Origin: Sorghum bicolor
Lineage: Eukaryota; Streptophyta; Magnoliopsida; Poales; Poaceae
Assembly: GCF_000003195.3 (NCBI RefSeq)
Contig: NC_012871.2
Coordinates: 48,889,862-48,953,861 of the forward strand
DNA length: 64,000 nucleotides
Direction: 5' to 3'
Shown here: one piece after another, positions 1 through 64,000 of the stretch
Layout: each line of letters begins with the position of its first letter
Numbering within the stretch: the first letter of the stretch is position 1
Program-made: the position numbers and the translations under genes
The notes under the pieces: model-generated
What the model saw: only the letters and a program-made list of their open reading frames with translations
Database searches by the model: none
What the model was told of the DNA's origin: nothing

Positions 1-198
1 TCGCCTTTGTCATCAGAAATGTCGATGGCAAAAGAGAACAAACTATAGGGGGAATCTTGCTCCTAGAAAAAGAAGAGGATAAGTTACCCAAGATTAAGTG
101 TCGGTAATGCAAAATTTGATAGATCGGGTGACTTACTTGTTTCAGAGCAATTTCTTGTCTCTGGCGTGGATATGTAGCTAGCACTATAACTTGATCAG

Positions 199-638
199 CT
201 AGGGCTGCCGATGGAATATCTTCAACTGAAAGTTACCAAGGGTGATGATGGTATTTATAAAACAAATTATCGGTAACGATTCTATGATCGATACTTTACC
301 TTGAGGAGGAATAGCAACTATTTGCTTAGGGGGAACAGCCGATGATGTGTCCAGATCAATTGGGTCGGTAATCTGTCCAGGCACATCGGCCGGGCCTGCT
401 TGCGTCTGAGGTATTGGTTGAGGAGGAGAAGGTACTTCTTGTGTCTGGGGCACTGGATGAGGTGGAGAAGGTGTTGCTTGAATCGGGGATGCTGGACGAG
501 GCAGAGAGGATGCTGCTGTCTTCTGTCGCTTTGGCTGAATCTTGGTACTCTTGGGGGCCTTTCTCTTGGGCGGAGCTTGATCAGACTAGGGGGCATTGGC
601 ACCCAATGATCGAGTGCTCCTGGTATTTGCCGATGCAC
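199..638 (-). pseudogene. Proline/glutamine-rich tail of the antisense gene in element C
   Basis: The reverse strand is open in overlapping frames (199-453 and 318-638). It encodes repeated low-complexity motifs such as PSPPQPIPQTQ followed by an Asp/Ile-rich patch. Low-complexity C-terminal tails are common in plant-mobile-domain proteins and in the antisense ORFs of Tat retrotransposons, so I read it as the tail of the gene whose core is at 1111-1900. The frames are not joined by any splice site I can defend, and the link is inference. It could also be unrelated low-complexity sequence. Confidence 0.3.
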
Positions 639-1110
639 CAGATTATTGTCACAAAAATCAAAGCTCCACGGGTTTGATATAAAAGCAGAGAAATATTATT
701 GAAATTTGAAAGAACAGAATGTTTGATACAAAACGTAGGTACCGATGACATTCTAGTTGCAGCCGATGTGCCCTGAAATAGTAGTAACTATGAGATGAGA
801 TCGGTATAGCAGAAAGGAAAGTTGAAAAAATCTTACCTTGAAAGCTTGAGCCAGCGTAGCAGCAACTACCGATGGAGAAACTTTCGACCATTTGGTGGTC
901 GTCTTCTAGAAGCGGATGTTTCTGTGCATCAAGGCTGCTAGGCTTGGCGTGTTGTGGCCGATTAGAGAGATTGGGCCTGATGGAAGAAGATCAATCAGCC
1001 TCACGCTTCTTCTTACTGTTGGCGCTGGGTCATCAACCTATTGAAGTGAAAAGGGGTAAGTTACCGATGAAGTTAAAATTAACAGAAGGACTGAAGTGTC
1101 GACAAGGGGC

Positions 1111-1900
1111 TTACAACATCATCGGGGACTTCATATTCAGGATGATCATGTTGCGGTACATGTGAGCCGATACCCTGAGCAGATGCTCCTTCCATTCTTC
1201 CCACCACTGTTTGTATGACTGAGTAATAAAGAGAGCTAGAATCCAAGCTGACAGATCAATGTCTATCTGGAGCTGAGCTATCCTGATCCACTCGAGTCCA
1301 CTGGTTATTACTTCTCTCGGTTTCACCTCATCGGCATAACAAAGTTTGATCGGTAGCTGACCAAAAGCCAACTGACGAGCTAATGCCGATGGGTTGTAGA
1401 ACTCATAGGTCGTGTTGGTGTTCTTTCCGCTGTCGAAGTTGTTTACTGGAATTGCTCTTGGAGTGATAATTGCCATCATCATATCATTGTCCTTGTTAAG
1501 AGCATCATCAGCAGGATGGAAAGTGAGTGGAAATCTGGACTCTGGATCTTCATAAGGCATCCAGGCTCGCTGATGTTTGGAAAGGTCGTCATACAATGTT
1601 TGAAAAATCGGCCGATCCAGTTCTCGTTGGTACCAGTACCAGGAAGGACTATGACGGCTTCACCATAATATGGGGCAAGCGTGTTGCCGATTCATCATCT
1701 GCTAGTTCATAATCCTCGGCGATGTCACGTGGGAACTACTGTCTGAAGAAATCAAACTGAAGGTGTTTGTGCATATGGACGTTGAGCCACATGTCAATAA
1801 ACCACCAAGGACCTCCTAGGTTGCCGATGGGTTCACCTAGCAGAAATTTCTCGGCTACTTGGTGAAGGAGGTGATAGACACAGCCCAGCAGATATCGGCC
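1111..1900 (-). pseudogene. Plant-mobile-domain (aminotransferase-like) antisense gene remnant
   Basis: On the reverse strand an open frame (1111-1596, 161 codons) encodes YNPSALARQLAFGQLPI and a WW-E-W-K segment. Just upstream in the same gene direction (about 1700-1850) another frame reads NLGGPWWFIDMWLNVHM. The GGPxWFLxxWL and RQLG/FxQxIP motifs are characteristic of the plant mobile domain family, which occurs in MAIL/MAIN-type host proteins and in some transposons and Tat retrotransposons. Several in-frame stops and frameshifts break it, so it is a pseudogene here. It runs antisense to element C. Family assignment is from motif recognition only; no database search was possible. Confidence 0.5.
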
Positions 1901-2673
1901 AAGGGGGAATCGGTTACCATTAGCTAGTCTTTCTGCTGCCGATAAGTAAACAGAGGTTGGACCTACCGATCAGCCGCAAAAGATAAATTTGTCTAACCAC
2001 ATGTTCAGAAAGATGGTGTGCTCTCTCTAACCAACCGATCCTGTTCACTGAGATTTCTGGATATATCCTGACCAGCCGCCGATGTTGCGGGTTTCTACTT
2101 TATGTTCAGCTTTGCAGCCGAAAAATTGGCCATCATTGGCAGTTGCGATGTCCAAGCCAGTGAGCATGGCGAAATCAGCAAGTGTAGGGGAAGCTGGGCC
2201 ATGACCAAAAATGAAGGCATTAAAAGTATCTGACCAAAACTATGAGGCAGCTATCAATATTGATTCATTCGTTTCCATATCGGCAATGGAAAGCCTGATA
2301 CATTGGTCTATTTTGTGTTCACCCCAATATACTTCATTCGTTTTGCTAACCCTCAGGAACCAATCTTTCCATCCTTTGGTGGGATTTGGCCAGGATCAGA
2401 AAGTATCTTTCTATAGATCTATAGAGAAGTTCTCGGCTCTAAAAGGAATTCTATTGGTTTCTGCATCGATTAGATCGGTGGGATCTAGATTGCCCATTGG
2501 ACCGAGACATTGGAGGTGGGGTTGTTCAGTAGCGATAACAATTTTCTCACTCAAATCCTGAAGTTTGAAGATCAAAAGAATAGAAAGAAAAGGGGGAGAA
2601 GATACTAAGTAAGTAAACTTGCAAAAAGGTTAAGGATTACAGTAAAGGAAAGAGAGGATGGGAATGGATTAAC

Positions 2674-2700
2674 CTCAGGCACGGTGAAGTTGACAGCCAT
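2674..2700 (-). pseudogene. Candidate first coding exon of the antisense gene in element C
   Basis: A reverse-strand ATG at 2700 opens nine codons (MAVNFTVPE) and is followed by a GT splice-donor-like dinucleotide at 2673-2672 in the context GAG|GTTAAT. It lies about 150 bp downstream of a TATA box at 2850-2858. The leader between them is pyrimidine-rich, like plant 5' UTRs. I infer that it is exon 1 of the mobile-domain gene. An alternative is an unspliced ORF (2605-2946) with no recognisable similarity. Confidence 0.3.
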
Positions 2701-2849
2701 TTCTTCACAAGGAAGAAGTCGAAGACTTGAAGATTCTAGGGGAGGTTCTTTGTTGCCGGAGTTCTTGAGTTCTCCGTCAATGCCGCCGCCAGGAGGTAAA
2801 TTTGGGAATGGAGGATGGTAAGGTGGAGAAAGAGTGCTGAGGAAGGGAG

Positions 2850-2858
2850 TATTTATAG
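2850..2858 (-). promoter_or_regulatory. TATA box of the antisense promoter in element C
   Basis: The reverse strand reads CTATAAATA, a good plant TATA box. A pyrimidine-rich leader and an ATG at 2700 follow it. It would drive transcription antisense to the retrotransposon. No TSS evidence exists in the sequence. Confidence 0.4.
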
Positions 2859-3247
2859 GTTGAAGTGAGCAGGGGTATTTTTGACTTATCTCTTTATCGT
2901 ATCCGTGAAATTCGAGGGTTTTCAGGTGAATATGGTAACTATTCACACGGTAATCAATGGATTGTATAGGTGATTTGACAGCAAGTAATTATGATTTTAG
3001 GAGGTATTCCACTATACACGATCTTTTGGTCGGCCCATCGGCAGTCAACCCTAAGAGAACAGTTGCCGATGAGCGTATTTCTATGAGATTTGAATCGGGT
3101 GGTTGAGAAATTCAAGGTATTTAATGGAGATCAAAATTAAGGTTGTTTGGATTTGGTAATTAATTGTTACCAGAAGGAAATAATTGTGAAAAGGTCATCA
3201 TTATCGGAGAGAATTTTGGAGCATTAATGATTTCATACTTCGAAATT

Positions 3248-3283
3248 GGGGGGCATGTGTTGACACCGTTTTTGGACAAGAAT
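3248..3283 (+). repeat. Polypurine tract and first 26 bp of element C's 3' LTR
   Basis: GGGGGG (3248-3253) precedes TGTTGACACC at 3258. The LTR is interrupted at 3283/3284, where TGTCACAACC, the outer end of Tekay-like LTR D, begins. The candidate target-site copy on this side is AGAAT (3279-3283); its partner was lost with the other end of D. Confidence 0.5.
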
Positions 3284-4619
3284 TGTCACAACCAATTTTA
3301 AGGATAAAATTGAATGCAAAACCTTATATGTGCCTAGAGATCAATCACACATAAGCCAACAAATTATAGGGAGTATCACCACAAGTGTTTATTACATAAC
3401 GATATTAACTCAGAGTCTTTACAAATATAAAGCGGAAATAAAAGATAACTCTTGCATGGAAGCTCCATCACATAGGCACGTGAACTGGTTGACCACAAGA
3501 CTAGAAATCCTCAGGGAAGTACTGGTAGTAGTCATTACCCAAGCCATCTGTTACCCATCCGGGATTTTATCCAAATAAAGAAAATAAACAAGTGTAAGTA
3601 CACTTCGTACTTAACAAGTGTAACATGGGGTTCATGAGGCTCAAAGACTAGACACTGGTTCAACTGCATGTAGCTTTTAGTTGTCACAATTTTAGCATAT
3701 AAGTAGCATCAAGTTGTCAAGACCCAAAATAAACTCATGATCAAGTAAAGTGAATAAAGAATAGCATAAACAACATATTAACAATAATAACATTAATGAA
3801 TTGCCATTAGTGATTATTTATTCTGTATTGGTCCAAGGCCGCTCGTGACCGTCAGCACGGCTGATATATCAGTTTTACACTCTTCAGAGGTTGTACACTT
3901 TCACTGTGAGTTGTGATTTACCCTTTCGCCCGAGGTGATCAACCCCTTAGCCCACTCCCAGGGAAGACCGACAGGGTTCAGTATGAAGCCTTTCAAAGGT
4001 TCGTCTAACAAGTTACGGCCGCTTGGTTTCGTTAGTCAGTCTATGTGATCCACCCACAGGAATCCACGGTCTGCTATCCCCCATTTGCACCACAAGGGTA
4101 ACCACTAACAAGCTAGAAAAGGTCCTTATACTGAGCTAAAGCCAGAGCCATGTAGCCCTCACAGTTGTATTGTATGTCCTGGATGGTCAGATACATATAA
4201 GTCCTTATGGAGAGAAACTAGAGCACCATAAGATAGCCCAATGCTCTAGCCCTCTTTTCCAAAGTTGCTAAAAAGTCATCTTTTAATGTTTATTGCATAT
4301 TCCATTAATCAAATTACAAGATCATGGTTTAGTGGAGCACTAGCATAAGCTACCCAATACAAAACCATAGGTGACAAGGTATAAGATCAATACTAGGAAA
4401 TCCTTATCAAGGAGACACATGCAATATGAATTGTGTGATTAAAGTTATTAGGAAACAAGGATGATCTCATGCTATACTTGCCTTGATCACACTGGTCCTG
4501 CTGATCCTTCCTGCTGATCCTGCTCGTAGTAGTACTCTTGGTCACCCACGAACTGCTCACCGTCTAAACGCAATCACCACATCAACAGCAATCATCCAAA
4601 GACAATCATACAAAGCAAA
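3284..4619 (-). repeat. 3' LTR of element D, outer part (interrupted by element A)
   Basis: The segment starts TGTCACAACC and contains words shared in the same order with the solo LTR at 5012-6450, such as CCCATCCGGGATTTT near 3556, GGCCGCTCGTG near 3838 and CACGGCTGATATATCAG near 3857. The homology resumes across element A at 18007 (compare 4550-4619 plus 18007-18070 with 6300-6430), which shows the two pieces were once continuous. No coding capacity; the region is noncoding LTR sequence. Confidence 0.6.
4615..4619. repeat. Target-site duplication of element A, left copy (GCAAA)
   Basis: GCAAA directly precedes the A LTR end (TGTTGGGTA at 4620) and is matched by GCAAA at 18002-18006, after the other LTR end. 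A perfect 5-bp duplication shows the outer ends are those of one insertion. Confidence 0.85.
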
Positions 4620-5011
4620 TGTTGGGTATTTTAAACGCAAACAGAAAAATCCGTAAGCGCACGGATACCGGTGTAGCCTTCACCCGGGAGTATTCCAGAG
4701 TATCGATTTTCCACAGGGAACGTGAGTGTACTAATTAAGATCCAAGATCGCCCAAGGATAACTATATAATTATTTTTGGTGGGAAGAGAGGAAGTTTCCT
4801 GAGAGTTCTCTAGTTGATCTAAGAATCAAGAATTACTTCAAGATTATCTATATCGGGACATTAGAGCACTAACCACAGAAAGAGATGAGAAGGGGGCTAG
4901 GAAGGTCTGACTACGGTCCTACAAACACCGATCCGAACGTGGTGGAATACGTCGACCGTTAGGGCTGTCACTACCCTAGGGCTACCACAACAATCCGTAG
5001 GATTGGGTGCA
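4620..5011 (-). repeat. Element A 3' LTR, outer fragment
   Basis: Matches 16722-17113 of the other A LTR almost base for base, starting TGTTGGGTATTTT and ending at the GTGCA target site of the nested solo LTR. The remainder of this LTR resumes at 10667. Confidence 0.9.
5007..5011. repeat. Target-site duplication GTGCA of the nested solo LTR (left)
   Basis: GTGCA here and at 10662-10666 flank the segment 5012-10661. Removing that segment plus one GTGCA restores a 1280-bp LTR equal in length to its partner. Confidence 0.85.
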
Positions 5012-7089
5012 TGTCGCACCCGGTTTTCCAAGGAAGACCAAGCGCTAACTATATGTGTGCCCAGGATGTCCACACGACACATATAGCGACAAATATGGAG
5101 AATATCAAGAACAATGCTTTATTATATATCGGAACATAGTTACAACAATGCTTACATCATAACAAAGCATAGCGGAAACTAATCCTAATCTTCACTTTGG
5201 GTCTCCATTTTCCACAGGGACGGTTGACTGGGGGTACACTCGCCTAGTACTCCTGGAACATCTCAGGGAACTCCACCTTTGTATCACCATCTAGTACCCA
5301 TCCGGGATTTTTGATTGTTGAATGTAAAGCAAGTGTGAGCGCACCATACTCAGCAAGTATAACATGAGGGGATGCAAGGCTCAAAAGGCTTGACTTGGTT
5401 TGACTGCGATAAGCATTTTAGTTGGTCATATTTTATTATTATACCTATGTTGCTAGGTTATGCTTAAGCTCCCAAGGTGAGAAGTATAATTAACATCAAC
5501 ATTACTCATCACCCAAACCATCCATAGAACCATCTATCTCAAAAAGGATCCAGGCCGCTCGTGTCCGTGAGCACGGCTGATATATCAGTTTTTCTAACTC
5601 TGCAGAGTATGTACATCTTTACCCATGAGTCGTGATTGCCCTTTGCTCGAGGGAGCCAACCTCTTGACTCACTTCCAAGGTAAGTCGGTAGGGATCACTA
5701 CGTAACCTTTCACTAGACACCCTAACTAGTTAGTGGCCGCGAGGTTTCAATGGCAAGTGTGCATAGAGACCTCCTCCAAGAGGCACATGTGGTCGCGACA
5801 CTGTACACACCAAGGTAGGAGCAAAACTATACACCACGAGGCACCCCCCTCTTGCGCCTTTCGGTAACCACTAACAAGCTAGAGACGTACTAGATACTTG
5901 ATTAAGATCAGAGCCATGTGATTCTCATGGTTGTACTGTAAGTCCTGGGTTGCCGCTTTAAGATTCAGTCCTTACGGAGGGCGGACTAGAGCACCCAAAA
6001 AGGCCCAATGCTCTAGCCCCCTTATATCCATGTTGCTAGAAAGCATCATTATATATTGATTCCATAATCCATTAGTCAAGATTAACTTTATATAGTTGGT
6101 TGATTGCAAGCTAAGCCAAACTAACCATATGCATAACCCAAAGGTAACAAGGAATACAAGTTAACAAAGGTTCTAGGTATAGTCCTTATAGGTTCATCAT
6201 TTTAGACACATGCATATGAAAAGGTGATTAAATGGTTATTGGGTAACAAGGGAACTCATGTTACACTTGCCTTTCAAACACTTGTTGATGGTTCCACTTT
6301 TCAAAGATCTGCTCCTCGTGTAGCTCCACTATAACATCGATAGCAACCAGCACAAGCATCATACATAAACCTAGAAACAATACACCAATCATTACAAAAA
6401 GAAGACATAAAGGTTTTAAACACGTAGTGCTTCTAACTACGACCGTTGAGCGCAAAAACAACTAAACGGAGCTATGGTTTAGAAGACATGAAAGTTCAAA
6501 GGTAGAAGTTGGTTTAGATGGATGACATTGTGAAGGATGAAGTAAGCATATGAAAATTCAAGAGCTAGGTAACAAGAGATGCCTATGAGAGCCTGATGAG
6601 ATGGAACATATACATGGCAAGGGCTACACAATAGTGAGATGGTATGGTGAGATACTAACAAGAATATTTATTTCTTGACATATAACATGAAGACCCAAAA
6701 ACAATGGTGGTGGTTGGCTAGGATCGAATTTGCCAACAACGAGAAGATGATGGATACAAGGCGAAAGGTGAAGATGAACCTTATAGTGCAGGTTTGGCAA
6801 ACTACTGTAGGATATGATGATGATCATTTGGATTGGTGAAATGGATACTTTGGAACATATTTAGACAAGTGGCTGCAGCAGTGTGAATGCTACATAAAAG
6901 GGTAACATGGCGAGACACCGGTGCACGTAGGTTGTGCACGACAGCGGACAACAACCTTTATGATCACTGATGGTATACTCTTATCAGCACATATTAGCAA
7001 TCCATGTCGTGGGGTCTCTACAGACCGTATGAGTTATGTTCTAGTAAACGGGAATGGTGGTTTGGCCATCTGTTAGCCAGAAAACGCAA

Positions 7090-7990
7090 ACATAGGATGG
7101 GTGACATGGCTGATTTCTGGACAGCAGGAGTAGCAGTTGCCATGGCCTCGATATCTCGGCCATTATGGCACTTATGGACAAGCCAACTCACAGAAGTATA
7201 TGCGAGTTCATGATACACAAGTGGGTAAAAGGATTTGACAAACGTAGTAGTGGATTTTCGGGAACGTACTCGCCAATCGGCTGCAGCGCGGCTGCAGGGC
7301 AGCAAAGACAGCGAGCACAAGAAAAATGATATCTCTTTTATCTTGAATCCTATTGCCATGAAATTTCTTAGGTGTGTGTGCAAGGATATAAAACACACTG
7401 TGGTCGAACAACATGGTCAGTGGAGCGAGGGAATAATGGGAACATGCATGCCAACCGGCAGGAATGCTGCTGCAGGGCAGCAGGGACAGTGAGCATAAGA
7501 AGAAGTGAATATCCCTTTCATCTTAGATTCTATGGCCATAAAAATTTACAGAGACGTGGGCAAATATATGATACATTTGTGGATCCAAGGGATTGTCAAA
7601 TGGAGTTGTGGATTGCCCAGAATATGTATGCCAATCGGCAAGGGTGCTGCTGCATAGATGCAGGAGCAGCAAGCACAACGATATCAATAACTCCGGCACC
7701 ATGGCTCCTATGACCAAACTGATTTGTAGAGGTGTGTAAAACATCAAGATCTATATCATGATCAAAAGGTTTGATGACTAGAGGCATGGATCACTGGGAA
7801 TGTGAACGGTAACCGGCAGCAGCACTGCTGTCCAAAATGGACAGCAACACAATTGCAGTGATACTTTGCCGGAATTCTATCAAATATGAACTAGGGTGCG
7901 TGTATTGCAATTGGGATCAACATAAAAGATACAAATGATGTTGATTGCTCACATTGGACTTTCGTGGTGGCAAGGAGGAAACTATCAGTG
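7090..7990. repeat. Degenerate ~180-bp tandem repeat inside the solo LTR
   Basis: Landmarks recur at near-constant spacing: GCCAATCGGC near 7270, GCCAACCGGC near 7449, GCCAATCGGC near 7629 and GTAACCGGCA near 7809, with an earlier weak copy near 7092. Each is followed by GCTGCTGCAGGGCAGCA-like sequence, then TATC..TTC/TATGGCC and a GTGTG..ATA block. Copies are heavily diverged, so the array is old. Confidence 0.5.
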
Positions 7991-8599
7991 GCAGTGACAA
8001 TGAAAGGTAGATGCAGGGCTGCTGCTTATGTGTAACAGCAGGGGTACTACAGCTACATCTTGGCGCCGGAGATGATCATGAGTGCATCCTCAAAGTCCTG
8101 TGATGAGAGAAGATCAAGACAGGGCTGATATGAATCACACATAGAGAGAGAGGGTCGACCTTGCTGTTTGTTGAGAGCCAGCGGCAGCGTCAACGTGGCC
8201 ACTGGGATCGATGCTAGCAGCACGTTCATAGAGACGACATAGATAATTCGACCTTCGAGATGATCTGCACCAAACCAGTGATCAAGGAGATGGATGAGCG
8301 AGGGAGGTGCAGCAAGATCAGAGATGGAAGAGGGAGGGGCGACCTCACCACATGCTGTACAAGAACGGTGGCGATGACGACATGATATGGCAGGACAATC
8401 GACTCGCATTGCTGCTGATCGGAGTGGCTTCTATCGCAGCAGGATGATCATCACTCCTGTTACAGGAAAGGAACAACAGCAATGATCTCTCCCAAATCCT
8501 TGCTGTGTTCTTGGGAAGGAAAACAAGAGGATGAATTCAGTTCTAATCACCGATGCACTCTATTTTGATGGAGAAGGAGAGAAAGGTAGGGAAGAGAAG

Positions 8600-9800
8600 G
8601 GGGCGCCCATGGAGCTGGAAAGGAAGAGGATGAGGACTGCTTCTCTGGTGCTTGCGTGAGGGAGAGAGGAGAGGAGGAGGCGCCATCTGGTGGAAGAAGA
8701 AAGAAATAAGGGGACTCCTTCCTGGTGCTTGCGTGGTGAAGAGAAAAGAAGAAAAATATAGCTGCCACTTGTTGCATGGGTGCATGCAATTGAAGTGAGA
8801 TAAATTGGAGTTATCAAGAGGGGAATGAAGAGGGGTGTGCTGCATGGTTAATGCGTGAGAAATAGAGGAGAGAGTGGATATTTCATCAGCTTTCATTTTT
8901 GCATTTAGGGAGTGGTAAAGAAGAATAAAAATGGAGCTTATAAAAGGAATTAAGGGTGAGGGCTGCTGTTATTTTAGATGAGGGAGAGAGGGCAGGCGCC
9001 ATCAGATTGTGTGTGAGTGAAAGGAGAACAAGCATGTTGCTGCATGCTTGTATAATGAAGAGCAAGAAATAAATTGATGCAATGAAGAAGAATTCTTAAG
9101 AGAGTTTTGTCAAAAAAAAATTAAGAGAGGTAAAGAAGAGGTGCATATATTTTTGCATGAGAGTAAAGGGGAGGAGGCGTCCAGGTGATGGTTGTGCGTG
9201 AGGGGGAGAAAGGGAGGGGAAGATATGCCTATGGTTTGCTGCATGGGTGCATGCAATTGAAGAGAAATAAAGTAGAGTAAAATGGGTGCTGTCAAGAGAG
9301 GATTAAAGAGATGTGTGTAACCCAGTGAATTAAGGGAGAAGGAATTTGATGCTGCTGCTGTTTTTGCATGTGAGGAGAGGGAATATGCGCCAGAGGTAAA
9401 AGATATGCTGCTGATTATTTGTGCATGCAAGAGGAGGCAGGTGGACTAGGTGAATAAGGAGGAGTATTATGTATTGCTTTTTACTTTTGCATGAGGGTGA
9501 GGGGATTGTGCGGCAAAGAGAGATGAGGGGGCTGCTGTGTTTTAACTTCAGCATGCATACACTTGGAAGGATGGAGTAAAGGAGTGTTGCCAAGTGAGGA
9601 ATAAACAAATAGGTGTGACCATGAGAATGAAGAGAGAAAGAAGAAGATGTTACTTCTATTTTTAGATGACAGGGAAGAGAGCAGGCGCCATAGAGATGAG
9701 ATCGAAGGGAGATTTCTCCACATGAAAGAGATAAGTGAATTAAGGGGCTAAAGAGTTAAATGTTGCTGTTATTTTACATGAAGGACAGGCGTCATATGGA
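8600..9800. repeat. Purine-rich degenerate repeats inside the solo LTR
   Basis: The motif AGGCGCCAT or variants recurs near 8681, 8993, 9175, 9386, 9685 and 9787, each set in GAGAGGAG-rich sequence and accompanied by TGCATG..GAAG. Spacing varies (about 100-310 bp). I see a diverged repeat family and no gene. Confidence 0.35.
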
Positions 9801-10928
9801 AAAGAGAAACAGATTCATGGCTGCCATTACATACAACTGATGAGATGGGATAAAGATATACTTGATGGAGTCAAGGAAATTAATAGGGGAATTATCTTTG
9901 CATGGAGAAGAGAGGAAGTGTTGGTGTAGCTGCAAAAGTTAACTGTCCATGCATGGTGCTTTCCACATGCAGTCAATAAGATTATTAGTGAATTGAAAAG
10001 GAGGAATTAGTTGACGAAGTTTGTGCATGTAGGAAAAGATCAGGTGCTGTCCAAGGGGATGACGACACATAGATGTGAGGAGGGCTTCTATTTTCCTTTT
10101 TACATAAAAGAGAAGTAGAGAATCGTGCATGAGGTGGGAGAGAAAATGGATGTTTTGGGCTGGTTTGGACTTGATCCAAAGCAAGACAGGGAACTTGGCT
10201 TGATCAAAGTGATGGCAGAATTGTGTAAACAAGGTGGTCATATAATTTAGATTTAAGGGGTTGGGAGGACTTGATCAAAAACAAGTAGGAGTCCAAAAAA
10301 AGGAAGAGGAAAGCGAGAGAGGGAGAGGGTTAGGCTAGGGATTTAGTTTGTGGACAAAAGATTTGATTAGAACTTTTAGATATTGGTTTGATGTTTGGAA
10401 AGATGAAGTTGGGATAAACCCAAGGTGTATCTTGAAAACAAACAAAATTTATTTTTCAAGCATAAAAACTATGCAACGGCATGAATGCAACAAACCACTA
10501 TGTTGAATTGCAAAAAATTTTAGAAACCCACATTTTTTTGACTATCTAAAATATCAACAACATATCTAAAGTTGGAACATTTTATAAAAAAATAAATTCT
10601 TTGTCTTTGTTTGTAGTGTTTTCTAAGTCATATCCCAAAGTTAGAATTTTGGGGTGTGACAGTGCAATTCCAGGTAATCGCAAGACTAAACACCACGTCT
10701 AATCTATTAATTACTACTCTAGCGTTATAAAGACTAGAGCACTTGATGCAAGCGGGAATCCAATAAATAACTTGAATGTAAATAAAAGTAATTAGAGAAC
10801 TCAGGAAATATGAATTGAAGAACCTGGAGAACGATGAAGAACGAACCAGTTGCTGCAAAAGTACAATGTTGAGGAAGATCCGACAGATCCGGCTCCTCCT
10901 CCGCTCTCCTCTTCTCTCTCCCTATTTT

Positions 10929-11041
10929 CTAGATTACAACTAGAACTAACTAGAACTAGAACTAGAGGAACTAGAACTAGAACTAGATGAACTAGAACTA
11001 GATCTAGATGAACTAGAGGTAGAACTAGAAGAACTAGAGGG
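10929..11041. repeat. ACTAGA-type hexamer minisatellite in the A LTR
   Basis: About 110 bp of imperfect GAACTA/GATCTA units, rich in the CTAG palindrome. The same array is at 17377-17487 in the other LTR, so it is part of the LTR and not a new expansion. Confidence 0.7.
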
Positions 11042-11324
11042 ATCCTCTCTACTTGGATGAAGAATTGAAACCCTAGCTTTGATTCTATAGAAGAGGTATG
11101 ATCTCCAGGGGCCAGGGGGGTCTGGTTTTATAGTCCCTTCAAGTGAATCTGGGCCGTCGGATCAAACCGACATTGATCGTGTGGTTTTCCTTGAAGTATT
11201 AGGTCGGTGGAGCATGATCCCCGAACTTCACCCTGATTGGTCCAGGGGGGAGGGCGGGCGCCCTCAGGACTAGGGCGGGCGCCCTGTCCCTGAGGCCTCT
11301 CGGCTTCCGCTTCGGTCCCGTGGC

Positions 11325-11342
11325 TTCTGGAGTCTTCTAGAT
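11325..11342 (-). promoter_or_regulatory. Heat-shock-element-like block in the A 3' LTR
   Basis: Reads TTC-TG-GAG-TC-TTC-TA-GAT on the + strand, four alternating 5-bp modules resembling nTTCnnGAAnnTTCnnGAA, with two modules imperfect at their last base. The same block is in every related LTR here. Function is inferred. Confidence 0.4.
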
Positions 11343-11554
11343 GATAGAAAATTGCGCGGCACGTTAATATCTCTATGTAAACCCGACGTGTGGGCCTTTC
11401 CTCCATATTTCCTGATAACCCCCTGCAGAAATAGACAAACACCAAAACTCGTGGAATTCTGTCAAATAAAACCCTAAGTCTAGGTGTTGGTTGCATTTGG
11501 ATTCTTTTCTATGATTAATTGATGGTTAAATATGTGCATTAAGGACCGTCAACA

Positions 11555-11569
11555 AGCTCCCCCAAGCTT
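11555..11569 (-). other. Polypurine tract of element A
   Basis: The reverse strand reads AAGCTTGGGGGAGCT immediately before the 3' LTR. Such a tract primes plus-strand DNA synthesis in LTR retrotransposons. Its position sets A's orientation as - strand. Confidence 0.7.
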
Positions 11570-13743
11570 AACCTTTGCTCGTCCCTGAGCAAAGATGAAC
11601 TCAAGAGTTTCTGCTGTGGTTTCATAACTTAAAGATACACATGCGTTTAAACAAGATCTCATCTCTGGTTATAGTAAACTGTTAAGACTTAAAACTTACT
11701 CATTTACCTTTCACCATGGGACTTGTAACCGTCACTTCTGTCTTGAGTAGTTAAAAGATAGAACGGTCTAGTCAAGCACCATGTCTCTTATTCTTGATCA
11801 GCTATAGCTCTGGAGTTTTTGTAGATTTTCAAATAAAACTCAGAAATTCCTTGTATGACTCTCTCTAGTCTCTCTTTTGTGGTATTTCTGGATCCTTTCC
11901 AAGGCATTAATGGTGTATGCCTTCTCTCAAAGTATGTGGTATTTGTGGTATGAGGCATAGTGACATTGCCTTTTCTCTCACCCTACTCTAACAAGGCTTT
12001 TGATATCTGGAGCTCATAGGTGGGAGACAGCTAATACATACTTACAAGACATTTATTGCTTGATCAAACCATGGATCTAGAAGAACAAGTCAATAAGTCA
12101 AATCAAGATGTGCATGTGTGGCGAATGAATGGTGTATGGTAATGATGGTGATAACAATGGTGAAAGTCTAATTCTACTTTTGCTCTTTTGAGAGGATACA
12201 TACCTTTCTTGCATTTAAGGCTTTTTGAGGAGAATGAGATGCTCTATATTTTCTTTTTCTTTTCTCTCAGGTGGGTATCTTGTACCCCTAATTCTACTGT
12301 CGGACACATGTCCATTTTTACCTCTCGTCTCACTTTTTCTTTTCTTTCGAGGTTCCGGGCACTTGCCCCTTTTTATTTCCTCGTATCTCTTTTTTTTTCT
12401 CTTTTTTTTTTCTCTCATTTTTTTCTCTCTTTTTTTTTATTAGAGCACTCATCTCATGAGATAATATAGCAAGTGGTAGTAACAAGATAACTTGAGAATT
12501 TATTTCATAGGGGAAAAATAGAAATATTTTTGGCTATTCTCTCCCGGATTAGGAGTAGAATATTTTTGGGTGGTTCTAGAGATGGAAATGGATGGATATA
12601 TGTGGATGCGTACTTCCGGAGTAGAAGCAGCATGTATGAGTGAACGTGCAAGTGAATCTTGATTTTAACCACATGACAAGCTCCTAAGGGTCTACACAGC
12701 TTGACCGCACTCAATGCTCATAAGTAGTAAAGTAAATGTGTGGTTCATAGTCTAGCAAGCATGTATATATGGTTGTGGTAGGAATTTAAACTCTCATCAT
12801 ACAGGAACTCATCATGCAACATTTTAAAGATTTTCAAAGATAAAATTCTCCAGAATTCTAGCATCTCTAGGAACAGATAAACAGCAGCTCAACCTTCCCA
12901 TATCGTATCTGTTAACGACTTAGACTTTAGATCAAGTACTCTCCCCACAAGTTCAGGTTTAGAGCAAATCTTAATTAATAACAGTCATGCCTAAACTTAA
13001 GAGAGATTTCAATTTTTAGAACTAGTCATGGCAGAGCAACTATTCATCATTTCCATGTGAAAGCTTATCATGAGGGTTCATAGCAAACTTTATTTATTTA
13101 TTTATCAAACTAAGCAAAGATATAATAAGCTCAAAATCTTTATTTGGATTTTTATGATTATGCATCTTTTTATTATTTGAGTAAAATATAAACGTGAGTA
13201 GAATACTTAGCTGGATAAATGGGGGTGCTCTCCCCCAAGCTGGATTTTGACATAATTTCTTCTGATGTAGCTAGCAGGTGGCGGAGGTGTATTTGAATGT
13301 CGGCAGCACTCTGACAGCGATTAGGATGTCCTTCGTCTGCTAGTCTTCTTTGATCCTTGAATTCTGTGGAGCTCAAATAGACAACAAAGTTTTGTGGAAC
13401 TAGTTAAGTGTTAGCATAAATATCTAGCCTTTATCATGTTGAGCCTCCTCAATAAATGTTACTCATTAGTAGGATCATAATTTTATTTTTATAGGACAGG
13501 AATATTTTTATTTTATTTTTATGCCACCACAGTGAATGTACTTATGGGTTTTATGCCATGAGCATACTCACATGGGGCTTACTATTTTTAACATTTTTAT
13601 TTTCTTTTTAAGATGATATGAACCTGATTAACTAAGCAAACTATTTTAAATAATTGAAAGGAAAAAAAAGATAACTACCAAGTTTACCTCTTGGCAAGGC
13701 GTTCGGTGTTTTTTAAGTCCTCCGAACGGGACTCTCCGTTTTC
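11570..13743 (-). other. Element A 3' noncoding region
   Basis: About 2.2 kb between ORF2 and the polypurine tract without a credible gene. It contains T/CT-rich runs (about 12384-12440, purine-rich on the element's sense strand). The homologous region is in E (26957-28728) and in part in B. Short open frames here do not persist between copies. Confidence 0.6.
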
Positions 13744-14910
13744 TCAGTCGTCCTGGGATTCGCTGGATGGCGTAGTCAGTGGTTCCGGCAGCGCCTGGTC
13801 TTCATGTATAACTATCTTCTCTCTCCACACCTGACATGGTGCTACGGTCTCCTCAGGACAGTTCTGTTCAAGTTGTATGTCTTCAGACCTTACCACTTCT
13901 CCTTCATAATCCGCCCATTCGTCCTTTATAATTTGCCTACTCTGGTTGTGGTTGCGTCGTCTTCTTCTTGTCCTGACCTGCTTAGAGTCTTTCAACTATG
14001 TAGTTAAGGTTAGTAAAATAGTGGCGTACCTTTTCAGAGGGGAAGTGCATGTGGACTCCGCCGGTTCCAATGTAGATGATTGCTTTAACGGTGTTGAGGA
14101 ACGGTCTTCCAAGGACGATGGGTGGATTGTATTCGTCTTCTCCCATGAAAATAACCTTAAAATCATCTGGAGCTGAATGTATGTTGGTTGTAGGGGCATG
14201 GTTCCATGCAGGAGTTGATAAGTGACTGCGGCCATTATGTTGATGTTAGATCCGGTGTCGTAGAGTGTCTTCTGAAAAGAATATCCGTTGATTGTGCACT
14301 CGATGCTTGGAACACCAGGGTCGTCCTTCTTGATCAAGAAAGGTGACTTGAGTTGACGATCTTGACCTCCTTGAGCTGCAGTGACCATCTTAGCTAACTC
14401 GGTACACATTTGCTTATTCCTATTCCTCCTGTTGGTCCTCTTCCTTGGTTCATGTCGGGATTGCTCTGAGATTTGTATAGTCTTGTTTTTGAAGGAAAAC
14501 ATCTCCTTCCTTCCCTTGATGTAGAAACTGATCTTGGCAGCACTAGCGTAGATGATAGCTCCCGAGGTGTTCAGGAATGGCCTCCCTAGAATGATGGGTG
14601 CCCTCTCATCACTACCAGTCTCTATCACCACGAAGTCTGCTGGAGCGTATAAGGTACCAACTCGGATGTAGAGGTTCTTTAATATTCTCTTTGGGAAACT
14701 AAGCGTACGATCTGCAAGCTGCAAACACATGGCTGTTTCTAATAAAGGATGTGTAAAGAATTTTTCATAGAGTACCCGGAGCATAATGTTGACGCTGGAG
14801 CCAAAGTTGCAGAGTGCTTCTAGGAGGTCCACCATGCCGATGGAGATCGGGATGACGGGACGTCCTGGATTGTATCTCTTAACCGGCAGAAGGTCAGTAA
14901 TTACTTCCAC
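13744..14910 (-). pseudogene. Element A ORF2: two tandem retroviral-type aspartic protease-like domains
   Basis: The frame 14910-13996 (304 codons) has two protease-like units. Unit 1 has LCNFGSSVNIM (residues 33-43) and IILGRPFLNT (about 106-115), an Athila-type layout where the usual catalytic Asp (CDxGxS) is Asn. Unit 2 has LYDTGSNINIM (about 216-226) with the DTG motif intact, but a small indel shifts the frame before its own VLGRPFLNT, which continues in another frame to about 13744. A basic Arg-rich tail follows, as in B and E. The role would be Gag processing in trans or a relic. B and E keep only unit 2. Fold identity rests on motifs alone. Confidence 0.6.
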
Positions 14911-16389
14911 AACAGGGTTACTCTAGTAATTACATCCTCAAGCATCTCAGGGCAGTGATTGCCTGAGTGTCTAGTATCTCCAGTGTGTTTGTGCTTCTAG
15001 ATCTAGGTTCTTCACTTGGTGGAGTCTGGGAGTTGTAAAACTCCTTCATATTTTGTTTGAAGTATACCTGCTCATAAAGACAAGGCAGAGATCAAGTGCA
15101 TGGGCCCTGTTGGTGGAAAACACCAACAGAACCAAAAGTGTATTTGTTCTTCTCTAACCTTATGCATAGTGAGCAAGACAAAGTTGATGGATAATAAGAT
15201 CATGAGTGTAGCATTTAAAGCATTTGTCAGATCAGATCGCTCAACCTAATGGAAAGATAATCTATCTATATTTATGTTGTTTATATCTTCCAAAGTTTGA
15301 ATGTGCAACATTTTAGCTTATATGATTAGGAGTGTGGAATCACAACGGTGGAAGGACTAAACATGTTGAATCGATTGGGTTGGTTAATCTAGAGTTGTAA
15401 ATCATACATGTTTGTCTCTTTTATTCATGTGAACGCCAGAACCAAGGAGAAGCTTATAAAAGTGATAGTCAAGTACCTTAAGATGTTACCTTACTTGAAG
15501 AGTGATGGTACGGTATCTCCTTGTGGAAGCTTTCCTTTCTTAGCGGTTGTGCATCGTGTTTGTAGCACCCTCCATAGATCATCTCTTGTGAGCTATGCCT
15601 TCCTTGTGTAAATTGTTAAACTTCATGTGCCTCTCTCTTTGTCAAAAATGTAAGTGTATCTCAGGACTTCCCAGGTCGATAGTGAAAGTTTTCCTGCAGG
15701 GGTTAGTCCAACAAAATATCCAATATCTACTATAGCATACTATTGGCTCAAAAATCAACCTAGACACCATGTCTAATTTGATTTAGGAGGGCATTTTAAC
15801 CTAAGCACCATGCTTAATTTAAAACCCCTTGGTAGTAAGATCATCATTCCTAAACTAAGCACCAAGCTTAATTAAGAGATAAATGAAACTACTCCAAACC
15901 TAGACATATACTAAAGCAAATAAATGTGGTATGAGAGCTTTTATAGAGATCTACTCAAGTAAAGATGAAGTAGTGTGATTAGTATTTAACAAATTGAGCA
16001 TGCCTCAAAGGTAGGGACAACCAACATAGCAACATGGCAAAGGATGTTTTTATGTAAAGTACTCGCCCAAGCTTGAATTTTGCAAAATTCAAGTTTGGAT
16101 GAATTTAATTCAATGTTGTATGATGATTGGTTGGACATACCTTGTGCTTGTCATTCATCCGATCTTCTTGCTCCAATCCTGGAAAGGTTAGTGACAAGAA
16201 TACCCGAAGGAATATTTTTACAATTATCCTTATATGCTCAATACACAAGGTAATGTTGCAAATAATTAAAAGTTTATGTTATGGTCTGATCAGTGCTTGT
16301 TTTAGGACACTAAGCTTGTCCTTGGGAAACCATCAATTTATGTCAGTGAAGTGGTTTCCCCTCCAACGCTGACCTATATCAAGATCAAC
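14911..16389 (-). other. Element A noncoding region between ORF1 and ORF2, with hairpins
   Basis: No sense-strand gene is visible. Three 15-bp hairpin motifs lie at 15761-15775, 15802-15816 and 15856-15870. Antisense open frames at 15408-15611 and 16127-16372 have counterparts in B and E, but probably reflect nucleotide similarity only. Confidence 0.55.
15761..15870. repeat. Cluster of three 15-bp hairpin motifs in element A
   Basis: TAGACACCATGTCTA (15761), TAAGCACCATGCTTA (15802) and TAAGCACCAAGCTTA (15856) each pair 5-bp arms around a 5-nt loop. They differ in arm sequence yet keep pairing. Confidence 0.65.
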
Positions 16390-16602
16390 TCAACGAGATC
16401 TGCAAAATTTATTATAAACATATGCATCGACAACCGCCCTTTTAAAGCTTTTATAAATAGAAAGGAAGAGGGGGTTGGAGATCTCGAATGTGGTGATGTT
16501 GGAGAGACCAATGGATTGTGAAGATGTTGCATATGAGCATGGAGTAAATGAAGTGGCTATGAAATAAATTCCATGCTCATTAATGCTTAGAGTGAAATCC
16601 AT
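16390..16602 (-). pseudogene. Element A ORF1 remnant (C-terminal ~50 residues conserved)
   Basis: A 70-codon frame ends TTFEISNPLFLSIYKSFKRA and then VVDAYVYNKFCRSR, matching the C-terminus of ORF1 in J1, B and E. The N-terminal MDNSNS...FAPSETSHRPW part is absent, so A has lost most of ORF1. It may now start at its own ATG at 16602. Function unknown. Confidence 0.55.
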
Positions 16603-16696
16603 GTGGTACGGTGAAAATGATAAGGTGAGTGTGGTAAAAAAAGGAAAAGAAAAAGGATATACGGACGACTTGGTTCGAAACTAGCACAGCTACCGT

Positions 16697-16714
16697 TCCC
16701 CGACAATGGCGCCA
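16697..16714 (-). other. Primer-binding site of element A (tRNA-Asp type)
   Basis: The reverse strand reads TGGCGCCATTGTCGGGGA, eight bases inside the LTR end, matching the complement of the plant tRNA-Asp(GTC) 3' end with two differences. Minus-strand DNA synthesis would start here. Confidence 0.75.
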
Positions 16715-17572
16715 GAAAGCTTGTTGGGTATTTTAAACGCAAACAGAAAAATCCGCAAGCGCACGGATACCGGTGTAGCCTTCACCCGGGAGTATTCCAG
16801 AGTATCGATTTTCCACAGGGAACGTGAGTGTACTAATTAAGATCCAAGATCGCCCAAGGATAACTATATAATTATTTTTGGTGGGAAGAGAGGAAGTTTC
16901 CTGAGAGTTCTCTAGTTGATCTAAGAATCAAGAATTACTTCAAGATTATCTATATCGGGACATCAGAGCACTAACCACAGAAAGAGATGAGAAGGGGGCT
17001 AGGAAGGTCTGACTACGGTCCTACAAACACCGATCCGAACGTGGTGGAATACGTCGACCGTTAGGGCTGTCACTACCCTAGGGCTACCACAACAATCCGT
17101 AGGATTGGGTGCAATTCCAGGTAATCGCAAGACTAAACACCACGTCTAATCTATTAATTACTACTCTAGCGTTATAAAGACTAGAGCACTTGATGCAAGC
17201 GGGAATCCAATAAATAACTTGAATGTAAATAAAAGTAATTAGAGAACTCAGGAATTATGAATTGAAGAACCTGGAGAACGATGAAGAACGAACCAGTTGC
17301 TGCAAAAGTACAATGTTGAGGAAGATCCGACAGATCCGGCTCCTCCTCCGCTCTCCTCTTCTCTCTCCCTATTTTCTAGATTACAACTAGAACTAACTAG
17401 AACTAGAACTAGAGGAACTAGAACTAGAACTAGATGAACTAGAACTAGATCTAGATGAACTAGAGGTAGAACTAGAAGAACTAGAGGGATCCTCTCTACT
17501 TGGATGAAGAATTGAAACCCTAGCTTTGATTCTGTAGAAGAGGTATGATCTCCAGGGCCCAGGGGGGTCTGG

Positions 17573-17579
17573 TTTTATA
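17573..17579 (-). promoter_or_regulatory. TATA box of the A 5' LTR
   Basis: Reverse strand TATAAAA, followed by the family-typical CCCCCCTGGGCCCTGGAG where other members also show a CCTGGCCCCTGGAG block, the likely transcription start region. Confidence 0.5.
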
Positions 17580-17771
17580 GTCCCTTCAAGTGAATCTGGG
17601 CCGTCGGATCAAACCGACATTGATCGTGTGGTTTTCCTTGAAGTATTAGGTCGGTGGAGCATGATCCCCGAACTTCACCCTGATTGGTCCAGGGGGGAGG
17701 GCGGGAGCCCTCAGGACTAGGGCGGGCGCCCTGTCCCTGAGGCCTCTCGGCTTCCGCTTCGGTCCCGTTGC

Positions 17772-17789
17772 TTCTGGAGTCTTCTAGAT
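17772..17789 (-). promoter_or_regulatory. Heat-shock-element-like block in the A 5' LTR
   Basis: TTCTGGAGTCTTCTAGAT, identical to the other A LTR, about 200 bp upstream of the TATA box in the direction of transcription. It reads as alternating TTC/GAA-type modules. Confidence 0.4.
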
Positions 17790-18001
17790 GATAGAAAATT
17801 GCGCAGCACGTTAATATCTCTATGTAAACCCGACGTGTGGGCCTTTCCTCCATATTTCCTGATAACCCCCTGCAGAAATAGACAAACACCAAAACTCGTG
17901 GAATTCTGTCAGATAAAACCCTAAGTCTAGGTGTTGGTTGCATTTGGATCCTTTTCTATGATTAATTGATGGTTAAATATGTGCATTAAGGACCGTCAAC
18001 A

Positions 18002-18006
18002 GCAAA
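18002..18006. repeat. Target-site duplication of element A, right copy (GCAAA)
   Basis: Matches 4615-4619 exactly. Confidence 0.85.
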
Positions 18007-19480
18007 CAAGCCTATAATTAGAACAGTACACCAACAGTAATAAATAAAGATAAAAAGTTTATAAAACGAATCTACATCGCTCTACGATCACACAGACGTA
18101 AAGTACACAAAAATCGGATCTAAAACGAAGAAGTTATGATATAAATAAGATTGCCTTCAATAAAATAATAGATTAAATCTAAACTCAGATTTTAAAAAGT
18201 TGGAAACATGTATAATAGTGCCACTAATCTATAGATTACGCGAAAACGAATCTAATGCAATTTGAACGGATCAAATCAGAGTTAAAGCGGAGTTTTTATG
18301 AGTTAAATAAGATCAATGGCAAAACTGTAATTTTGAGAAAGCGGATTTTGAACTGAGGAGGCGAAAATACGTTGTCGGGTTTAGAAGACGTATTCGGGCA
18401 AAACCGCAAAGGACTGCGGGTTAAGTCTTTAAAAAGCTGGGGTTTTTTTGCAAAACTCACGGCCGAAGGGGTATCCTTCAACTGGGGCCGTTGGACGCGA
18501 ATCGGTGGCTCAGATTAGATCGCGGGGTGGGGTTAAAGCCGGCCGACCGGAGCTGAGGTAGGCCGCGGCACCACCATGGCCAAGTTGGCCGGAGTTGGCC
18601 AATCTGGTGACTCAGAGCAGTAGAACGCGACTAAAAACATGGGGTCGCTCAGGAGCTCGGTGCGAACTCACCAGGGGCAAAAACCGCGACGAAGAGAGGC
18701 CTCCTAGGGCTCGTGACGACGAACGGCGGCCGGCGGCTCTGCAAAGAGGTTCGGCGAAGGTTAGGCAAGCGTAGGAAGCAAAAGAACGCGAACGAAATGT
18801 CTCGGCGACTTCGTAGAGCAAAACCGAAGCCCGGCAGGACACTCACGGGAGCTAGGACGCGTCGCAACGGCGGATTGGCTTCGGCTCGGATCTCGTCGGC
18901 GATTTCTGGTGAGAACTTATGCAGCGGCTGGCGCTGGGATTGAGTAGGGGGCTTGGCGAGGGTCGGGGCGAGTATTTAAAGGGGGTAAACATGCGGAGCA
19001 AGGCGCCTGTGGAGATTACGCGCGCGGCCGGTAGGATTCGGCTCGAGTCCGGTCCGGACACGAGGTAGGGGACGGCCCTAACCGCTGGGTCCCACCTGGC
19101 GGTGTCCCAGGGCGCGGGTCCGCTCTCTGTCAGCGCCTGCAGCGAGGAGGAGAGGTGCGGCTTGCTGGGCTGCGCTGCGTGGGCCAGGAACTGGGCACTG
19201 GGCCGCGCAGAAGAAAGAAGAGGAGGGGGAAAAGACAGGCCGCGGGGGGGAGGGAGACTGGGCCGACCCCAAGGGAAGTGAGGGAGAGAGTAAACCCTTT
19301 TTCCTTTTTATTTTCACACCTTTTCCTCAAACCAAATAAAAGGATTTTAAAACCATTTTGAATTTAAAGAAGCACCACTCAATAAAACATATGCAGCAGC
19401 ATGGATGCACAAACATGTGTCTAAACCTTATAGTGACTTTTAATTCAATAAAAATTCATTTCTTACTACACTTTAGTGCT
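18007..19480 (-). repeat. 3' LTR of element D, inner part
   Basis: Continues the LTR sequence broken off at 4619. It includes a GC-rich block (about 18450-19290), comparable in position with GC-rich blocks in the Tekay-like LTR K1. Near 19380 it resembles the end of the solo LTR (AAAACTATGCAACGGCATG at about 10466 versus AAACATATGCAGCAGCATGG at 19385). The expected LTR terminus (GGGTGTGACA-like) is not seen, so the right boundary is approximate. Open frames in the GC-rich block overlap on both strands and look like compositional artefacts. Confidence 0.45.
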
Positions 19481-20482
19481 CACAAACAATCCAGTGAATC
19501 CGAGTCAGTCACTGGAACCACCTCTGGATTGAATCCACTCCTTTCCACAATCCACCTCTTCAAAAACTGCATTCGGTTTGACCTGGAATTAAACCAGGGA
19601 TTGCATGGTCTGATCACCAGCTCAAAAGCGCATACATGTGCATGGTCACTCATTTTTTTCAAAAAAAAGGTGCACGGCACTCAGACCCAAAGTGCTAATA
19701 TCATGTTTAAACATGAAAATGGTTCTTAGATCTAAAACATAAATTACAAAAATACCCAAAGATAACAGTAACCAAATCAAAATTCCGTTGAATACAAAAA
19801 TCAAGAAAGAACGCATTCTAGTCTTCCATTACAATTTCGGTGTTGAAATACTCATTCTTCATGATTGTATGAAGCAAAATAGCAAGCTCCCAACAATAAC
19901 TTTCAAGAACTGTCAAAGTCATGTGCCTGTTGTGCCTGCAGAAACCAAGCAAATCTCGAGAATCATCACAGAATGGAAAACAACCTTGAAACGAGTGAGT
20001 TTTTTTCTACCAAGCATCAACATGGAATGTAACATCTCCAAAAAGAATCTGAAAGGGTACTACATGGTACAAAATGCATGATGAGTTTGATGACCAATAA
20101 ACAAAGGCCCTATCATGCAGACATTTTCAGGTTTCATGTATTCAAAGATGAGAAGTTTCAGATGATGGCAAGTAAACAATGTGATTTAGCCACTAATTCA
20201 TATCATAATGCCAATTATTGCAAAAGGAACAAAAATGACATTAAAGGCGAGGAAATGAAATGGAGACTAGATTGCTTGTCTGTTGGTATGGATAATCAGG
20301 TGAGTACCAGTACCTGCAAAAGTTTGCAGAACATCTTCAGTGCCTTATAAAAGAAATATATAGTAACTGCACTGAACATTAGGCCCATCACTGCCTCTCA
20401 CTCCCAGGGACATATCTATCAGCTAGCATGGTTGTAAAGCCTAAAAATTATCTCAAGCACTATTATATGTGAGCTAAAATAA
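19481..20482. other. Unassigned AT-rich segment between LTR D and the DNA element
   Basis: About 1 kb with no recognisable protein, LTR or structural RNA. Open frames of 66-97 codons (e.g. 19788-20081, 20078-20350) show no motif I know. Intron-like signals occur (TTTTGCAG|GT near 20310 on the reverse strand), so this may be captured gene sequence or the lost 3' end of D. Confidence 0.3.
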
Positions 20483-22143
20483 GGGCCTCTTTTTAGCTCT
20501 TGCATCATATTACTCAGTATTAATAGTTTATTAGGAAAAGGTGCTTGTTGTTCAATGCTTCTTCACCTTGCAACAACCTAAAAACATCTGACCAGCTAGA
20601 AAAATCATATCAGAACTTGAGAAGTACTAATCATCGACAAACAAAATGTCAGGTAGGAGACCTCCGAAGAAACATGAAAGCATATGTCACCACAAATGCC
20701 ATCCTTATGAATTCCAAAACTGATCTCAGAGAATTATCTTGTAAAGAAACTATATGGAGTAACTCATATAGCAAAGAAAGAAGTATGAAAATCCTAGTAT
20801 CCTACGAGAACCAGTGAGAACTACTGATAGAGGTGCATAGATGCATAGAAATATTAAGAACATTGAACCTAAACTCAATCTAGATATATAAAATAAATGG
20901 CGTCTGCTAGCTTGTACCCAGCTTGTCATTCTAAAGTTAGATAATTAGAGAAATTGCTCTGGTTGGGGCTGTGAATTTGAAAATGAAATAGCAGTTTCTC
21001 TGAATGAGTAAAAACATTAGACTAAAAATTTAATATTACTACTCAATTTGCTCTTCCATTCTCCCTAGTAAATAGAAGTATTAATAATGCAGTCATATCT
21101 TGTCTTATTATCCAAATAAGAAAAGCTCAAGAAACTGAATCCATTGTCCACTGAATTTTATAAACAGATAATATAATTCAGCGTGACATCAGCCAGGCTA
21201 GCTTATATACTAGTAGTAATTCATACTTTACACAAATCCATGAGCATTAACAAGCCTAAAGGCCCTAGGCACGTGGTGCTATTCCGTAGGCTATCATGAG
21301 CCACACAGCTCAAGTATGCTTCTGCTTAGGATAAACTAAAAAGAAGTCTTATCAACTAGGCTCACCAGACTGTTGACAAAAGGTAAGCACTAAGCAGCTG
21401 CTAGACGTGCGACGTGCCTCGTTGTGGACGTCAGCAAGGAGTGACATATGTTCAGAGTGTAAATCAGGAACGCACCCGTGCGGCATGCCTGCTTGGCTGC
21501 CCATGGACCGTCCCTTCCGTCCGTGTGCGTGCAGGGGGAGAGGAGACGTGCGCCTGCGCTGCGCTGTGGATGCACTAGCCGCAGTTCCACCGACCACATC
21601 CACATGCCAGATCCCGTCGCTCGTCGACGTCACGCTAGAAGACGAATCTAGGATAGAGCTGCGCCACCGCTATCCCGGCCTCGCCACAGACCCGCTCCTG
21701 GGCCAACTTCCGGCGTTTCTCAAGAACAAGAACCCTAGCGCCGACGAGAACCCTAGCACCGGGAGAGACGAGAGCGAAGAAGACAAGGGCGATGCCTTAC
21801 CTGTGAGAAGGTGGCGGAGAGCGAGGACCTTCGATGGGAAGCAGTCGCCGTCGCCTTGTGCCGTGCCATCGCGTTCCTCGGATGCGCCACGCCGTCGCCT
21901 GCTGCTCGCTTCTGCTCGAAGCTTTGTCACAGCCCGCGTCGCCAGGATAGATTCCGGACCTCAGAGGTCCTGCCTCCTTTCCGGGCCAAAATGTGGGGAA
22001 AAGGCCCGAATTGGCCGGTTTGTATTCTGGGCCATTTCTAACCGAACGGTCATTCTTGATCTGGCCTGGTTTGAAACGGGCCTATTCGATCCGGGTGGAT
22101 CAGGCCACGATCCCGGCAGTTCCGGGCCAAAACAAACGAGCCC
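20483..22143. mobile_element. Putative PIF/Harbinger-type DNA element carrying captured gene sequence
   Basis: The right end reads, on the reverse strand, GGGCTCGTTTGTTTTGGCCC, very like the ends of grass Harbinger/Tourist elements (GGGCCTGTTTGG...). The left candidate end is GGGCCTCTTTTTAGC at 20483. Both are flanked by TAA (20480-20482 and 22144-22146), the usual PIF target. No transposase is visible. The right third is GC-rich and looks like a host gene 5' exon with a splice donor. It lies where D's INT C-terminus stops. The left end is the weaker call, since D coding sequence does not obviously resume beyond it. Confidence 0.4.
21670..21990 (-). pseudogene. Captured gene 5' exon with splice donor (unknown gene)
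   Basis: On the reverse strand a GC-rich block opens a frame (21930-21670) and contains CTTCTCACAG|GTAAGGCATC with donor GT at 21800-21799, typical of a plant first exon and intron. Downstream sequence is again pyrimidine- and GC-rich. I cannot identify the protein. The frame could equally be a 5' UTR. Its position inside a probable DNA transposon suggests gene-fragment capture. Confidence 0.35.
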
Positions 22144-22146
22144 TAA

Positions 22147-22710
22147 GTAAGATCCTCTTTAACGGTCAACTCCTCTATCGGTATTTGTTCTTCCGGCACC
22201 CACAAACACTTTTTAAGCTGTGACACATGGAAGACGTCATGCACTCCTTTCAAACTTTCGAGCAGTTCCAATTGGTAGGCTACTTCCCCTCGTCTTTCCA
22301 ACACACGGAAAGGCCCAATGTACCTTGGTGCTAACTTTCCCTTCATGTTAAACCTTCTCGCACTTCTCATAGGAGACACTTTCAAATACACAGTCTCCTA
22401 CCTCAAAGGCCAATTCTCTCCTCCGTGTGTCAGCATAACTCTTCTGTCGGGACTGTGCTGCTCTCAAGTTCTCCCTGGTAACTCTCTCTTGTTGTTCTGC
22501 ATCCCGTAGTACATCTGGCCCAAACACTTGTGTTTCTCCCGCTTGATTCCAAAACAACGGGGTTCTACACTTCCGTCCATACAAGGCTTCATATGGTGCC
22601 ATCTGGAGACTTTTCTGGTAGCTATTGTTGTATGAAAACTCTGCATATGTCAAACTCTTATCCCAACTCGTTCCATACTGTAATGCACATGCCCTCAACA
22701 TATCCTCCAA
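22147..22710 (-). pseudogene. Element D integrase C-terminal half with GPY/F motif, chromodomain missing
   Basis: Two overlapping frames (22710-22348 and 22391-22143) carry the end of the INT core (NSYQKSLQMAPYEALYGRKC) and the GPY/F module (RYIGPFRVLERRGEVAYQLEL, then VHDVFHVSQLKKC). In Tekay-like chromoviruses a chromodomain directs insertion by binding histone marks and comes directly after this point. Here the frame ends at a stop created by the junction with GGGCTCG at 22143. A frameshift near 22370 separates the two frames. Confidence 0.75.
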
Positions 22711-22713
22711 AAT

Positions 22714-23022
22714 TTAATTAGTCCTCTCAGTCTGCCCATCGGTCTGGGGATGATATGCTATACTAAAATTCAGCTTAGTCCCCAGGGACTCATGCACTTT
22801 CTGCCAAAAATGAGACGTAAACTGGGTACCTCGATCAAAAACTATCTGTTTTGGGACCCCATGCAAGCACACTATTCTTTCGATGTATAATTCAGCCAAT
22901 TTTTGTCCACTGTACTTGGTCTTAACCCGAATAAAATGAGCGACCTTAGTCAGCCGGTCTACTATTACCCATATAGAGTCATAACCTTTCTGAGTGCAGG
23001 GTAATCCCACTATGAAGTCCAT
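22714..23022 (-). pseudogene. Element D integrase catalytic core
   Basis: The 102-codon frame has the DD-E residues of retroviral-type integrase: Asp in WVIVDRLTKVAHF, Asp in VFDRGTQFTS and Glu in QTDGQTERTN. A stop codon follows directly (at about 22711-22713), before the rest of the core. Another stop (TGA in the context WK*EE, near 23028) separates it from the INT zinc domain. The catalytic residues survive but the protein is not continuous. Confidence 0.85.
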
Positions 23023-23034
23023 ACCAACTTCCTC

Positions 23035-23964
23035 TCATTTCCACTCAGGGATCTTCATTGGTTGCAACAATCCTGCCGGTCTCTGATGTTCTGCTTTGAC
23101 TCTCTGGCAAGTATCACATAAAGCGACATACTCAGCAACATCTCTCTTCAAGCCAAACCTCCAATACTTCTCTTTTAGGTCTAGGTACTTCTTAGTGCTG
23201 CTAGGGTGTATAGAATAAGCGGATTCGTGTGCCTCTCGCAGAATTACCTCCTTAATAGATCGATCCTCAGGCACACATAGCCTTTTCCCAAACCATAGTG
23301 TTCCATTATCATCCATCCGAAATCCTAGTGCCTTCCCGATCACTATGTTCTCAGCTATCTCTTTTAGCTTTTCATCCTGCAACTGACCCTTTCGTATTTC
23401 TTGCTCCAAAGTGGGTTCTATTACTAACTCAACTGCATTAATAACAAAACCCAAATTCAGATGTGCCATTTCAGCACATAACTCTTCAGCCAAAGAGGCT
23501 ATTTGCACCTCGTTGGCATAGCTCTTCCTGCTCGGGGCATCTGCGACCATGTTTGCTTTCCCAGGATGGTAGTGTACCTCCAAATCATAGTCCTTGATCA
23601 ATTCTAACCACCGTCGTTGCCTCAAGTTTAGATCTGACTGCGTGAATATATACTTCAAACTCTTATGGTACGTGTATATGTCACTCTTATGACTGATAAG
23701 ATAATGCCTCCAGATCTTCACGGCATGAACCACTGTGGCTAATTCCAAGTCATGGGTAGGATAATTCAACTCATGCTTCCTCAACTGTCGAGATGCATAA
23801 GCTACTACTCTTCCTTCTTGCATAAGAACACACCCAAGTCCTAGACGGGACGCATCACAATAAATGGAGAAATTCTTACTTAGATCTGGCAACACTAGCA
23901 CTGGGGCTGTAGTCAATCTCCTCTTTAGTTCCTCGAAATTTTCTTGACACTTATCTGACCACAC
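23035..23964 (-). pseudogene. Element D RNase H and integrase zinc-binding domain
   Basis: 309 codons. The N-terminal part is RNase H ([15 protein letters not shown] with the first catalytic Asp, then [16 protein letters not shown] and a [18 protein letters not shown] segment). The C-terminal part is the INT HHCC zinc finger (H in REAHES, H in IHPSSTKKY, then CDTCQR). RNase H removes the RNA template; the zinc domain helps INT multimerise. It overlaps the RT frame by 40 bp in a different frame, so a frameshift lies around 23960. Confidence 0.85.
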
Positions 23965-24638
23965 AAACTTGCATTTTTCTCAAGCAGAGCTGTCATCGGT
24001 TTGGCAAGCTTGGAAAATCCCTCAATAAACCTTCGGTAGTAACCAGCCAATCCCAAGAAACTGCATATCCCAATCACAACGGTCGGTGGTTTCCAATCGA
24101 GCACGTCTTTCACCTTGCTTGGATCCACAGCTATTCCTCCATTAGAAACAACATGGCCTAGAAAGGAAACTTCTTTCAACCAGAACTCGCACTTACTTTG
24201 CTTGGCATATAACTTGTGCTCCTGAAGCTTTTGCAAGACTAACCTCAGGTGTTCAGCATGCTCTAGTTCAGTCTTGGAGAATACCAATATGTCATCAATG
24301 AACTCCACCACAAACTTATCAACGAATTCCATGAACACCTTATTCATTAGATACATAAAGTATGCAGGAGCGTTGGTCAGACCGAAAGACATTACTGTGT
24401 ACTCGTACAAGCCATACCGGGTTGTAAATGCTGTCTTTGGTATATCAGTGGCACGAATCTTCAGCTGATGGTACCCCGAACGAAGATCGATCTTGGAAAA
24501 CACACAAGCACCCCTCAACTGATCAAACAAATCATCAATTCCAGGCAATGGGTATTTATTCTTGATGGTGACCTCATTGAGTGGCCGGTAGTCTACACAC
24601 ATCCTCTGTGTACCATCTTTCTTATCGACAAAAATCAC
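23925..24638 (-). pseudogene. Element D reverse transcriptase
   Basis: 237 codons covering RT motifs in order: [35 protein letters not shown] (catalytic Asp of motif A), [15 protein letters not shown], and FIDDILVFS (motif C with both Asp), followed by [11 protein letters not shown] and [11 protein letters not shown]. The commoner plant gypsy motif is YIDD; here it is FIDD. The frame is lost at about 23960 by a frameshift into the RNase H frame. Confidence 0.9.
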
Positions 24639-24715
24639 TGGTGCTCCCCAAGGCGAAGAGCTAGGACGAATGAGACCTTTCTCCTGTAACTCCTTTATTT
24701 GTTTCTTAAGTTCTT

Positions 24716-25171
24716 CTAATTCATTAACCCCATTCTATATGGACGTTTAGCTATAGGTGCAGTGCCAGGTAATAATTCAATAATAAACTCAATGTCACGG
24801 TCAGGTGGCATACCTGGCAAATCATCGGGGAACACGTCTGGGAACTCATCAACCACCGGGTCCTCCTGATTGACACTATTATCAAGCTGGTTCACTGTAG
24901 CTGTTGGTTGAGGCTGAACTGCAACTTCCACACAGATTCTGTCCCCTTTTGGTGTTGTTGGTGCAACTGCCTTTCCCTTACACTGAATCGAAGCATCTTG
25001 TTGTTTCATCCAATCCATTCCCAAAATCACATCTATACCAGATGCTCTCAACACAATCGGGCATATCTTGAACTCTACCCCCCTTAGAGTTAAAGTAAGT
25101 GGGAGGCAGCTATAAGAAGCTTGCAAACTTCCCCCGGTGCATTTACTAGTATGGGATTCTTCATGGCACAT
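24716..25171 (-). pseudogene. Element D protease C-terminal part and RT linker
   Basis: Contains [12 protein letters not shown], the conserved segment after the PR flap in Tekay-like elements, then a Gln/Pro-rich linker and [15 protein letters not shown], the start of the RT module. The frame stops near 24716 and RT resumes at 24638. The PR catalytic DSG lies upstream at about 25220 but is damaged by small indels (the current frame reads LFYSEL). Confidence 0.75.
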
Positions 25172-25472
25172 AAGGGTAAGCTATGTATTCTAACAAATGC
25201 TTGTGATATGAAAGTATGCGAAGCTCAGAATAAAAAAGAATAGATGCAGGGATAGAGTTGACTTCGAACGTACCGAGCATGACCTCTGGTTCCTGCAGTG
25301 CTGTCTCAGAAGACATATGGTTCACCCTTCCAGTATTAGAAGCTAACTTCTGGTGGCTATTCTGCTTCTGGGGGGTCAGTTGATTTTTCTTTTCAGGGCA
25401 GTGATATGACATGTGACCCTCTTTACCACAGCGAAAACACTTGTTGGGGGTGTTAGTGGCACTAGTCTTCAT
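25161..25472 (-). pseudogene. Element D Gag zinc knuckle and start of protease
   Basis: CFRCGKEGHMSYHC (CX2CX4HX4C) is a nucleocapsid zinc knuckle that binds genomic RNA. It is followed by a conserved VNHMSSETALQEPEVMLGTF region and the start of PR, where indels destroy the DSG active-site motif. Between this frame and gag (25629) there are stop codons. Confidence 0.8.
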
Positions 25473-25628
25473 TGGAGTGTTGCTAGGCGTACCCTGGCGT
25501 GGCGTCTGCTGGTTGCCCTGTTGCTGATTCTGCTGGTTCTACGGGCGCTGCTAAAACTGGTTGCGCTGGGGGTACTGACCACGATTCCACTGTGAAGGTG
25601 GTCCCTGGTACCTTTGCTGAGAACCCTA

Positions 25629-26333
25629 CTACTGGTTGGTGCGTGGACGAGTATTACTACTAGAGGCCTGTCCCTGTATCCTCTTTCTTTTAGCATCCAT
25701 CTCCTTACGCTTGTTATCCACTACGATAGCACGGTTCACAAGCGTCTGGTAGTTGGGGTATTCATTGGACATCAGTTGGAGTTGGAGCCCATCATACAAT
25801 CCCTTAAGAAAGAGGCGTTGTTTATCAGCATCGTTAGCCACCTCATTGGGACCATAGCATGACAGCTGAGCAAACTTGTCCCGGTACTCTGGAACTGCCT
25901 TCAGTTCTATTAACCCTTCTGGTATGTGGTAAGACCTAAAGTTCTCCTTAAACTCCAGCCATGTGATAGCAGGTGCATTGGGAGGTCGTCCATACACAAA
26001 CGACTCCCACCATGTCTGAGCTTCTCCTTGAAGTTGTCCAGATGCGAACAACACCTTGTGCCTATCATCACACTGTGCTATGTTGAGTTGCTTCTCCACT
26101 GCACGAAGCCAGTCATCTGCCTTCAGGGGGTCAGTGGCGTGTGTGAACACAGGGGGTTGACCTTTCAAGAATTCACCCCGCTTATCACGCGGTGGTGCCC
26201 CTCCGATTGGATGATTCTGTTGGTTGTTCACCAAGGCTTCCATAAGTTGCGTCTGGACTGCCAGTATCTGTTCGATGGTGGCAGGTGGGTTGAGTGGAGC
26301 ACCTCTTCCACGTCCTCTACCTCTTGGCAGCAT
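25629..26333 (-). pseudogene. Element D Gag (retrotransposon gag domain)
   Basis: 234 codons from an ATG (MLPRGRGRGRG...). The gag domain is clear: FTHATDPLKADDWLRAVEKQL, FASGQLQGEAQTWWESF and TWLEFKENFRSYHIPEGLI, then LFLKGLYDGLQLQLM. Gag forms the virus-like particle around the RNA. The frame is closed by a stop (CTA on the + strand at 25629) before the zinc knuckle. Length to that stop is about that of a normal Tekay capsid region. Confidence 0.9.
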
Positions 26334-26956
26334 CTGTCATAACATGCAAAACTTTAGAATCTCCCAAATTATAGACATTCATGAATAGGTTTTGCAATTC
26401 TGAAAGTTTTCTGAGTGATTCCAGTGTCAGCAGTTCGGTAAAATGATCATAACTCGAGGTATAAAAGTCCAACAGAGGCGAAACTTTTATGGTTGGAAAG
26501 CTTAAGAAATTGTCTACAACGTTTATTTAGAGAACAAATTCAGGTTCAGTCATTAATTTAGTCATAAACTGTCTCCAATCGAAACTGTCCCAGAACTCAA
26601 ACTGCACAGGAACCTCTGTTTTCAACATTCATATCTCTCGGCCCAGATCAGATAAAAAGGTGATTCCAGCGGCATAGGCAAGATGCTTAAGTCTAGTTAT
26701 TCTCATAAAATTTTCATAATTTTTGATAGAAGTGATTTTCTGGGTAAAATTATTAAGACAGATTGGTTTAAAGAACAAAACAGGAAAGACAGACATACCA
26801 ACCCAACTATTTATTCATTAAGCCTTATTCCTTAATAACCTAAACTATGGAACTTGTAGACATGCCTACAAAGCCCCAGCACTCATTGCAAAGATCCAAC
26901 TCACCCATAATCATAATAACAAAGCAACTAAGCATAACAAAAAGCACACCACACTA
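26334..26956 (-). other. Element D leader remnant up to the junction with element E
   Basis: About 620 bp upstream of gag, with no primer-binding site or LTR end that I can see. At about 26957 the sequence changes to the 3' noncoding region of the non-autonomous family (compare TCTCTCACCCTACTC at 26970 with 11978). The 5' LTR of D has been deleted. Confidence 0.5.
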
Positions 26957-28728
26957 ACTTGCCTTCTCTCTCACCCTACTCTAATAAGGCTTGATATCTG
27001 GAGCTCATAGGTGGGAGACAGCTAATACATACTTACAAGACATTTATTGCATAGTCAAACCATGGATCCAGAGAAACAAATCAATAAGCCAAATCAAGAT
27101 GTGCATGTGTGGCGAATGAATGGTGTATGGTGATGATGGTAATAACAATGGTGAAAGTCTAATTCTGCTTTTGCTCTTTTGAGGGGATACATACCTTCCT
27201 TGCTTTTTGAAACTTTATGAGGAGAATGAGATGCTCTTCTTTTTCTTTCCTCTCAGGTGGGTATCTTGTACCCCTAATTCTACTGTCGGACACTTGTCCA
27301 TTTTTACCTCTCGTCTCACTTTTTCTTTCTTTCGAGGTTCCGGGCACTTGCCCCTTTTTATTTCCTCGTTTATATATATTTTTTTTTCTTCTCTTTTCTT
27401 TCTTTTTTTTTCAAAGCACTCATCTCTTGAGATAATATAGCAAGTGATAGTAACCAAAATATTTGGAGCATTTATTTCACAGGGAATAACAGGGATAGGA
27501 AAATGTTTTTGACTATTCTCTCCCGGATTAGAAGTAGAATATTTTTGGGTGATTCTGGAGATGGAAATGGATGGATATATGTGGATGGTACTTCCGGAGT
27601 AGAAGTAGCATATATGAGTGAACGTGCAAGTGAATCTTAATTTAACCACATGACAAGTTCCTAAGGGTCTACACAGCTTGACCACACTCAATGCTCATAA
27701 GCAGTAAATAGTAAATGTGTGGCTCAAAGTCTAGCAAGCATGTATATATGGCTGTGGTAGGAATTTAAACTCTCATCATATAGGAACTCATCATGCAATA
27801 TTTTAAAGATTTTTCAAAGATAAAATTCCCCAGAATTCTAGCATCTCTAGGAACAGATAAACAGCAGCTCAACCTTCCCATATCATATCCGTTAACAACT
27901 TAGATTTCAGATCAAGTTTTCATCCCACAAGTTTAGATCTAGAGCAAGCTTTAAATTATAACAGTTATGTCTAAACTTGAGAGGGAACTTCAAAATTGCA
28001 AATTAGGCAGAGCAACTATTCATCATATCCGTGCTAGAGTTTTATTATTAAGATTCAGATTAGCATAGCCACTTTATTTATTTATTAAACATACTAAACA
28101 AAAGATATATATAAGCACAAAATCTTTATTTTGTTTTTCATAGTTTATGTATTTTAATATTCTAACATAATATAAGTATAAAGATAGGTAGAAATACTTA
28201 GCGAGAATAATGAGGTGCTCTCCCCCAAGCTGAATTTTGACGTAATTTCTCTTGATGTAGCTAGCAGGTGGCAGATGTGTATTTGAAAGTCAGCAGCATT
28301 CTGACAGCGATTAGAATGTCCTCTGTCTGCTAGTCTTCTTGATTCTTAAATTCTGTGGTGCTCAAATAGACAACAAAGCTTGTGGAACTAATTAAGTGTT
28401 AGCATAAATATCTAGCCTTCATCATGTTGAGCTTCCTTAATAAATGTTATCTATTTAGCAGGATCATACACTTATTATTATTATTTTTATTATTTTTATA
28501 TATATTTTTATTGTAAGATGAAAACTTATTTATTTTATTTTTATACCACCACAGTGAATGTACTTATGGGTTTTATGCCATGAGCATACTCACATGGGGC
28601 TTACTATTTAACATTTTTATTTTCTTTTCAAGATAGCATGAACCTGATTAACTAAGCAAATTATAATTGAATAATTGAAAGGAAAGGGTAACTACCAAGT
28701 TTACCTCTTGGCAAGGCGTTCGGTATTT
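26957..28728 (-). other. Element E 3' noncoding region
   Basis: Aligns with A 11975-13740 through landmarks such as GGAGCTCATAGGTGGGAGACAG, the CT-rich run (about 27360-27415) and CTAGCAGGTGGC (28260). No conserved gene; AT-rich simple sequence at about 28470-28515. Confidence 0.6.
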
Positions 28729-29499
28729 TTATGTCCTCCGAACGGGACTCTCTGTTTTCTCAGTCGTCCTGGGATTCGCTAGGTGGCGTAGTCGGTGATT
28801 CCGGCGGCGCCTCTCTTCGTGTATAACTATCTTCTCCCTCCACACCTGACTCGGTGCTACGGTCTCCTCAGGATAGTTCTGTTCAAGCTGTATGTCTTCA
28901 GTCCTTATCACTTCTCCTTCGTAGTCTACCCATCCGTTCTTGATGATTTGCCTCCTCTGGTTGCGGTTGCGTCGTCTTCTTGTCCTGACCTGCTTAGAGT
29001 CTTCAACTATATAGTTATGGTCAGTAAAATAGTTGCGTAACTTCTCAGAGGGGAAGTACATGTGGACTTCTCCGGTTCCAATGTAGATGATTGCTTTGAT
29101 AGTGTTGAGGAACGGTCTTCCAAGGATGGTGGGTGGATCATATTCGTCTTCTCCCATGTCAATGACCCGAAAATCATCTCGAGCTGAATATATTGGTTGT
29201 AGGGGCATGGTTCCATGCAGGAGCTGATAAGTGACTGCAGCCATTATATTGTCGTCAGATCCAGTGTCGTAGAGTGTCTTCTGAAAAGAGTATCCATTGA
29301 TTGCGCACTCGATGCTTGGAACACCAGGGTCGTCCTTCTTGATCAAGAAAGGTGACTTGAGTCGACGATGTTGACCTCTTTCGACAAGGATCCAATGTTT
29401 TAAGTCTTCAGGACAAGACTTTCCACCATCTTCATCCTTTAGGTGCATCATTTGATTAGGTGTGGACCTTGACGTCTGCACCTCTTGATACGGTGTCAC
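28729..29499 (-). CDS. Element E ORF2: protease-only protein with basic tail
   Basis: An intact 256-codon frame from MTPYQEVQTS. Residues about 48-60 (SPFLIKKDDPGVP) lead to the aspartic-protease motif LYDTGSDDNIM (about 76-86) and the ILGRPFLNT segment (about 125-133). An Arg-rich stretch (RTRRRRNRNQRR, about 171-182) and an acidic C-terminal part follow. Athila-type proteases have this D-x-G ... ILGRPFL arrangement. No RT follows, unlike autonomous elements. B carries the same ORF with only a few changes; in A the homologous unit is preceded by another protease unit. The basic stretch could bind RNA or act as a nuclear localisation signal (inference). Confidence 0.6.
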   Translation of the reverse strand: MTPYQEVQTSRSTPNQMMHLKDEDGGKSCPEDLKHWILVERGQHRRLKSPFLIKKDDPGVPSIECAINGYSFQKTLYDTGSDDNIMAAVTYQLLHGTMPLQPIYSARDDFRVIDMGEDEYDPPTILGRPFLNTIKAIIYIGTGEVHMYFPSEKLRNYFTDHNYIVEDSKQVRTRRRRNRNQRRQIIKNGWVDYEGEVIRTEDIQLEQNYPEETVAPSQVWREKIVIHEERRRRNHRLRHLANPRTTEKTESPVRRT

Positions 29500-30980
29500 C
29501 CATGTTCTTCTTTGCCTAGCAGTTCGAAGTATGGTGTTGGCAATATCCTGCTCAGTGTGTTTGTGCTCATAGATCCAGGTCCTTCATTTGGTGGAGTCTG
29601 GGAGTTGTAAAACTCCTCCATGTTTTGCTTGAAGTGTACCTGTTCATAGAGACAAGGCAGAGATCAAGTGCATGGGCTCTGTTGGTGGAAAACACCAACA
29701 GAACCAAAAGTGTATTTGTTCTTCTCTAACCTTAAGCATAGTGAGCAAGACAAAGTTGATGGATAATAAGATCATGAGTGTAGTATTTGAAACATTTGTC
29801 AGATCAGATGGCTCAGCCTAATGGAAAGATAATCTATCTATGTTTATGTTTTGTTTATATCTTCCAAATATTGAATGTGCAACATATTAGCTTATATGTT
29901 CAGGAGCGTGGGATCACGAAGGTAGTACTAAGAACAAAGATTAAAGGACTAAACATGTTGAACTAATTGAGTTTTTTAATCTGGAGTTATAAATCATACA
30001 TGTTTGTCTCTTTATTTATGTGAATGCTAGAACCAAGGAGAAGTTTATAAAAGCGATAGTTAAGTACCTTAAGGTGTTACCTTACTTGAAGAGTGACGGT
30101 ACAATATCACCTTGTGGAAGCTTTCCTTTCTTAGCGGTTGTGCATCGTGTTTGTGGCACCCTTCATGAATCATCTCTTATGAGCCACGTCTTTCTTGTGC
30201 ATATTGTTAAACTTCATGTGTCACTTTCATCATCTCTGATGCGAGTTTATCTCAGGACTTCCCAGGTTGATATTGAAAGTTTTCCTACAGGGGTTAGTCC
30301 AACAAAATATCCCATATCTACTATAGCATACTATCGGCTTAAAAATCAACCTAGACACCATGTCTAATTTGATTTAGAAGGGCATTTTAACCTAAGCACC
30401 ATGCTTAATTTAAAATCCCTTGGAAGTAAGATCATCATTCCTAAACTAAGCACCATGGTTAATTAAGAGATAAATGAAACTATTCCAAACCTAGACATAT
30501 ACTAAAGCAAATAATGGTAGCATGAGAGCATTTATAGAGATCTACTTAAGTGGAGATGAAGTAGTGTAATTAGTATTTAACAAATTGAGCATGTCTCAAA
30601 GGTAAGGACAACCAACGTAGCAACATGGCAAAAGATGTTTTTATGTAAAGTACTCTCCCAAGCTTGAATTTTACAAAATTCAAGTTTGGATGAATTTAAT
30701 TCAATGATGTGTGATGGTTGGTTGGACATACCCTGTGCTTGTCATTCATCCGATCTTCTTGCTCCAATCCTGGAAAGGTTAGTGACAAGAATACCCGAAG
30801 GAATATTTCTACAATTATCTTTATATGCTCAATACACAAGGCAATGTTGCAAATAATTAGAAGTTCATGTTATGGTCTGATAAGTGCTTGTTTTAGGACA
30901 CTAAGCTTGTCCTTGGGAAACCATCAAGTTATGTTGGTGAAGTGGTTTCCCCTCCAACACCTACCTATATCAACATCAAC
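29500..30980 (-). other. Element E noncoding region between ORF1 and ORF2, with hairpins
   Basis: Three hairpin motifs at 30352-30366, 30393-30407 and 30447-30461 (the last with one broken pair). Antisense frames 30020-30367 and 30718-31008 are also open in B. No sense gene seen. Confidence 0.55.
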
Positions 30981-31907
30981 TCAACGAGATCTACAATATT
31001 TATTATAGACATATGCATCGACAACCGCCCTTTTAAAGTTTTTATAAATGAAGAGGAAGAGGGGGTTGGAGATCTCAAATGTGGTAAGGATGGAGAGACA
31101 AATTGATTGGAGAGATGTTTTATATGAGCAAGGACTGGGTGAGGTATTTATGAAATAACTTCCATGCTCACTGTTGTTTCTCTCATTCTTAAACTCCAAG
31201 GATGATTCTTCATGAATGCTTAAAATTCCTCTAGGATTGTCTCTCAAGTTTGTTTTATCTATCCATTCAATGGTGATAGCACATGGATTTTTAATGCCCT
31301 CTAGCCATTGATGTTGCTCTTCTCGATCCTCCTTCTTATGCATGGGATGTCTAGAGAGATTCATAGGATTATCGGGAGGTTCAAGAGAAAAAGCATAGTA
31401 GAAATTATTAAGCTCAAGGATGGGTTGGATAGCCGAATTATGGGATTGAAATGTTTGGAAATCGGCTATTGAAACTTCCTCTCCTTGTATGGGAGATGAT
31501 TCCTTCTCTATCTCTAAGTTTTTTCTATGAAGACTAGTGCAAGAAGGATGTCTACGAATGAAGACATACCTTCCTTTACTAATAGATAAAGAAAGAAAGA
31601 CTCTACCAAAGGTTATATGATTAAGACCAATGTGAAAATATCTAGGAAAAACATGGTCTTGTAGGGCTAGGTCTAAACCAGAATTTATAGAAAGATTAAC
31701 AGATTCCCTAGGTGTAGCTAAAAGTGCATTATCTTTTTGATTAAAAGATAGGACCTCAGCTATAGAAAAGGGTTGGTTTTGACCTATTGCAATCAACTCC
31801 GGACACAGATCATAATTAGGGGCAGGACGTGTTGACTCCCATGGTCTATGGCTGGTCTCCGAAGGTGCAAAGAATTTAATAATAGGTATGGAATTTGAGT
31901 TATCCAT
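30981..31907 (-). CDS. Element E ORF1 (308 aa, unknown function)
   Basis: I do not recognise this protein. I start it at the ATG of MDNSNSIPIIKFFAPSETSH, which is conserved in B, J1 and J2; an upstream in-frame ATG exists but lies in a T-rich leader. It sits where gag is found in autonomous elements. Conserved stretches include FHIGLNHITFGRVFLSLS, YVFIRRHPSCTSLH and the C-terminal FKRAVVDAYVYNKYCRSR. Compared with J1 (416 aa) it lacks about 110 residues between SAIQP and LNNFYY, so it is an internally deleted version, but it is still open. No zinc knuckle is visible. Possibly a highly diverged Gag-like protein (inference). Confidence 0.55.
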   Translation of the reverse strand: MDNSNSIPIIKFFAPSETSHRPWESTRPAPNYDLCPELIAIGQNQPFSIAEVLSFNQKDNALLATPRESVNLSINSGLDLALQDHVFPRYFHIGLNHITFGRVFLSLSISKGRYVFIRRHPSCTSLHRKNLEIEKESSPIQGEEVSIADFQTFQSHNSAIQPILELNNFYYAFSLEPPDNPMNLSRHPMHKKEDREEQHQWLEGIKNPCAITIEWIDKTNLRDNPRGILSIHEESSLEFKNERNNSEHGSYFINTSPSPCSYKTSLQSICLSILTTFEISNPLFLFIYKNFKRAVVDAYVYNKYCRSR

Positions 31908-31992
31908 AAAGATAAAAATAAAAAGATAAAAGAATAAAAGTATAATACAAGATAATAGCAAGACTCAAAGTTATCTCAGCAAACCGTCTTTC

Positions 31993-32010
31993 TCCCCGGC
32001 AACGGCGCCA
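31993..32010 (-). other. Primer-binding site of element E (tRNA-Asp)
   Basis: The reverse strand reads TGGCGCCGTTGCCGGGGA, a perfect 18-base match to the complement of the plant tRNA-Asp(GTC) 3' end, eight bases from the LTR end. Confidence 0.85.
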
Positions 32011-32018
32011 GAAATGCT

Positions 32019-33255
32019 TGTTGATATTTGGTAACGCAATAAGGAAACGATCCGCAAGCGCACGGATATCGGTGAGCATTTCACCCGGGAGGTTATCCAG
32101 AGTTATCGTATTTATATTTTTACCACTGGGAGAAAGGGTGCATCTGACTAACCAAATCTATTGCTACTATCCCTTTAGGCTACAAAGAATGTCTCTCGAT
32201 GTGAGTGATAAATAGAGAAGACTGCAACCGTAGTCTCCTTCTAACCTTGGTAAGGATGATCTATTGTTCTAATGGGGAGGCTAACGGAATCTAGACACCA
32301 CAAAGGATGTTCAACCCGCACCTATAAACCCTATCCTTCCTGCTAACGAGATGTGATCTGCAAAGGTAGCTCGGAATTGTCACGTTCCTCACTACTACCA
32401 CGGTCCAGCTAGTCAGGGAATATCTATGAGTACCCCAGCCTAAACACCACGTTTACGCCAGCAATGATTACTCTAAACTCTACGCGAAGAGATTAAAGTA
32501 AACTCATAAACCATAAGAACAATAAAACAAGAACTTACTAGAATTTAGAAGTCGAAATACTGAAGAATCCTAGGAGCAAGCTTCGGGTTAGGAGAGCTTG
32601 ATCCCGCAGGTACAAGCTTGGAGTAGACACCGACAGGCCGGGCTTCCTCCAATCTACACCTCCACTCTATCTCTCTCAATCTAGTAGAAACTAGAAGATC
32701 TATTTCTACTTTACATTGGTTGCTAAGCCTAAAAAGAAATATTAATTAGAGAAGAGGTTTTCCTTCGAGGGCACCCCTCAATCTCTATGATAATTTCTTC
32801 ATGTCTTCTCCAGGGGCCAGGGGGTCTCCTTATATAGTCCTCCCCTTCTATGCGTTTTTGGTTGGATAGGCGAGGTGGTACTATGTTATTCTGGATCCAA
32901 TAGGTCGGTGGAGATCTCCCGAGAGAAAGAGTCCTGATTGGGCTCAGCAGGTGGGCGGGCGCCCAAGGAAACTGGGCGGGTGCCCAGGTCCTGGCCCTGT
33001 TTCGCCTCCGCTTCGGTCTCGTGGCTTCTGGAGTCTTCTAGATGGTAGAAAATTGCGCGGTGCGTTGATATCTCTATGTAATCCTGACATGTGGGCCTTT
33101 CTTCCTTATTTCCTGATAACCCCCTGCTGAAATAGACAAACACCAAAACTCATGGAATTCTGTCAGATAAAACCCTAAGTCTAGATGTTGATTTCATTTG
33201 GATCCTTTTCTTTGTTTATTTGATAATTAAATTTGATACTTAAGGACCGTCAACA
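32019..33255 (-). repeat. Element E 5' LTR (1237 bp)
   Basis: Ends TGTTGATATTTGG (32019) and GACCGTCAACA (33255). It carries a TATA box (reverse strand TATATAA, 32830-32836), HSE-like block 33026-33043, paired GC-rich motifs (about 32953-32988) and hairpin 32441-32455. The candidate target copy on the right is GTCAG (33256-33260); the other copy is lost. Confidence 0.9.
33026..33043 (-). promoter_or_regulatory. Heat-shock-element-like block in the E LTR
   Basis: TTCTGGAGTCTTCTAGAT, identical to the copies in A and G although flanking LTR sequence differs. Confidence 0.4.
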
Positions 33256-34376
33256 GTCAGTTCTTCTTGTCGCTCTCGTTGTAGCCTTCTTTTTTGTGTC
33301 CTTGTCAACCCTTCTGGACACCATGGAGGAAGTTGTGGTTACCTCACCGATTGATGATGATTTTCCCTTGATTCCACCCGATAAGTATTAGCATCCCTAC
33401 AAAATATGAACTCATCGGAAACTCACGCGTCCGCCATCTCCTCAAGTTCCTCTTGGCTTCTGGGAAAATAGCCGACATGCTCACCAAGCCTGTCATGCAC
33501 ACTAAGTCTGCCCCCCAGTCGATCGTGAACTGATGTTCTTCATCTAATCGGCCCACCAAAACGCCAATTATCATCTTGATATCGTCGATTTGTTCTATCA
33601 TGCCGATTATAACCATTGCACTCAGGGCAGTCCCTAACAGTTGGTAGTTTGATGTTTTGCTCCCAACAGTGGATGAAGAACAGGCAATTCCAATGATCTT
33701 TATGCCGATTCCACTCTTGTCGGCGTCTTTCCTCTTCCCGGCGACGATCTTCCTGCTGGCGACGATACCGATCTTCACGCTGCTGCCATGTTTCCCGATG
33801 TCTTCTATGGGTAATTATAATATCGGACCGAGGAGGCTTCCCTGAGCTGGTGCCTTCCTGGATTAAGCCCTTACCCATGGCATCATCGGCAGTGATCTGG
33901 TGCTGAGGATCCACCGATGCGCTCTTTTCAGCTGCTTCCGAAGTTAAGACTTTAGTCTTTCCCTTAGCATCCAACATATTTGTGGGGAAAGGATGCTGAT
34001 CGATCTTCATCGGCTTTTGAGCTTTTGAGCTATCGAATTTAATCCTCCCAGACTCTATGGCCGATTGCAGCTGTTGTCTGAACACTTTGCATTCATTTGT
34101 ACTATGAGATGTTGCATTATGCCACTTGCAATACTTGATCTTCTTCAACTCTTCTGCCGATTGAATCACATGATTGGGTGAAAATTTAATTTGCCCCTCC
34201 TGAAGCAGAAAGTCGAATATCCTATCAGCCTTTGTGATGTCAAAAGAAAATTTTTCTGGCTCTTTATGGCCGAAAGGACAAGACATCGGTTTTTTATTTT
34301 TCACCCATTCTACCAAACCGATGACTGGTTCTTCATCAAAATCTGAACTTGTTGCCTCATCAACAAATGACACATT
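33256..34376 (-). pseudogene. Element F Gag, C-terminal part (separated by element B)
   Basis: The frame 34373-33540 continues the gag from 42523, with VSFVDEATSSDFDEE running on directly once B and its target copy are removed. It contains KYCKWHNATSHSTNECKVFRQQLQ, a zinc-finger-like C/H segment typical of Tat-lineage Gag, and ends in an Arg/Glu-rich stretch. A frameshift near 33550 moves it into frame 33778-33344. It stops against the E LTR at 33255. Pol is absent. Confidence 0.7.
34372..34376. repeat. Target-site duplication of element B, left copy (ACATT)
   Basis: Pairs with ACCTT at 42523-42527 with one mismatch. Removing B plus this copy leaves F gag in frame, so the mismatch is a later mutation in the left copy. 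Confidence 0.7.
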
Positions 34377-34588
34377 TGTTGACGGTTCTTAAGTATCAAT
34401 TTTAATTATCAAATAAACAAGAGAAAGGACCAATATGCAACCATCACCTAGAATTAGGGTTTGATCTGACAGAATTCCACGAGTTTTGTTGTTTATCTAT
34501 TTCTGCAGGGGGTTATCAGGAAATAAGGAAGAAAGGCCCACATGTCAGGATTACATAGAGACATCAACGCACCGCGCAATTTCACATC

Positions 34589-34606
34589 ATCTAGAAGACT
34601 CCAGAA
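34589..34606 (+). promoter_or_regulatory. Heat-shock-element-like block in the B 5' LTR
   Basis: ATC-TA-GAA-GA-CTC-CA-GAA: two perfect GAA modules alternate with two imperfect TTC modules, about 190 bp upstream of the TATA box. Confidence 0.4.
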
Positions 34607-34795
34607 GCCACGAGACCGAAGCGGAGGCGAAACGGGGCCAGGCCTAGGGCGCCCGCCCTGGTACCCTGGGCGCCCGCCCCCCTGTTGGAGCCAATTCAGG
34701 ACTCCTTCGCTCGGGATATTCCACCGACCTATTGGATCAAGAAAAACATAGTACCACCTCGGCTATTGACCCAAAAACGCATAGAAGGGGAGGAC

Positions 34796-34802
34796 TATAT
34801 AA
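34796..34802 (+). promoter_or_regulatory. TATA box of the B 5' LTR
   Basis: TATATAA followed about 12 bp later by CCCCCCTGGCCCCTGGAG, the conserved start-region block of this family. It would drive element transcription. Confidence 0.55.
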
Positions 34803-35085
34803 GCGAGGCCCCCCTGGCCCCTGGAGAAGACATGAAGAAATTATCATAGAGACTGAGGGGTGCCCTCGAAGGAAAACCTCTTCTCTAATTAATATTTCTT
34901 TTTAGGCTTAGCAATCAATGTAAGGTAGAAATAGATCTTCTAGTTTCTACTAGATTGAGAGAGATAGAGTGGAGGTGTAGAGTGGAGGAAGCCCGGCCTG
35001 TCGGTGTCTACTCCAAGCTTGTACCTGCGGGATCAAGTTCTCCTAACCCGAAGCTGCGTAGAGTTTAGAGTAATCATTGCTGGCG

Positions 35086-35100
35086 TAAACGTGGTGTTTA
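35086..35100. repeat. 15-bp hairpin motif in the B 5' LTR
   Basis: TAAACGTGGTGTTTA: arms TAAAC/GTTTA, loop GTGGT. The equivalent internal motifs use other arms (TAAGC/GCTTA, TAGAC/GTCTA). Confidence 0.65.
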
Positions 35101-35529
35101 GGCTGGGGTACTCATAGATATTCCCTGGCTAGCTGGACCGTGGTAGTAGTGAGGAACGTGACATTTCCGAGCTACCTTTGTAGATCACATCTCGTTAGCA
35201 GGAAGGATAGGGTTTATAGGTGCGGGTCGAACATCCTTTGTGTTGTCTAGATTCCGTTAGCCTCCCCATTAGAACAGTAGATCATCCTTACCAAGGTTAG
35301 AAGGAGACTATGGTTGCAGTCTTCTCTATTTATCACTCACATCGAAAGACATTCTTTGTGCCTAAAGGGATAGTAGCAATGGATTTGGTTAGTCAGATGC
35401 ACCCTTTCTCCCAGTGGTAAAAATATAAATACGATAACTCTGGATAACCTCCCGGGTGAAATGCTCACCGATATCCGTGCGCTTGCGGATCGTTTTCTTA
35501 TTGCGGTACCAAATATCAACAAGCATTTC

Positions 35530-35547
35530 TGGCGCCGTTGCCGGGGA
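35530..35547 (+). other. Primer-binding site of element B (tRNA-Asp)
   Basis: TGGCGCCGTTGCCGGGGA, perfect complement of the plant tRNA-Asp 3' end, eight bases after the LTR. Confidence 0.85.
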
Positions 35548-35640
35548 GAAAGACGGTTTGCTGAGATAACTTTGAGTCTTGCTATTATCTTGTATTATAC
35601 TTTTATACTTTTATTCTTTTATCTTTTTATTTTTATCTTT

Positions 35641-36567
35641 ATGGATAACTCAAATTCCATACCTATAATTAAATTCTTTGCACCTTCGGAGACCAGCCAT
35701 AGACCATGGGAGTCAACACGTCCTACCCCTAATTATGATCTGTGTCCGGAGTTGATTGCAATAGGTCAAAACCAACCCTTTTCTATGGCTGAGGTCCTAT
35801 CTTTTAATCAAAAAGATAATGCACTTTTAGCTACACCTAGGGAATCTTTTAATCTTTCTATAAATTCTGGTTCAGACCTAGCCCTACAAGACCATGTTTT
35901 TCCTAGATATTTTCACATTGGTCTTAATCATATAACCTTTTGTAGAGTTTTTCTTTCTTTATCTATTAGTAAAGGAAGGTATGTCTTCATTCGTAGACAT
36001 CCTTCTTGCACTAGTCTTCATAGAATAATCTTAGAGATAGAGAAGGAATCATCTCCCAAACGAGGAAAGGAAGTTTCAATAGCCGATTTCCAAACATTTC
36101 AATCCCATAATTCGGCTATCCAACCCATCCTTGAGCTTAATAATTTCTACTATGCTTTTTCTCTTGAACCTCCCGATAATCCTATGAATCTCTCTAGACA
36201 TCTCATGCATAAGAAGGAGGATCGAGAAGAGCAACATCAATGGCTAGAGGGCATTAAAAATCCATGTGCTATCACCATTGAATGGATAGATTAAACAAAC
36301 TTGAGAGACAATCCTAGAGGAATTTTAAGCATTCATGAAGAATCATCCTTGGAGTTTGAGAATGAGAGAAACAACAGTGAGCATGGAAGTTATTTCATAA
36401 ATACCTCACCCAGTCCTTGCTCATATAAAACATCTCTCCAATCAATTTGTCTCTCCATCCTTACCACATTTGAGATCTCCAACCCCCTCTTCCTCTTCAT
36501 TTATAAAAACTTTAAAAGGGCGGTTGTCGATGCATATGTCTATAATAAATATTGCAGATCTCGTTGA
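35641..36567 (+). pseudogene. Element B ORF1 (unknown function, one stop codon)
   Basis: Begins MDNSNSIPIIKFFAPSETSH like E and J1 and ends VVDAYVYNKYCRSR. It is collinear with E ORF1 and carries the same ~110-residue internal deletion relative to J1. A single TAA (about 36292-36294, in WID*TNLRDN) replaces the Lys codon of E. Everything after it stays in frame to 36567, so the damage is recent. Confidence 0.55.
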
Positions 36568-38048
36568 GTTGATGTTGATATAGGTAGGTGTTGGAGGGGA
36601 AACCACTTCACCAACATAACTTGATGGTTTCCCAAGGACAAGCTTAGTGTCCTAAAACAAGCACTTATCAGACCATAACATGAACTTCTAATTATTTGCA
36701 ACATTGCCTTGTGTATTGAGCATATAAAGATAATTGTAGAAATATTCCTTCGGGTATTCTTGTCACTAACCTTTCCAGGATTGGAGCAAGAAGATCGGAT
36801 GAATGACAAGCACAGGGTATGTCCAACCAACCATCACACAATATTGAATTAAATTCATCCAAACTTGAATTTTGTAAAATTCAAGCTTGGGGGAGTACTT
36901 TACATAAAAACATCTTTTGCCATGTTGCTACGTTGGTTGTCCTTACCTTTGAGACATGCTCAATTTGTTAAATACTAATTACACTACTTCATCTCCACTT
37001 AAGTAGATCTCTATAAATGCTCTCATGCTACCTTTATTTGCTTTAGTATATGTCTAGGTTTGGAATAGTTTCATTTATCTCTTAATTAAGCATGGTGCTT
37101 AGTTTAGGAATGATGATCTTACTTCCAAGGGGTTTTAAATTAAGCATGGTGCTTAGGTTAAAATGCCCTTCTAAATCAAATTAGACATGGTGTCTAGGTT
37201 GATTTTTAAGCCGATAGTATGCTATAGTAGATATGGGATATTTTGTTGGACTAACCCCTACAGAAAAACTTTCAATATCAACCTGGGAAGTCCTGAGATA
37301 AATTCGCATTGGAGATGAAGAAAGTGACACATGAAGTTTAACAATTTGCACAAGAAAGACGTGGCTCATAAGAGATGATTCATGGAGGGTGCCACAAACA
37401 CGATGCACAACCGCTAAGAAAGGAAAGCTTCCACAAGGTGATACTGTACCGTCACTCTTCAAGTAAGGTAACACCTTAAGGTACTTGACTATCGCTTTTA
37501 TAAGCTTCTCCTTGGTTCTAGCATTCACATAAATAAGGAGACAAACATGTATGATTTATAACTCCAGATTAACCAACTCAATTAATTCAACATGTTTAGT
37601 CCTTTAATATTTGTTCTTAGTACTACCTTCGTGATCCCACGCTCCTAAACATATAAGCTAATATGTTGCACATTCAATATTTGGAAGATATAAACAAAAC
37701 ATAAATATAGATAGACTATCTTTCCATTAGGTTGAGCCATCTGATCTGACAAATGTTTCAAATACTACACTCATGATCTTATTATCCATAAACTTTGTCT
37801 TGCTCACTATGCTTAAGGTTAGAGAAGAACAAATACACTTTTGGTTCTGTTGGTGTTTTCCACCAACAGAGCCCATGCACTTGATCCCTGCCTTGTCTCT
37901 ATGAACAGCTACACTTCAAGCAAAACATGGAGGAGTTTTACAACTCCCAGACTCCACCAAGTGAAGGACCTGGATCTATGAGCACAAATACACTGAGCAG
38001 GATATTGCCAACACCATACTTCGAACTGCTGGGCAAAGAAGAACATGG
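36568..38048 (+). other. Element B noncoding region between ORF1 and ORF2, with hairpins
   Basis: Hairpin motifs TAAGCATGGTGCTTA (37087-37101 and 37141-37155) and TAGACATGGTGTCTA (37182-37196). Antisense frames 36830-36540 and 37528-37181 match those in E. No sense gene seen. Confidence 0.6.
37087..37196. repeat. Cluster of three 15-bp hairpin motifs in element B
   Basis: Two TAAGC-ATGGT-GCTTA and one TAGAC-ATGGT-GTCTA copies, each with five paired arm bases. The loop is constant while the arms change together. Confidence 0.7.
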
Positions 38049-38819
38049 GTGACACCGTATCAAGAGGTGCAGACGTCAAGGTCCACACCTAATCAAATGA
38101 TGCACCTAAAGGATGAAGATGGTGGAAAGTCTTGTCCAAAAGACTTAAAACATTGGATCCTTGTCGGAAGAGGTCAACATCGTCGACTCAAGTCACCTTT
38201 CTTGATCAAGAAGGACGACCCTGGTGTTCCAAGCATCGAGTGCGCAATCAATGGATACTCTTTTCAGAAGACACTCTACGACACCGGATCTGACGACAAC
38301 ATAATGGCCGCAGTCACTTATCAGCTCCTACATGGAACCATGCCCCTACAACCAATATATTCAGCTCCAGATGATTTTCAGGTCATTGACATGGGAGAAG
38401 ACGAATATGATCCACCCACCATCCTTGGAAGACCGTTCCTCAACACTATCAAAGCAATCATCTACATTGGAACCGGAGAAGTCTACATGTACTTCCCCTC
38501 TGAGAAGGTACGCAACTATTTTACTGACCATAACTATATAGTTGAAGACTCTAAGCAGGTCAGGACAAGAAGACGACGCAACCGCAACCAGAGGAGGCAA
38601 ATCATCAAGAACGGATGGGTAGACTACAAAGGAGAAGTAATAAGGACTGAAGACATACAGCTTGAACAGAACTGTCCTGAAGAGACCGTAGCACCGAGTC
38701 AGGTGTGGAGGGAGAAGATAGTTATACACGAAGAGAGGCGCCACCGGAATCACCGACTACGCCACCTAGCGAATCCCAGGACGACTGAGAAAACAGAGAG
38801 TCCCGTTCGGAGGACTTAA
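38049..38819 (+). CDS. Element B ORF2: protease-only protein with basic tail
   Basis: An intact 256-codon frame, almost identical to E ORF2. DTG is at about residues 78-80, ILGRPF at about 125-130 and an Arg-rich stretch at 172-183. The ORF starts at ATG in GAACATGGGTGACACC context or, as taken here, at the GTGACACCG-linked MTPYQ start; upstream in-frame sequence should be checked. It would supply Gag-cleaving protease activity if expressed. All other pol domains are missing. Confidence 0.6.
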   Translation: MTPYQEVQTSRSTPNQMMHLKDEDGGKSCPKDLKHWILVGRGQHRRLKSPFLIKKDDPGVPSIECAINGYSFQKTLYDTGSDDNIMAAVTYQLLHGTMPLQPIYSAPDDFQVIDMGEDEYDPPTILGRPFLNTIKAIIYIGTGEVYMYFPSEKVRNYFTDHNYIVEDSKQVRTRRRRNRNQRRQIIKNGWVDYKGEVIRTEDIQLEQNCPEETVAPSQVWREKIVIHEERRHRNHRLRHLANPRTTEKTESPVRRT

Positions 38820-39048
38820 AAATACCGAACGCCTTGCCAAGAGGTAAACTTGGTAGTTACCTTTTCCTTTCAATTATTCAATTATAATTTGCTTAGTTAA
38901 TCAGGTTCATGCTATCTTGAAAAGAAAATAAAAATGTTAAATAGTAAGCCCCATGTGAGTATGCTCATGGCATAAAACCCATAAGTACATTCACTGTGGT
39001 GGCATAAAAATAAAATAAATAAGTTTTCATCTTACAATAAAAATATAA

Positions 39049-39113
<65 letters not shown>

Positions 39114-41269
39114 GTGTATGATCCTGCTAAATAAATAACATTTATTAAGGAAGCTCAACATGATGAAGGCTAGATATTTATGCTAACACTTAATTAGTTC
39201 CACAAGCTTTGTTGTCTATTTGAGCTCCACAGAATTTAAGAATCAAGAAGACTAGCAGACGGAGGACATTCTAATCGCTGTCAGAATGCCGCTGACTTTC
39301 AAATACACCTCTGCCACCTGCTAGCTACATCAAGAGAAATTACGTTAAAATTCAGCTTGGGGGAGAGCACCCTCATTATTCTCGCTAAGTATTTCTACCT
39401 ATCTTTATACTTATATTATGTTAGAATATTAAAATACATAAACTATGAAAAAACAAAATAAAGATTTTGTGCTTATATATATCTTTTGCTTAGTATGTTT
39501 AATAAATAAATAAAGTGGCTATACTAATCTGAATTTTAATAATAAAACTTTAGCACGGATATGATGAATAGTTGCTCTGCCTAATTTGCAATTTTTAAGT
39601 TCCCTCTCAAGTTTAGACATAACTGTTATAATTTAAAGCTTGCTCTAGATCTAAACTTGTGGGATGAAAACTTGATCTGAAATCTAAGTTGTTAATGGAT
39701 ACGATATGGGAAGGTTGAGCTGCTGTTTATCTGTTTCTAGAGATACTAGAATTCTGGAGAATTTTATCTTTGGAAATCTTTAAAATGTTGCATGATGAGT
39801 TCCTGTATGATGAGAGTTTAAATTCCTACCACATCCATATATACATGCTTGCTAGACTTCGAGCCACACATTTACTTATTGCTTATGAGCATTGAGTGTG
39901 GTCAAGCTGTGTAGACCCTTAGGAGCTTGTCATTAAATCAAGATTCACTTGCACGTTCACTCACACATGCTACTTCTACTCCGGAAGTACCATCCACATA
40001 TATCCATACATTTCCATCTTCAGAATCACCCAAAAATATTCTACTCCTAATCCGGGAGAGAATAGCCAAAAATAATTTTGTTCTTCCTTGTGTAATAATT
40101 GCCTCAAGATCAATAAAGAGTATTATTATTATGTCTTGTGTGTCTCTACTTTATTTTTGTGCAAGAAAGCAGAAAACAAGTATGGGGGAGATCCCTCGAC
40201 ATGCTAAACACACTCCGACTACACCACTCCACGATTCAGGTACACACTCTGCACACTTTACTTTACACATATATATATTTTAGATTATGCAGAATATTGT
40301 TCTCGACATGATAAAATAAAAAGATTAAAATATTTTTAATCATGATTAATCTCAATATTTCCTGAAGACTTGCAAATTATTATAAAATCATTTTAAAACC
40401 CTGTGTTACTTAAGTCAATATGGAATATGTGATGGTAGAGTATGAGTTTCTTATTCTTGATATCATTGTTGCTTGGAGAATTTATTTCAAAATATTCAAA
40501 TTCCTAGCTACCATCCTCGGTGTTTTATATGCCTGATAAAACTGAAATATTAAATATATAAAAGCTATCTGCTCTGTATTGAGTTTGTTCAAAATGAGTT
40601 AGACCCTTGTTGAGAGATTTATCATGCTTCTAAGATCAAGACACTATTTCAGTAAGATTCACTCTTCCGAAGTATTATTGCATTAGAGGCATGGGCTATG
40701 CAAAAATAGAAGATATTTCGAGGAAATAAAAAGGAGCAAGTGCTCGACAACCTCGCAGAAAAAATGGACAAGTGTCCGGCAGTAGAATTAGGGGTACCTC
40801 GGTATCCACTTAAAAAAAAGAAAAAAAATGATGATAGCCCATGGTCCCTCTAATAAGCAATATGCCAGCAAGAGTTGACAAAGTTTTTAATTTCCAAAGT
40901 CTTTGATCTAAGAATATGACATTTCCCTCCTCGGATCCTGTTTTGATCAGGCAATAAATCCAAAGTAAGTATGCTTGAGAATTTTTGCAAAATAAAACAG
41001 CCTCAGTGAGATATATATATATATAAAAGATAATGAGTGATCTGAGAGAACCTATGAGGATCAAAAGGTATGCTAACTTTCTTTCAAAAATATACAAAAA
41101 CTCCAAGTGACAGGATTGAAAAGAAAGAATCTTTACTCTTAACCATATACTTCCCTGACTACAGTACACCGTGGAATTTTAACACCCTGCAAATTATATA
41201 GAGAATGTTTTAAATGTTTATCCCAGATATTATTCTTAACCATCCTTTTCTCGAGGACGAGTAAAAGCC
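38820..41269 (+). other. Element B 3' noncoding region
   Basis: About 2.4 kb without a conserved gene. The first part matches E and A; from about 40080 to 40700 B has sequence I cannot place in either. It includes the TAA microsatellite and a family-specific end. The open frame 39927-40283 is not conserved. Confidence 0.55.
39051..39113. repeat. (TAA)21 microsatellite in element B
   Basis: 63 bp of uninterrupted TAA repeat. The matching place in E (about 28468-28510) has only a short, impure ATT/TTA run, so the array expanded after the copies separated. Confidence 0.9.
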
Positions 41270-41285
41270 TAAGTATGGGGGTATT
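41270..41285 (+). other. Polypurine tract of element B
   Basis: AAGTATGGGGGTATT-type purine-rich sequence immediately before TGTTGACGG of the 3' LTR. Confidence 0.6.
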
Positions 41286-42522
41286 TGTTGACGGTTCTTA
41301 AGTATCAATTTTAATTATCAAATAAACAAGAGAAAGGACCAATATGCAACCATCACATAGAATTAGGGTTTGATCTGACAGAATTCCACGAGTTTTGTTG
41401 ATTATCTATTTCTGCAGGGGGTTATCAGGAAATAAGGAAGAAAGGCCCACATGTCAGGATTACATAGAGACATCAACGCACCGCGCAATTTTACATCATC
41501 TAGAAGACTCCAGAAGCCACGAGACCGAAGCGGAGGCGAAACGGGGCCAGGCCCAGGGCGCCCGCCCTGGTACCCTGGGCGCCCGCCCCCCTGTTGGAGC
41601 CAATTCAGGACTCCTTCGCTCGGGATATTCCACCGACCTATTGGATCAAGAAAAACATAGTACCACCTCGGTTATTGACCCAAAAACGCATAGAAGGGGA
41701 GGACTATATAAGCGAGGCCCCCTGGCCCCTGGAGAAGACATGAAGAAATTATCATAGAGACTGAGGGGTGCCCTCGAAGGAAAACCTCTTCTCTAATTAA
41801 TATTTCTTTTTAGGCTTAGCAATCAATGTAAGGTAGAAATAGATCTTCTAGTTTCTACTAGATTGAGAGAGATAGAGTGGAGGTGTAGAGTGGAGGAAGC
41901 CCGGCCTGTCGGTGTCTACTCCAAGCTTGTACCTGCGGGATCAAGTTCTCCTAACCCGAAGCTTGCTCCTAGGATTCTTCAGTAATTCGACTTCTAAATT
42001 CTAGTAAGTTCTTGTTTTATTGTTCTTATGGTTTATGAGTTTACTTTAATCTCTTCGCGTAGAGTTTAGAGTAATCATTGCTGGCGTAAACGTGGTGTTT
42101 AGGCTGGGGTACTCATAGATATTCCCTGACTAGCTGGACCGTGGTAGTAGTGAGGAACGTGACATTTCCGAGCTACCTTTGTAGATCACATCTCGTTACC
42201 AGGAAGGATAGGGTTTATAGGTGCGGGTCGAACATCCTTTGTGTTGTCTAGATTCCGTTAGCCTCCCCATTAGAACAGTAGATCATCCTTACCAAGGTTA
42301 GAAGGAGACTACGGTTGCAGTCTTCTCTATTTAACACTCACATCGAAAGACATTCTTTGTGCCTAAAGGGATAGTAGCAATGGATTTGGTTAGTCAGATG
42401 CACCCTTTCTCCCAGTGGTAAATATATAAATACGATAACTCTGGATAACCTCCCGGGTGAAATGCTCACCGATATCTGTGCGCTTGCGGATCGTTTCCTT
42501 ATTGCGTTACCAAATATCAACA
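41286..42522 (+). repeat. Element B 3' LTR (1237 bp)
   Basis: TGTTGACGGTTCTTAAG ... ATATCAACA, full length. TATA box 41705-41711, HSE-like block 41498-41515, hairpin 42087-42101. Confidence 0.92.
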
Positions 42523-44295
42523 ACCTTTTTGTTCCAAGCTTTCCTAGGTTCAAAAGCCTTAATGTCCTGATCAGAAATCCTTTGCACCAACTGACTGACA
42601 CTTTCAAACTCCTGAGATGCATACTTGTCTTTGATATGTGGCAACAATCCCTGGAAAGCCAAATCGGCTAACTGCCGATCGTCCAGAACCAGGCTATAGC
42701 ACTTGTTTTTGACATCCCGTAACCTTTGTACAAAACTTTCAACCGATTCATCATTGCGTTGCCTTAATCTGACTAAATCGGTAAGCTTCTTCTCATGAAC
42801 TCTAGAAAAGAAGTATTTATGGAACTGCTTCTCTAGATCGGCCCAAGTAATTACTAAATTTGGAGGTAATGAAATAAACCAAGTGAAGGCCGATCTAGAT
42901 AAAGATGATGAGAATAGACGAACTCTTAACTCATCTCTGTTAGCAGCTTCCCCACACTGGATGATGAACCTGTTAACATGTTCCATGGTTGACGTGTCAT
43001 CCTATCTAGAGAATTTGGTAAAATCCAGCACCTTGTACCGATTTGGAAGCGGAATTAAGTCATATGCAGGAGGATACGGTGTCCGATAAGAATAAGTGTT
43101 GACTTTGGGTTTTATCCCAAACTGATCTCTCATCACCTTAGCTATCTTATCGACCCAATAGGCATCGGCATCCTGCCGATGAGCGGGTTGTGGATCTGGC
43201 ACCTGCTGATAAGCTTCCACGTGTCTCTGAGGTGCGCGATCTCCAAGGAACATAGCATTAGCTGCCGCTTGTTGGCCACCAACTTGCTGAGCAAGATTCA
43301 TCGGCTGATTGACCAATCCTTGATTCTGAAAGCCAAACTGCATCGGTCCCTACTGGAATCCCGTAGCCTGATGATTCTGCTGGGTCATTTGTGGAAAGAA
43401 AAACTGCCCTGTCCATCCATTGTTAGCATTCATCGACATAGGTCCTACCGATGGCTGATAGTTGGGTATCATCATTGGGTGAACGTACCCTGTCCGAGTC
43501 ATGAACCTTTGATGTGTCGGCAGTGGGTCCGTCGATGCGTTAGGCATCTGGAACGTCGGCATCTGAGAATTCCCAGTAAAAGGTCTTGCAGTGGTAGTTG
43601 TAGAATATTGAGGATTCTGAGTCATCGGTGATACTGGGGTTGCCGATGTCATAGGAGCCTTGCCTGTCATGTCAGCCACTTGAGATGTTCCAAAACTATT
43701 TGCACCAAAGTCCAGGGGCATACCATATCCCCACCAGTTGGGAGCAACTTGACAATTTTTAAATACCGATCCTGACATTGCTGATGCCAAATAGATCTGT
43801 AGTAAGTTGAACTTGTCCCTCTGATGTTGCTGGATTAGTTCTCATTGGTGTAGATTGCCCATTAGGCATCCCTAATGTGCTTGCAGGAAAAGTAACCTCC
43901 GTACCCGTAAAGGCTGGAGGAACCGATGGAGTAATGACCAATGATGATCCTGGCTGATGATAGGCAGGGCCCACATAAGATGGTCGTACCTGTCCCTCTT
44001 TGAAGGTTCTAGCCACAGCATTGAAAACTGTATTGGACAGTACACTGGATTGATTGATTAAAGCACGACTAATAGCATTGTCAACCATCTCTTGCAATTT
44101 ACCAGGATTAGCTTCAAAAGTGATTTGCCGAGGCATCGGCAATGCTTCCTTTTGGATCACCTCGCTGCTCCTGTTGACACTGAAGGACTTCAAACATAGC
44201 TGCTTGTACTCCTCCATAGCTTGCTTCTGCTCATCTCTGAGATTGGCTTCGGTTACGGCAATGATATTCTCTGTATCGAAATCAGTATTCGACAT
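42523..44295 (-). pseudogene. Element F Gag, N-terminal and capsid part
   Basis: Starts at ATG 44295 (MSNTDFDTENIIAV), just after the primer-binding site. A Pro/Gln-rich N-terminal region follows in frames 44295-43759, 43790-43350 and 43343-43002. The gag core (42986-42523) reads LFSSSLSRSAFTWFISLPPNLVITWADLEKQFHKYF, FVQRLRDVKNKCYSL and LADLAFQGLLPHIK, a classical retrotransposon gag domain. Frameshifts and stops divide it. The insertion of B interrupts it at 42522/42523. Tat lineage is inferred from the LTR and gag style. Confidence 0.75.
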
Positions 44296-44322
44296 GTTGA
44301 TCTTGATGATGAATCTAAATCG

Positions 44323-44339
44323 GTCCACTGGGCGTGCCA
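44323..44339 (-). other. Primer-binding site of element F
   Basis: The reverse strand reads TGGCACGCCCAGTGGAC, seven bases after the LTR end; TGGCACGCCC... is the usual form in RIRE2/Tat-like elements. I do not assign the tRNA. Confidence 0.55.
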
Positions 44340-44346
44340 AAAGATG

Positions 44347-45062
44347 TGTTGATGCAAAAGTGGATCTGCAAACACAAAGGGCTAATACCCGATTCAATGT
44401 TAAGGCGTGCCAGCCGATTTGACCTTGCAATCGACAAAGGTGATAACTCGAATACTTTGGTCCGACAACAGCGATGCGCCCGGATGCCATGGCCAAGAGG
44501 TATTCACGCGGAACTTGAGAACTCGCCGAGGTTGACTCGATGAATTCCTAAGAACTCTTAAGTAAAAAGAAAATACGCGAGTTGATGAAGTCGTCGAAAA
44601 AGTAGATGCTGGAATACATGTAAAAACTTGTGTTTGATTGATGGTGGTTATTCTCTTACATTGCTACGGGGTCTACATTAATACCCTGTCCAAAAGAGTT
44701 ACAACCAGACACAACTAGGACTAATTCCAAATCGAATGGAATCCATATGTAAAACAAACTCTAGTAACTATGGAAAACATTAATCTATCCACCATAGGCG
44801 ATCGGCACACCGTTACTATCCTATTGACAATTCCTGCGCCTTCTTCTGCTATCATCGGCAAATCACCTTCCATCGGCATCGGCAACCACCAATATCGGTC
44901 ATCGGCATAGATCAATCACCCCCGGACTTGGTCACATCCTGCTGCCTTATCATCGGCCTCATAACCCATCGAAATCTCTTCTGTTAATCAAGCATTTCTT
45001 TTCCGCCTGCCGATCCGTACTCTATTAATTTCTTAGGTACGTGTCCAAAAACGGTGTCAACA
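44347..45062 (-). repeat. Element F 5' LTR (716 bp)
   Basis: Reverse strand TGTTGACACCGTTTTTGGAC ... GCATCAACA. Its start matches the LTR start of element C at 3258, which links C and F to one family. Rich in ATCGGC words. Right flank GGGGT (45063-45067) is the probable target copy. Confidence 0.75.
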
Positions 45063-46621
45063 GGGGTGTGTGTACAGCTTCCCAGCTGAACAAGATGGTC
45101 ATCATCCCCACTTCCGCTGCCGTGGCAGAAGGCCTCACATTCACCGTCGGCCAGATCACCTGGACGACTCACGCCAGCGGCCTTACGACCATGACTTTGG
45201 AAGAGAATCAGATCTGATCTGAAACAGTGAGAGTGGTGGTCCTAATCACGCCGACCACGACCACTACGACCCCGGCAACTCAACCTCTGCTTTCTCGCTA
45301 TAAGGGGAAACGAGTTGACAATTCCGATCTACTTGAAGCTATCGATCACGCCAATCACAGGCTTCTCGAAGTGTCTCATCTGGTGGGTTCAATTTCACGC
45401 CAGACCGCTCGAGCACCAGCACTGAACTTTTTCGTTTCCCGTCGACCAACTCGTGCCACCACACACGAATGGCTGGGGATGTCCTTAACGATAAAACCCA
45501 CTCTCGAAAGATGAACTGTTCAGTTCAAGACAACCTCTCCAAACGGGAGTCTCCCTCATGGTCTGAGTAACACGGCCAACTAGGTCTCGCGTCATACTCG
45601 ATCTCTATTCAGGAAGATGGACCTATCATCATGACAACCCATGCACCCAGCACGCCACTTCGTCAATATGGTTTCTGTCCGCACTGTACCAGAAGACAAC
45701 ACCGCTAGCACAAACTCAAGTACAGGCTCTGTCCCAACCGAGGTTTTACACCCCAAGGACAAAGTTTATGACTTGGATCTCCCGCCTTACCCCCTGGCTT
45801 TTCCCTGCTTCCTGGTTTTTCCACCACGGTGAGGGGACCTCGTTTTTCAATGTCAGCAATGACGAACCAGTCATCGATGGGGAAACCGATGGGCAAAGGC
45901 AGCAGCGCAAGCAGCGCAACGCCGATCGTGCTCAACGACGAGCAGATGAAGAGGAGCGGCAGCTGGTCCTAAATAACCTTGACAACGCTTTCGACATGGT
46001 AGGAAACCAGCAAGTGTTCAAGACACCAAGCGCTAATGTGGCTGTCGCCATGGCAAACCTCGATCAACTCCCAGACACCCTAGAATATTAGGGTGTTCGG
46101 CCCAACATACGGGCACACCTAATCGCCACCATGGGACAAACAGCAGATCTCCTCAGAAGGGTTCAAGCCGTCTCCTACACGGAGGTCACCTCCGACTAGA
46201 CCCATCGCAGTTGGGCCTCACCACGACCAGGCGGGCATCGCCGCAGCCGTTCGCCCATCAATGACCGCAGGAAGGAAGCTCATCACGACGACCGTGGTCG
46301 GGACACCGGCCACAACCGTGAGCAAAGGCGCGGACACGACCAGGAGGTAGACCAGGGAAGAAACTGTGATCTAAGGCAGAGCCTCTCTCACAAGGACGCC
46401 CATGAGCGCATCAACAGACACATCAATGATTGGGCGGCTCACGAAAACGTGCGCCGCATCGAGTACGACGCAGCTCACGGCCCACCTGGCCTAAAATAGT
46501 TCTCCTCGCATCTCCGGCAAGTCGTCCGGCAACTCAAAAAATATGACGGCATGGAAAACCCTGAGAACTGGATCACCCTTTATGAGATCACGGTCCAGTC
46601 AGCAACAAGGGACGAGCACGT
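45063..46621 (+). pseudogene. Element H Gag, N-terminal region (Tat-like), degenerate
   Basis: Frames with stops encode a Tat-like Gag N-terminus: IDGETDGQRQQRKQRNADRA and RADEEERQLVLNNLDNAFD (in 45768-46091), then an Arg/Asp/His-rich region, and GPPGLK and KKYDGMENPENWITLYEIT just before the break at 46621. The reading continues as LANYFSVIL at 47963 after solo LTR G1. Sequence before 45768 is decayed leader or Gag with no intact frame. Confidence 0.6.
46617..46621. repeat. Target-site duplication CACGT of solo LTR G1 (left)
   Basis: CACGT here and at 47963-47967 flank G1. Removing G1 restores the gag reading across the site. Confidence 0.8.
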
Positions 46622-47962
46622 TGTTGACACTTGCTAACACCACTTGAATACTAGGTTGTCATCCCCAGCATGGCACTAGAGTGTACTATGGTATTTATAC
46701 GCACACAGATAAATCCGCAAGCGCACGGATACTGTTGTAGCTTTTACCTGGTTAATGGTTTTATCGTATCCACAGGGAAATGGGAGAACTGATCTACGCT
46801 CTAACTTAACCTAGATAGATAGATGGGTGTAAATAGGAAAGATGGTAGAATTGAATAAGAATAATATTTAAGGTAAAATAACAATGGGTGATAATATGGG
46901 AAAAGAGAGTAGAGCAATCTAGTATATGGGCGATGGTAGGAGAATAGAGAGAATAACTATGGTTTCTCTACTTCAAAGGGGTATGTCTATGTCTGGGACA
47001 AACCACGTGATAAGAATACACCACAAAGGATGCTTATCCATAGGCCGATAAACCCTACCCGTCCTGCTAGCAGGAGGTGGACTATAGGGGACCAACGTAA
47101 GTGTCACCTACGTAGCCTACCACACGATCCAGCTAGACAGGGGATATCCACAAGTAATCTAGATCTAAGCACCACGCTTACACCTATACTACAACTCTCA
47201 CCTATAGCGTCCTATAGATTAAAGTACTCAAAAGAGTTGTGAACCAGAACATATATGAATAGTAATTGCATAATGAAATAGAAGTAGATTACCAGAGTCA
47301 TCCCATGAGCAAGCTTGATTAGAGCTTGATCATGGCGAAGTACAACCGGAGAAAGAACCGACAGGCCAGCCTCTCCTCCAATCCTCCCTCGCTCTCCATC
47401 TCGCTACTATCTAAATCTACTCTAGTTTAGAGATGAGAGGAGAGCTCTCATCTCCAAACCCTAGCTTTTGCTCTGTCTATGAATAATGAATAGGGATCAA
47501 AGGGGTGCCTCCTCCAGGGGCCAGGGGGTCTGCTTATATAGTCCTCTCAAGTGAATCTGGGCCGTCGGATCAACCCGACATTGATTGAACGGTTATCCTT
47601 AATCCTTTAGGTTGGTGGAGCATAATCCGCGAGGTTGATCATCATTGGTGGAAAAAATAGGGCAGGCGCCCTAAGGATTAGGGCGGGCGCCCTATCCCTG
47701 AGCCCGCTCGGCTTCCCGTTCGTTCCCGTGGCTTCTGGAGTCTTCTAGATGATAGAAAATTGTGCGGCACGTTAATATCTCTATGTAAACCCGACATGTG
47801 GGCCCTTCCTCCATATTTCCTGATAACCCCCTAAAGAAATAGACAAACACCAAAACTCATGGAATTCTATCAGATAAAACCCTAAGTCTGGATGTTGGTT
47901 GCATTTGGATCTTTTTCTTTGTTTATTTGATAATTAAATTTGGTACTTAAGGACCGTCAACA
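46622..47962 (-). repeat. Solo LTR G1 of the non-autonomous family (1341 bp)
   Basis: Outer ends TGTTGACACTTG on the left and GACCGTCAACA on the right, with perfect CACGT duplications and no internal coding region. Contains hairpin TAAGC-ACCAC-GCTTA (47166-47180), TATA (reverse strand, 47534-47540), GC-rich pair (about 47661-47692) and HSE-like block 47733-47750. The left breakpoint of the 11.6-kb duplication lies inside it, at 46679. Confidence 0.85.
47733..47750 (-). promoter_or_regulatory. Heat-shock-element-like block in G1
   Basis: TTCTGGAGTCTTCTAGAT, unchanged from A and E despite an otherwise diverged LTR. Confidence 0.4.
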
Positions 47963-48854
47963 CACGTCTTGGCAAATTATTTCTCGGTCATCCTCAACCA
48001 AGCTTGTCATCAGTGGCTCCTCGGCTTACCTGAAAACTCATTCGACTCATGGGAAGAACTGCGGCAGGCATTCATCGACAATTTCATCGCCATGTGTGAG
48101 CAACCAGGAAACAAGTATGATCTCGAGAGGATAAGGGACCAAAAAACAAGCCGTTGCGTGATTACATCCGACGCTTCTCACATATGCGCCTCAAGATCCC
48201 AAAGATTTCCCATGACGAGGCTATTTCAGCTTTCATCAAAGGTCTCCGTTTTCATGAAGCTTTGAGAAGCAAGCTACTACGCAAGAGGCCGACCACGGTC
48301 GCCGAACTCCTCGCCACGGCCAAGAATTATGCCGACGCTGACGACGTAGAAAAACTCATCAGAGAAGACGTCCGAGGAACCCAACAAAACGAGCAAACTC
48401 CCCGACGGGACGACAACCGCGTACGTTTCGACAACCGAAACCCTCAGTGTAGCAAGAACCACGACATCCGCGATGTCTTCAGAGGCAAGCGACCTCGCTA
48501 CAACGATCATGAGGTGAACACAGTCAAGCGTTCCAATGGATGACAAGACTATTAGGAAGACTACAACAAAACCTTGAAGGGTCGTGCCAACTTCATCCCA
48601 AGTCTAACCATATGATGGAGGAATGTCGTGTCCTCACGAGCATCTACAAGCAGCGGGCCGCTCAAGGAGACGCCACCAAGACTACCGGGAAGCACGACAG
48701 GCGCAACCAAGACGACGAAGACGACGACCAGGACAGGGACCCACAGCATCAATACGTCAATCCAACTGATGTAGTCCACACCAAATGGAGGGAAGGTTTC
48801 GATTGAGTAAAAGCGGGAGAGGAAACTCCTCAAGAGAGCCTGCCTAAATGTGGA
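47963..48854 (+). pseudogene. Element H Gag core, copy 1 (frameshifted)
   Basis: Continues the gag from 46621: LANYFSVILNQACHQWLLGL, SWEELRQAFIDNF, then (after a one-base loss in an A run at about 48143) RDYIRRFSHMRLKIPKI and AFIKGLRFHEALRSKL. A CQLHPKSNHMMEEC zinc-binding-like segment follows at about 48591-48632. Copy 2 keeps the frame here, so this deletion happened after duplication or is an allelic difference. Ends at solo LTR I1. Confidence 0.75.
48850..48854. repeat. Target-site duplication GTGGA of solo LTR I1 (left)
   Basis: Matched exactly by GTGGA at 50087-50091. Confidence 0.85.
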
Positions 48855-50086
48855 TGTTGACGGTCCTTAAGTACCAAATATAATCATCAAATAAATAAAG
48901 AAAAGGATCCAAATGCAACCAACACCTAGACTTAGGGTTTTATCTGACAGAATTCCATGAGTTTTGGTGTTTGTCTATTTCTGCAGGGGGTTATCAGGAA
49001 ATACGAAAGAAAGGCCCACATGTCAGGATTACATAGAGATATCAACGCACCGCGCAATTTTCTACCATCTAGAAGACTCCAGAAGCCACGGGAAGAAAGC
49101 AGAGGCCAAAAGAGGCCAGGCCCAGGGTGCTCGCCCTCTTTCCCTAGGTGCCCGCCCTGTCCTGGACTCCGTTCGGGACTCTCTTCGCACACGATGTTCC
49201 ACCGACCTAAAGGATCAAGGATAATGTAGTACCACATCGCCTACCGACCCAAAAACGCATAGAGGAGGAGGAATATATAAGGAGACCCCCCTGGCCCCTG
49301 GAGAAGACAAGAAGTTATCATAGAGATTGAGGGGTGCACTCGAAGGAAAACCTCTTCTCTAAATAATATTTCTTTTTAGGCTTAGCATCCAATTTAAAGT
49401 AGAAATAGATCTTCTAGTTTCTACTAGATTGAGAGAGATAGAGTGGAGGTGTAGATCGGAGGAAGGCCGGCCTGTCGGTGTCTACTCCGAGTTGTATCTA
49501 CAGGATCAAGTCTCCTAACCCGAGGCTTGCTTCTAAGATTCTTCAGTAATTCGACTTCTAATTCTAGTAAGTTCTTGTTTTATTGTTCTTTGGTTTATGA
49601 GTTTACTTTAATCCTCTTCCGGTTGAGTATTAGAGTAATCATTGCTAGCGTAAACGTGGTGTTTAGGCTAGGGTACTCATAGATATCCCCTGACTAGCTG
49701 GACCGTGGTAGTAGCGAGGAACGTGACATTTCCGAGTTACCTTTGTATCCCATATCTTGTTAGCAGGACGGGTAGGTTTATAGGTGCGGGTCGAACATCC
49801 TTTGTGTTGTCTAGATTCCGTGAGCCTCCCCAATAGAACAGTAGATCATCCTTACCAAGGTTAGAACGAGACTACGGTTGCAGTCTTCTCTATACATCAC
49901 TCACATCGAGAAACATTCTTTGTAGCCTAAAGGGATAGTAGCAATAGATTTGGTTAGTCAGATGCACCCTTTCTCCCAGTGGTAAAAATATAAATACGAT
50001 AACTCTGGATAACCTCCCGGGTGAAATGCTCACCGATATCCGTGCGCTTGAGGATCATTTCCTTATTGCGTTACCAAATATTAACA
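48855..50086 (+). repeat. Solo LTR I1 of the non-autonomous family (1232 bp)
   Basis: TGTTGACGGTCCTTAAG ... AAATATTAACA with perfect GTGGA duplications and no internal region. HSE-like block 49067-49084, TATA box 49274-49280, hairpin 49651-49665, GC-rich pair partly decayed (about 49120-49160). Confidence 0.9.
49067..49084 (+). promoter_or_regulatory. Heat-shock-element-like block in I1
   Basis: ATCTAGAAGACTCCAGAA, identical to the B copies. Confidence 0.4.
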
Positions 50087-50334
50087 GTGGATAGCTCTGA
50101 CGAATTGCTCATCAACCCAAAGTTCCCTCCCTGGTCTCACCGAGAGATATCCTTCAGTAGCCAAGACCAATGGGCTGTCATCCCAGAACCGGGACGTTTC
50201 CCATTAATCCTGGACCCATGCATCAACAGCGTCAGATTCGAGCGCGACCTCGTGGACGGTGGCAGCTCCATCGACATCCTATTCTGCAACAGCTTGCCTT
50301 CTCTTAAGCTAACCCCGGCACAACTAAAACCATA
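50087..50334 (+). pseudogene. Element H protease-domain fragment, copy 1
   Basis: The frame reads VDSSDELLINPKFPPWSH, PEPGRFPLILDPCINSVRF and LVDGGSSIDILFCNSLPSL. The DGGSS motif and preceding PGRFPLI are typical of Tat-lineage protease. H is cut at 50334 by element J1, so the rest of PR and pol is not in this copy. The usual DxGS active-site Asp is present as D in VDGGSS. Confidence 0.7.
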
Positions 50335-51526
50335 TGTTGACGGTCCTTAAGTACCAAATATAATCATTAAATAAATAAAGAAAAGGATCCAAATGTAACC
50401 AACACCTAGACTTAGGGTTTTATCTAACAGAATTCCACGCGTTTTGGTGTTTGTCTATTTCTGCAGGGGGTTATCAGGAAATATGGAGGAAAGGCCCACA
50501 TGTCGGGTTTACATAGAGATATTAACGTGCCACGCAATTTTCTATCATCTAGAAGAGTCCAAAAGCCACGGGAACGAACGGGAGGCCGAGCGGGCCCGAG
50601 GGCAGGGCGCCCGCCCTCCCCCCTTGGGCGCCTGCCCAGGTGTCTCAGCCAATCAGGCTCCGCCTCGCGAATTATGCTCCACCGACCTAAAGGATTAAGG
50701 AAAACCGTGTGATTAAGGTCGGTTTGATCCGACGGCCCATGTTCATTTGGAGGGACTATATAAGCAGGCCCCCTGGCCCCTGGAGGAGGGCAATCCCATT
50801 ATTCATTAGCATATTTTCCAGAGAGGATTCAGAGAGAGAGGTCCCTCTAGGGTTCCAACCTCATAGGGCTTAGCATCCAATGTGAGAGTAGAATTAGTTC
50901 TTCTAGATTGAGAGAGATAGAGTGGAGGTGTAGATCGGAGGAAGCCCGACCTGTCGGTGTCTACTCCGAGGTTGTACCTGCGGGATCAAGTCTCCTAACC
51001 CGAGGCTTGCTCCTAGGATTCTTATTGTTCTTTGGTTTATGAGTTTACTTTAATCTCTTCCGGTTGAGTTTAGAGTAATCATTGCTAGCGTAAACGTGGT
51101 GTTTGGGCTAGGGTACTCATAGATATCCCCTATCTAGCCGGACCGTGGTAGTAGCAAGGAACGTGACATTTCCGTAGCTACCTTTGTTGCCCACATCCCA
51201 TTAGCAGGATCGGTAGGGTTTATAGGTGCGGGTTGAACATCCTTTGTGGTGTCTAGATTCCGTAAGCCTCCCCAATAGAACAGTAGATCATCCTTACCAA
51301 GGTTAGAACGAGAGTGCGGTTGTAGTCTTCTCTATACATCGCTCACATCGAATCACATTGTTTGTAGCCTAAAGGGTAGTAGCAATAGATTTGGTTAGTC
51401 AGATGCACGCTTTCTCCAAGTGGTAAAAATATAAATACGATACTCTGGATAACCTCCCGGGTGAAGTGCTCACCGATATCCGTGCGCTTGCGGATCATTT
51501 CCTGATGGTGTTAACAAATATCAACA
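50335..51526 (+). repeat. Element J1 5' LTR (1192 bp)
   Basis: TGTTGACGGTCCTTAAG ... ATATCAACA. It lacks 41 bp found in J2 (after GGATTCTT at about 51020). TATA box 50757-50763; HSE-like block 50547-50564 (last module AAA); GC-rich pair about 50606-50640; hairpin 51091-51105. Confidence 0.9.
50757..50763 (+). promoter_or_regulatory. TATA box of the J1 LTR
   Basis: TATATAA followed by GCAGGCCCCCTGGCCCCTGGAG-type sequence, the family start region. Confidence 0.5.
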
Positions 51527-51534
51527 AGCATTTC

Positions 51535-51552
51535 TGGCACCGTTGCTGGGGA
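51535..51552 (+). other. Primer-binding site of J1 (tRNA-Asp type)
   Basis: TGGCACCGTTGCTGGGGA, two mismatches from the perfect site in B and E. J2 has one of the two. Confidence 0.75.
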
Positions 51553-51648
51553 GAAAGACGGTTTGCTGAGATAACTTTGAGTCTTGCTATTATCTTGTAT
51601 TATACTTTATACTTTTATTCTTTTATCTTTTTATTTTTTTCCATCTTC

Positions 51649-52899
51649 ATGGATAACTCAAATTCCACACCTATTAGTGAATTTTTTGCACCTTCGGAGA
51701 CCAGCCATAGACCATGGGAGTCAACAAGTCCTTTCTTTTCCCCTAATTATGATCTGTGTCTGGAGTTGATTGCAATAGGTCAAAACCAACCCTTTTCTAT
51801 AGCCGAGGTCCTAGGGAATCAAGAAGATAATGAACTTTTAGCTACACCTAGGGAATCTTTTAATCTTTCTATAAATTCTAGTTTAGACCTAGCCCTACAA
51901 GACCATGTTTTTCCTCGATATTTTCACATTGGTCTTAATCATATAACCTTTGGTAGAGTTTTTCTTTCTTTATCTGTTAGTAAAGCAAGGTATGTCTTCA
52001 TTCGTGGACATCCTTCTTGCACTAGTCTTCATAAAAAATTCCTAGAGATAGAGAAGGAATCATCTCCCAGACGAGGAAAGGAAGTTCCAATAGTCGATTT
52101 CCAAACATTTCAATCCCATGTTTCGGCTATCCAACCCAAACTAGTAGTGCTCCAAAATCATCTAAAGGAAGAAGAAATTCTACCTTTGGAAATTCATTTT
52201 GGGATGAGCTTAAACTTCTTGCTTCATAAGAGACCTTTGAGTGCATATAGTCTGAACCTTCCTAAGAAGGGATCTCTTAGAAAGCATCTCAAATCCAATC
52301 CCTTTGATGGACATCTAGAAAGACTCAAGGATGGCATCTTAAGTGATGCAATAGAAAGAGAGCGAAGCCATTTAGAAGACAATCTCATCTTCTCCCCTTC
52401 TACACCCACTTTTGATGACTCATTCAAACCTATCTTTAAACCCATCCTTGAGCCTAATAATTTCTACTATGTTCTTTCTCTTGAACCTCCCGATGATCCT
52501 ATGAATCTCTCTAGACATCCCATGCATAAGAGTCACCAAGACCATAAGGAGGATCGAGAAGAGCAACATCAATGGCTAGAGGGCAATAAAAATCTATGTG
52601 CTATCACCATTGAATGGATGGATAAAACAAACTTGAGAGACAATCCTAGAGGAATTTTAAGCATTCATGAAGAATCATCCTTGGAGTTTGAGAATGAGAG
52701 AAACAACAGTGAGCATGGAAGTTATTTCATAAATACCTCACCAAGTCCTTGCTCATATAAAACATCTCCCCAGTCAATTGGTCTCTCCAACCTTACCACA
52801 TTTGAGGTCTCCAACCCCCACTTCCTTTCTATTTATAAAAACTTTAAAGTGGTGGTTATCGATGCATATGTCTATAATAAATATTGCAGATATCGTTGA
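51649..52899 (+). CDS. Element J1 ORF1 (416 aa, unknown function), full-length version
   Basis: I do not recognise this protein. The start is the ATG of MDNSNSTPISEFFAPSETSH, shared by all copies; the frame is also open upstream into the LTR, which I treat as untranslated. The longest and only undamaged long copy, it includes a ~110-residue middle segment absent from B and E (LVVLQNHLKEEEILPLEIHF onward, basic and leucine-rich, then SPSTPTFDDSFKPIFKPIL). Conserved N-terminal FHIGLNHITFGRVFLSLS and C-terminal VIDAYVYNKYCRYR. No zinc knuckle, protease or RT motif. Placement between PBS and protease suggests a Gag-like role; this is inference. Confidence 0.6.
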   Translation: MDNSNSTPISEFFAPSETSHRPWESTSPFFSPNYDLCLELIAIGQNQPFSIAEVLGNQEDNELLATPRESFNLSINSSLDLALQDHVFPRYFHIGLNHITFGRVFLSLSVSKARYVFIRGHPSCTSLHKKFLEIEKESSPRRGKEVPIVDFQTFQSHVSAIQPKLVVLQNHLKEEEILPLEIHFGMSLNFLLHKRPLSAYSLNLPKKGSLRKHLKSNPFDGHLERLKDGILSDAIERERSHLEDNLIFSPSTPTFDDSFKPIFKPILEPNNFYYVLSLEPPDDPMNLSRHPMHKSHQDHKEDREEQHQWLEGNKNLCAITIEWMDKTNLRDNPRGILSIHEESSLEFENERNNSEHGSYFINTSPSPCSYKTSPQSIGLSNLTTFEVSNPHFLSIYKNFKVVVIDAYVYNKYCRYR

Positions 52900-53667
52900 G
52901 TCGATCTTGATATAGGCACGCTTAGGTTGGTGTTGGAGGGGAAACCACTTCACCCACATAATTTGATGGTTTCCCAAGGACGAGCTTAGTGTCCTAAAAC
53001 AAGCACTTATCAGATCGTAACATGAACTCTTAATTATTTGCAACATTGCCTTGTATATTGAGCATATAAAGATAATTGTAGAAATATTCCTTCGGGTGTT
53101 CGTGTCACTAACCTTTATAGGATTGGAGCAAGAAGATCCGAGGAATGACAAGTGCAAGGTATGACCAACCAATCATCATGCAACATTAAATTAAATTCAT
53201 CCAATCTTAAATTTTGCAAAATTCAAGCTTGGGGGAAATACCTTACATAAGAACATCCTTTGCCATGTTGCTATGTTGGTTGTCCCTACTTTTGAGGCAT
53301 GCTCAATTTTTCTAAACACTAAACTTATTTTCATTTCCACCTGAGTAGATCTCTATAAATGCTGTCATGCTACCTTTGTCTATTCACAAGCAAGTGTTGG
53401 TTTGGAAGTAGTCGACATACTTCCATTGGCATTTAAATTAAGCGTGGTGCTTAGGTTAAATAGCCTTCCTTAATCTTATTAGACATGGAGTCTAGTTTGG
53501 TTACTAAACTAAAAACTGCTTGAGTAGACATTGGTATATTTTGTCGGACTAACCCCTCCAGGAAAACTTTCAATATCAACCTGGGAAGTCCTGAGATACA
53601 AACTCACATTCGAGACAAAGGAGACACATGAAGTTTAACGATTTGCACAAGGAAGACATAGCTCATT
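52900..53667 (+). other. Element J1 spacer after ORF1, with hairpins
   Basis: Hairpins TAAGC-GTGGT-GCTTA (53439-53453) and TAGAC-ATGGA-GTCTA (53480-53494). No sense gene; an antisense frame (53172-52774) matches those in A, B and E. Ends at K1. Confidence 0.55.
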
Positions 53668-54312
53668 TGTAACACCCCAGTGTTATGGTTGCATTAATCA
53701 TGTGCATAGCATGAGCATCATCATCTACTCAAAGCATATCATGATCATCATCTATCTTGAGCCATGTCATTCTATGCAAAATGTGATCTAAATTGCTTAA
53801 TTAGGCTTCCTATGCTTATTTTTGAGTGAACCATGCTTGTGTTTGTGTTCTGTGCCTTGGTAATTAGTTTATTTATGCTTAACTTAACCTTGGGAACAAT
53901 GTTCATGTTGATCACTTCTCCAAAATAATCACTTAAGTCATACTTATGTAAATAGGCCCTAAAAACCTCTTTTGCTTAGGCTTTTAAAAAGTGTTTCACA
54001 AAATGTTTGCATGTCAAAACTTCCTACAGCAAAGTTGTAGCAAATTTTATAAGGAACAAATGTTGTTTTATGGCCATCTCATGAAAATGATCACAAATAG
54101 CTCAAAAGTGACCCACAAGGCAGTTTTGGGGCTGTTTCCAACACTTAGAAAATTTTCTAAGTCTGGGAACACAAACAGTAAGCTCAATCGAATTTGAAAA
54201 CTTCATACCTCTCGATCCAAGCTGATATGGCTTTTGCTCCAGTTGACAAAGTTGTAGATCTCGGCTAGTACTCCAACTTTGTCAACTACATCATGTTCTA
54301 ATTCGCTCTGGT

Positions 54313-55250
54313 TTGGGAGTAAATCGTTGTCAAAGTAGCTCTGTCAGTCGGCTATCGTTTTGTCTGAATCGGAATGGAGCTCACCGACGTGGCCGACCGG
54401 CAGCAGAGCAACGGCGACATTTGTCGTCCGTACGTCGTTCCTGGCCCCGCTTGTCAGCTCCCAGCGTGCGCATGACGTCCACGGCGTCGCCCCGAGCGGA
54501 GTGGACGCGTCCACTTCCTCTCTGCCTCGCCTCTCTCGCCAGAAGAGCACCCGCAGCGAGCTCACCGTCGCGAGCTCACTCCGGCGAGCTCGTGCGCGCT
54601 CCTCGCTGCGTTTCAGTCCACCAAACTCCACCCACAGCTCTGCCGTGAGCCGCTCTTCACTTCCCACCCTCTAACTCGACGTGAAACCCACCGGTGAGCC
54701 GCCATTTCCTTCTTCCCCCAAATCAGGTCACCGTGACCATCTTTTCCGGCGAACTCAATGCCGAGCCCTGTGAAGCCTCTCGTCGTCTCTGGTTAGGTCC
54801 TAGAGGTTGCTTAGGTTCCTAGCTTGCGTTTGCGCCACTTGGTGGACGCTCTACCGAACTCTCCGTCGCCGGACACGATGCGCAGCGCCGCCATGTTTCC
54901 GCCGGAGATGGGTGCTCTCGTGGCCAGCGTGTTCCACGAGGTTTCAAGCCAAGCCGCGTACCTAGGAAGCTTCGCCATAGTTCGCTGGTGCTGTAGAAGG
55001 TCTTAGGTCACGCTCTACCGGCCTGAGGACTCCGGCGTAACGCCGAGCACCTCCGCCGAGCCGCCATCGTCGACGGCGAGCTCCTTCCGGTGGCTCCGCC
55101 GTGGGGAAAAGGGGGTCATCGAGTCGCTAGAGTCTGGGGATCACGTTGGTGCCCTTGGTTTGGCCGGAGACCTCGCCGTCGCGGAGAAATCGCCAGCGAG
55201 AGTCGCCTCGGCCGTGAGGGAGAAGAACCTGACAGCCGGGGTCCACCTCA
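54313..55250 (+). other. GC-rich block inside LTR K1
   Basis: High GC and CpG with overlapping frames on both strands (54313-54648, 54360-54674, 54667-54344). This pattern reflects composition; no protein motif is recognisable. LTR D has a similar GC-rich block (18450-19290). Confidence 0.4.
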
Positions 55251-56556
55251 CTTCCCTCCTTTTCTTTTATTCAAAATCCAGATTTTTGGCTTTCTTGCAA
55301 AAATCATATCTCCTGTTTCTGAGATCCAAAAATTGTGAAACCAATTTTGTGGTATTCCTTGAGATGGATAGTTTTTAATAAAAATATGAAATGAACCATG
55401 TTTTCTGGGAAAATATTTATTAAGGATTTAATCTTGTTATTCTTGGATAAATTCATATCTCTTGTTATACTGCTTAGTTTGCTTTGAAACTTTTATGGTA
55501 GTCTCTGTGTGATACTAGAGTGCTTTAATAAATATTTCATGATTTTTGGAGTACTGCAGCTTTGATATGTAATTTATGATTGAAATTTGGCTTGTTTCCT
55601 TGATTAAATTATATAAAATAATCGGTGCTTATGCTGGTGCTCTACTTTGGTAGTAAACATGTTTATGGTATTCCTCATATGTAAATAATTTGAAATCTGT
55701 TGTTTGGAACCATATAAGTCATGTTTTCCAATTTATGAAATAAGCACCTAGTTACATGTTAAATGTATATGTTTAATTTGGTATGTGCAATGGCTCTGAA
55801 ATTTCTATGGTGATGCTTTGATGCTATACTTGTGCTTCTGTAATTTTTGTAGATTTTTCTGAGCACTTTGACTAGTATCTTGTAATTATGCTCTTTTCTA
55901 GAATTAATTAATAAATGCCTTGTTAAGTAAATGTTTGGGGGTTATCATCTGGTGTTTTGGTAACCTTGTGATATGCTTGTGCTCATAAGCCATGTGGTTG
56001 ACATGGTTTATGTTTTGGTTATGTCAGCAAATAATTAATTAAAGGGTTAAAGGCTGCTCTGGACAGCAAGGGAGTAATTTAACTTTTTCTTAATGATAAT
56101 TTGGTTTTCTGGGCAACTTGTCTAAATCAAAATTGTTGTAAACTTATTGAACTAGTTGTGGTTTAAATTTGGAGTCTTTTTGTCCAGTAGTTTAAAAGTT
56201 GTCTGTTCCAAGTTGGGTTCCAGAAATAGGTGCTCTCTGTTTTTCTGGGATAGAACCTGGAACTTTGTTTAAATGACTGGTTTAATATATGAATCTTGCT
56301 GTGATGTTTAAAGATGATTTGTAGACAATTTCATAAGCTTTCCAGAATGTCCTCACCCATGTTTGTTGGATCTTTGTGGTAATAGTTATGATCTGTTTAC
56401 TAAGCTCATCTTGCTGTTTGATGCTTGCTGTTATAGGCTATCATGATACGTTTTGGGCTAAGTTAACTTGTTAACTTGTGCGAACTTGTTATAACTTTTG
56501 CTCCGTAAATGAGTGTCCCGTGAGTTACTTATGTTGTCAAGCATTCATTCTTTTGT

Positions 56557-56892
56557 ATGCACACCTTCTCATTCACCGAGCATGCAATAGGTGCATCGGA
56601 TGTGGCAGCCTCCTTCGAGCTGCAAGTGAACCCCGAAGGCCAGGAGGGCAATCCGGAGGTGGAGGTCCAGCAAGTCGGACCCGAGGAGCCAGAAGAAGAA
56701 GTTGAGTGCCCAAATCACGAGCCAGCCTCGTTCGTCAAAGGCAAGCCCCGGAGCATTCTAAGCCTCCCTTTACTTTTGAAAGTTTATTTAATATTTATAT
56801 CTATTGGTGCATTAAGTATAGGAGTTGTGATGAAACCTTTGCTGCATTTTACTCCATCCTTGTCCAGATATTTTAACCTACCTTGGTTTTAG
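56557..56892 (+). other. Acidic small ORF in LTR K1
   Basis: A 111-codon frame with a Glu-rich centre (VQQVGPEEPEEEVECP) and a hydrophobic C-terminal half (LLLKVYLIFISIGALSIGVV). GC-rich, codon-like sequence surrounded by AT-rich LTR. I do not recognise a family. It may be a leader peptide of Tekay-like elements or chance; the hydrophobic part lies in AT-rich sequence and may not be coding. Confidence 0.25.
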
Positions 56893-58244
56893 AGTTAGGA
56901 TCGAGTAGCAGCTTAGCCATGCTTAATCGGTAGAAGTCGGGTGATTTCCTGTCACCTGCGCGATATAGGGTTGTGTCGGATCACGATGGTCTATATGTGC
57001 TATCGTGGCTGGAACCTGATTAATTTGACTTAAGCCAGGCGGAGTTTTGCAAGTTTGTAGTAACTCCGTCTGTGGCAAGTAAGGACCGATCGTTGTACGT
57101 CCTCTTGTCATGTTGAACGCATGCATAACACTTAGTTGGCCGGATAACTCGTTCCGACCGCGAAGCCGAGTAGTATGACTCAGGCCGGAAGACCGGCAAG
57201 TATAAAGTGCGCACTACCGGAGGAAGTGCGGTGTGCGGGGGACCATTGGCGTAAGCCCAAAGGCAGGTGAATTAAAATTCCTGACCTCCCTGGCAGAGTG
57301 GTAGCCCTGGGAGTGCGGCGCTGATCGGAGCCGCGATTCCTGAGTCGTACCAAAGGTGACCCGTTGGCTCTCCGGCAGGGGATGCTTGGGTGAGTGCTAG
57401 GAATAACCCTCCAGCTGGATAGGAATTCGATTCGAATCGCCGTCTCTCCCGGTCAGTGAGAACTTGACAGAGCAGCGGCAAACGTAGCATTCACTAATGA
57501 ACTTGGTTCATAATAATGATGATAGCAAGACGAACAAATGAGGAACTTGATATGGTTATTATTGCTTGTAATAATCAAGTGATGTGTTGTAGTACAGGTG
57601 CTAATCTAGTGGTAGGCTGATGATAAATAAATATGATGCTCTTACATTGGGTTAGTCTTAATAAAGGCTTTTGGCAAAATGTCGAGTCAACCAGCTCTAC
57701 TTTTATATATTAGCCTTGCATGATCCTTGGTGTCTTTTATGTTTTACTAGACGGGTAAGTCTAGCTGAGTACATTCTCGTACTCAGGGTTTATTCCCACC
57801 TGTTGCAGATGACATCTTTTATGACGGCTTCTGCAAGACCTGTCTCCATCCCGCTGGGGATGAGGACTAACCGTTGGGCATGGTTCTCTAACAAACTCAT
57901 ACCTGTTGCTTTTGGAAGGATGGTGTAGACTCTGGCAATAACAAAAACTTGTGAGCTGAACTTGGAACAAGTGTGTGTAATTATTTTGCTTCCGCTACTT
58001 CGAACTTGGGTTGTAATAACTTAATGACTCCGATGTGGTGCCGCTTCAACGGCAATGAATGACTATGTAACATTCGTTGTGTTTATGTTGAATTATTACG
58101 ATCTTGGTTTGTTGCAAGTTGGTTTGAAATGCATCCTGATTTCAATTGACTACCGGGATTATATGGGCTCAAGTTTGGAAACTTGATTGCTTGTCGATCG
58201 TTTCTACACTTGAACTCTTATAATTTGGTCGGTTCTGTGACAGC

Positions 58245-58256
58245 TGGTATCGGAGC
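58245..58256 (+). other. Primer-binding site of K1 (initiator tRNA-Met type)
   Basis: TGGTATCGGAGC, one mismatch from the TGGTATCAGAGC complement of plant tRNA-iMet, two bases after the LTR. It shows K1 is a 5' LTR and not a solo LTR. Confidence 0.8.
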
Positions 58257-58302
58257 CAGGTTCAGCATTATAAATGCAGTGTTTGTGTATTTAAAAACAA
58301 AC

Positions 58303-59586
58303 GAGTGTACTATGGTATTTATACGCACACAGATAAATCCGCAAGCGCATGGATACTGTTGTAGCTTTTACCTGGTTAATGGTTTTATCGTATCCACAGG
58401 GAAATGGGAGAACTGATCTACGCTCTAACTTAACCTAGATAGATAGATGGGTGTAAATAGGAAAGATGGTAGAATTGAATAAGAATAATATTTAAGGTAA
58501 AATAACAATGGGTGATAATATGGGAAAAGAGAGTAGAGCAATCTAGTATATGGGCGATGGTAGGAGAATAGAGAGAATAACTATGGTTTCTCTACTTCAA
58601 AGGGGTATGTCTATGTCTGGGACAAACCACGTGATAAGAATACACCACAAAGGATGCTTATCCATAGGCCGATAAACCCTACCCGTCCTGCTAGCAGGAG
58701 GTGGACTACAGGGGACCAACGTAAGTGTCACCTACGTAGCCTACCACACGATCCAGCTAGACAGGGGATATCCACAAGTAATCTAGATCTAAGCACCACG
58801 CTTACACCTGTACTACAACTCTCACCTATAGCGTCCTATAGATTAAAGTACTCAAAAGAGTTGTGAACCAGAACATATATGAATAGTAATTGCATAATGA
58901 AATAGAAGTAGATTACCAGAGTCATCCCATGAGCAAGCTTGATTAGAGCTTGATCATGGCGAAGTACAACCGGAGGAAGAACCGACAGGCCAGCCTCTCC
59001 TCCAATCCTCCCTCGCTCTCCATCTCGCTACTATCTAAATCTACTCTAGTTTAGAGATGAGAGGAGAGCTCTCATCTCCAAACCCTAGCTTTTGCTCTGT
59101 CTATGAATAATGAATAGGGATCAAGGGGGTGCCTCCTCTAGGGGCCAGGGGGTCTGCTTATATAGTCCCCTCAAGTGAATCTGGGCCGTCGGATCAACCC
59201 GACATTGATTGAACGGTTATCCATGATCCTTTAGGTTGGTGGAGCATAATCCGCGAGGTTGATCGTCATTGGTGGAAAAAACAGGGCAGGCGCCCTAAGG
59301 AGTAGGGCGGGCGCCCTATCCCTGAGCCCGCTCGGCTTCCCGTTCGTTCCCGTGGCTTCTGGAGTCTTCTAGATGATAGAAAATTATGCGGCACGTTAAT
59401 ATCTCTATGTAAACCCGACATGTGGGCCCTTCCTCCATATTTCCTGATAACCCCCTAAAGAAATAGACAAATACCAAAACTCATGGAATTCTATCAGATA
59501 AAACCCTAAGTCTGGATGTTGGTTGCATTTGGATCTTTTTCTTTGTTTATTTGATAATTAAATTTGGTACTTAAGGACCGTCAACA
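58303..59586 (-). repeat. G2: duplicated copy of solo LTR G1, missing its outer 57 bp
   Basis: 1284 bp identical to G1 apart from scattered substitutions. It lacks the outer end and left target copy because the duplication junction falls inside the LTR. HSE-like block 59357-59374, hairpin 58790-58804, TATA 59158-59164. Confidence 0.9.
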
Positions 59587-60479
59587 CACGTCTTGGCAAA
59601 TTATTTCTCGGTCATCCTCAACCAAGCTTGTCATCAGTGGCTCCTCGGCTTACCTGAAAACTCATTCGACTCATGGGAAGAACTGCGGCAGGCATTCATC
59701 GACAATTTCATCGCCATGTGTGAGCAACCAGGAAACAAGTATGATCTCGAGAGGATAAGGGACCAAAAAAACAAGCCCTTGCGTGATTACATCCGACGCT
59801 TCTCACATATGCGCCTCAAGATCCCAAAGATTTCCCATGACGAGGCTATTTCAGCTTTCATCAAAGGTCTCCGTTTTCATGAAGCTTTGAGAAGCAAGCT
59901 ACTACGCAAGAGGCCGACCACGATCGCCGAACTCCTCGCCACGGCCAAGAATTATGCCGACGCTGACGACGTAGAAAAACTCATCAGAGAAGACGTCCGA
60001 GGAACCCAACAAAACGAGCAAACTCCCCGACGGGACGACAACCGCGTACGTTTCGACAACCGAAACCCTCAGTGTAGCAAGAACCACGACATCCGCGATG
60101 ACTTCAGAGGCAAGCGACCTCGCTACAACGATCATGAGGTGAACACAGTCAAGCGTTCCAATGGATGACAAGACTATTAGGAAGACTACAACAAAACCTT
60201 GAAGGGTCGTGCCAACTTCATCCCAAGTCTAACCATATGATGGAGGAATGTCGTGTCCTCACGAGCATCTACAAGCAGCGGGCCGCTCAAGGAGACGCCA
60301 CCAAGACTACCGGGAAGCACGACAGGCGCAACCAAGACGACGAAGACGACGACCAGGACAGGGACCCACGGCATCAATACGTCAATCCAACTGATGTAGT
60401 CCACACCAAATGGAGGGAAGGTTTCGATTGAGTAAAAGCGGGAGAGGAAACTCCTCAAGAGAGCCTGCCTAAATGTGGA
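59587..60479 (+). pseudogene. Element H Gag core, copy 2 (central frame open)
   Basis: The frame 59593-60168 (191 codons) reads without a break through LANYFSVILNQACHQWLLGL, RDYIRRFSHMRLKIPKI and KLIREDVRGTQQNEQTP. It is followed by a second frame with the CQLHPKSNHMMEEC segment (60165-60431). One extra A relative to copy 1 keeps the frame. It is still only a fragment, cut on both sides by LTRs. Confidence 0.75.
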
Positions 60480-61711
60480 TGTTGACGGTCCTTAAGTACC
60501 AAATATAATCATCAAATAAATAAAGAAAAGGATCCAAATGCAACCAACACCTAGACTTAGGGTTTTATCTGACAGAATTCCATGAGTTTTGGTGTTTGTC
60601 TATTTCTGCAGGGGGTTATCAGGAAATACGAAAGAAAGGCCCACATGTCAGGATTACATAGAGATATCAACGCACCGCGCAATTTTCTACCATCTAGAAG
60701 ACTCCAGAAGCCACGGGAAGAAAGCAGAGGCCAAAAGAGGCCAGGCCCAGGGTGCTCGCCCTCTTTCCCTAGGTGCCCGCCCTATCCTGGACTCCGTTCG
60801 GGACTCTCTTCGCACACGATGTTCCACCGACCTAAAGGATCAAGGATAACGTAGTACCACATCGCCTACCGACCCAAAAACGCATAGAGGAGGAGGAATA
60901 TATAAGGAGACCCCCCTGGCCCCTGGAGAAGACAAGAAGTTATCATAGAGATTGAGTGGTGCACTCGAAGGAAAACCTCTTCTCTAAATAATATTTCTTT
61001 TTAGGCTTAGCATCCAATTTAAAGTAGAAATAGATCTTCTAGTTTCTACTAGATTGAGAGAGATAGAGTGGAGGTGTAGATCGGAGGAAGGCCGGCCTGT
61101 CGGTGTCTACTCCGAGTTGTATCTACAGGATCAAGTCTCCTAACCCGAGGCTTGCTTCTAAGATTCTTCAGTAATTCGACTTTTAATTCTAGTAAGTTCT
61201 TGTTTTATTGTTCTTTGGTTTATGAGTTTACTTTAATCCTCTTCCGGTTGAGTATTAGAGTAATCATTGCTAGCGTAAACGTGGTGTTTAGGCTAGGGTA
61301 CTCATAGATATCCCCTGACTAGCTGGACCGTGGTAGTAGCGAGGAACGTGACATTTCCGAGTTACCTTTGTATCCCATATCTTGTTAGCAGGACGGGTAG
61401 GTTTATAGGTGCGGGTCGAACATCCTTTGTGTTGTCTAGATTCCGTGAGCCTCCCCAATAGAACAGTAGATCATCCTTACCAAGGTTAGAACGAGACTAC
61501 GGTTGCAGTCTTCTCTATACATCACTCACATCGAGAAACATTCTTTGTAGCCTAAAGGGATAGTAGCAATAGATTTGGTTAGTCAGATGCACCCTTTCTC
61601 CCAGTGGTAAAAATATAAATACGATAACTCTGGATAACCTCCCGGGTGAAATGCTCACCGATATCCGTGCGCTTGAGGATCATTTCCTTATTGCGTTACC
61701 AAATATTAACA
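60480..61711 (+). repeat. I2: duplicated copy of solo LTR I1 (1232 bp)
   Basis: Same length and ends as I1, with GTGGA at 60475-60479 and 61712-61716. HSE-like block 60692-60709, hairpin 61276-61290. Confidence 0.9.
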
Positions 61712-61959
61712 GTGGATAGCTCTGACGAATTGCTCATCAACCCAAAGTTCCCTCCCTGGTCTCACCGAGAGATATCCTTCAGTAGACAAGACCAATGGGC
61801 TGTCATCCCAGAACCGGGACGTTTCCCATTAATCCTGGACCCATGCATCAACAGCGTCAGATTCGAGCGCGACCTCGTGGACGGTGGCAGCTCCATCGAC
61901 ATCCTATTCTGCAACAGCTTGCCTTCTCTTAAGCTAACCCCGGCACAACTAAAACCATA
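61712..61959 (+). pseudogene. Element H protease-domain fragment, copy 2
   Basis: As at 50087-50334, with the same PGRFPLILDP and DGGSSIDILF motifs; one Ser-to-Arg difference (FSSQDQ versus FSRQDQ). Confidence 0.7.
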
Positions 61960-63192
61960 TGTTGACGGTCCTTAAGTACCAAATATAATCATTAAATAAA
62001 TAAAGAAAAGGATCCAAATGTAACCAACACCTAGACTTAGGGTTTTATCTAACAGAATTCCACGCGTTTTGGTGTTTGTCTATTTCTGCAGGGGGTTATC
62101 AGGAAATATGGAGGAAAGGCCCACATGTCGGGTTTACATAGAGATATTAACGTGCCACGCAATTTTCTATCATCTAGAAGAGTCCAGAAGCCACGGGAAC
62201 GAACGGGAGGCCGAGCGGGCCCGAGGGCAGGGCGCCCGCCCTCCCCCCTTGGGCGCCTGCCCAGGTGTCTCACCCAATAAGGCTCCGCCTCGCGAATTAT
62301 GCTCCACCGACCTAAAGGATTAAGGAAAACCGTGTGATTAAGGTCGGTTTGATCCGACGGCCCATGTTCATTTGGAGGGACTATATAAGCAGGCCCCCTG
62401 GCCCCTGGAGGAGGGCAATCCCATTATTCATTAGCATATTTTCCAGAGAGGATTCAGAGAGAGAGGTCCCTCTAGGGTTCCAACCTCATAGGGCTTAGCA
62501 TCCAATATGAGAGTAGAATTAGTTCTTCTAGATTAAGAGAGATAGAGTGGAGGTGTAGATCGGAGGAAGCCCGACCTGTCGGTGTCTACTCTGAGGTTGT
62601 ACCTGTGGGATCAAGTCTCCTAACCCGAGGCTTGCTCCTAGGATTCTTTAGTATTTCGACTTCTAAATTCTAGTAAGTTCTTTGTTCTTATTGTTCTTTG
62701 GTTTATGAGTTTACTTTAATCTCTTCCGGTTGAGTTTAGAGTAATCATTGCTAGCGTAAACGTGGTGTTTGGGCTAGGGTACTCATAGATATCCCCTATC
62801 TAGCCGGACCGTGGTAGTAGCAAGGAACGTGACATTTCCGTAGCTACCTTTGTTGCCCACATCCCATTAGCAGGATCGGTAGGGTTTATAGGTGCGGGTT
62901 GAACATCCTTTGTGGTGTCTAGATTCCGTAAGCCTCCCCAATAGAACAGTAGATCATCCTTACCAAGGTTAGAACGAGAGTGCGGTTGTAGTCTTCTCTA
63001 TACATCGCTCACATCGAATCACATTGTTTGTAGCCTAAAGGGTAGTAGCAATAGATTTGGTTAGTCAGATGCACGCTTTCTCCAAGTGGTAAAAATATAA
63101 ATACGATACTCTGGATAACCTCCCGGGTGAAGTGCTCACCGATATCCGTGCGCTTGTGGATCATTTCCTGATGGTGTTAACAAATATCAACA
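61960..63192 (+). repeat. Element J2 5' LTR (1233 bp)
   Basis: Retains the 41-bp stretch (about 62648-62690) that J1 lacks, so J1 suffered the deletion. HSE-like block 62172-62189 with both GAA modules perfect, TATA 62382-62388, hairpin 62757-62771 (last base G). Confidence 0.9.
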
Positions 63193-63200
63193 AGCATTTC

Positions 63201-63218
63201 TGGCGCCGTTGCTGGGGA
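63201..63218 (+). other. Primer-binding site of J2 (tRNA-Asp type)
   Basis: TGGCGCCGTTGCTGGGGA, one mismatch from the perfect tRNA-Asp complement. Confidence 0.8.
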
Positions 63219-63314
63219 GAAAGACGGTTTGCTGAGATAACTTTGAGTCTTGCTATTATCTTGTATTATACTTTATACTTTTATTCTTTTATCTTTTTAT
63301 TTTTTTCCGTCTTC

Positions 63315-64000
63315 ATGGATAACTCAAATTCCACACCTATTATTGAATTTTTTGCACCTTCGGAGACCAGCCATAGACCATGGGAGTCAACAAGTCCTTT
63401 CTTTTCCCCTAATTATGATCTGTGTCTAGAGTTGATTGCAATAGGTCAAAACCAACCCTTTTCTATAGCCGAGGTCCTATCTTTTAATCAAGAAGATAAT
63501 GAACTTTTAGCTACACCTAGGGAATCTTTTAATCTTTCTATAAATTCTAGTTTAGACCTAGCCCTACAAGACCATATTTTTCCTCGATATTTTCACATTG
63601 GTCTTAATCATATAACCTTTGGTAGAGTTTTTCTTTCTTTATCTGTTAGTAAAGCAAGGTATGTCTTCATTCGTGGACATCCTTCTTGCACTAGTCTTCA
63701 TAAAAAAATTCCTAGAGATAGAGAAGGAATCATCTCCCAGACGAGGAAAGGAAGTTTCAATAGTCGATTTCCAAACATTTCAATCCCATGTTTCGGCTAT
63801 CCAACCCAAACTAGTAGTGCTCCAAAATCATCTAAAGGAATAAGAAATTCTACCTTTGGAAATTCATTTTGGGATGAGCTTAAACTTCTTGCTTCATAAG
63901 AGACCTTTGAGTGCATATAGTCTGAACCTTCCTAAGAAGGGATCTCTTAGAAAGCATCTCAAATCCAATCCCTTTGATGGACATCTAGAAAGACTCAAGG
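63315..64000 (+). pseudogene. Element J2 ORF1 (frameshift and stop; incomplete at window end)
   Basis: Begins MDNSNSTPIIEFFAPSETSH. An extra A in the run near 63704 shifts the frame at CTSLHKK. In the original frame a stop (TAA) replaces the Glu codon near 63841. J1 is intact at both places. The sequence continues past the window. Confidence 0.6.

Follow-up and report, generated by a model that had tools for sequence, protein, structure and literature searches.

The locus studied here raises the question of whether a short palindromic motif, repeated in the LTRs and internal regions of sorghum retrotransposons, acts as RNA or as DNA, and which role it could have. In this 64-kb stretch of Sorghum bicolor DNA (the window in the following), the first-pass annotation had noticed a 15-bp motif whose two arms change together, and it had offered an RNA hairpin and a palindromic protein-binding site as explanations. 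The observation was correct and even understated: the motif forms the tip of a larger hairpin of approximately 43 nt. This hairpin is very probably selected at the RNA level, and the concerted changes of the arms, by which folding is kept, suggest a working RNA signal.

Occurrence of the hairpin in the window

All 20 positions initially listed carry the motif as described, namely four copies with one imperfect or unusual pair at 30447, 10687, 17134 and 62757; TAAAC/GTTTA arms at 35086, 42087, 49651, 61276 and, reversed, 32441; TAAGC/GCTTA arms at 37087, 37141, 53439 and, reversed, 15802, 30393, 47166 and 58790; and TAGAC/GTCTA arms at 37182, 53480 and, reversed, 15761 and 30352. The comparison with chance gave a clear excess, because 16 perfect 5-bp palindromes surround an NTGGT loop in the window, compared to a mean of 0.67 and a maximum of 3 in 30 first-order Markov simulations. 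A covariance model, applied with filters off, returned 22 matches (30.1-52.3 bits, E<=6.9e-5), 15 of which are training rows that match by construction, and the next-best score was 14.3 bits (E=1.2). All 22 copies lie in the sense strand of their element. Eleven are found in LTRs, one per LTR copy, which agrees with the claim that every intact LTR has the motif (11 U3 repeats, 11 LTR hairpins), and the other eleven are located in the spacers after the gag-like ORF, where the expected two to three copies were present in all four cases (3, 3, 3 and 2).

Element A (forward strand) contains a 5' LTR at 34377..35521 (TGTTGAC...TATCAACA) with a TATA box near 34795 and a hairpin at 35072..35114 (43.5 bits), spacer hairpins at 37073..37115 (52.3 bits), 37132..37164 (38 bits) and 37168..37210 (49.2 bits), and a 3' LTR at 41286..42522 with a hairpin at 42073..42115. 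A 93-base gap between these two LTRs was considered as an intron and rejected, since no GT-AG ends could be read. Element B (reverse strand) has its LTR at 32019..33255 with a hairpin at 32427..32469 and spacer hairpins at 30433..30475, 30384..30416 and 30338..30380. Element C (reverse strand) carries hairpins in the 5' LTR (17120..17162) and 3' LTR (10673..10715) and in the spacer at 15842..15884, 15788..15830 and 15750..15784. Solo LTR D (about 46625-47962, flanks ACGTG/ACGTG) has a hairpin at 47152..47194 and its second copy one at 58776..58818, both on the reverse strand; solo LTR S (48855-50086, flanks GTGGA/GTGGA) and its second copy have theirs at 49637..49679 and 61262..61304 on the forward strand. 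Element E (forward strand) shows LTR hairpins at 51077..51119 and, in its second copy, 62743..62785, and two spacer hairpins, counted as hairpins 2 and 3 of the spacer, at 53425..53467 and 53469..53508 (30.1 bits). Several copies sit in truncated elements and solo LTRs, and such copies report past selection only.

Two hairpins had been overlooked, namely the first spacer hairpin of element C (motif at 15856, with a TTGGT loop) and the 5' LTR hairpin of element E (motif at 51091, with a U.G in the arm). Among the copies previously regarded as having one broken pair, only 30447 in the first spacer hairpin of element B is truly broken (C.C); those at 10687, 17134 and 62757 are G.U wobbles when read on the sense strand. 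The motif was also assigned to one retrotransposon family. Its recurrence across LTRs and internal regions is evident, but several LTR lineages rather than one uniform family carry the hairpin, and for some of them, e.g. A and D, the BLAST alignment is confined to the promoter part. Beyond the window, exact copies of two arm variants were counted 7137 and 3666 times in the 709-Mb Sorghum bicolor genome, compared to 0 and 11 for their reversed versions. None of 4227 Rfam families matched the window at the gathering score.

Architecture and selection for pairing

The apical consensus is UARRC-RUGGU-GYYUA, in which the UGG loop is nearly invariant, as is G30 after the apical part. The 5-bp arm is followed by a conserved step, mostly U.G or G.G and seldom Watson-Crick, and then by further pairs, whose sequence varies while complementarity is retained. 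All nine hairpins were retained in the minimum-energy folds of six long stretches. For four LTRs the TATA box could be placed, and there the hairpin is located approximately 335-385 nt downstream of it. The second and third spacer hairpins resemble tandem duplicates.

The proposed selection for pairing is supported by permutation of the flanks, tree-aware null models, orthologous LTR sites and a chance-copy control. The outer flanks form 79 Watson-Crick and 25 G.U pairs in 135 cells, compared to a permuted mean of approximately 79 for both types together (0 of 5000 permutations). For the 15 window hairpins, the covariation score was 0.372 versus 0.097+-0.031 in the tree-aware null, and 0 of 1000 replicates reached the observed value. 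With 69 sequences, the helix sum G amounted to 394.9 versus 4.2+-36.6 (maximum 124; 0 of 300 tree-aware nulls), and the top three among 780 column pairs were helix pairs. When ten LTR variants with ten middle helices were compared, 90% of the positions were paired versus 60% after swapping (0/5000). Likewise, taking one sequence from each of seven LTR groups, pairing with the own partner reached 91% versus 63-69% in swapped combinations, and only 2 of 5040 permutations, one of them being the unswapped arrangement itself, attained the observed pairing. Finally, 60 chance copies of the core from elsewhere (58 prokaryotic stretches matching a 16-mer and two viral matches) have flanks that pair much less than the hairpin flanks. 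At locus L093, an LTR copy with flanks like those of a spacer copy was considered and rejected; the locus holds two related LTR copies, 73-77% identical.

Not every measure gave such a signal. The covariation test with many copies was passed at the level of the helix, but the blind pair-by-pair scan was borderline, with E=0.20 for the best pair among 46 sequences and E=0.05 among 69. The paired fraction of the inner arm alone was within the null (89 of 1000 replicates reached the observed value, and in the 69-sequence test the null maximum exceeded it). Two of five measures in the 15-row alignment were not above shuffles, i.e. pair changes on both sides (130/500) and further pair types (447/500), and the same two measures gave 377/500 and 479/500 with 38 distinct rows. 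Over the whole LTR, the conservation of the hairpin is equalled by 12.8% of the 15-column windows, most of which lie in the promoter half. In the transcribed part, only 13 windows out of 973 match it, and these fall in two places; the hairpin is a conservation island there.

Coding capacity of the host elements

Element A has paired LTRs, TG...CA ends and a primer-binding site after the 5' LTR (TGGCGCCGTTGCCGGGGA, 35530..35547), as is typical for LTR retrotransposons of the Ty3/gypsy type; this site presumably matches the 3' end of tRNA-Asp. Its gag-like ORF1 (35461..36294) and the other ORF1s of the window gave no match to PF03732 (Retrotrans_gag), but this domain was found in 3 of 16 ORF1 relatives (P0013-P0015), which links them to the gag of Ty3/gypsy elements. 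The gag-like ORF1 of element E (51427..52899, forward strand) spans 490 aa from stop to stop. ORF2 of element A (37965..38819, forward strand) appears protease-like, judged by a DTGS motif without Pfam match. The sole match in a Pfam search of eight window ORFs was RVT_1, which belongs to another element, and the only strong reverse transcriptase match in the window was the query itself at 23925-24734, again in another element. A search of 22 genomic regions likewise returned no reverse transcriptase, in a set without positive control of the same lineage. Hence, a reverse transcriptase of their own, as expected for Ty3/gypsy members, was not found in the hairpin-bearing elements. Pattern and protein scans of viral contigs for relatives returned no plant element, and the 16-mer occurred in 58 stretches of prokaryotic genome contigs, which is no enrichment over an estimated chance of a few hundred.

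Possible function of the hairpin

The best explanation overall, which we hold with a confidence somewhat short of even, is a pairing-selected hairpin that acts as docking site on the sense RNA, most likely for packaging or Gag assembly in trans. The site would be bound by a single RNA-binding protein, with the UGG loop and the G.G/U.G step as its recognition features, the full-length RNA would thereby be chosen for packaging or assembled with Gag, and the spacer copies would add valency. Packaging in particular is a tentative assignment. Since no reverse transcriptase was found in the hairpin-bearing elements, recognition by machinery encoded elsewhere would be needed, and a shared cis signal would be what such parasites must keep. 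According to excerpts of the respective reports, retroviral NC recognises hairpin loops of GGAG and GGUG by a G exposed in them (PMC7599994), and the Gag-less element BARE2 uses BARE1 particles for its packaging and reportedly retains packaging signals (PMC3735527). A leader hairpin with an exposed loop G, as in retroviral psi, is predicted here by the UGG loop. Gag or NC is a candidate binder, but no CCHC zinc knuckle was matched among the 136 proteins retrieved as relatives, of which many are fragments. For this Gag, NC binding by a zinc knuckle is therefore not supported, and this version appears less probable. It is possible, though rather doubtful, that a large guild of sorghum retrotransposons without reverse transcriptase, with more than 10,000 exact sites, is united by one RNA code (the UGG-loop hairpin with its G.G/U.G step, retained by seven or more LTR groups and present again in the spacer that follows gag) that a common RNA-binding protein recognises in trans.

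The main rival to packaging, which we consider rather unlikely, assumes another post-transcriptional use of the same RNA hairpin, i.e. either the export of unspliced RNA from the nucleus or the translation of the protease-like ORF further downstream. Retroviral transport elements are repeated hairpins that serve the nuclear export of unspliced RNA. Both ORFs have sorghum hairpins upstream of them, gag those of the leader and the protease-like ORF those of the spacer, in the window and also at L075 and L077. Moreover, the gag-like and protease-like ORFs are separate, so that expression of the second one depends on splicing, re-initiation or internal entry; in element A it opens approximately 0.8 kb after the spacer hairpins. 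However, the distance from hairpin to coding match varies from approximately 0.4 to 0.9 kb, and element E retains two spacer hairpins without a protease-like ORF after them.

A palindrome that is recognised as double-stranded DNA by a dimeric transcription factor of the host, which is the proposal made for the repeated motifs of Sireviruses, is improbable, although the 5-bp arms are palindromic at fixed spacing and the copies occur in the LTR plus an internal stretch as described for Sireviruses in the excerpted source (PMC2829016). An RNA hairpin is favoured because the site, being downstream of the TATA box, is in a transcribed position, and because the outer arms keep complementarity and not sequence. 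The constant orientation and the G.U excess among one-sided arm changes (10 G.U versus 2 A.C in the sense strand, by hand tally) are further reasons, though the 15 window hairpins alone are without this excess (G.U:A.C 37:13, no higher than 57.5:21 in the null). Furthermore, the loop is conserved yet asymmetric, and a symmetric dimer site does not need matched purines on both arms, whereas columns 18/26 of the alignment contain A-U in 7, G-C in 7 and another combination in 1 case.

Slightly less probable still is a structure for reverse transcription or silencing, for example a site of pausing or strand transfer, or a hairpin from which small RNAs are made or which escapes their production. 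It would fit the location in R-U5, near the region copied first, and the correlation of secondary structures in maize genes and elements with small RNAs, as stated in the excerpted report (PMC10760457). But the spacer copies are distant from the strong-stop region, the stems, short and interrupted as they are, do not resemble Dicer substrates, and the fixed loop argues for a loop reader. That an old palindrome without present function was duplicated and inherited with the elements is very improbable and largely refuted, because neutral decay does not give compensatory changes as seen against the tree-aware nulls, nor does it fit the conservation island, even if many copies stem from few ancestors and the tandem-like spacer hairpins would suit it.

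Comparison with known systems

Elements without reverse transcriptase make up much of some grass genomes. For the docking-site explanation, a compact covarying hairpin at two defined places is a specific candidate signal by which partner machinery could choose them. It is amenable to mutation, probing and pull-down, and the covariance model could list guild members in other grasses.

The repeated motifs of Sireviruses (Ty1/copia) are similar in being short palindromes in the LTR and internal linker of plant LTR retrotransposons. In the excerpted source they carry CGG-CCG in 12 of the 13 elements; an element has 8-32 of them, most of which are found in the upper LTR half, placed upstream of the TATA box in the drawing, and they are interpreted as transcription-factor sites (PMC2829016). 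In contrast, the sorghum hairpin, with a UARRC/GYYUA core, occurs once per LTR and downstream of the TATA box, belongs to Ty3/gypsy-type elements, and combines a nearly fixed UGG loop with outer stems that covary. Retroviral packaging hairpins (HIV-1 SL2/SL3; psi of MLV and RSV) share the exposed loop G, the leader position and the presence of more than one per genome. The sorghum hairpin differs in that binding is putative, a CCHC knuckle was not matched in the related proteins found, and extra copies are situated in the spacer after gag. The barley pair BARE1/BARE2 resembles our case in that a Gag-less element relies on a partner for packaging and has reportedly kept its cis signals, but these are Ty1/copia elements, and the likeness concerns the description in the excerpted source, not the sequence of a packaging signal (PMC3735527). 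Yeast Ty3, likewise of the Ty3/gypsy type, has short cis signals and a structured 5' RNA; there, dimerisation is reported to use a 6-nt palindrome located in the apex of a short hairpin (PMC11381356), whereas the RUGGU loop of the sorghum hairpin is not self-complementary.

Occurrence and structure of the hairpin

Both strands of the window carry nested LTR retrotransposons, namely element A (34377-42522, + strand), element B (LTR 32019-33255, - strand), element C (LTRs near 16.7-18.0 and 10.7-11.6 kb, - strand) and element E (LTR 50335-51526, second copy from 61960, + strand), besides the solo LTRs S and D. The LTRs measure about 1.2-1.3 kb, and those that were read start with TGTTGACGG and end with TATCAACA or close to it; the PBS of element A is TGGCGCCGTTGCCGGGGA. 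A later insertion interrupts the 3' LTR of element C (5012-10661); aligned with the 5' LTR, its two parts share 5 bases, the pattern expected of a target-site duplication. D, S and element E lie in a segment of about 5.7 kb that is present twice (46679-52330 and 58303-64000; 98.5% identity, 11.6 kb apart).

The inverted-repeat motif placed at 20 positions by the first-pass annotation is present at all 20, and its number is far above chance: an NTGGT loop stands between perfect arms 16 times, vs 0.67 expected and a maximum of 3 in 30 simulations. A covariance model of 15 distinct hairpins finds 22 window sites, all oriented as their element, and nothing further above 14.3 bits. Hairpins occur in 11/11 LTR copies, and 11 more are spread over four spacers (the stretch after ORF1), which bears out the earlier description of both locations. 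Across the genome, exact matches number 7137 for TAAGCRTGGTGCTTA (control with the pattern reversed, 0) and 3666 for TAAACRTGGTGTTTA (control 11).

The motif forms the tip of a stem-loop of about 43 nt. The step below its 5-bp arm (columns 14/30) is U.G in ten and G.G in five of the 15 window hairpins, with G30 invariant; outward follow about five pairs, often a second mismatch, and further pairs. Among 69 distinct 43-mers, pooled from the window and the genome with the bait sequences counted in, G30 is kept in 67, column 14 is T in 46, G in 18, A in 3 and C in 2, so that a C-G pair is possible at the step in the last two, and the loop is ATGGT in 32, GTGGT in 27 and another in 10. In the lists of genomic matches ATGGT belongs mostly to spacer and GTGGT mostly to leader copies, which, as a guess, reflects avoidance of an upstream AUG. 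In element E, GGAAGTA-GTCGACA-TACTTCC (53404-53424) replaces the deleted first spacer hairpin and reads as if the base stem had been retained.

Selection for base pairing

The hairpin is a selected, base-paired element. Covariation had already been proposed to imply such selection, and flank permutation, chance-copy control, tree-aware nulls and LTR-variant swaps now agree on it. Watson-Crick plus G.U pairs number 104/135 vs approximately 79 after flank permutation (0/5000). In 60 chance core copies from viral and prokaryotic contigs, 2.5/7 outer positions are paired vs 5.6/7 in the 15 window hairpins (Mann-Whitney p=1.8e-5 vs eight representative hairpins). When substitutions were re-thrown on the tree in 1000 runs, covariation was 0.372 vs 0.097, and no run came up to the observed value (0/1000), whether for all pairs, for the inner arms or for the outer arms; the paired fraction alone was reached in 1/1000 overall, 1/1000 for outer and 89/1000 for inner arms.

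With 69 sequences, the helix sum is 394.9 vs a null of 4.2+-36.6, and the top three of 780 column pairs (18/26, 12/32, 9/35) are all helix pairs, at blind pairwise E values of 0.05, 0.25 and 0.48; with 46 sequences the best E is 0.20. In each of two shuffle tests, 2/5 measures were no better than shuffles.

The cleanest test is restricted to LTR sites, because the large alignment mixes paralogous sites. Ten LTR variants, one row each, have ten different middle helices, which are 90% paired vs 60% after swapping (0/5000); the apical helix is 100% vs 92% (6/5000) and the lower helix 78% vs 53% paired (1/5000). After collapse to seven groups, with all 5040 permutations enumerated, the values are 91% (reached by 2), 100% (96) and 80% (32), respectively, irrespective of which of three related variants represents its group. 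Rows were hand-chosen from the list of genomic matches and the LTR context of new rows was checked afterwards: homology runs from LTR base 1 for L093:2647, across the hairpin for L095:4546 and L095:3545, and for L093:3987, L073:526 and L109:1040 consists of nearby LTR landmarks or homology beside the hairpin only. Region L093 contains two adjacent related LTR copies (2464-3358 and 3803-4656, 73% identical), whose outer hairpin arms differ in sequence with pairing intact in both.

The hairpin starts at the same column in 6/6 aligned LTRs. In four diverged LTRs the 15-column core has an identity of 0.87 vs 0.46 and 0.55 in the 100-column flanks. Counted along the entire LTR, 12.8% of windows match this conservation, mostly in the promoter half; from the estimated transcription start to the LTR end only 13/973 do, at two places, the hairpin and a site near the LTR end.

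RNA hairpin or DNA site

The first-pass annotation left open an RNA hairpin or a palindromic protein-binding site; the pairing stands, and action in the sense RNA is the most likely reading, given the TATA position, the G.U changes and the folds. In the four LTRs with a located TATA box (A3, B, D, E) the hairpin lies approximately 335-385 bases downstream and should therefore be transcribed; with the strings used, none was located in the S and C LTRs. From 147 matches, removal of 7 for length and 35 as bait left 53 unique sequences, in which a hand tally of distinct one-sided inner-arm changes gave 10 G.U, 2 A.C and 1 C.C (sign test on 10/12, about 0.02 one-sided, with a search model that itself slightly favours G.U). 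For the set of window hairpins, the ratio of G.U to A.C did not exceed the null. All nine hairpins in six long leader, LTR and spacer stretches appear in the predicted minimum-energy fold.

A T-rich segment of 93 bases immediately 5' of the hairpin in the 3' LTR of element A (41964-42056) is missing from its 5' LTR (at 35055-35056). It looks to us like a plant polyadenylation region; if so, U5 would begin at the hairpin.

Carriers and proposed role

ORF1 resembles gag: for the E copy 16 relatives were recovered, three of them (P0013-P0015) with PF03732, which a Pfam-type domain search did not find in the window ORFs. ORF1 of A (35461-36294) and E (51466-52899) keep parts of the gag protein, in E including the C-terminal end; the capsid-type domain still present in P0013-P0015 has no match in either. 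We read ORF2 as protease-like from its DTGS motif. In the genomic regions L073 and L086, D-lineage LTR hairpins flank gag on both sides with spacer hairpins in between, and this gag matches P0015 over its length, capsid region included; L084 and L085 show the same gag with a spacer hairpin and the downstream LTR hairpin (identity of the pieces 77-95%). A chromovirus RT query had no match in 22 genomic regions, though a distant RT could be missed, and a search of 136 related proteins, of which many are fragments, found no CCHC knuckle.

A protein would read the UGG loop together with the purine step. Our first choice of role would be packaging in trans, since elements that lack an RT have to rely on foreign machinery to recognise them and since the Gag of retroviruses reads an exposed loop G (PMC7599994); BARE2 would be a parallel case (PMC3735527). 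Close behind packaging stands a service in export or in translation of the second ORF.

Six exact forms of the motif gave no full-text match, and none was met by title in related literature, as far as searched. Among the systems we met, the Sirevirus motifs (PMC2829016) are nearest by layout, but they differ from the hairpin in core, number, place and covariation.
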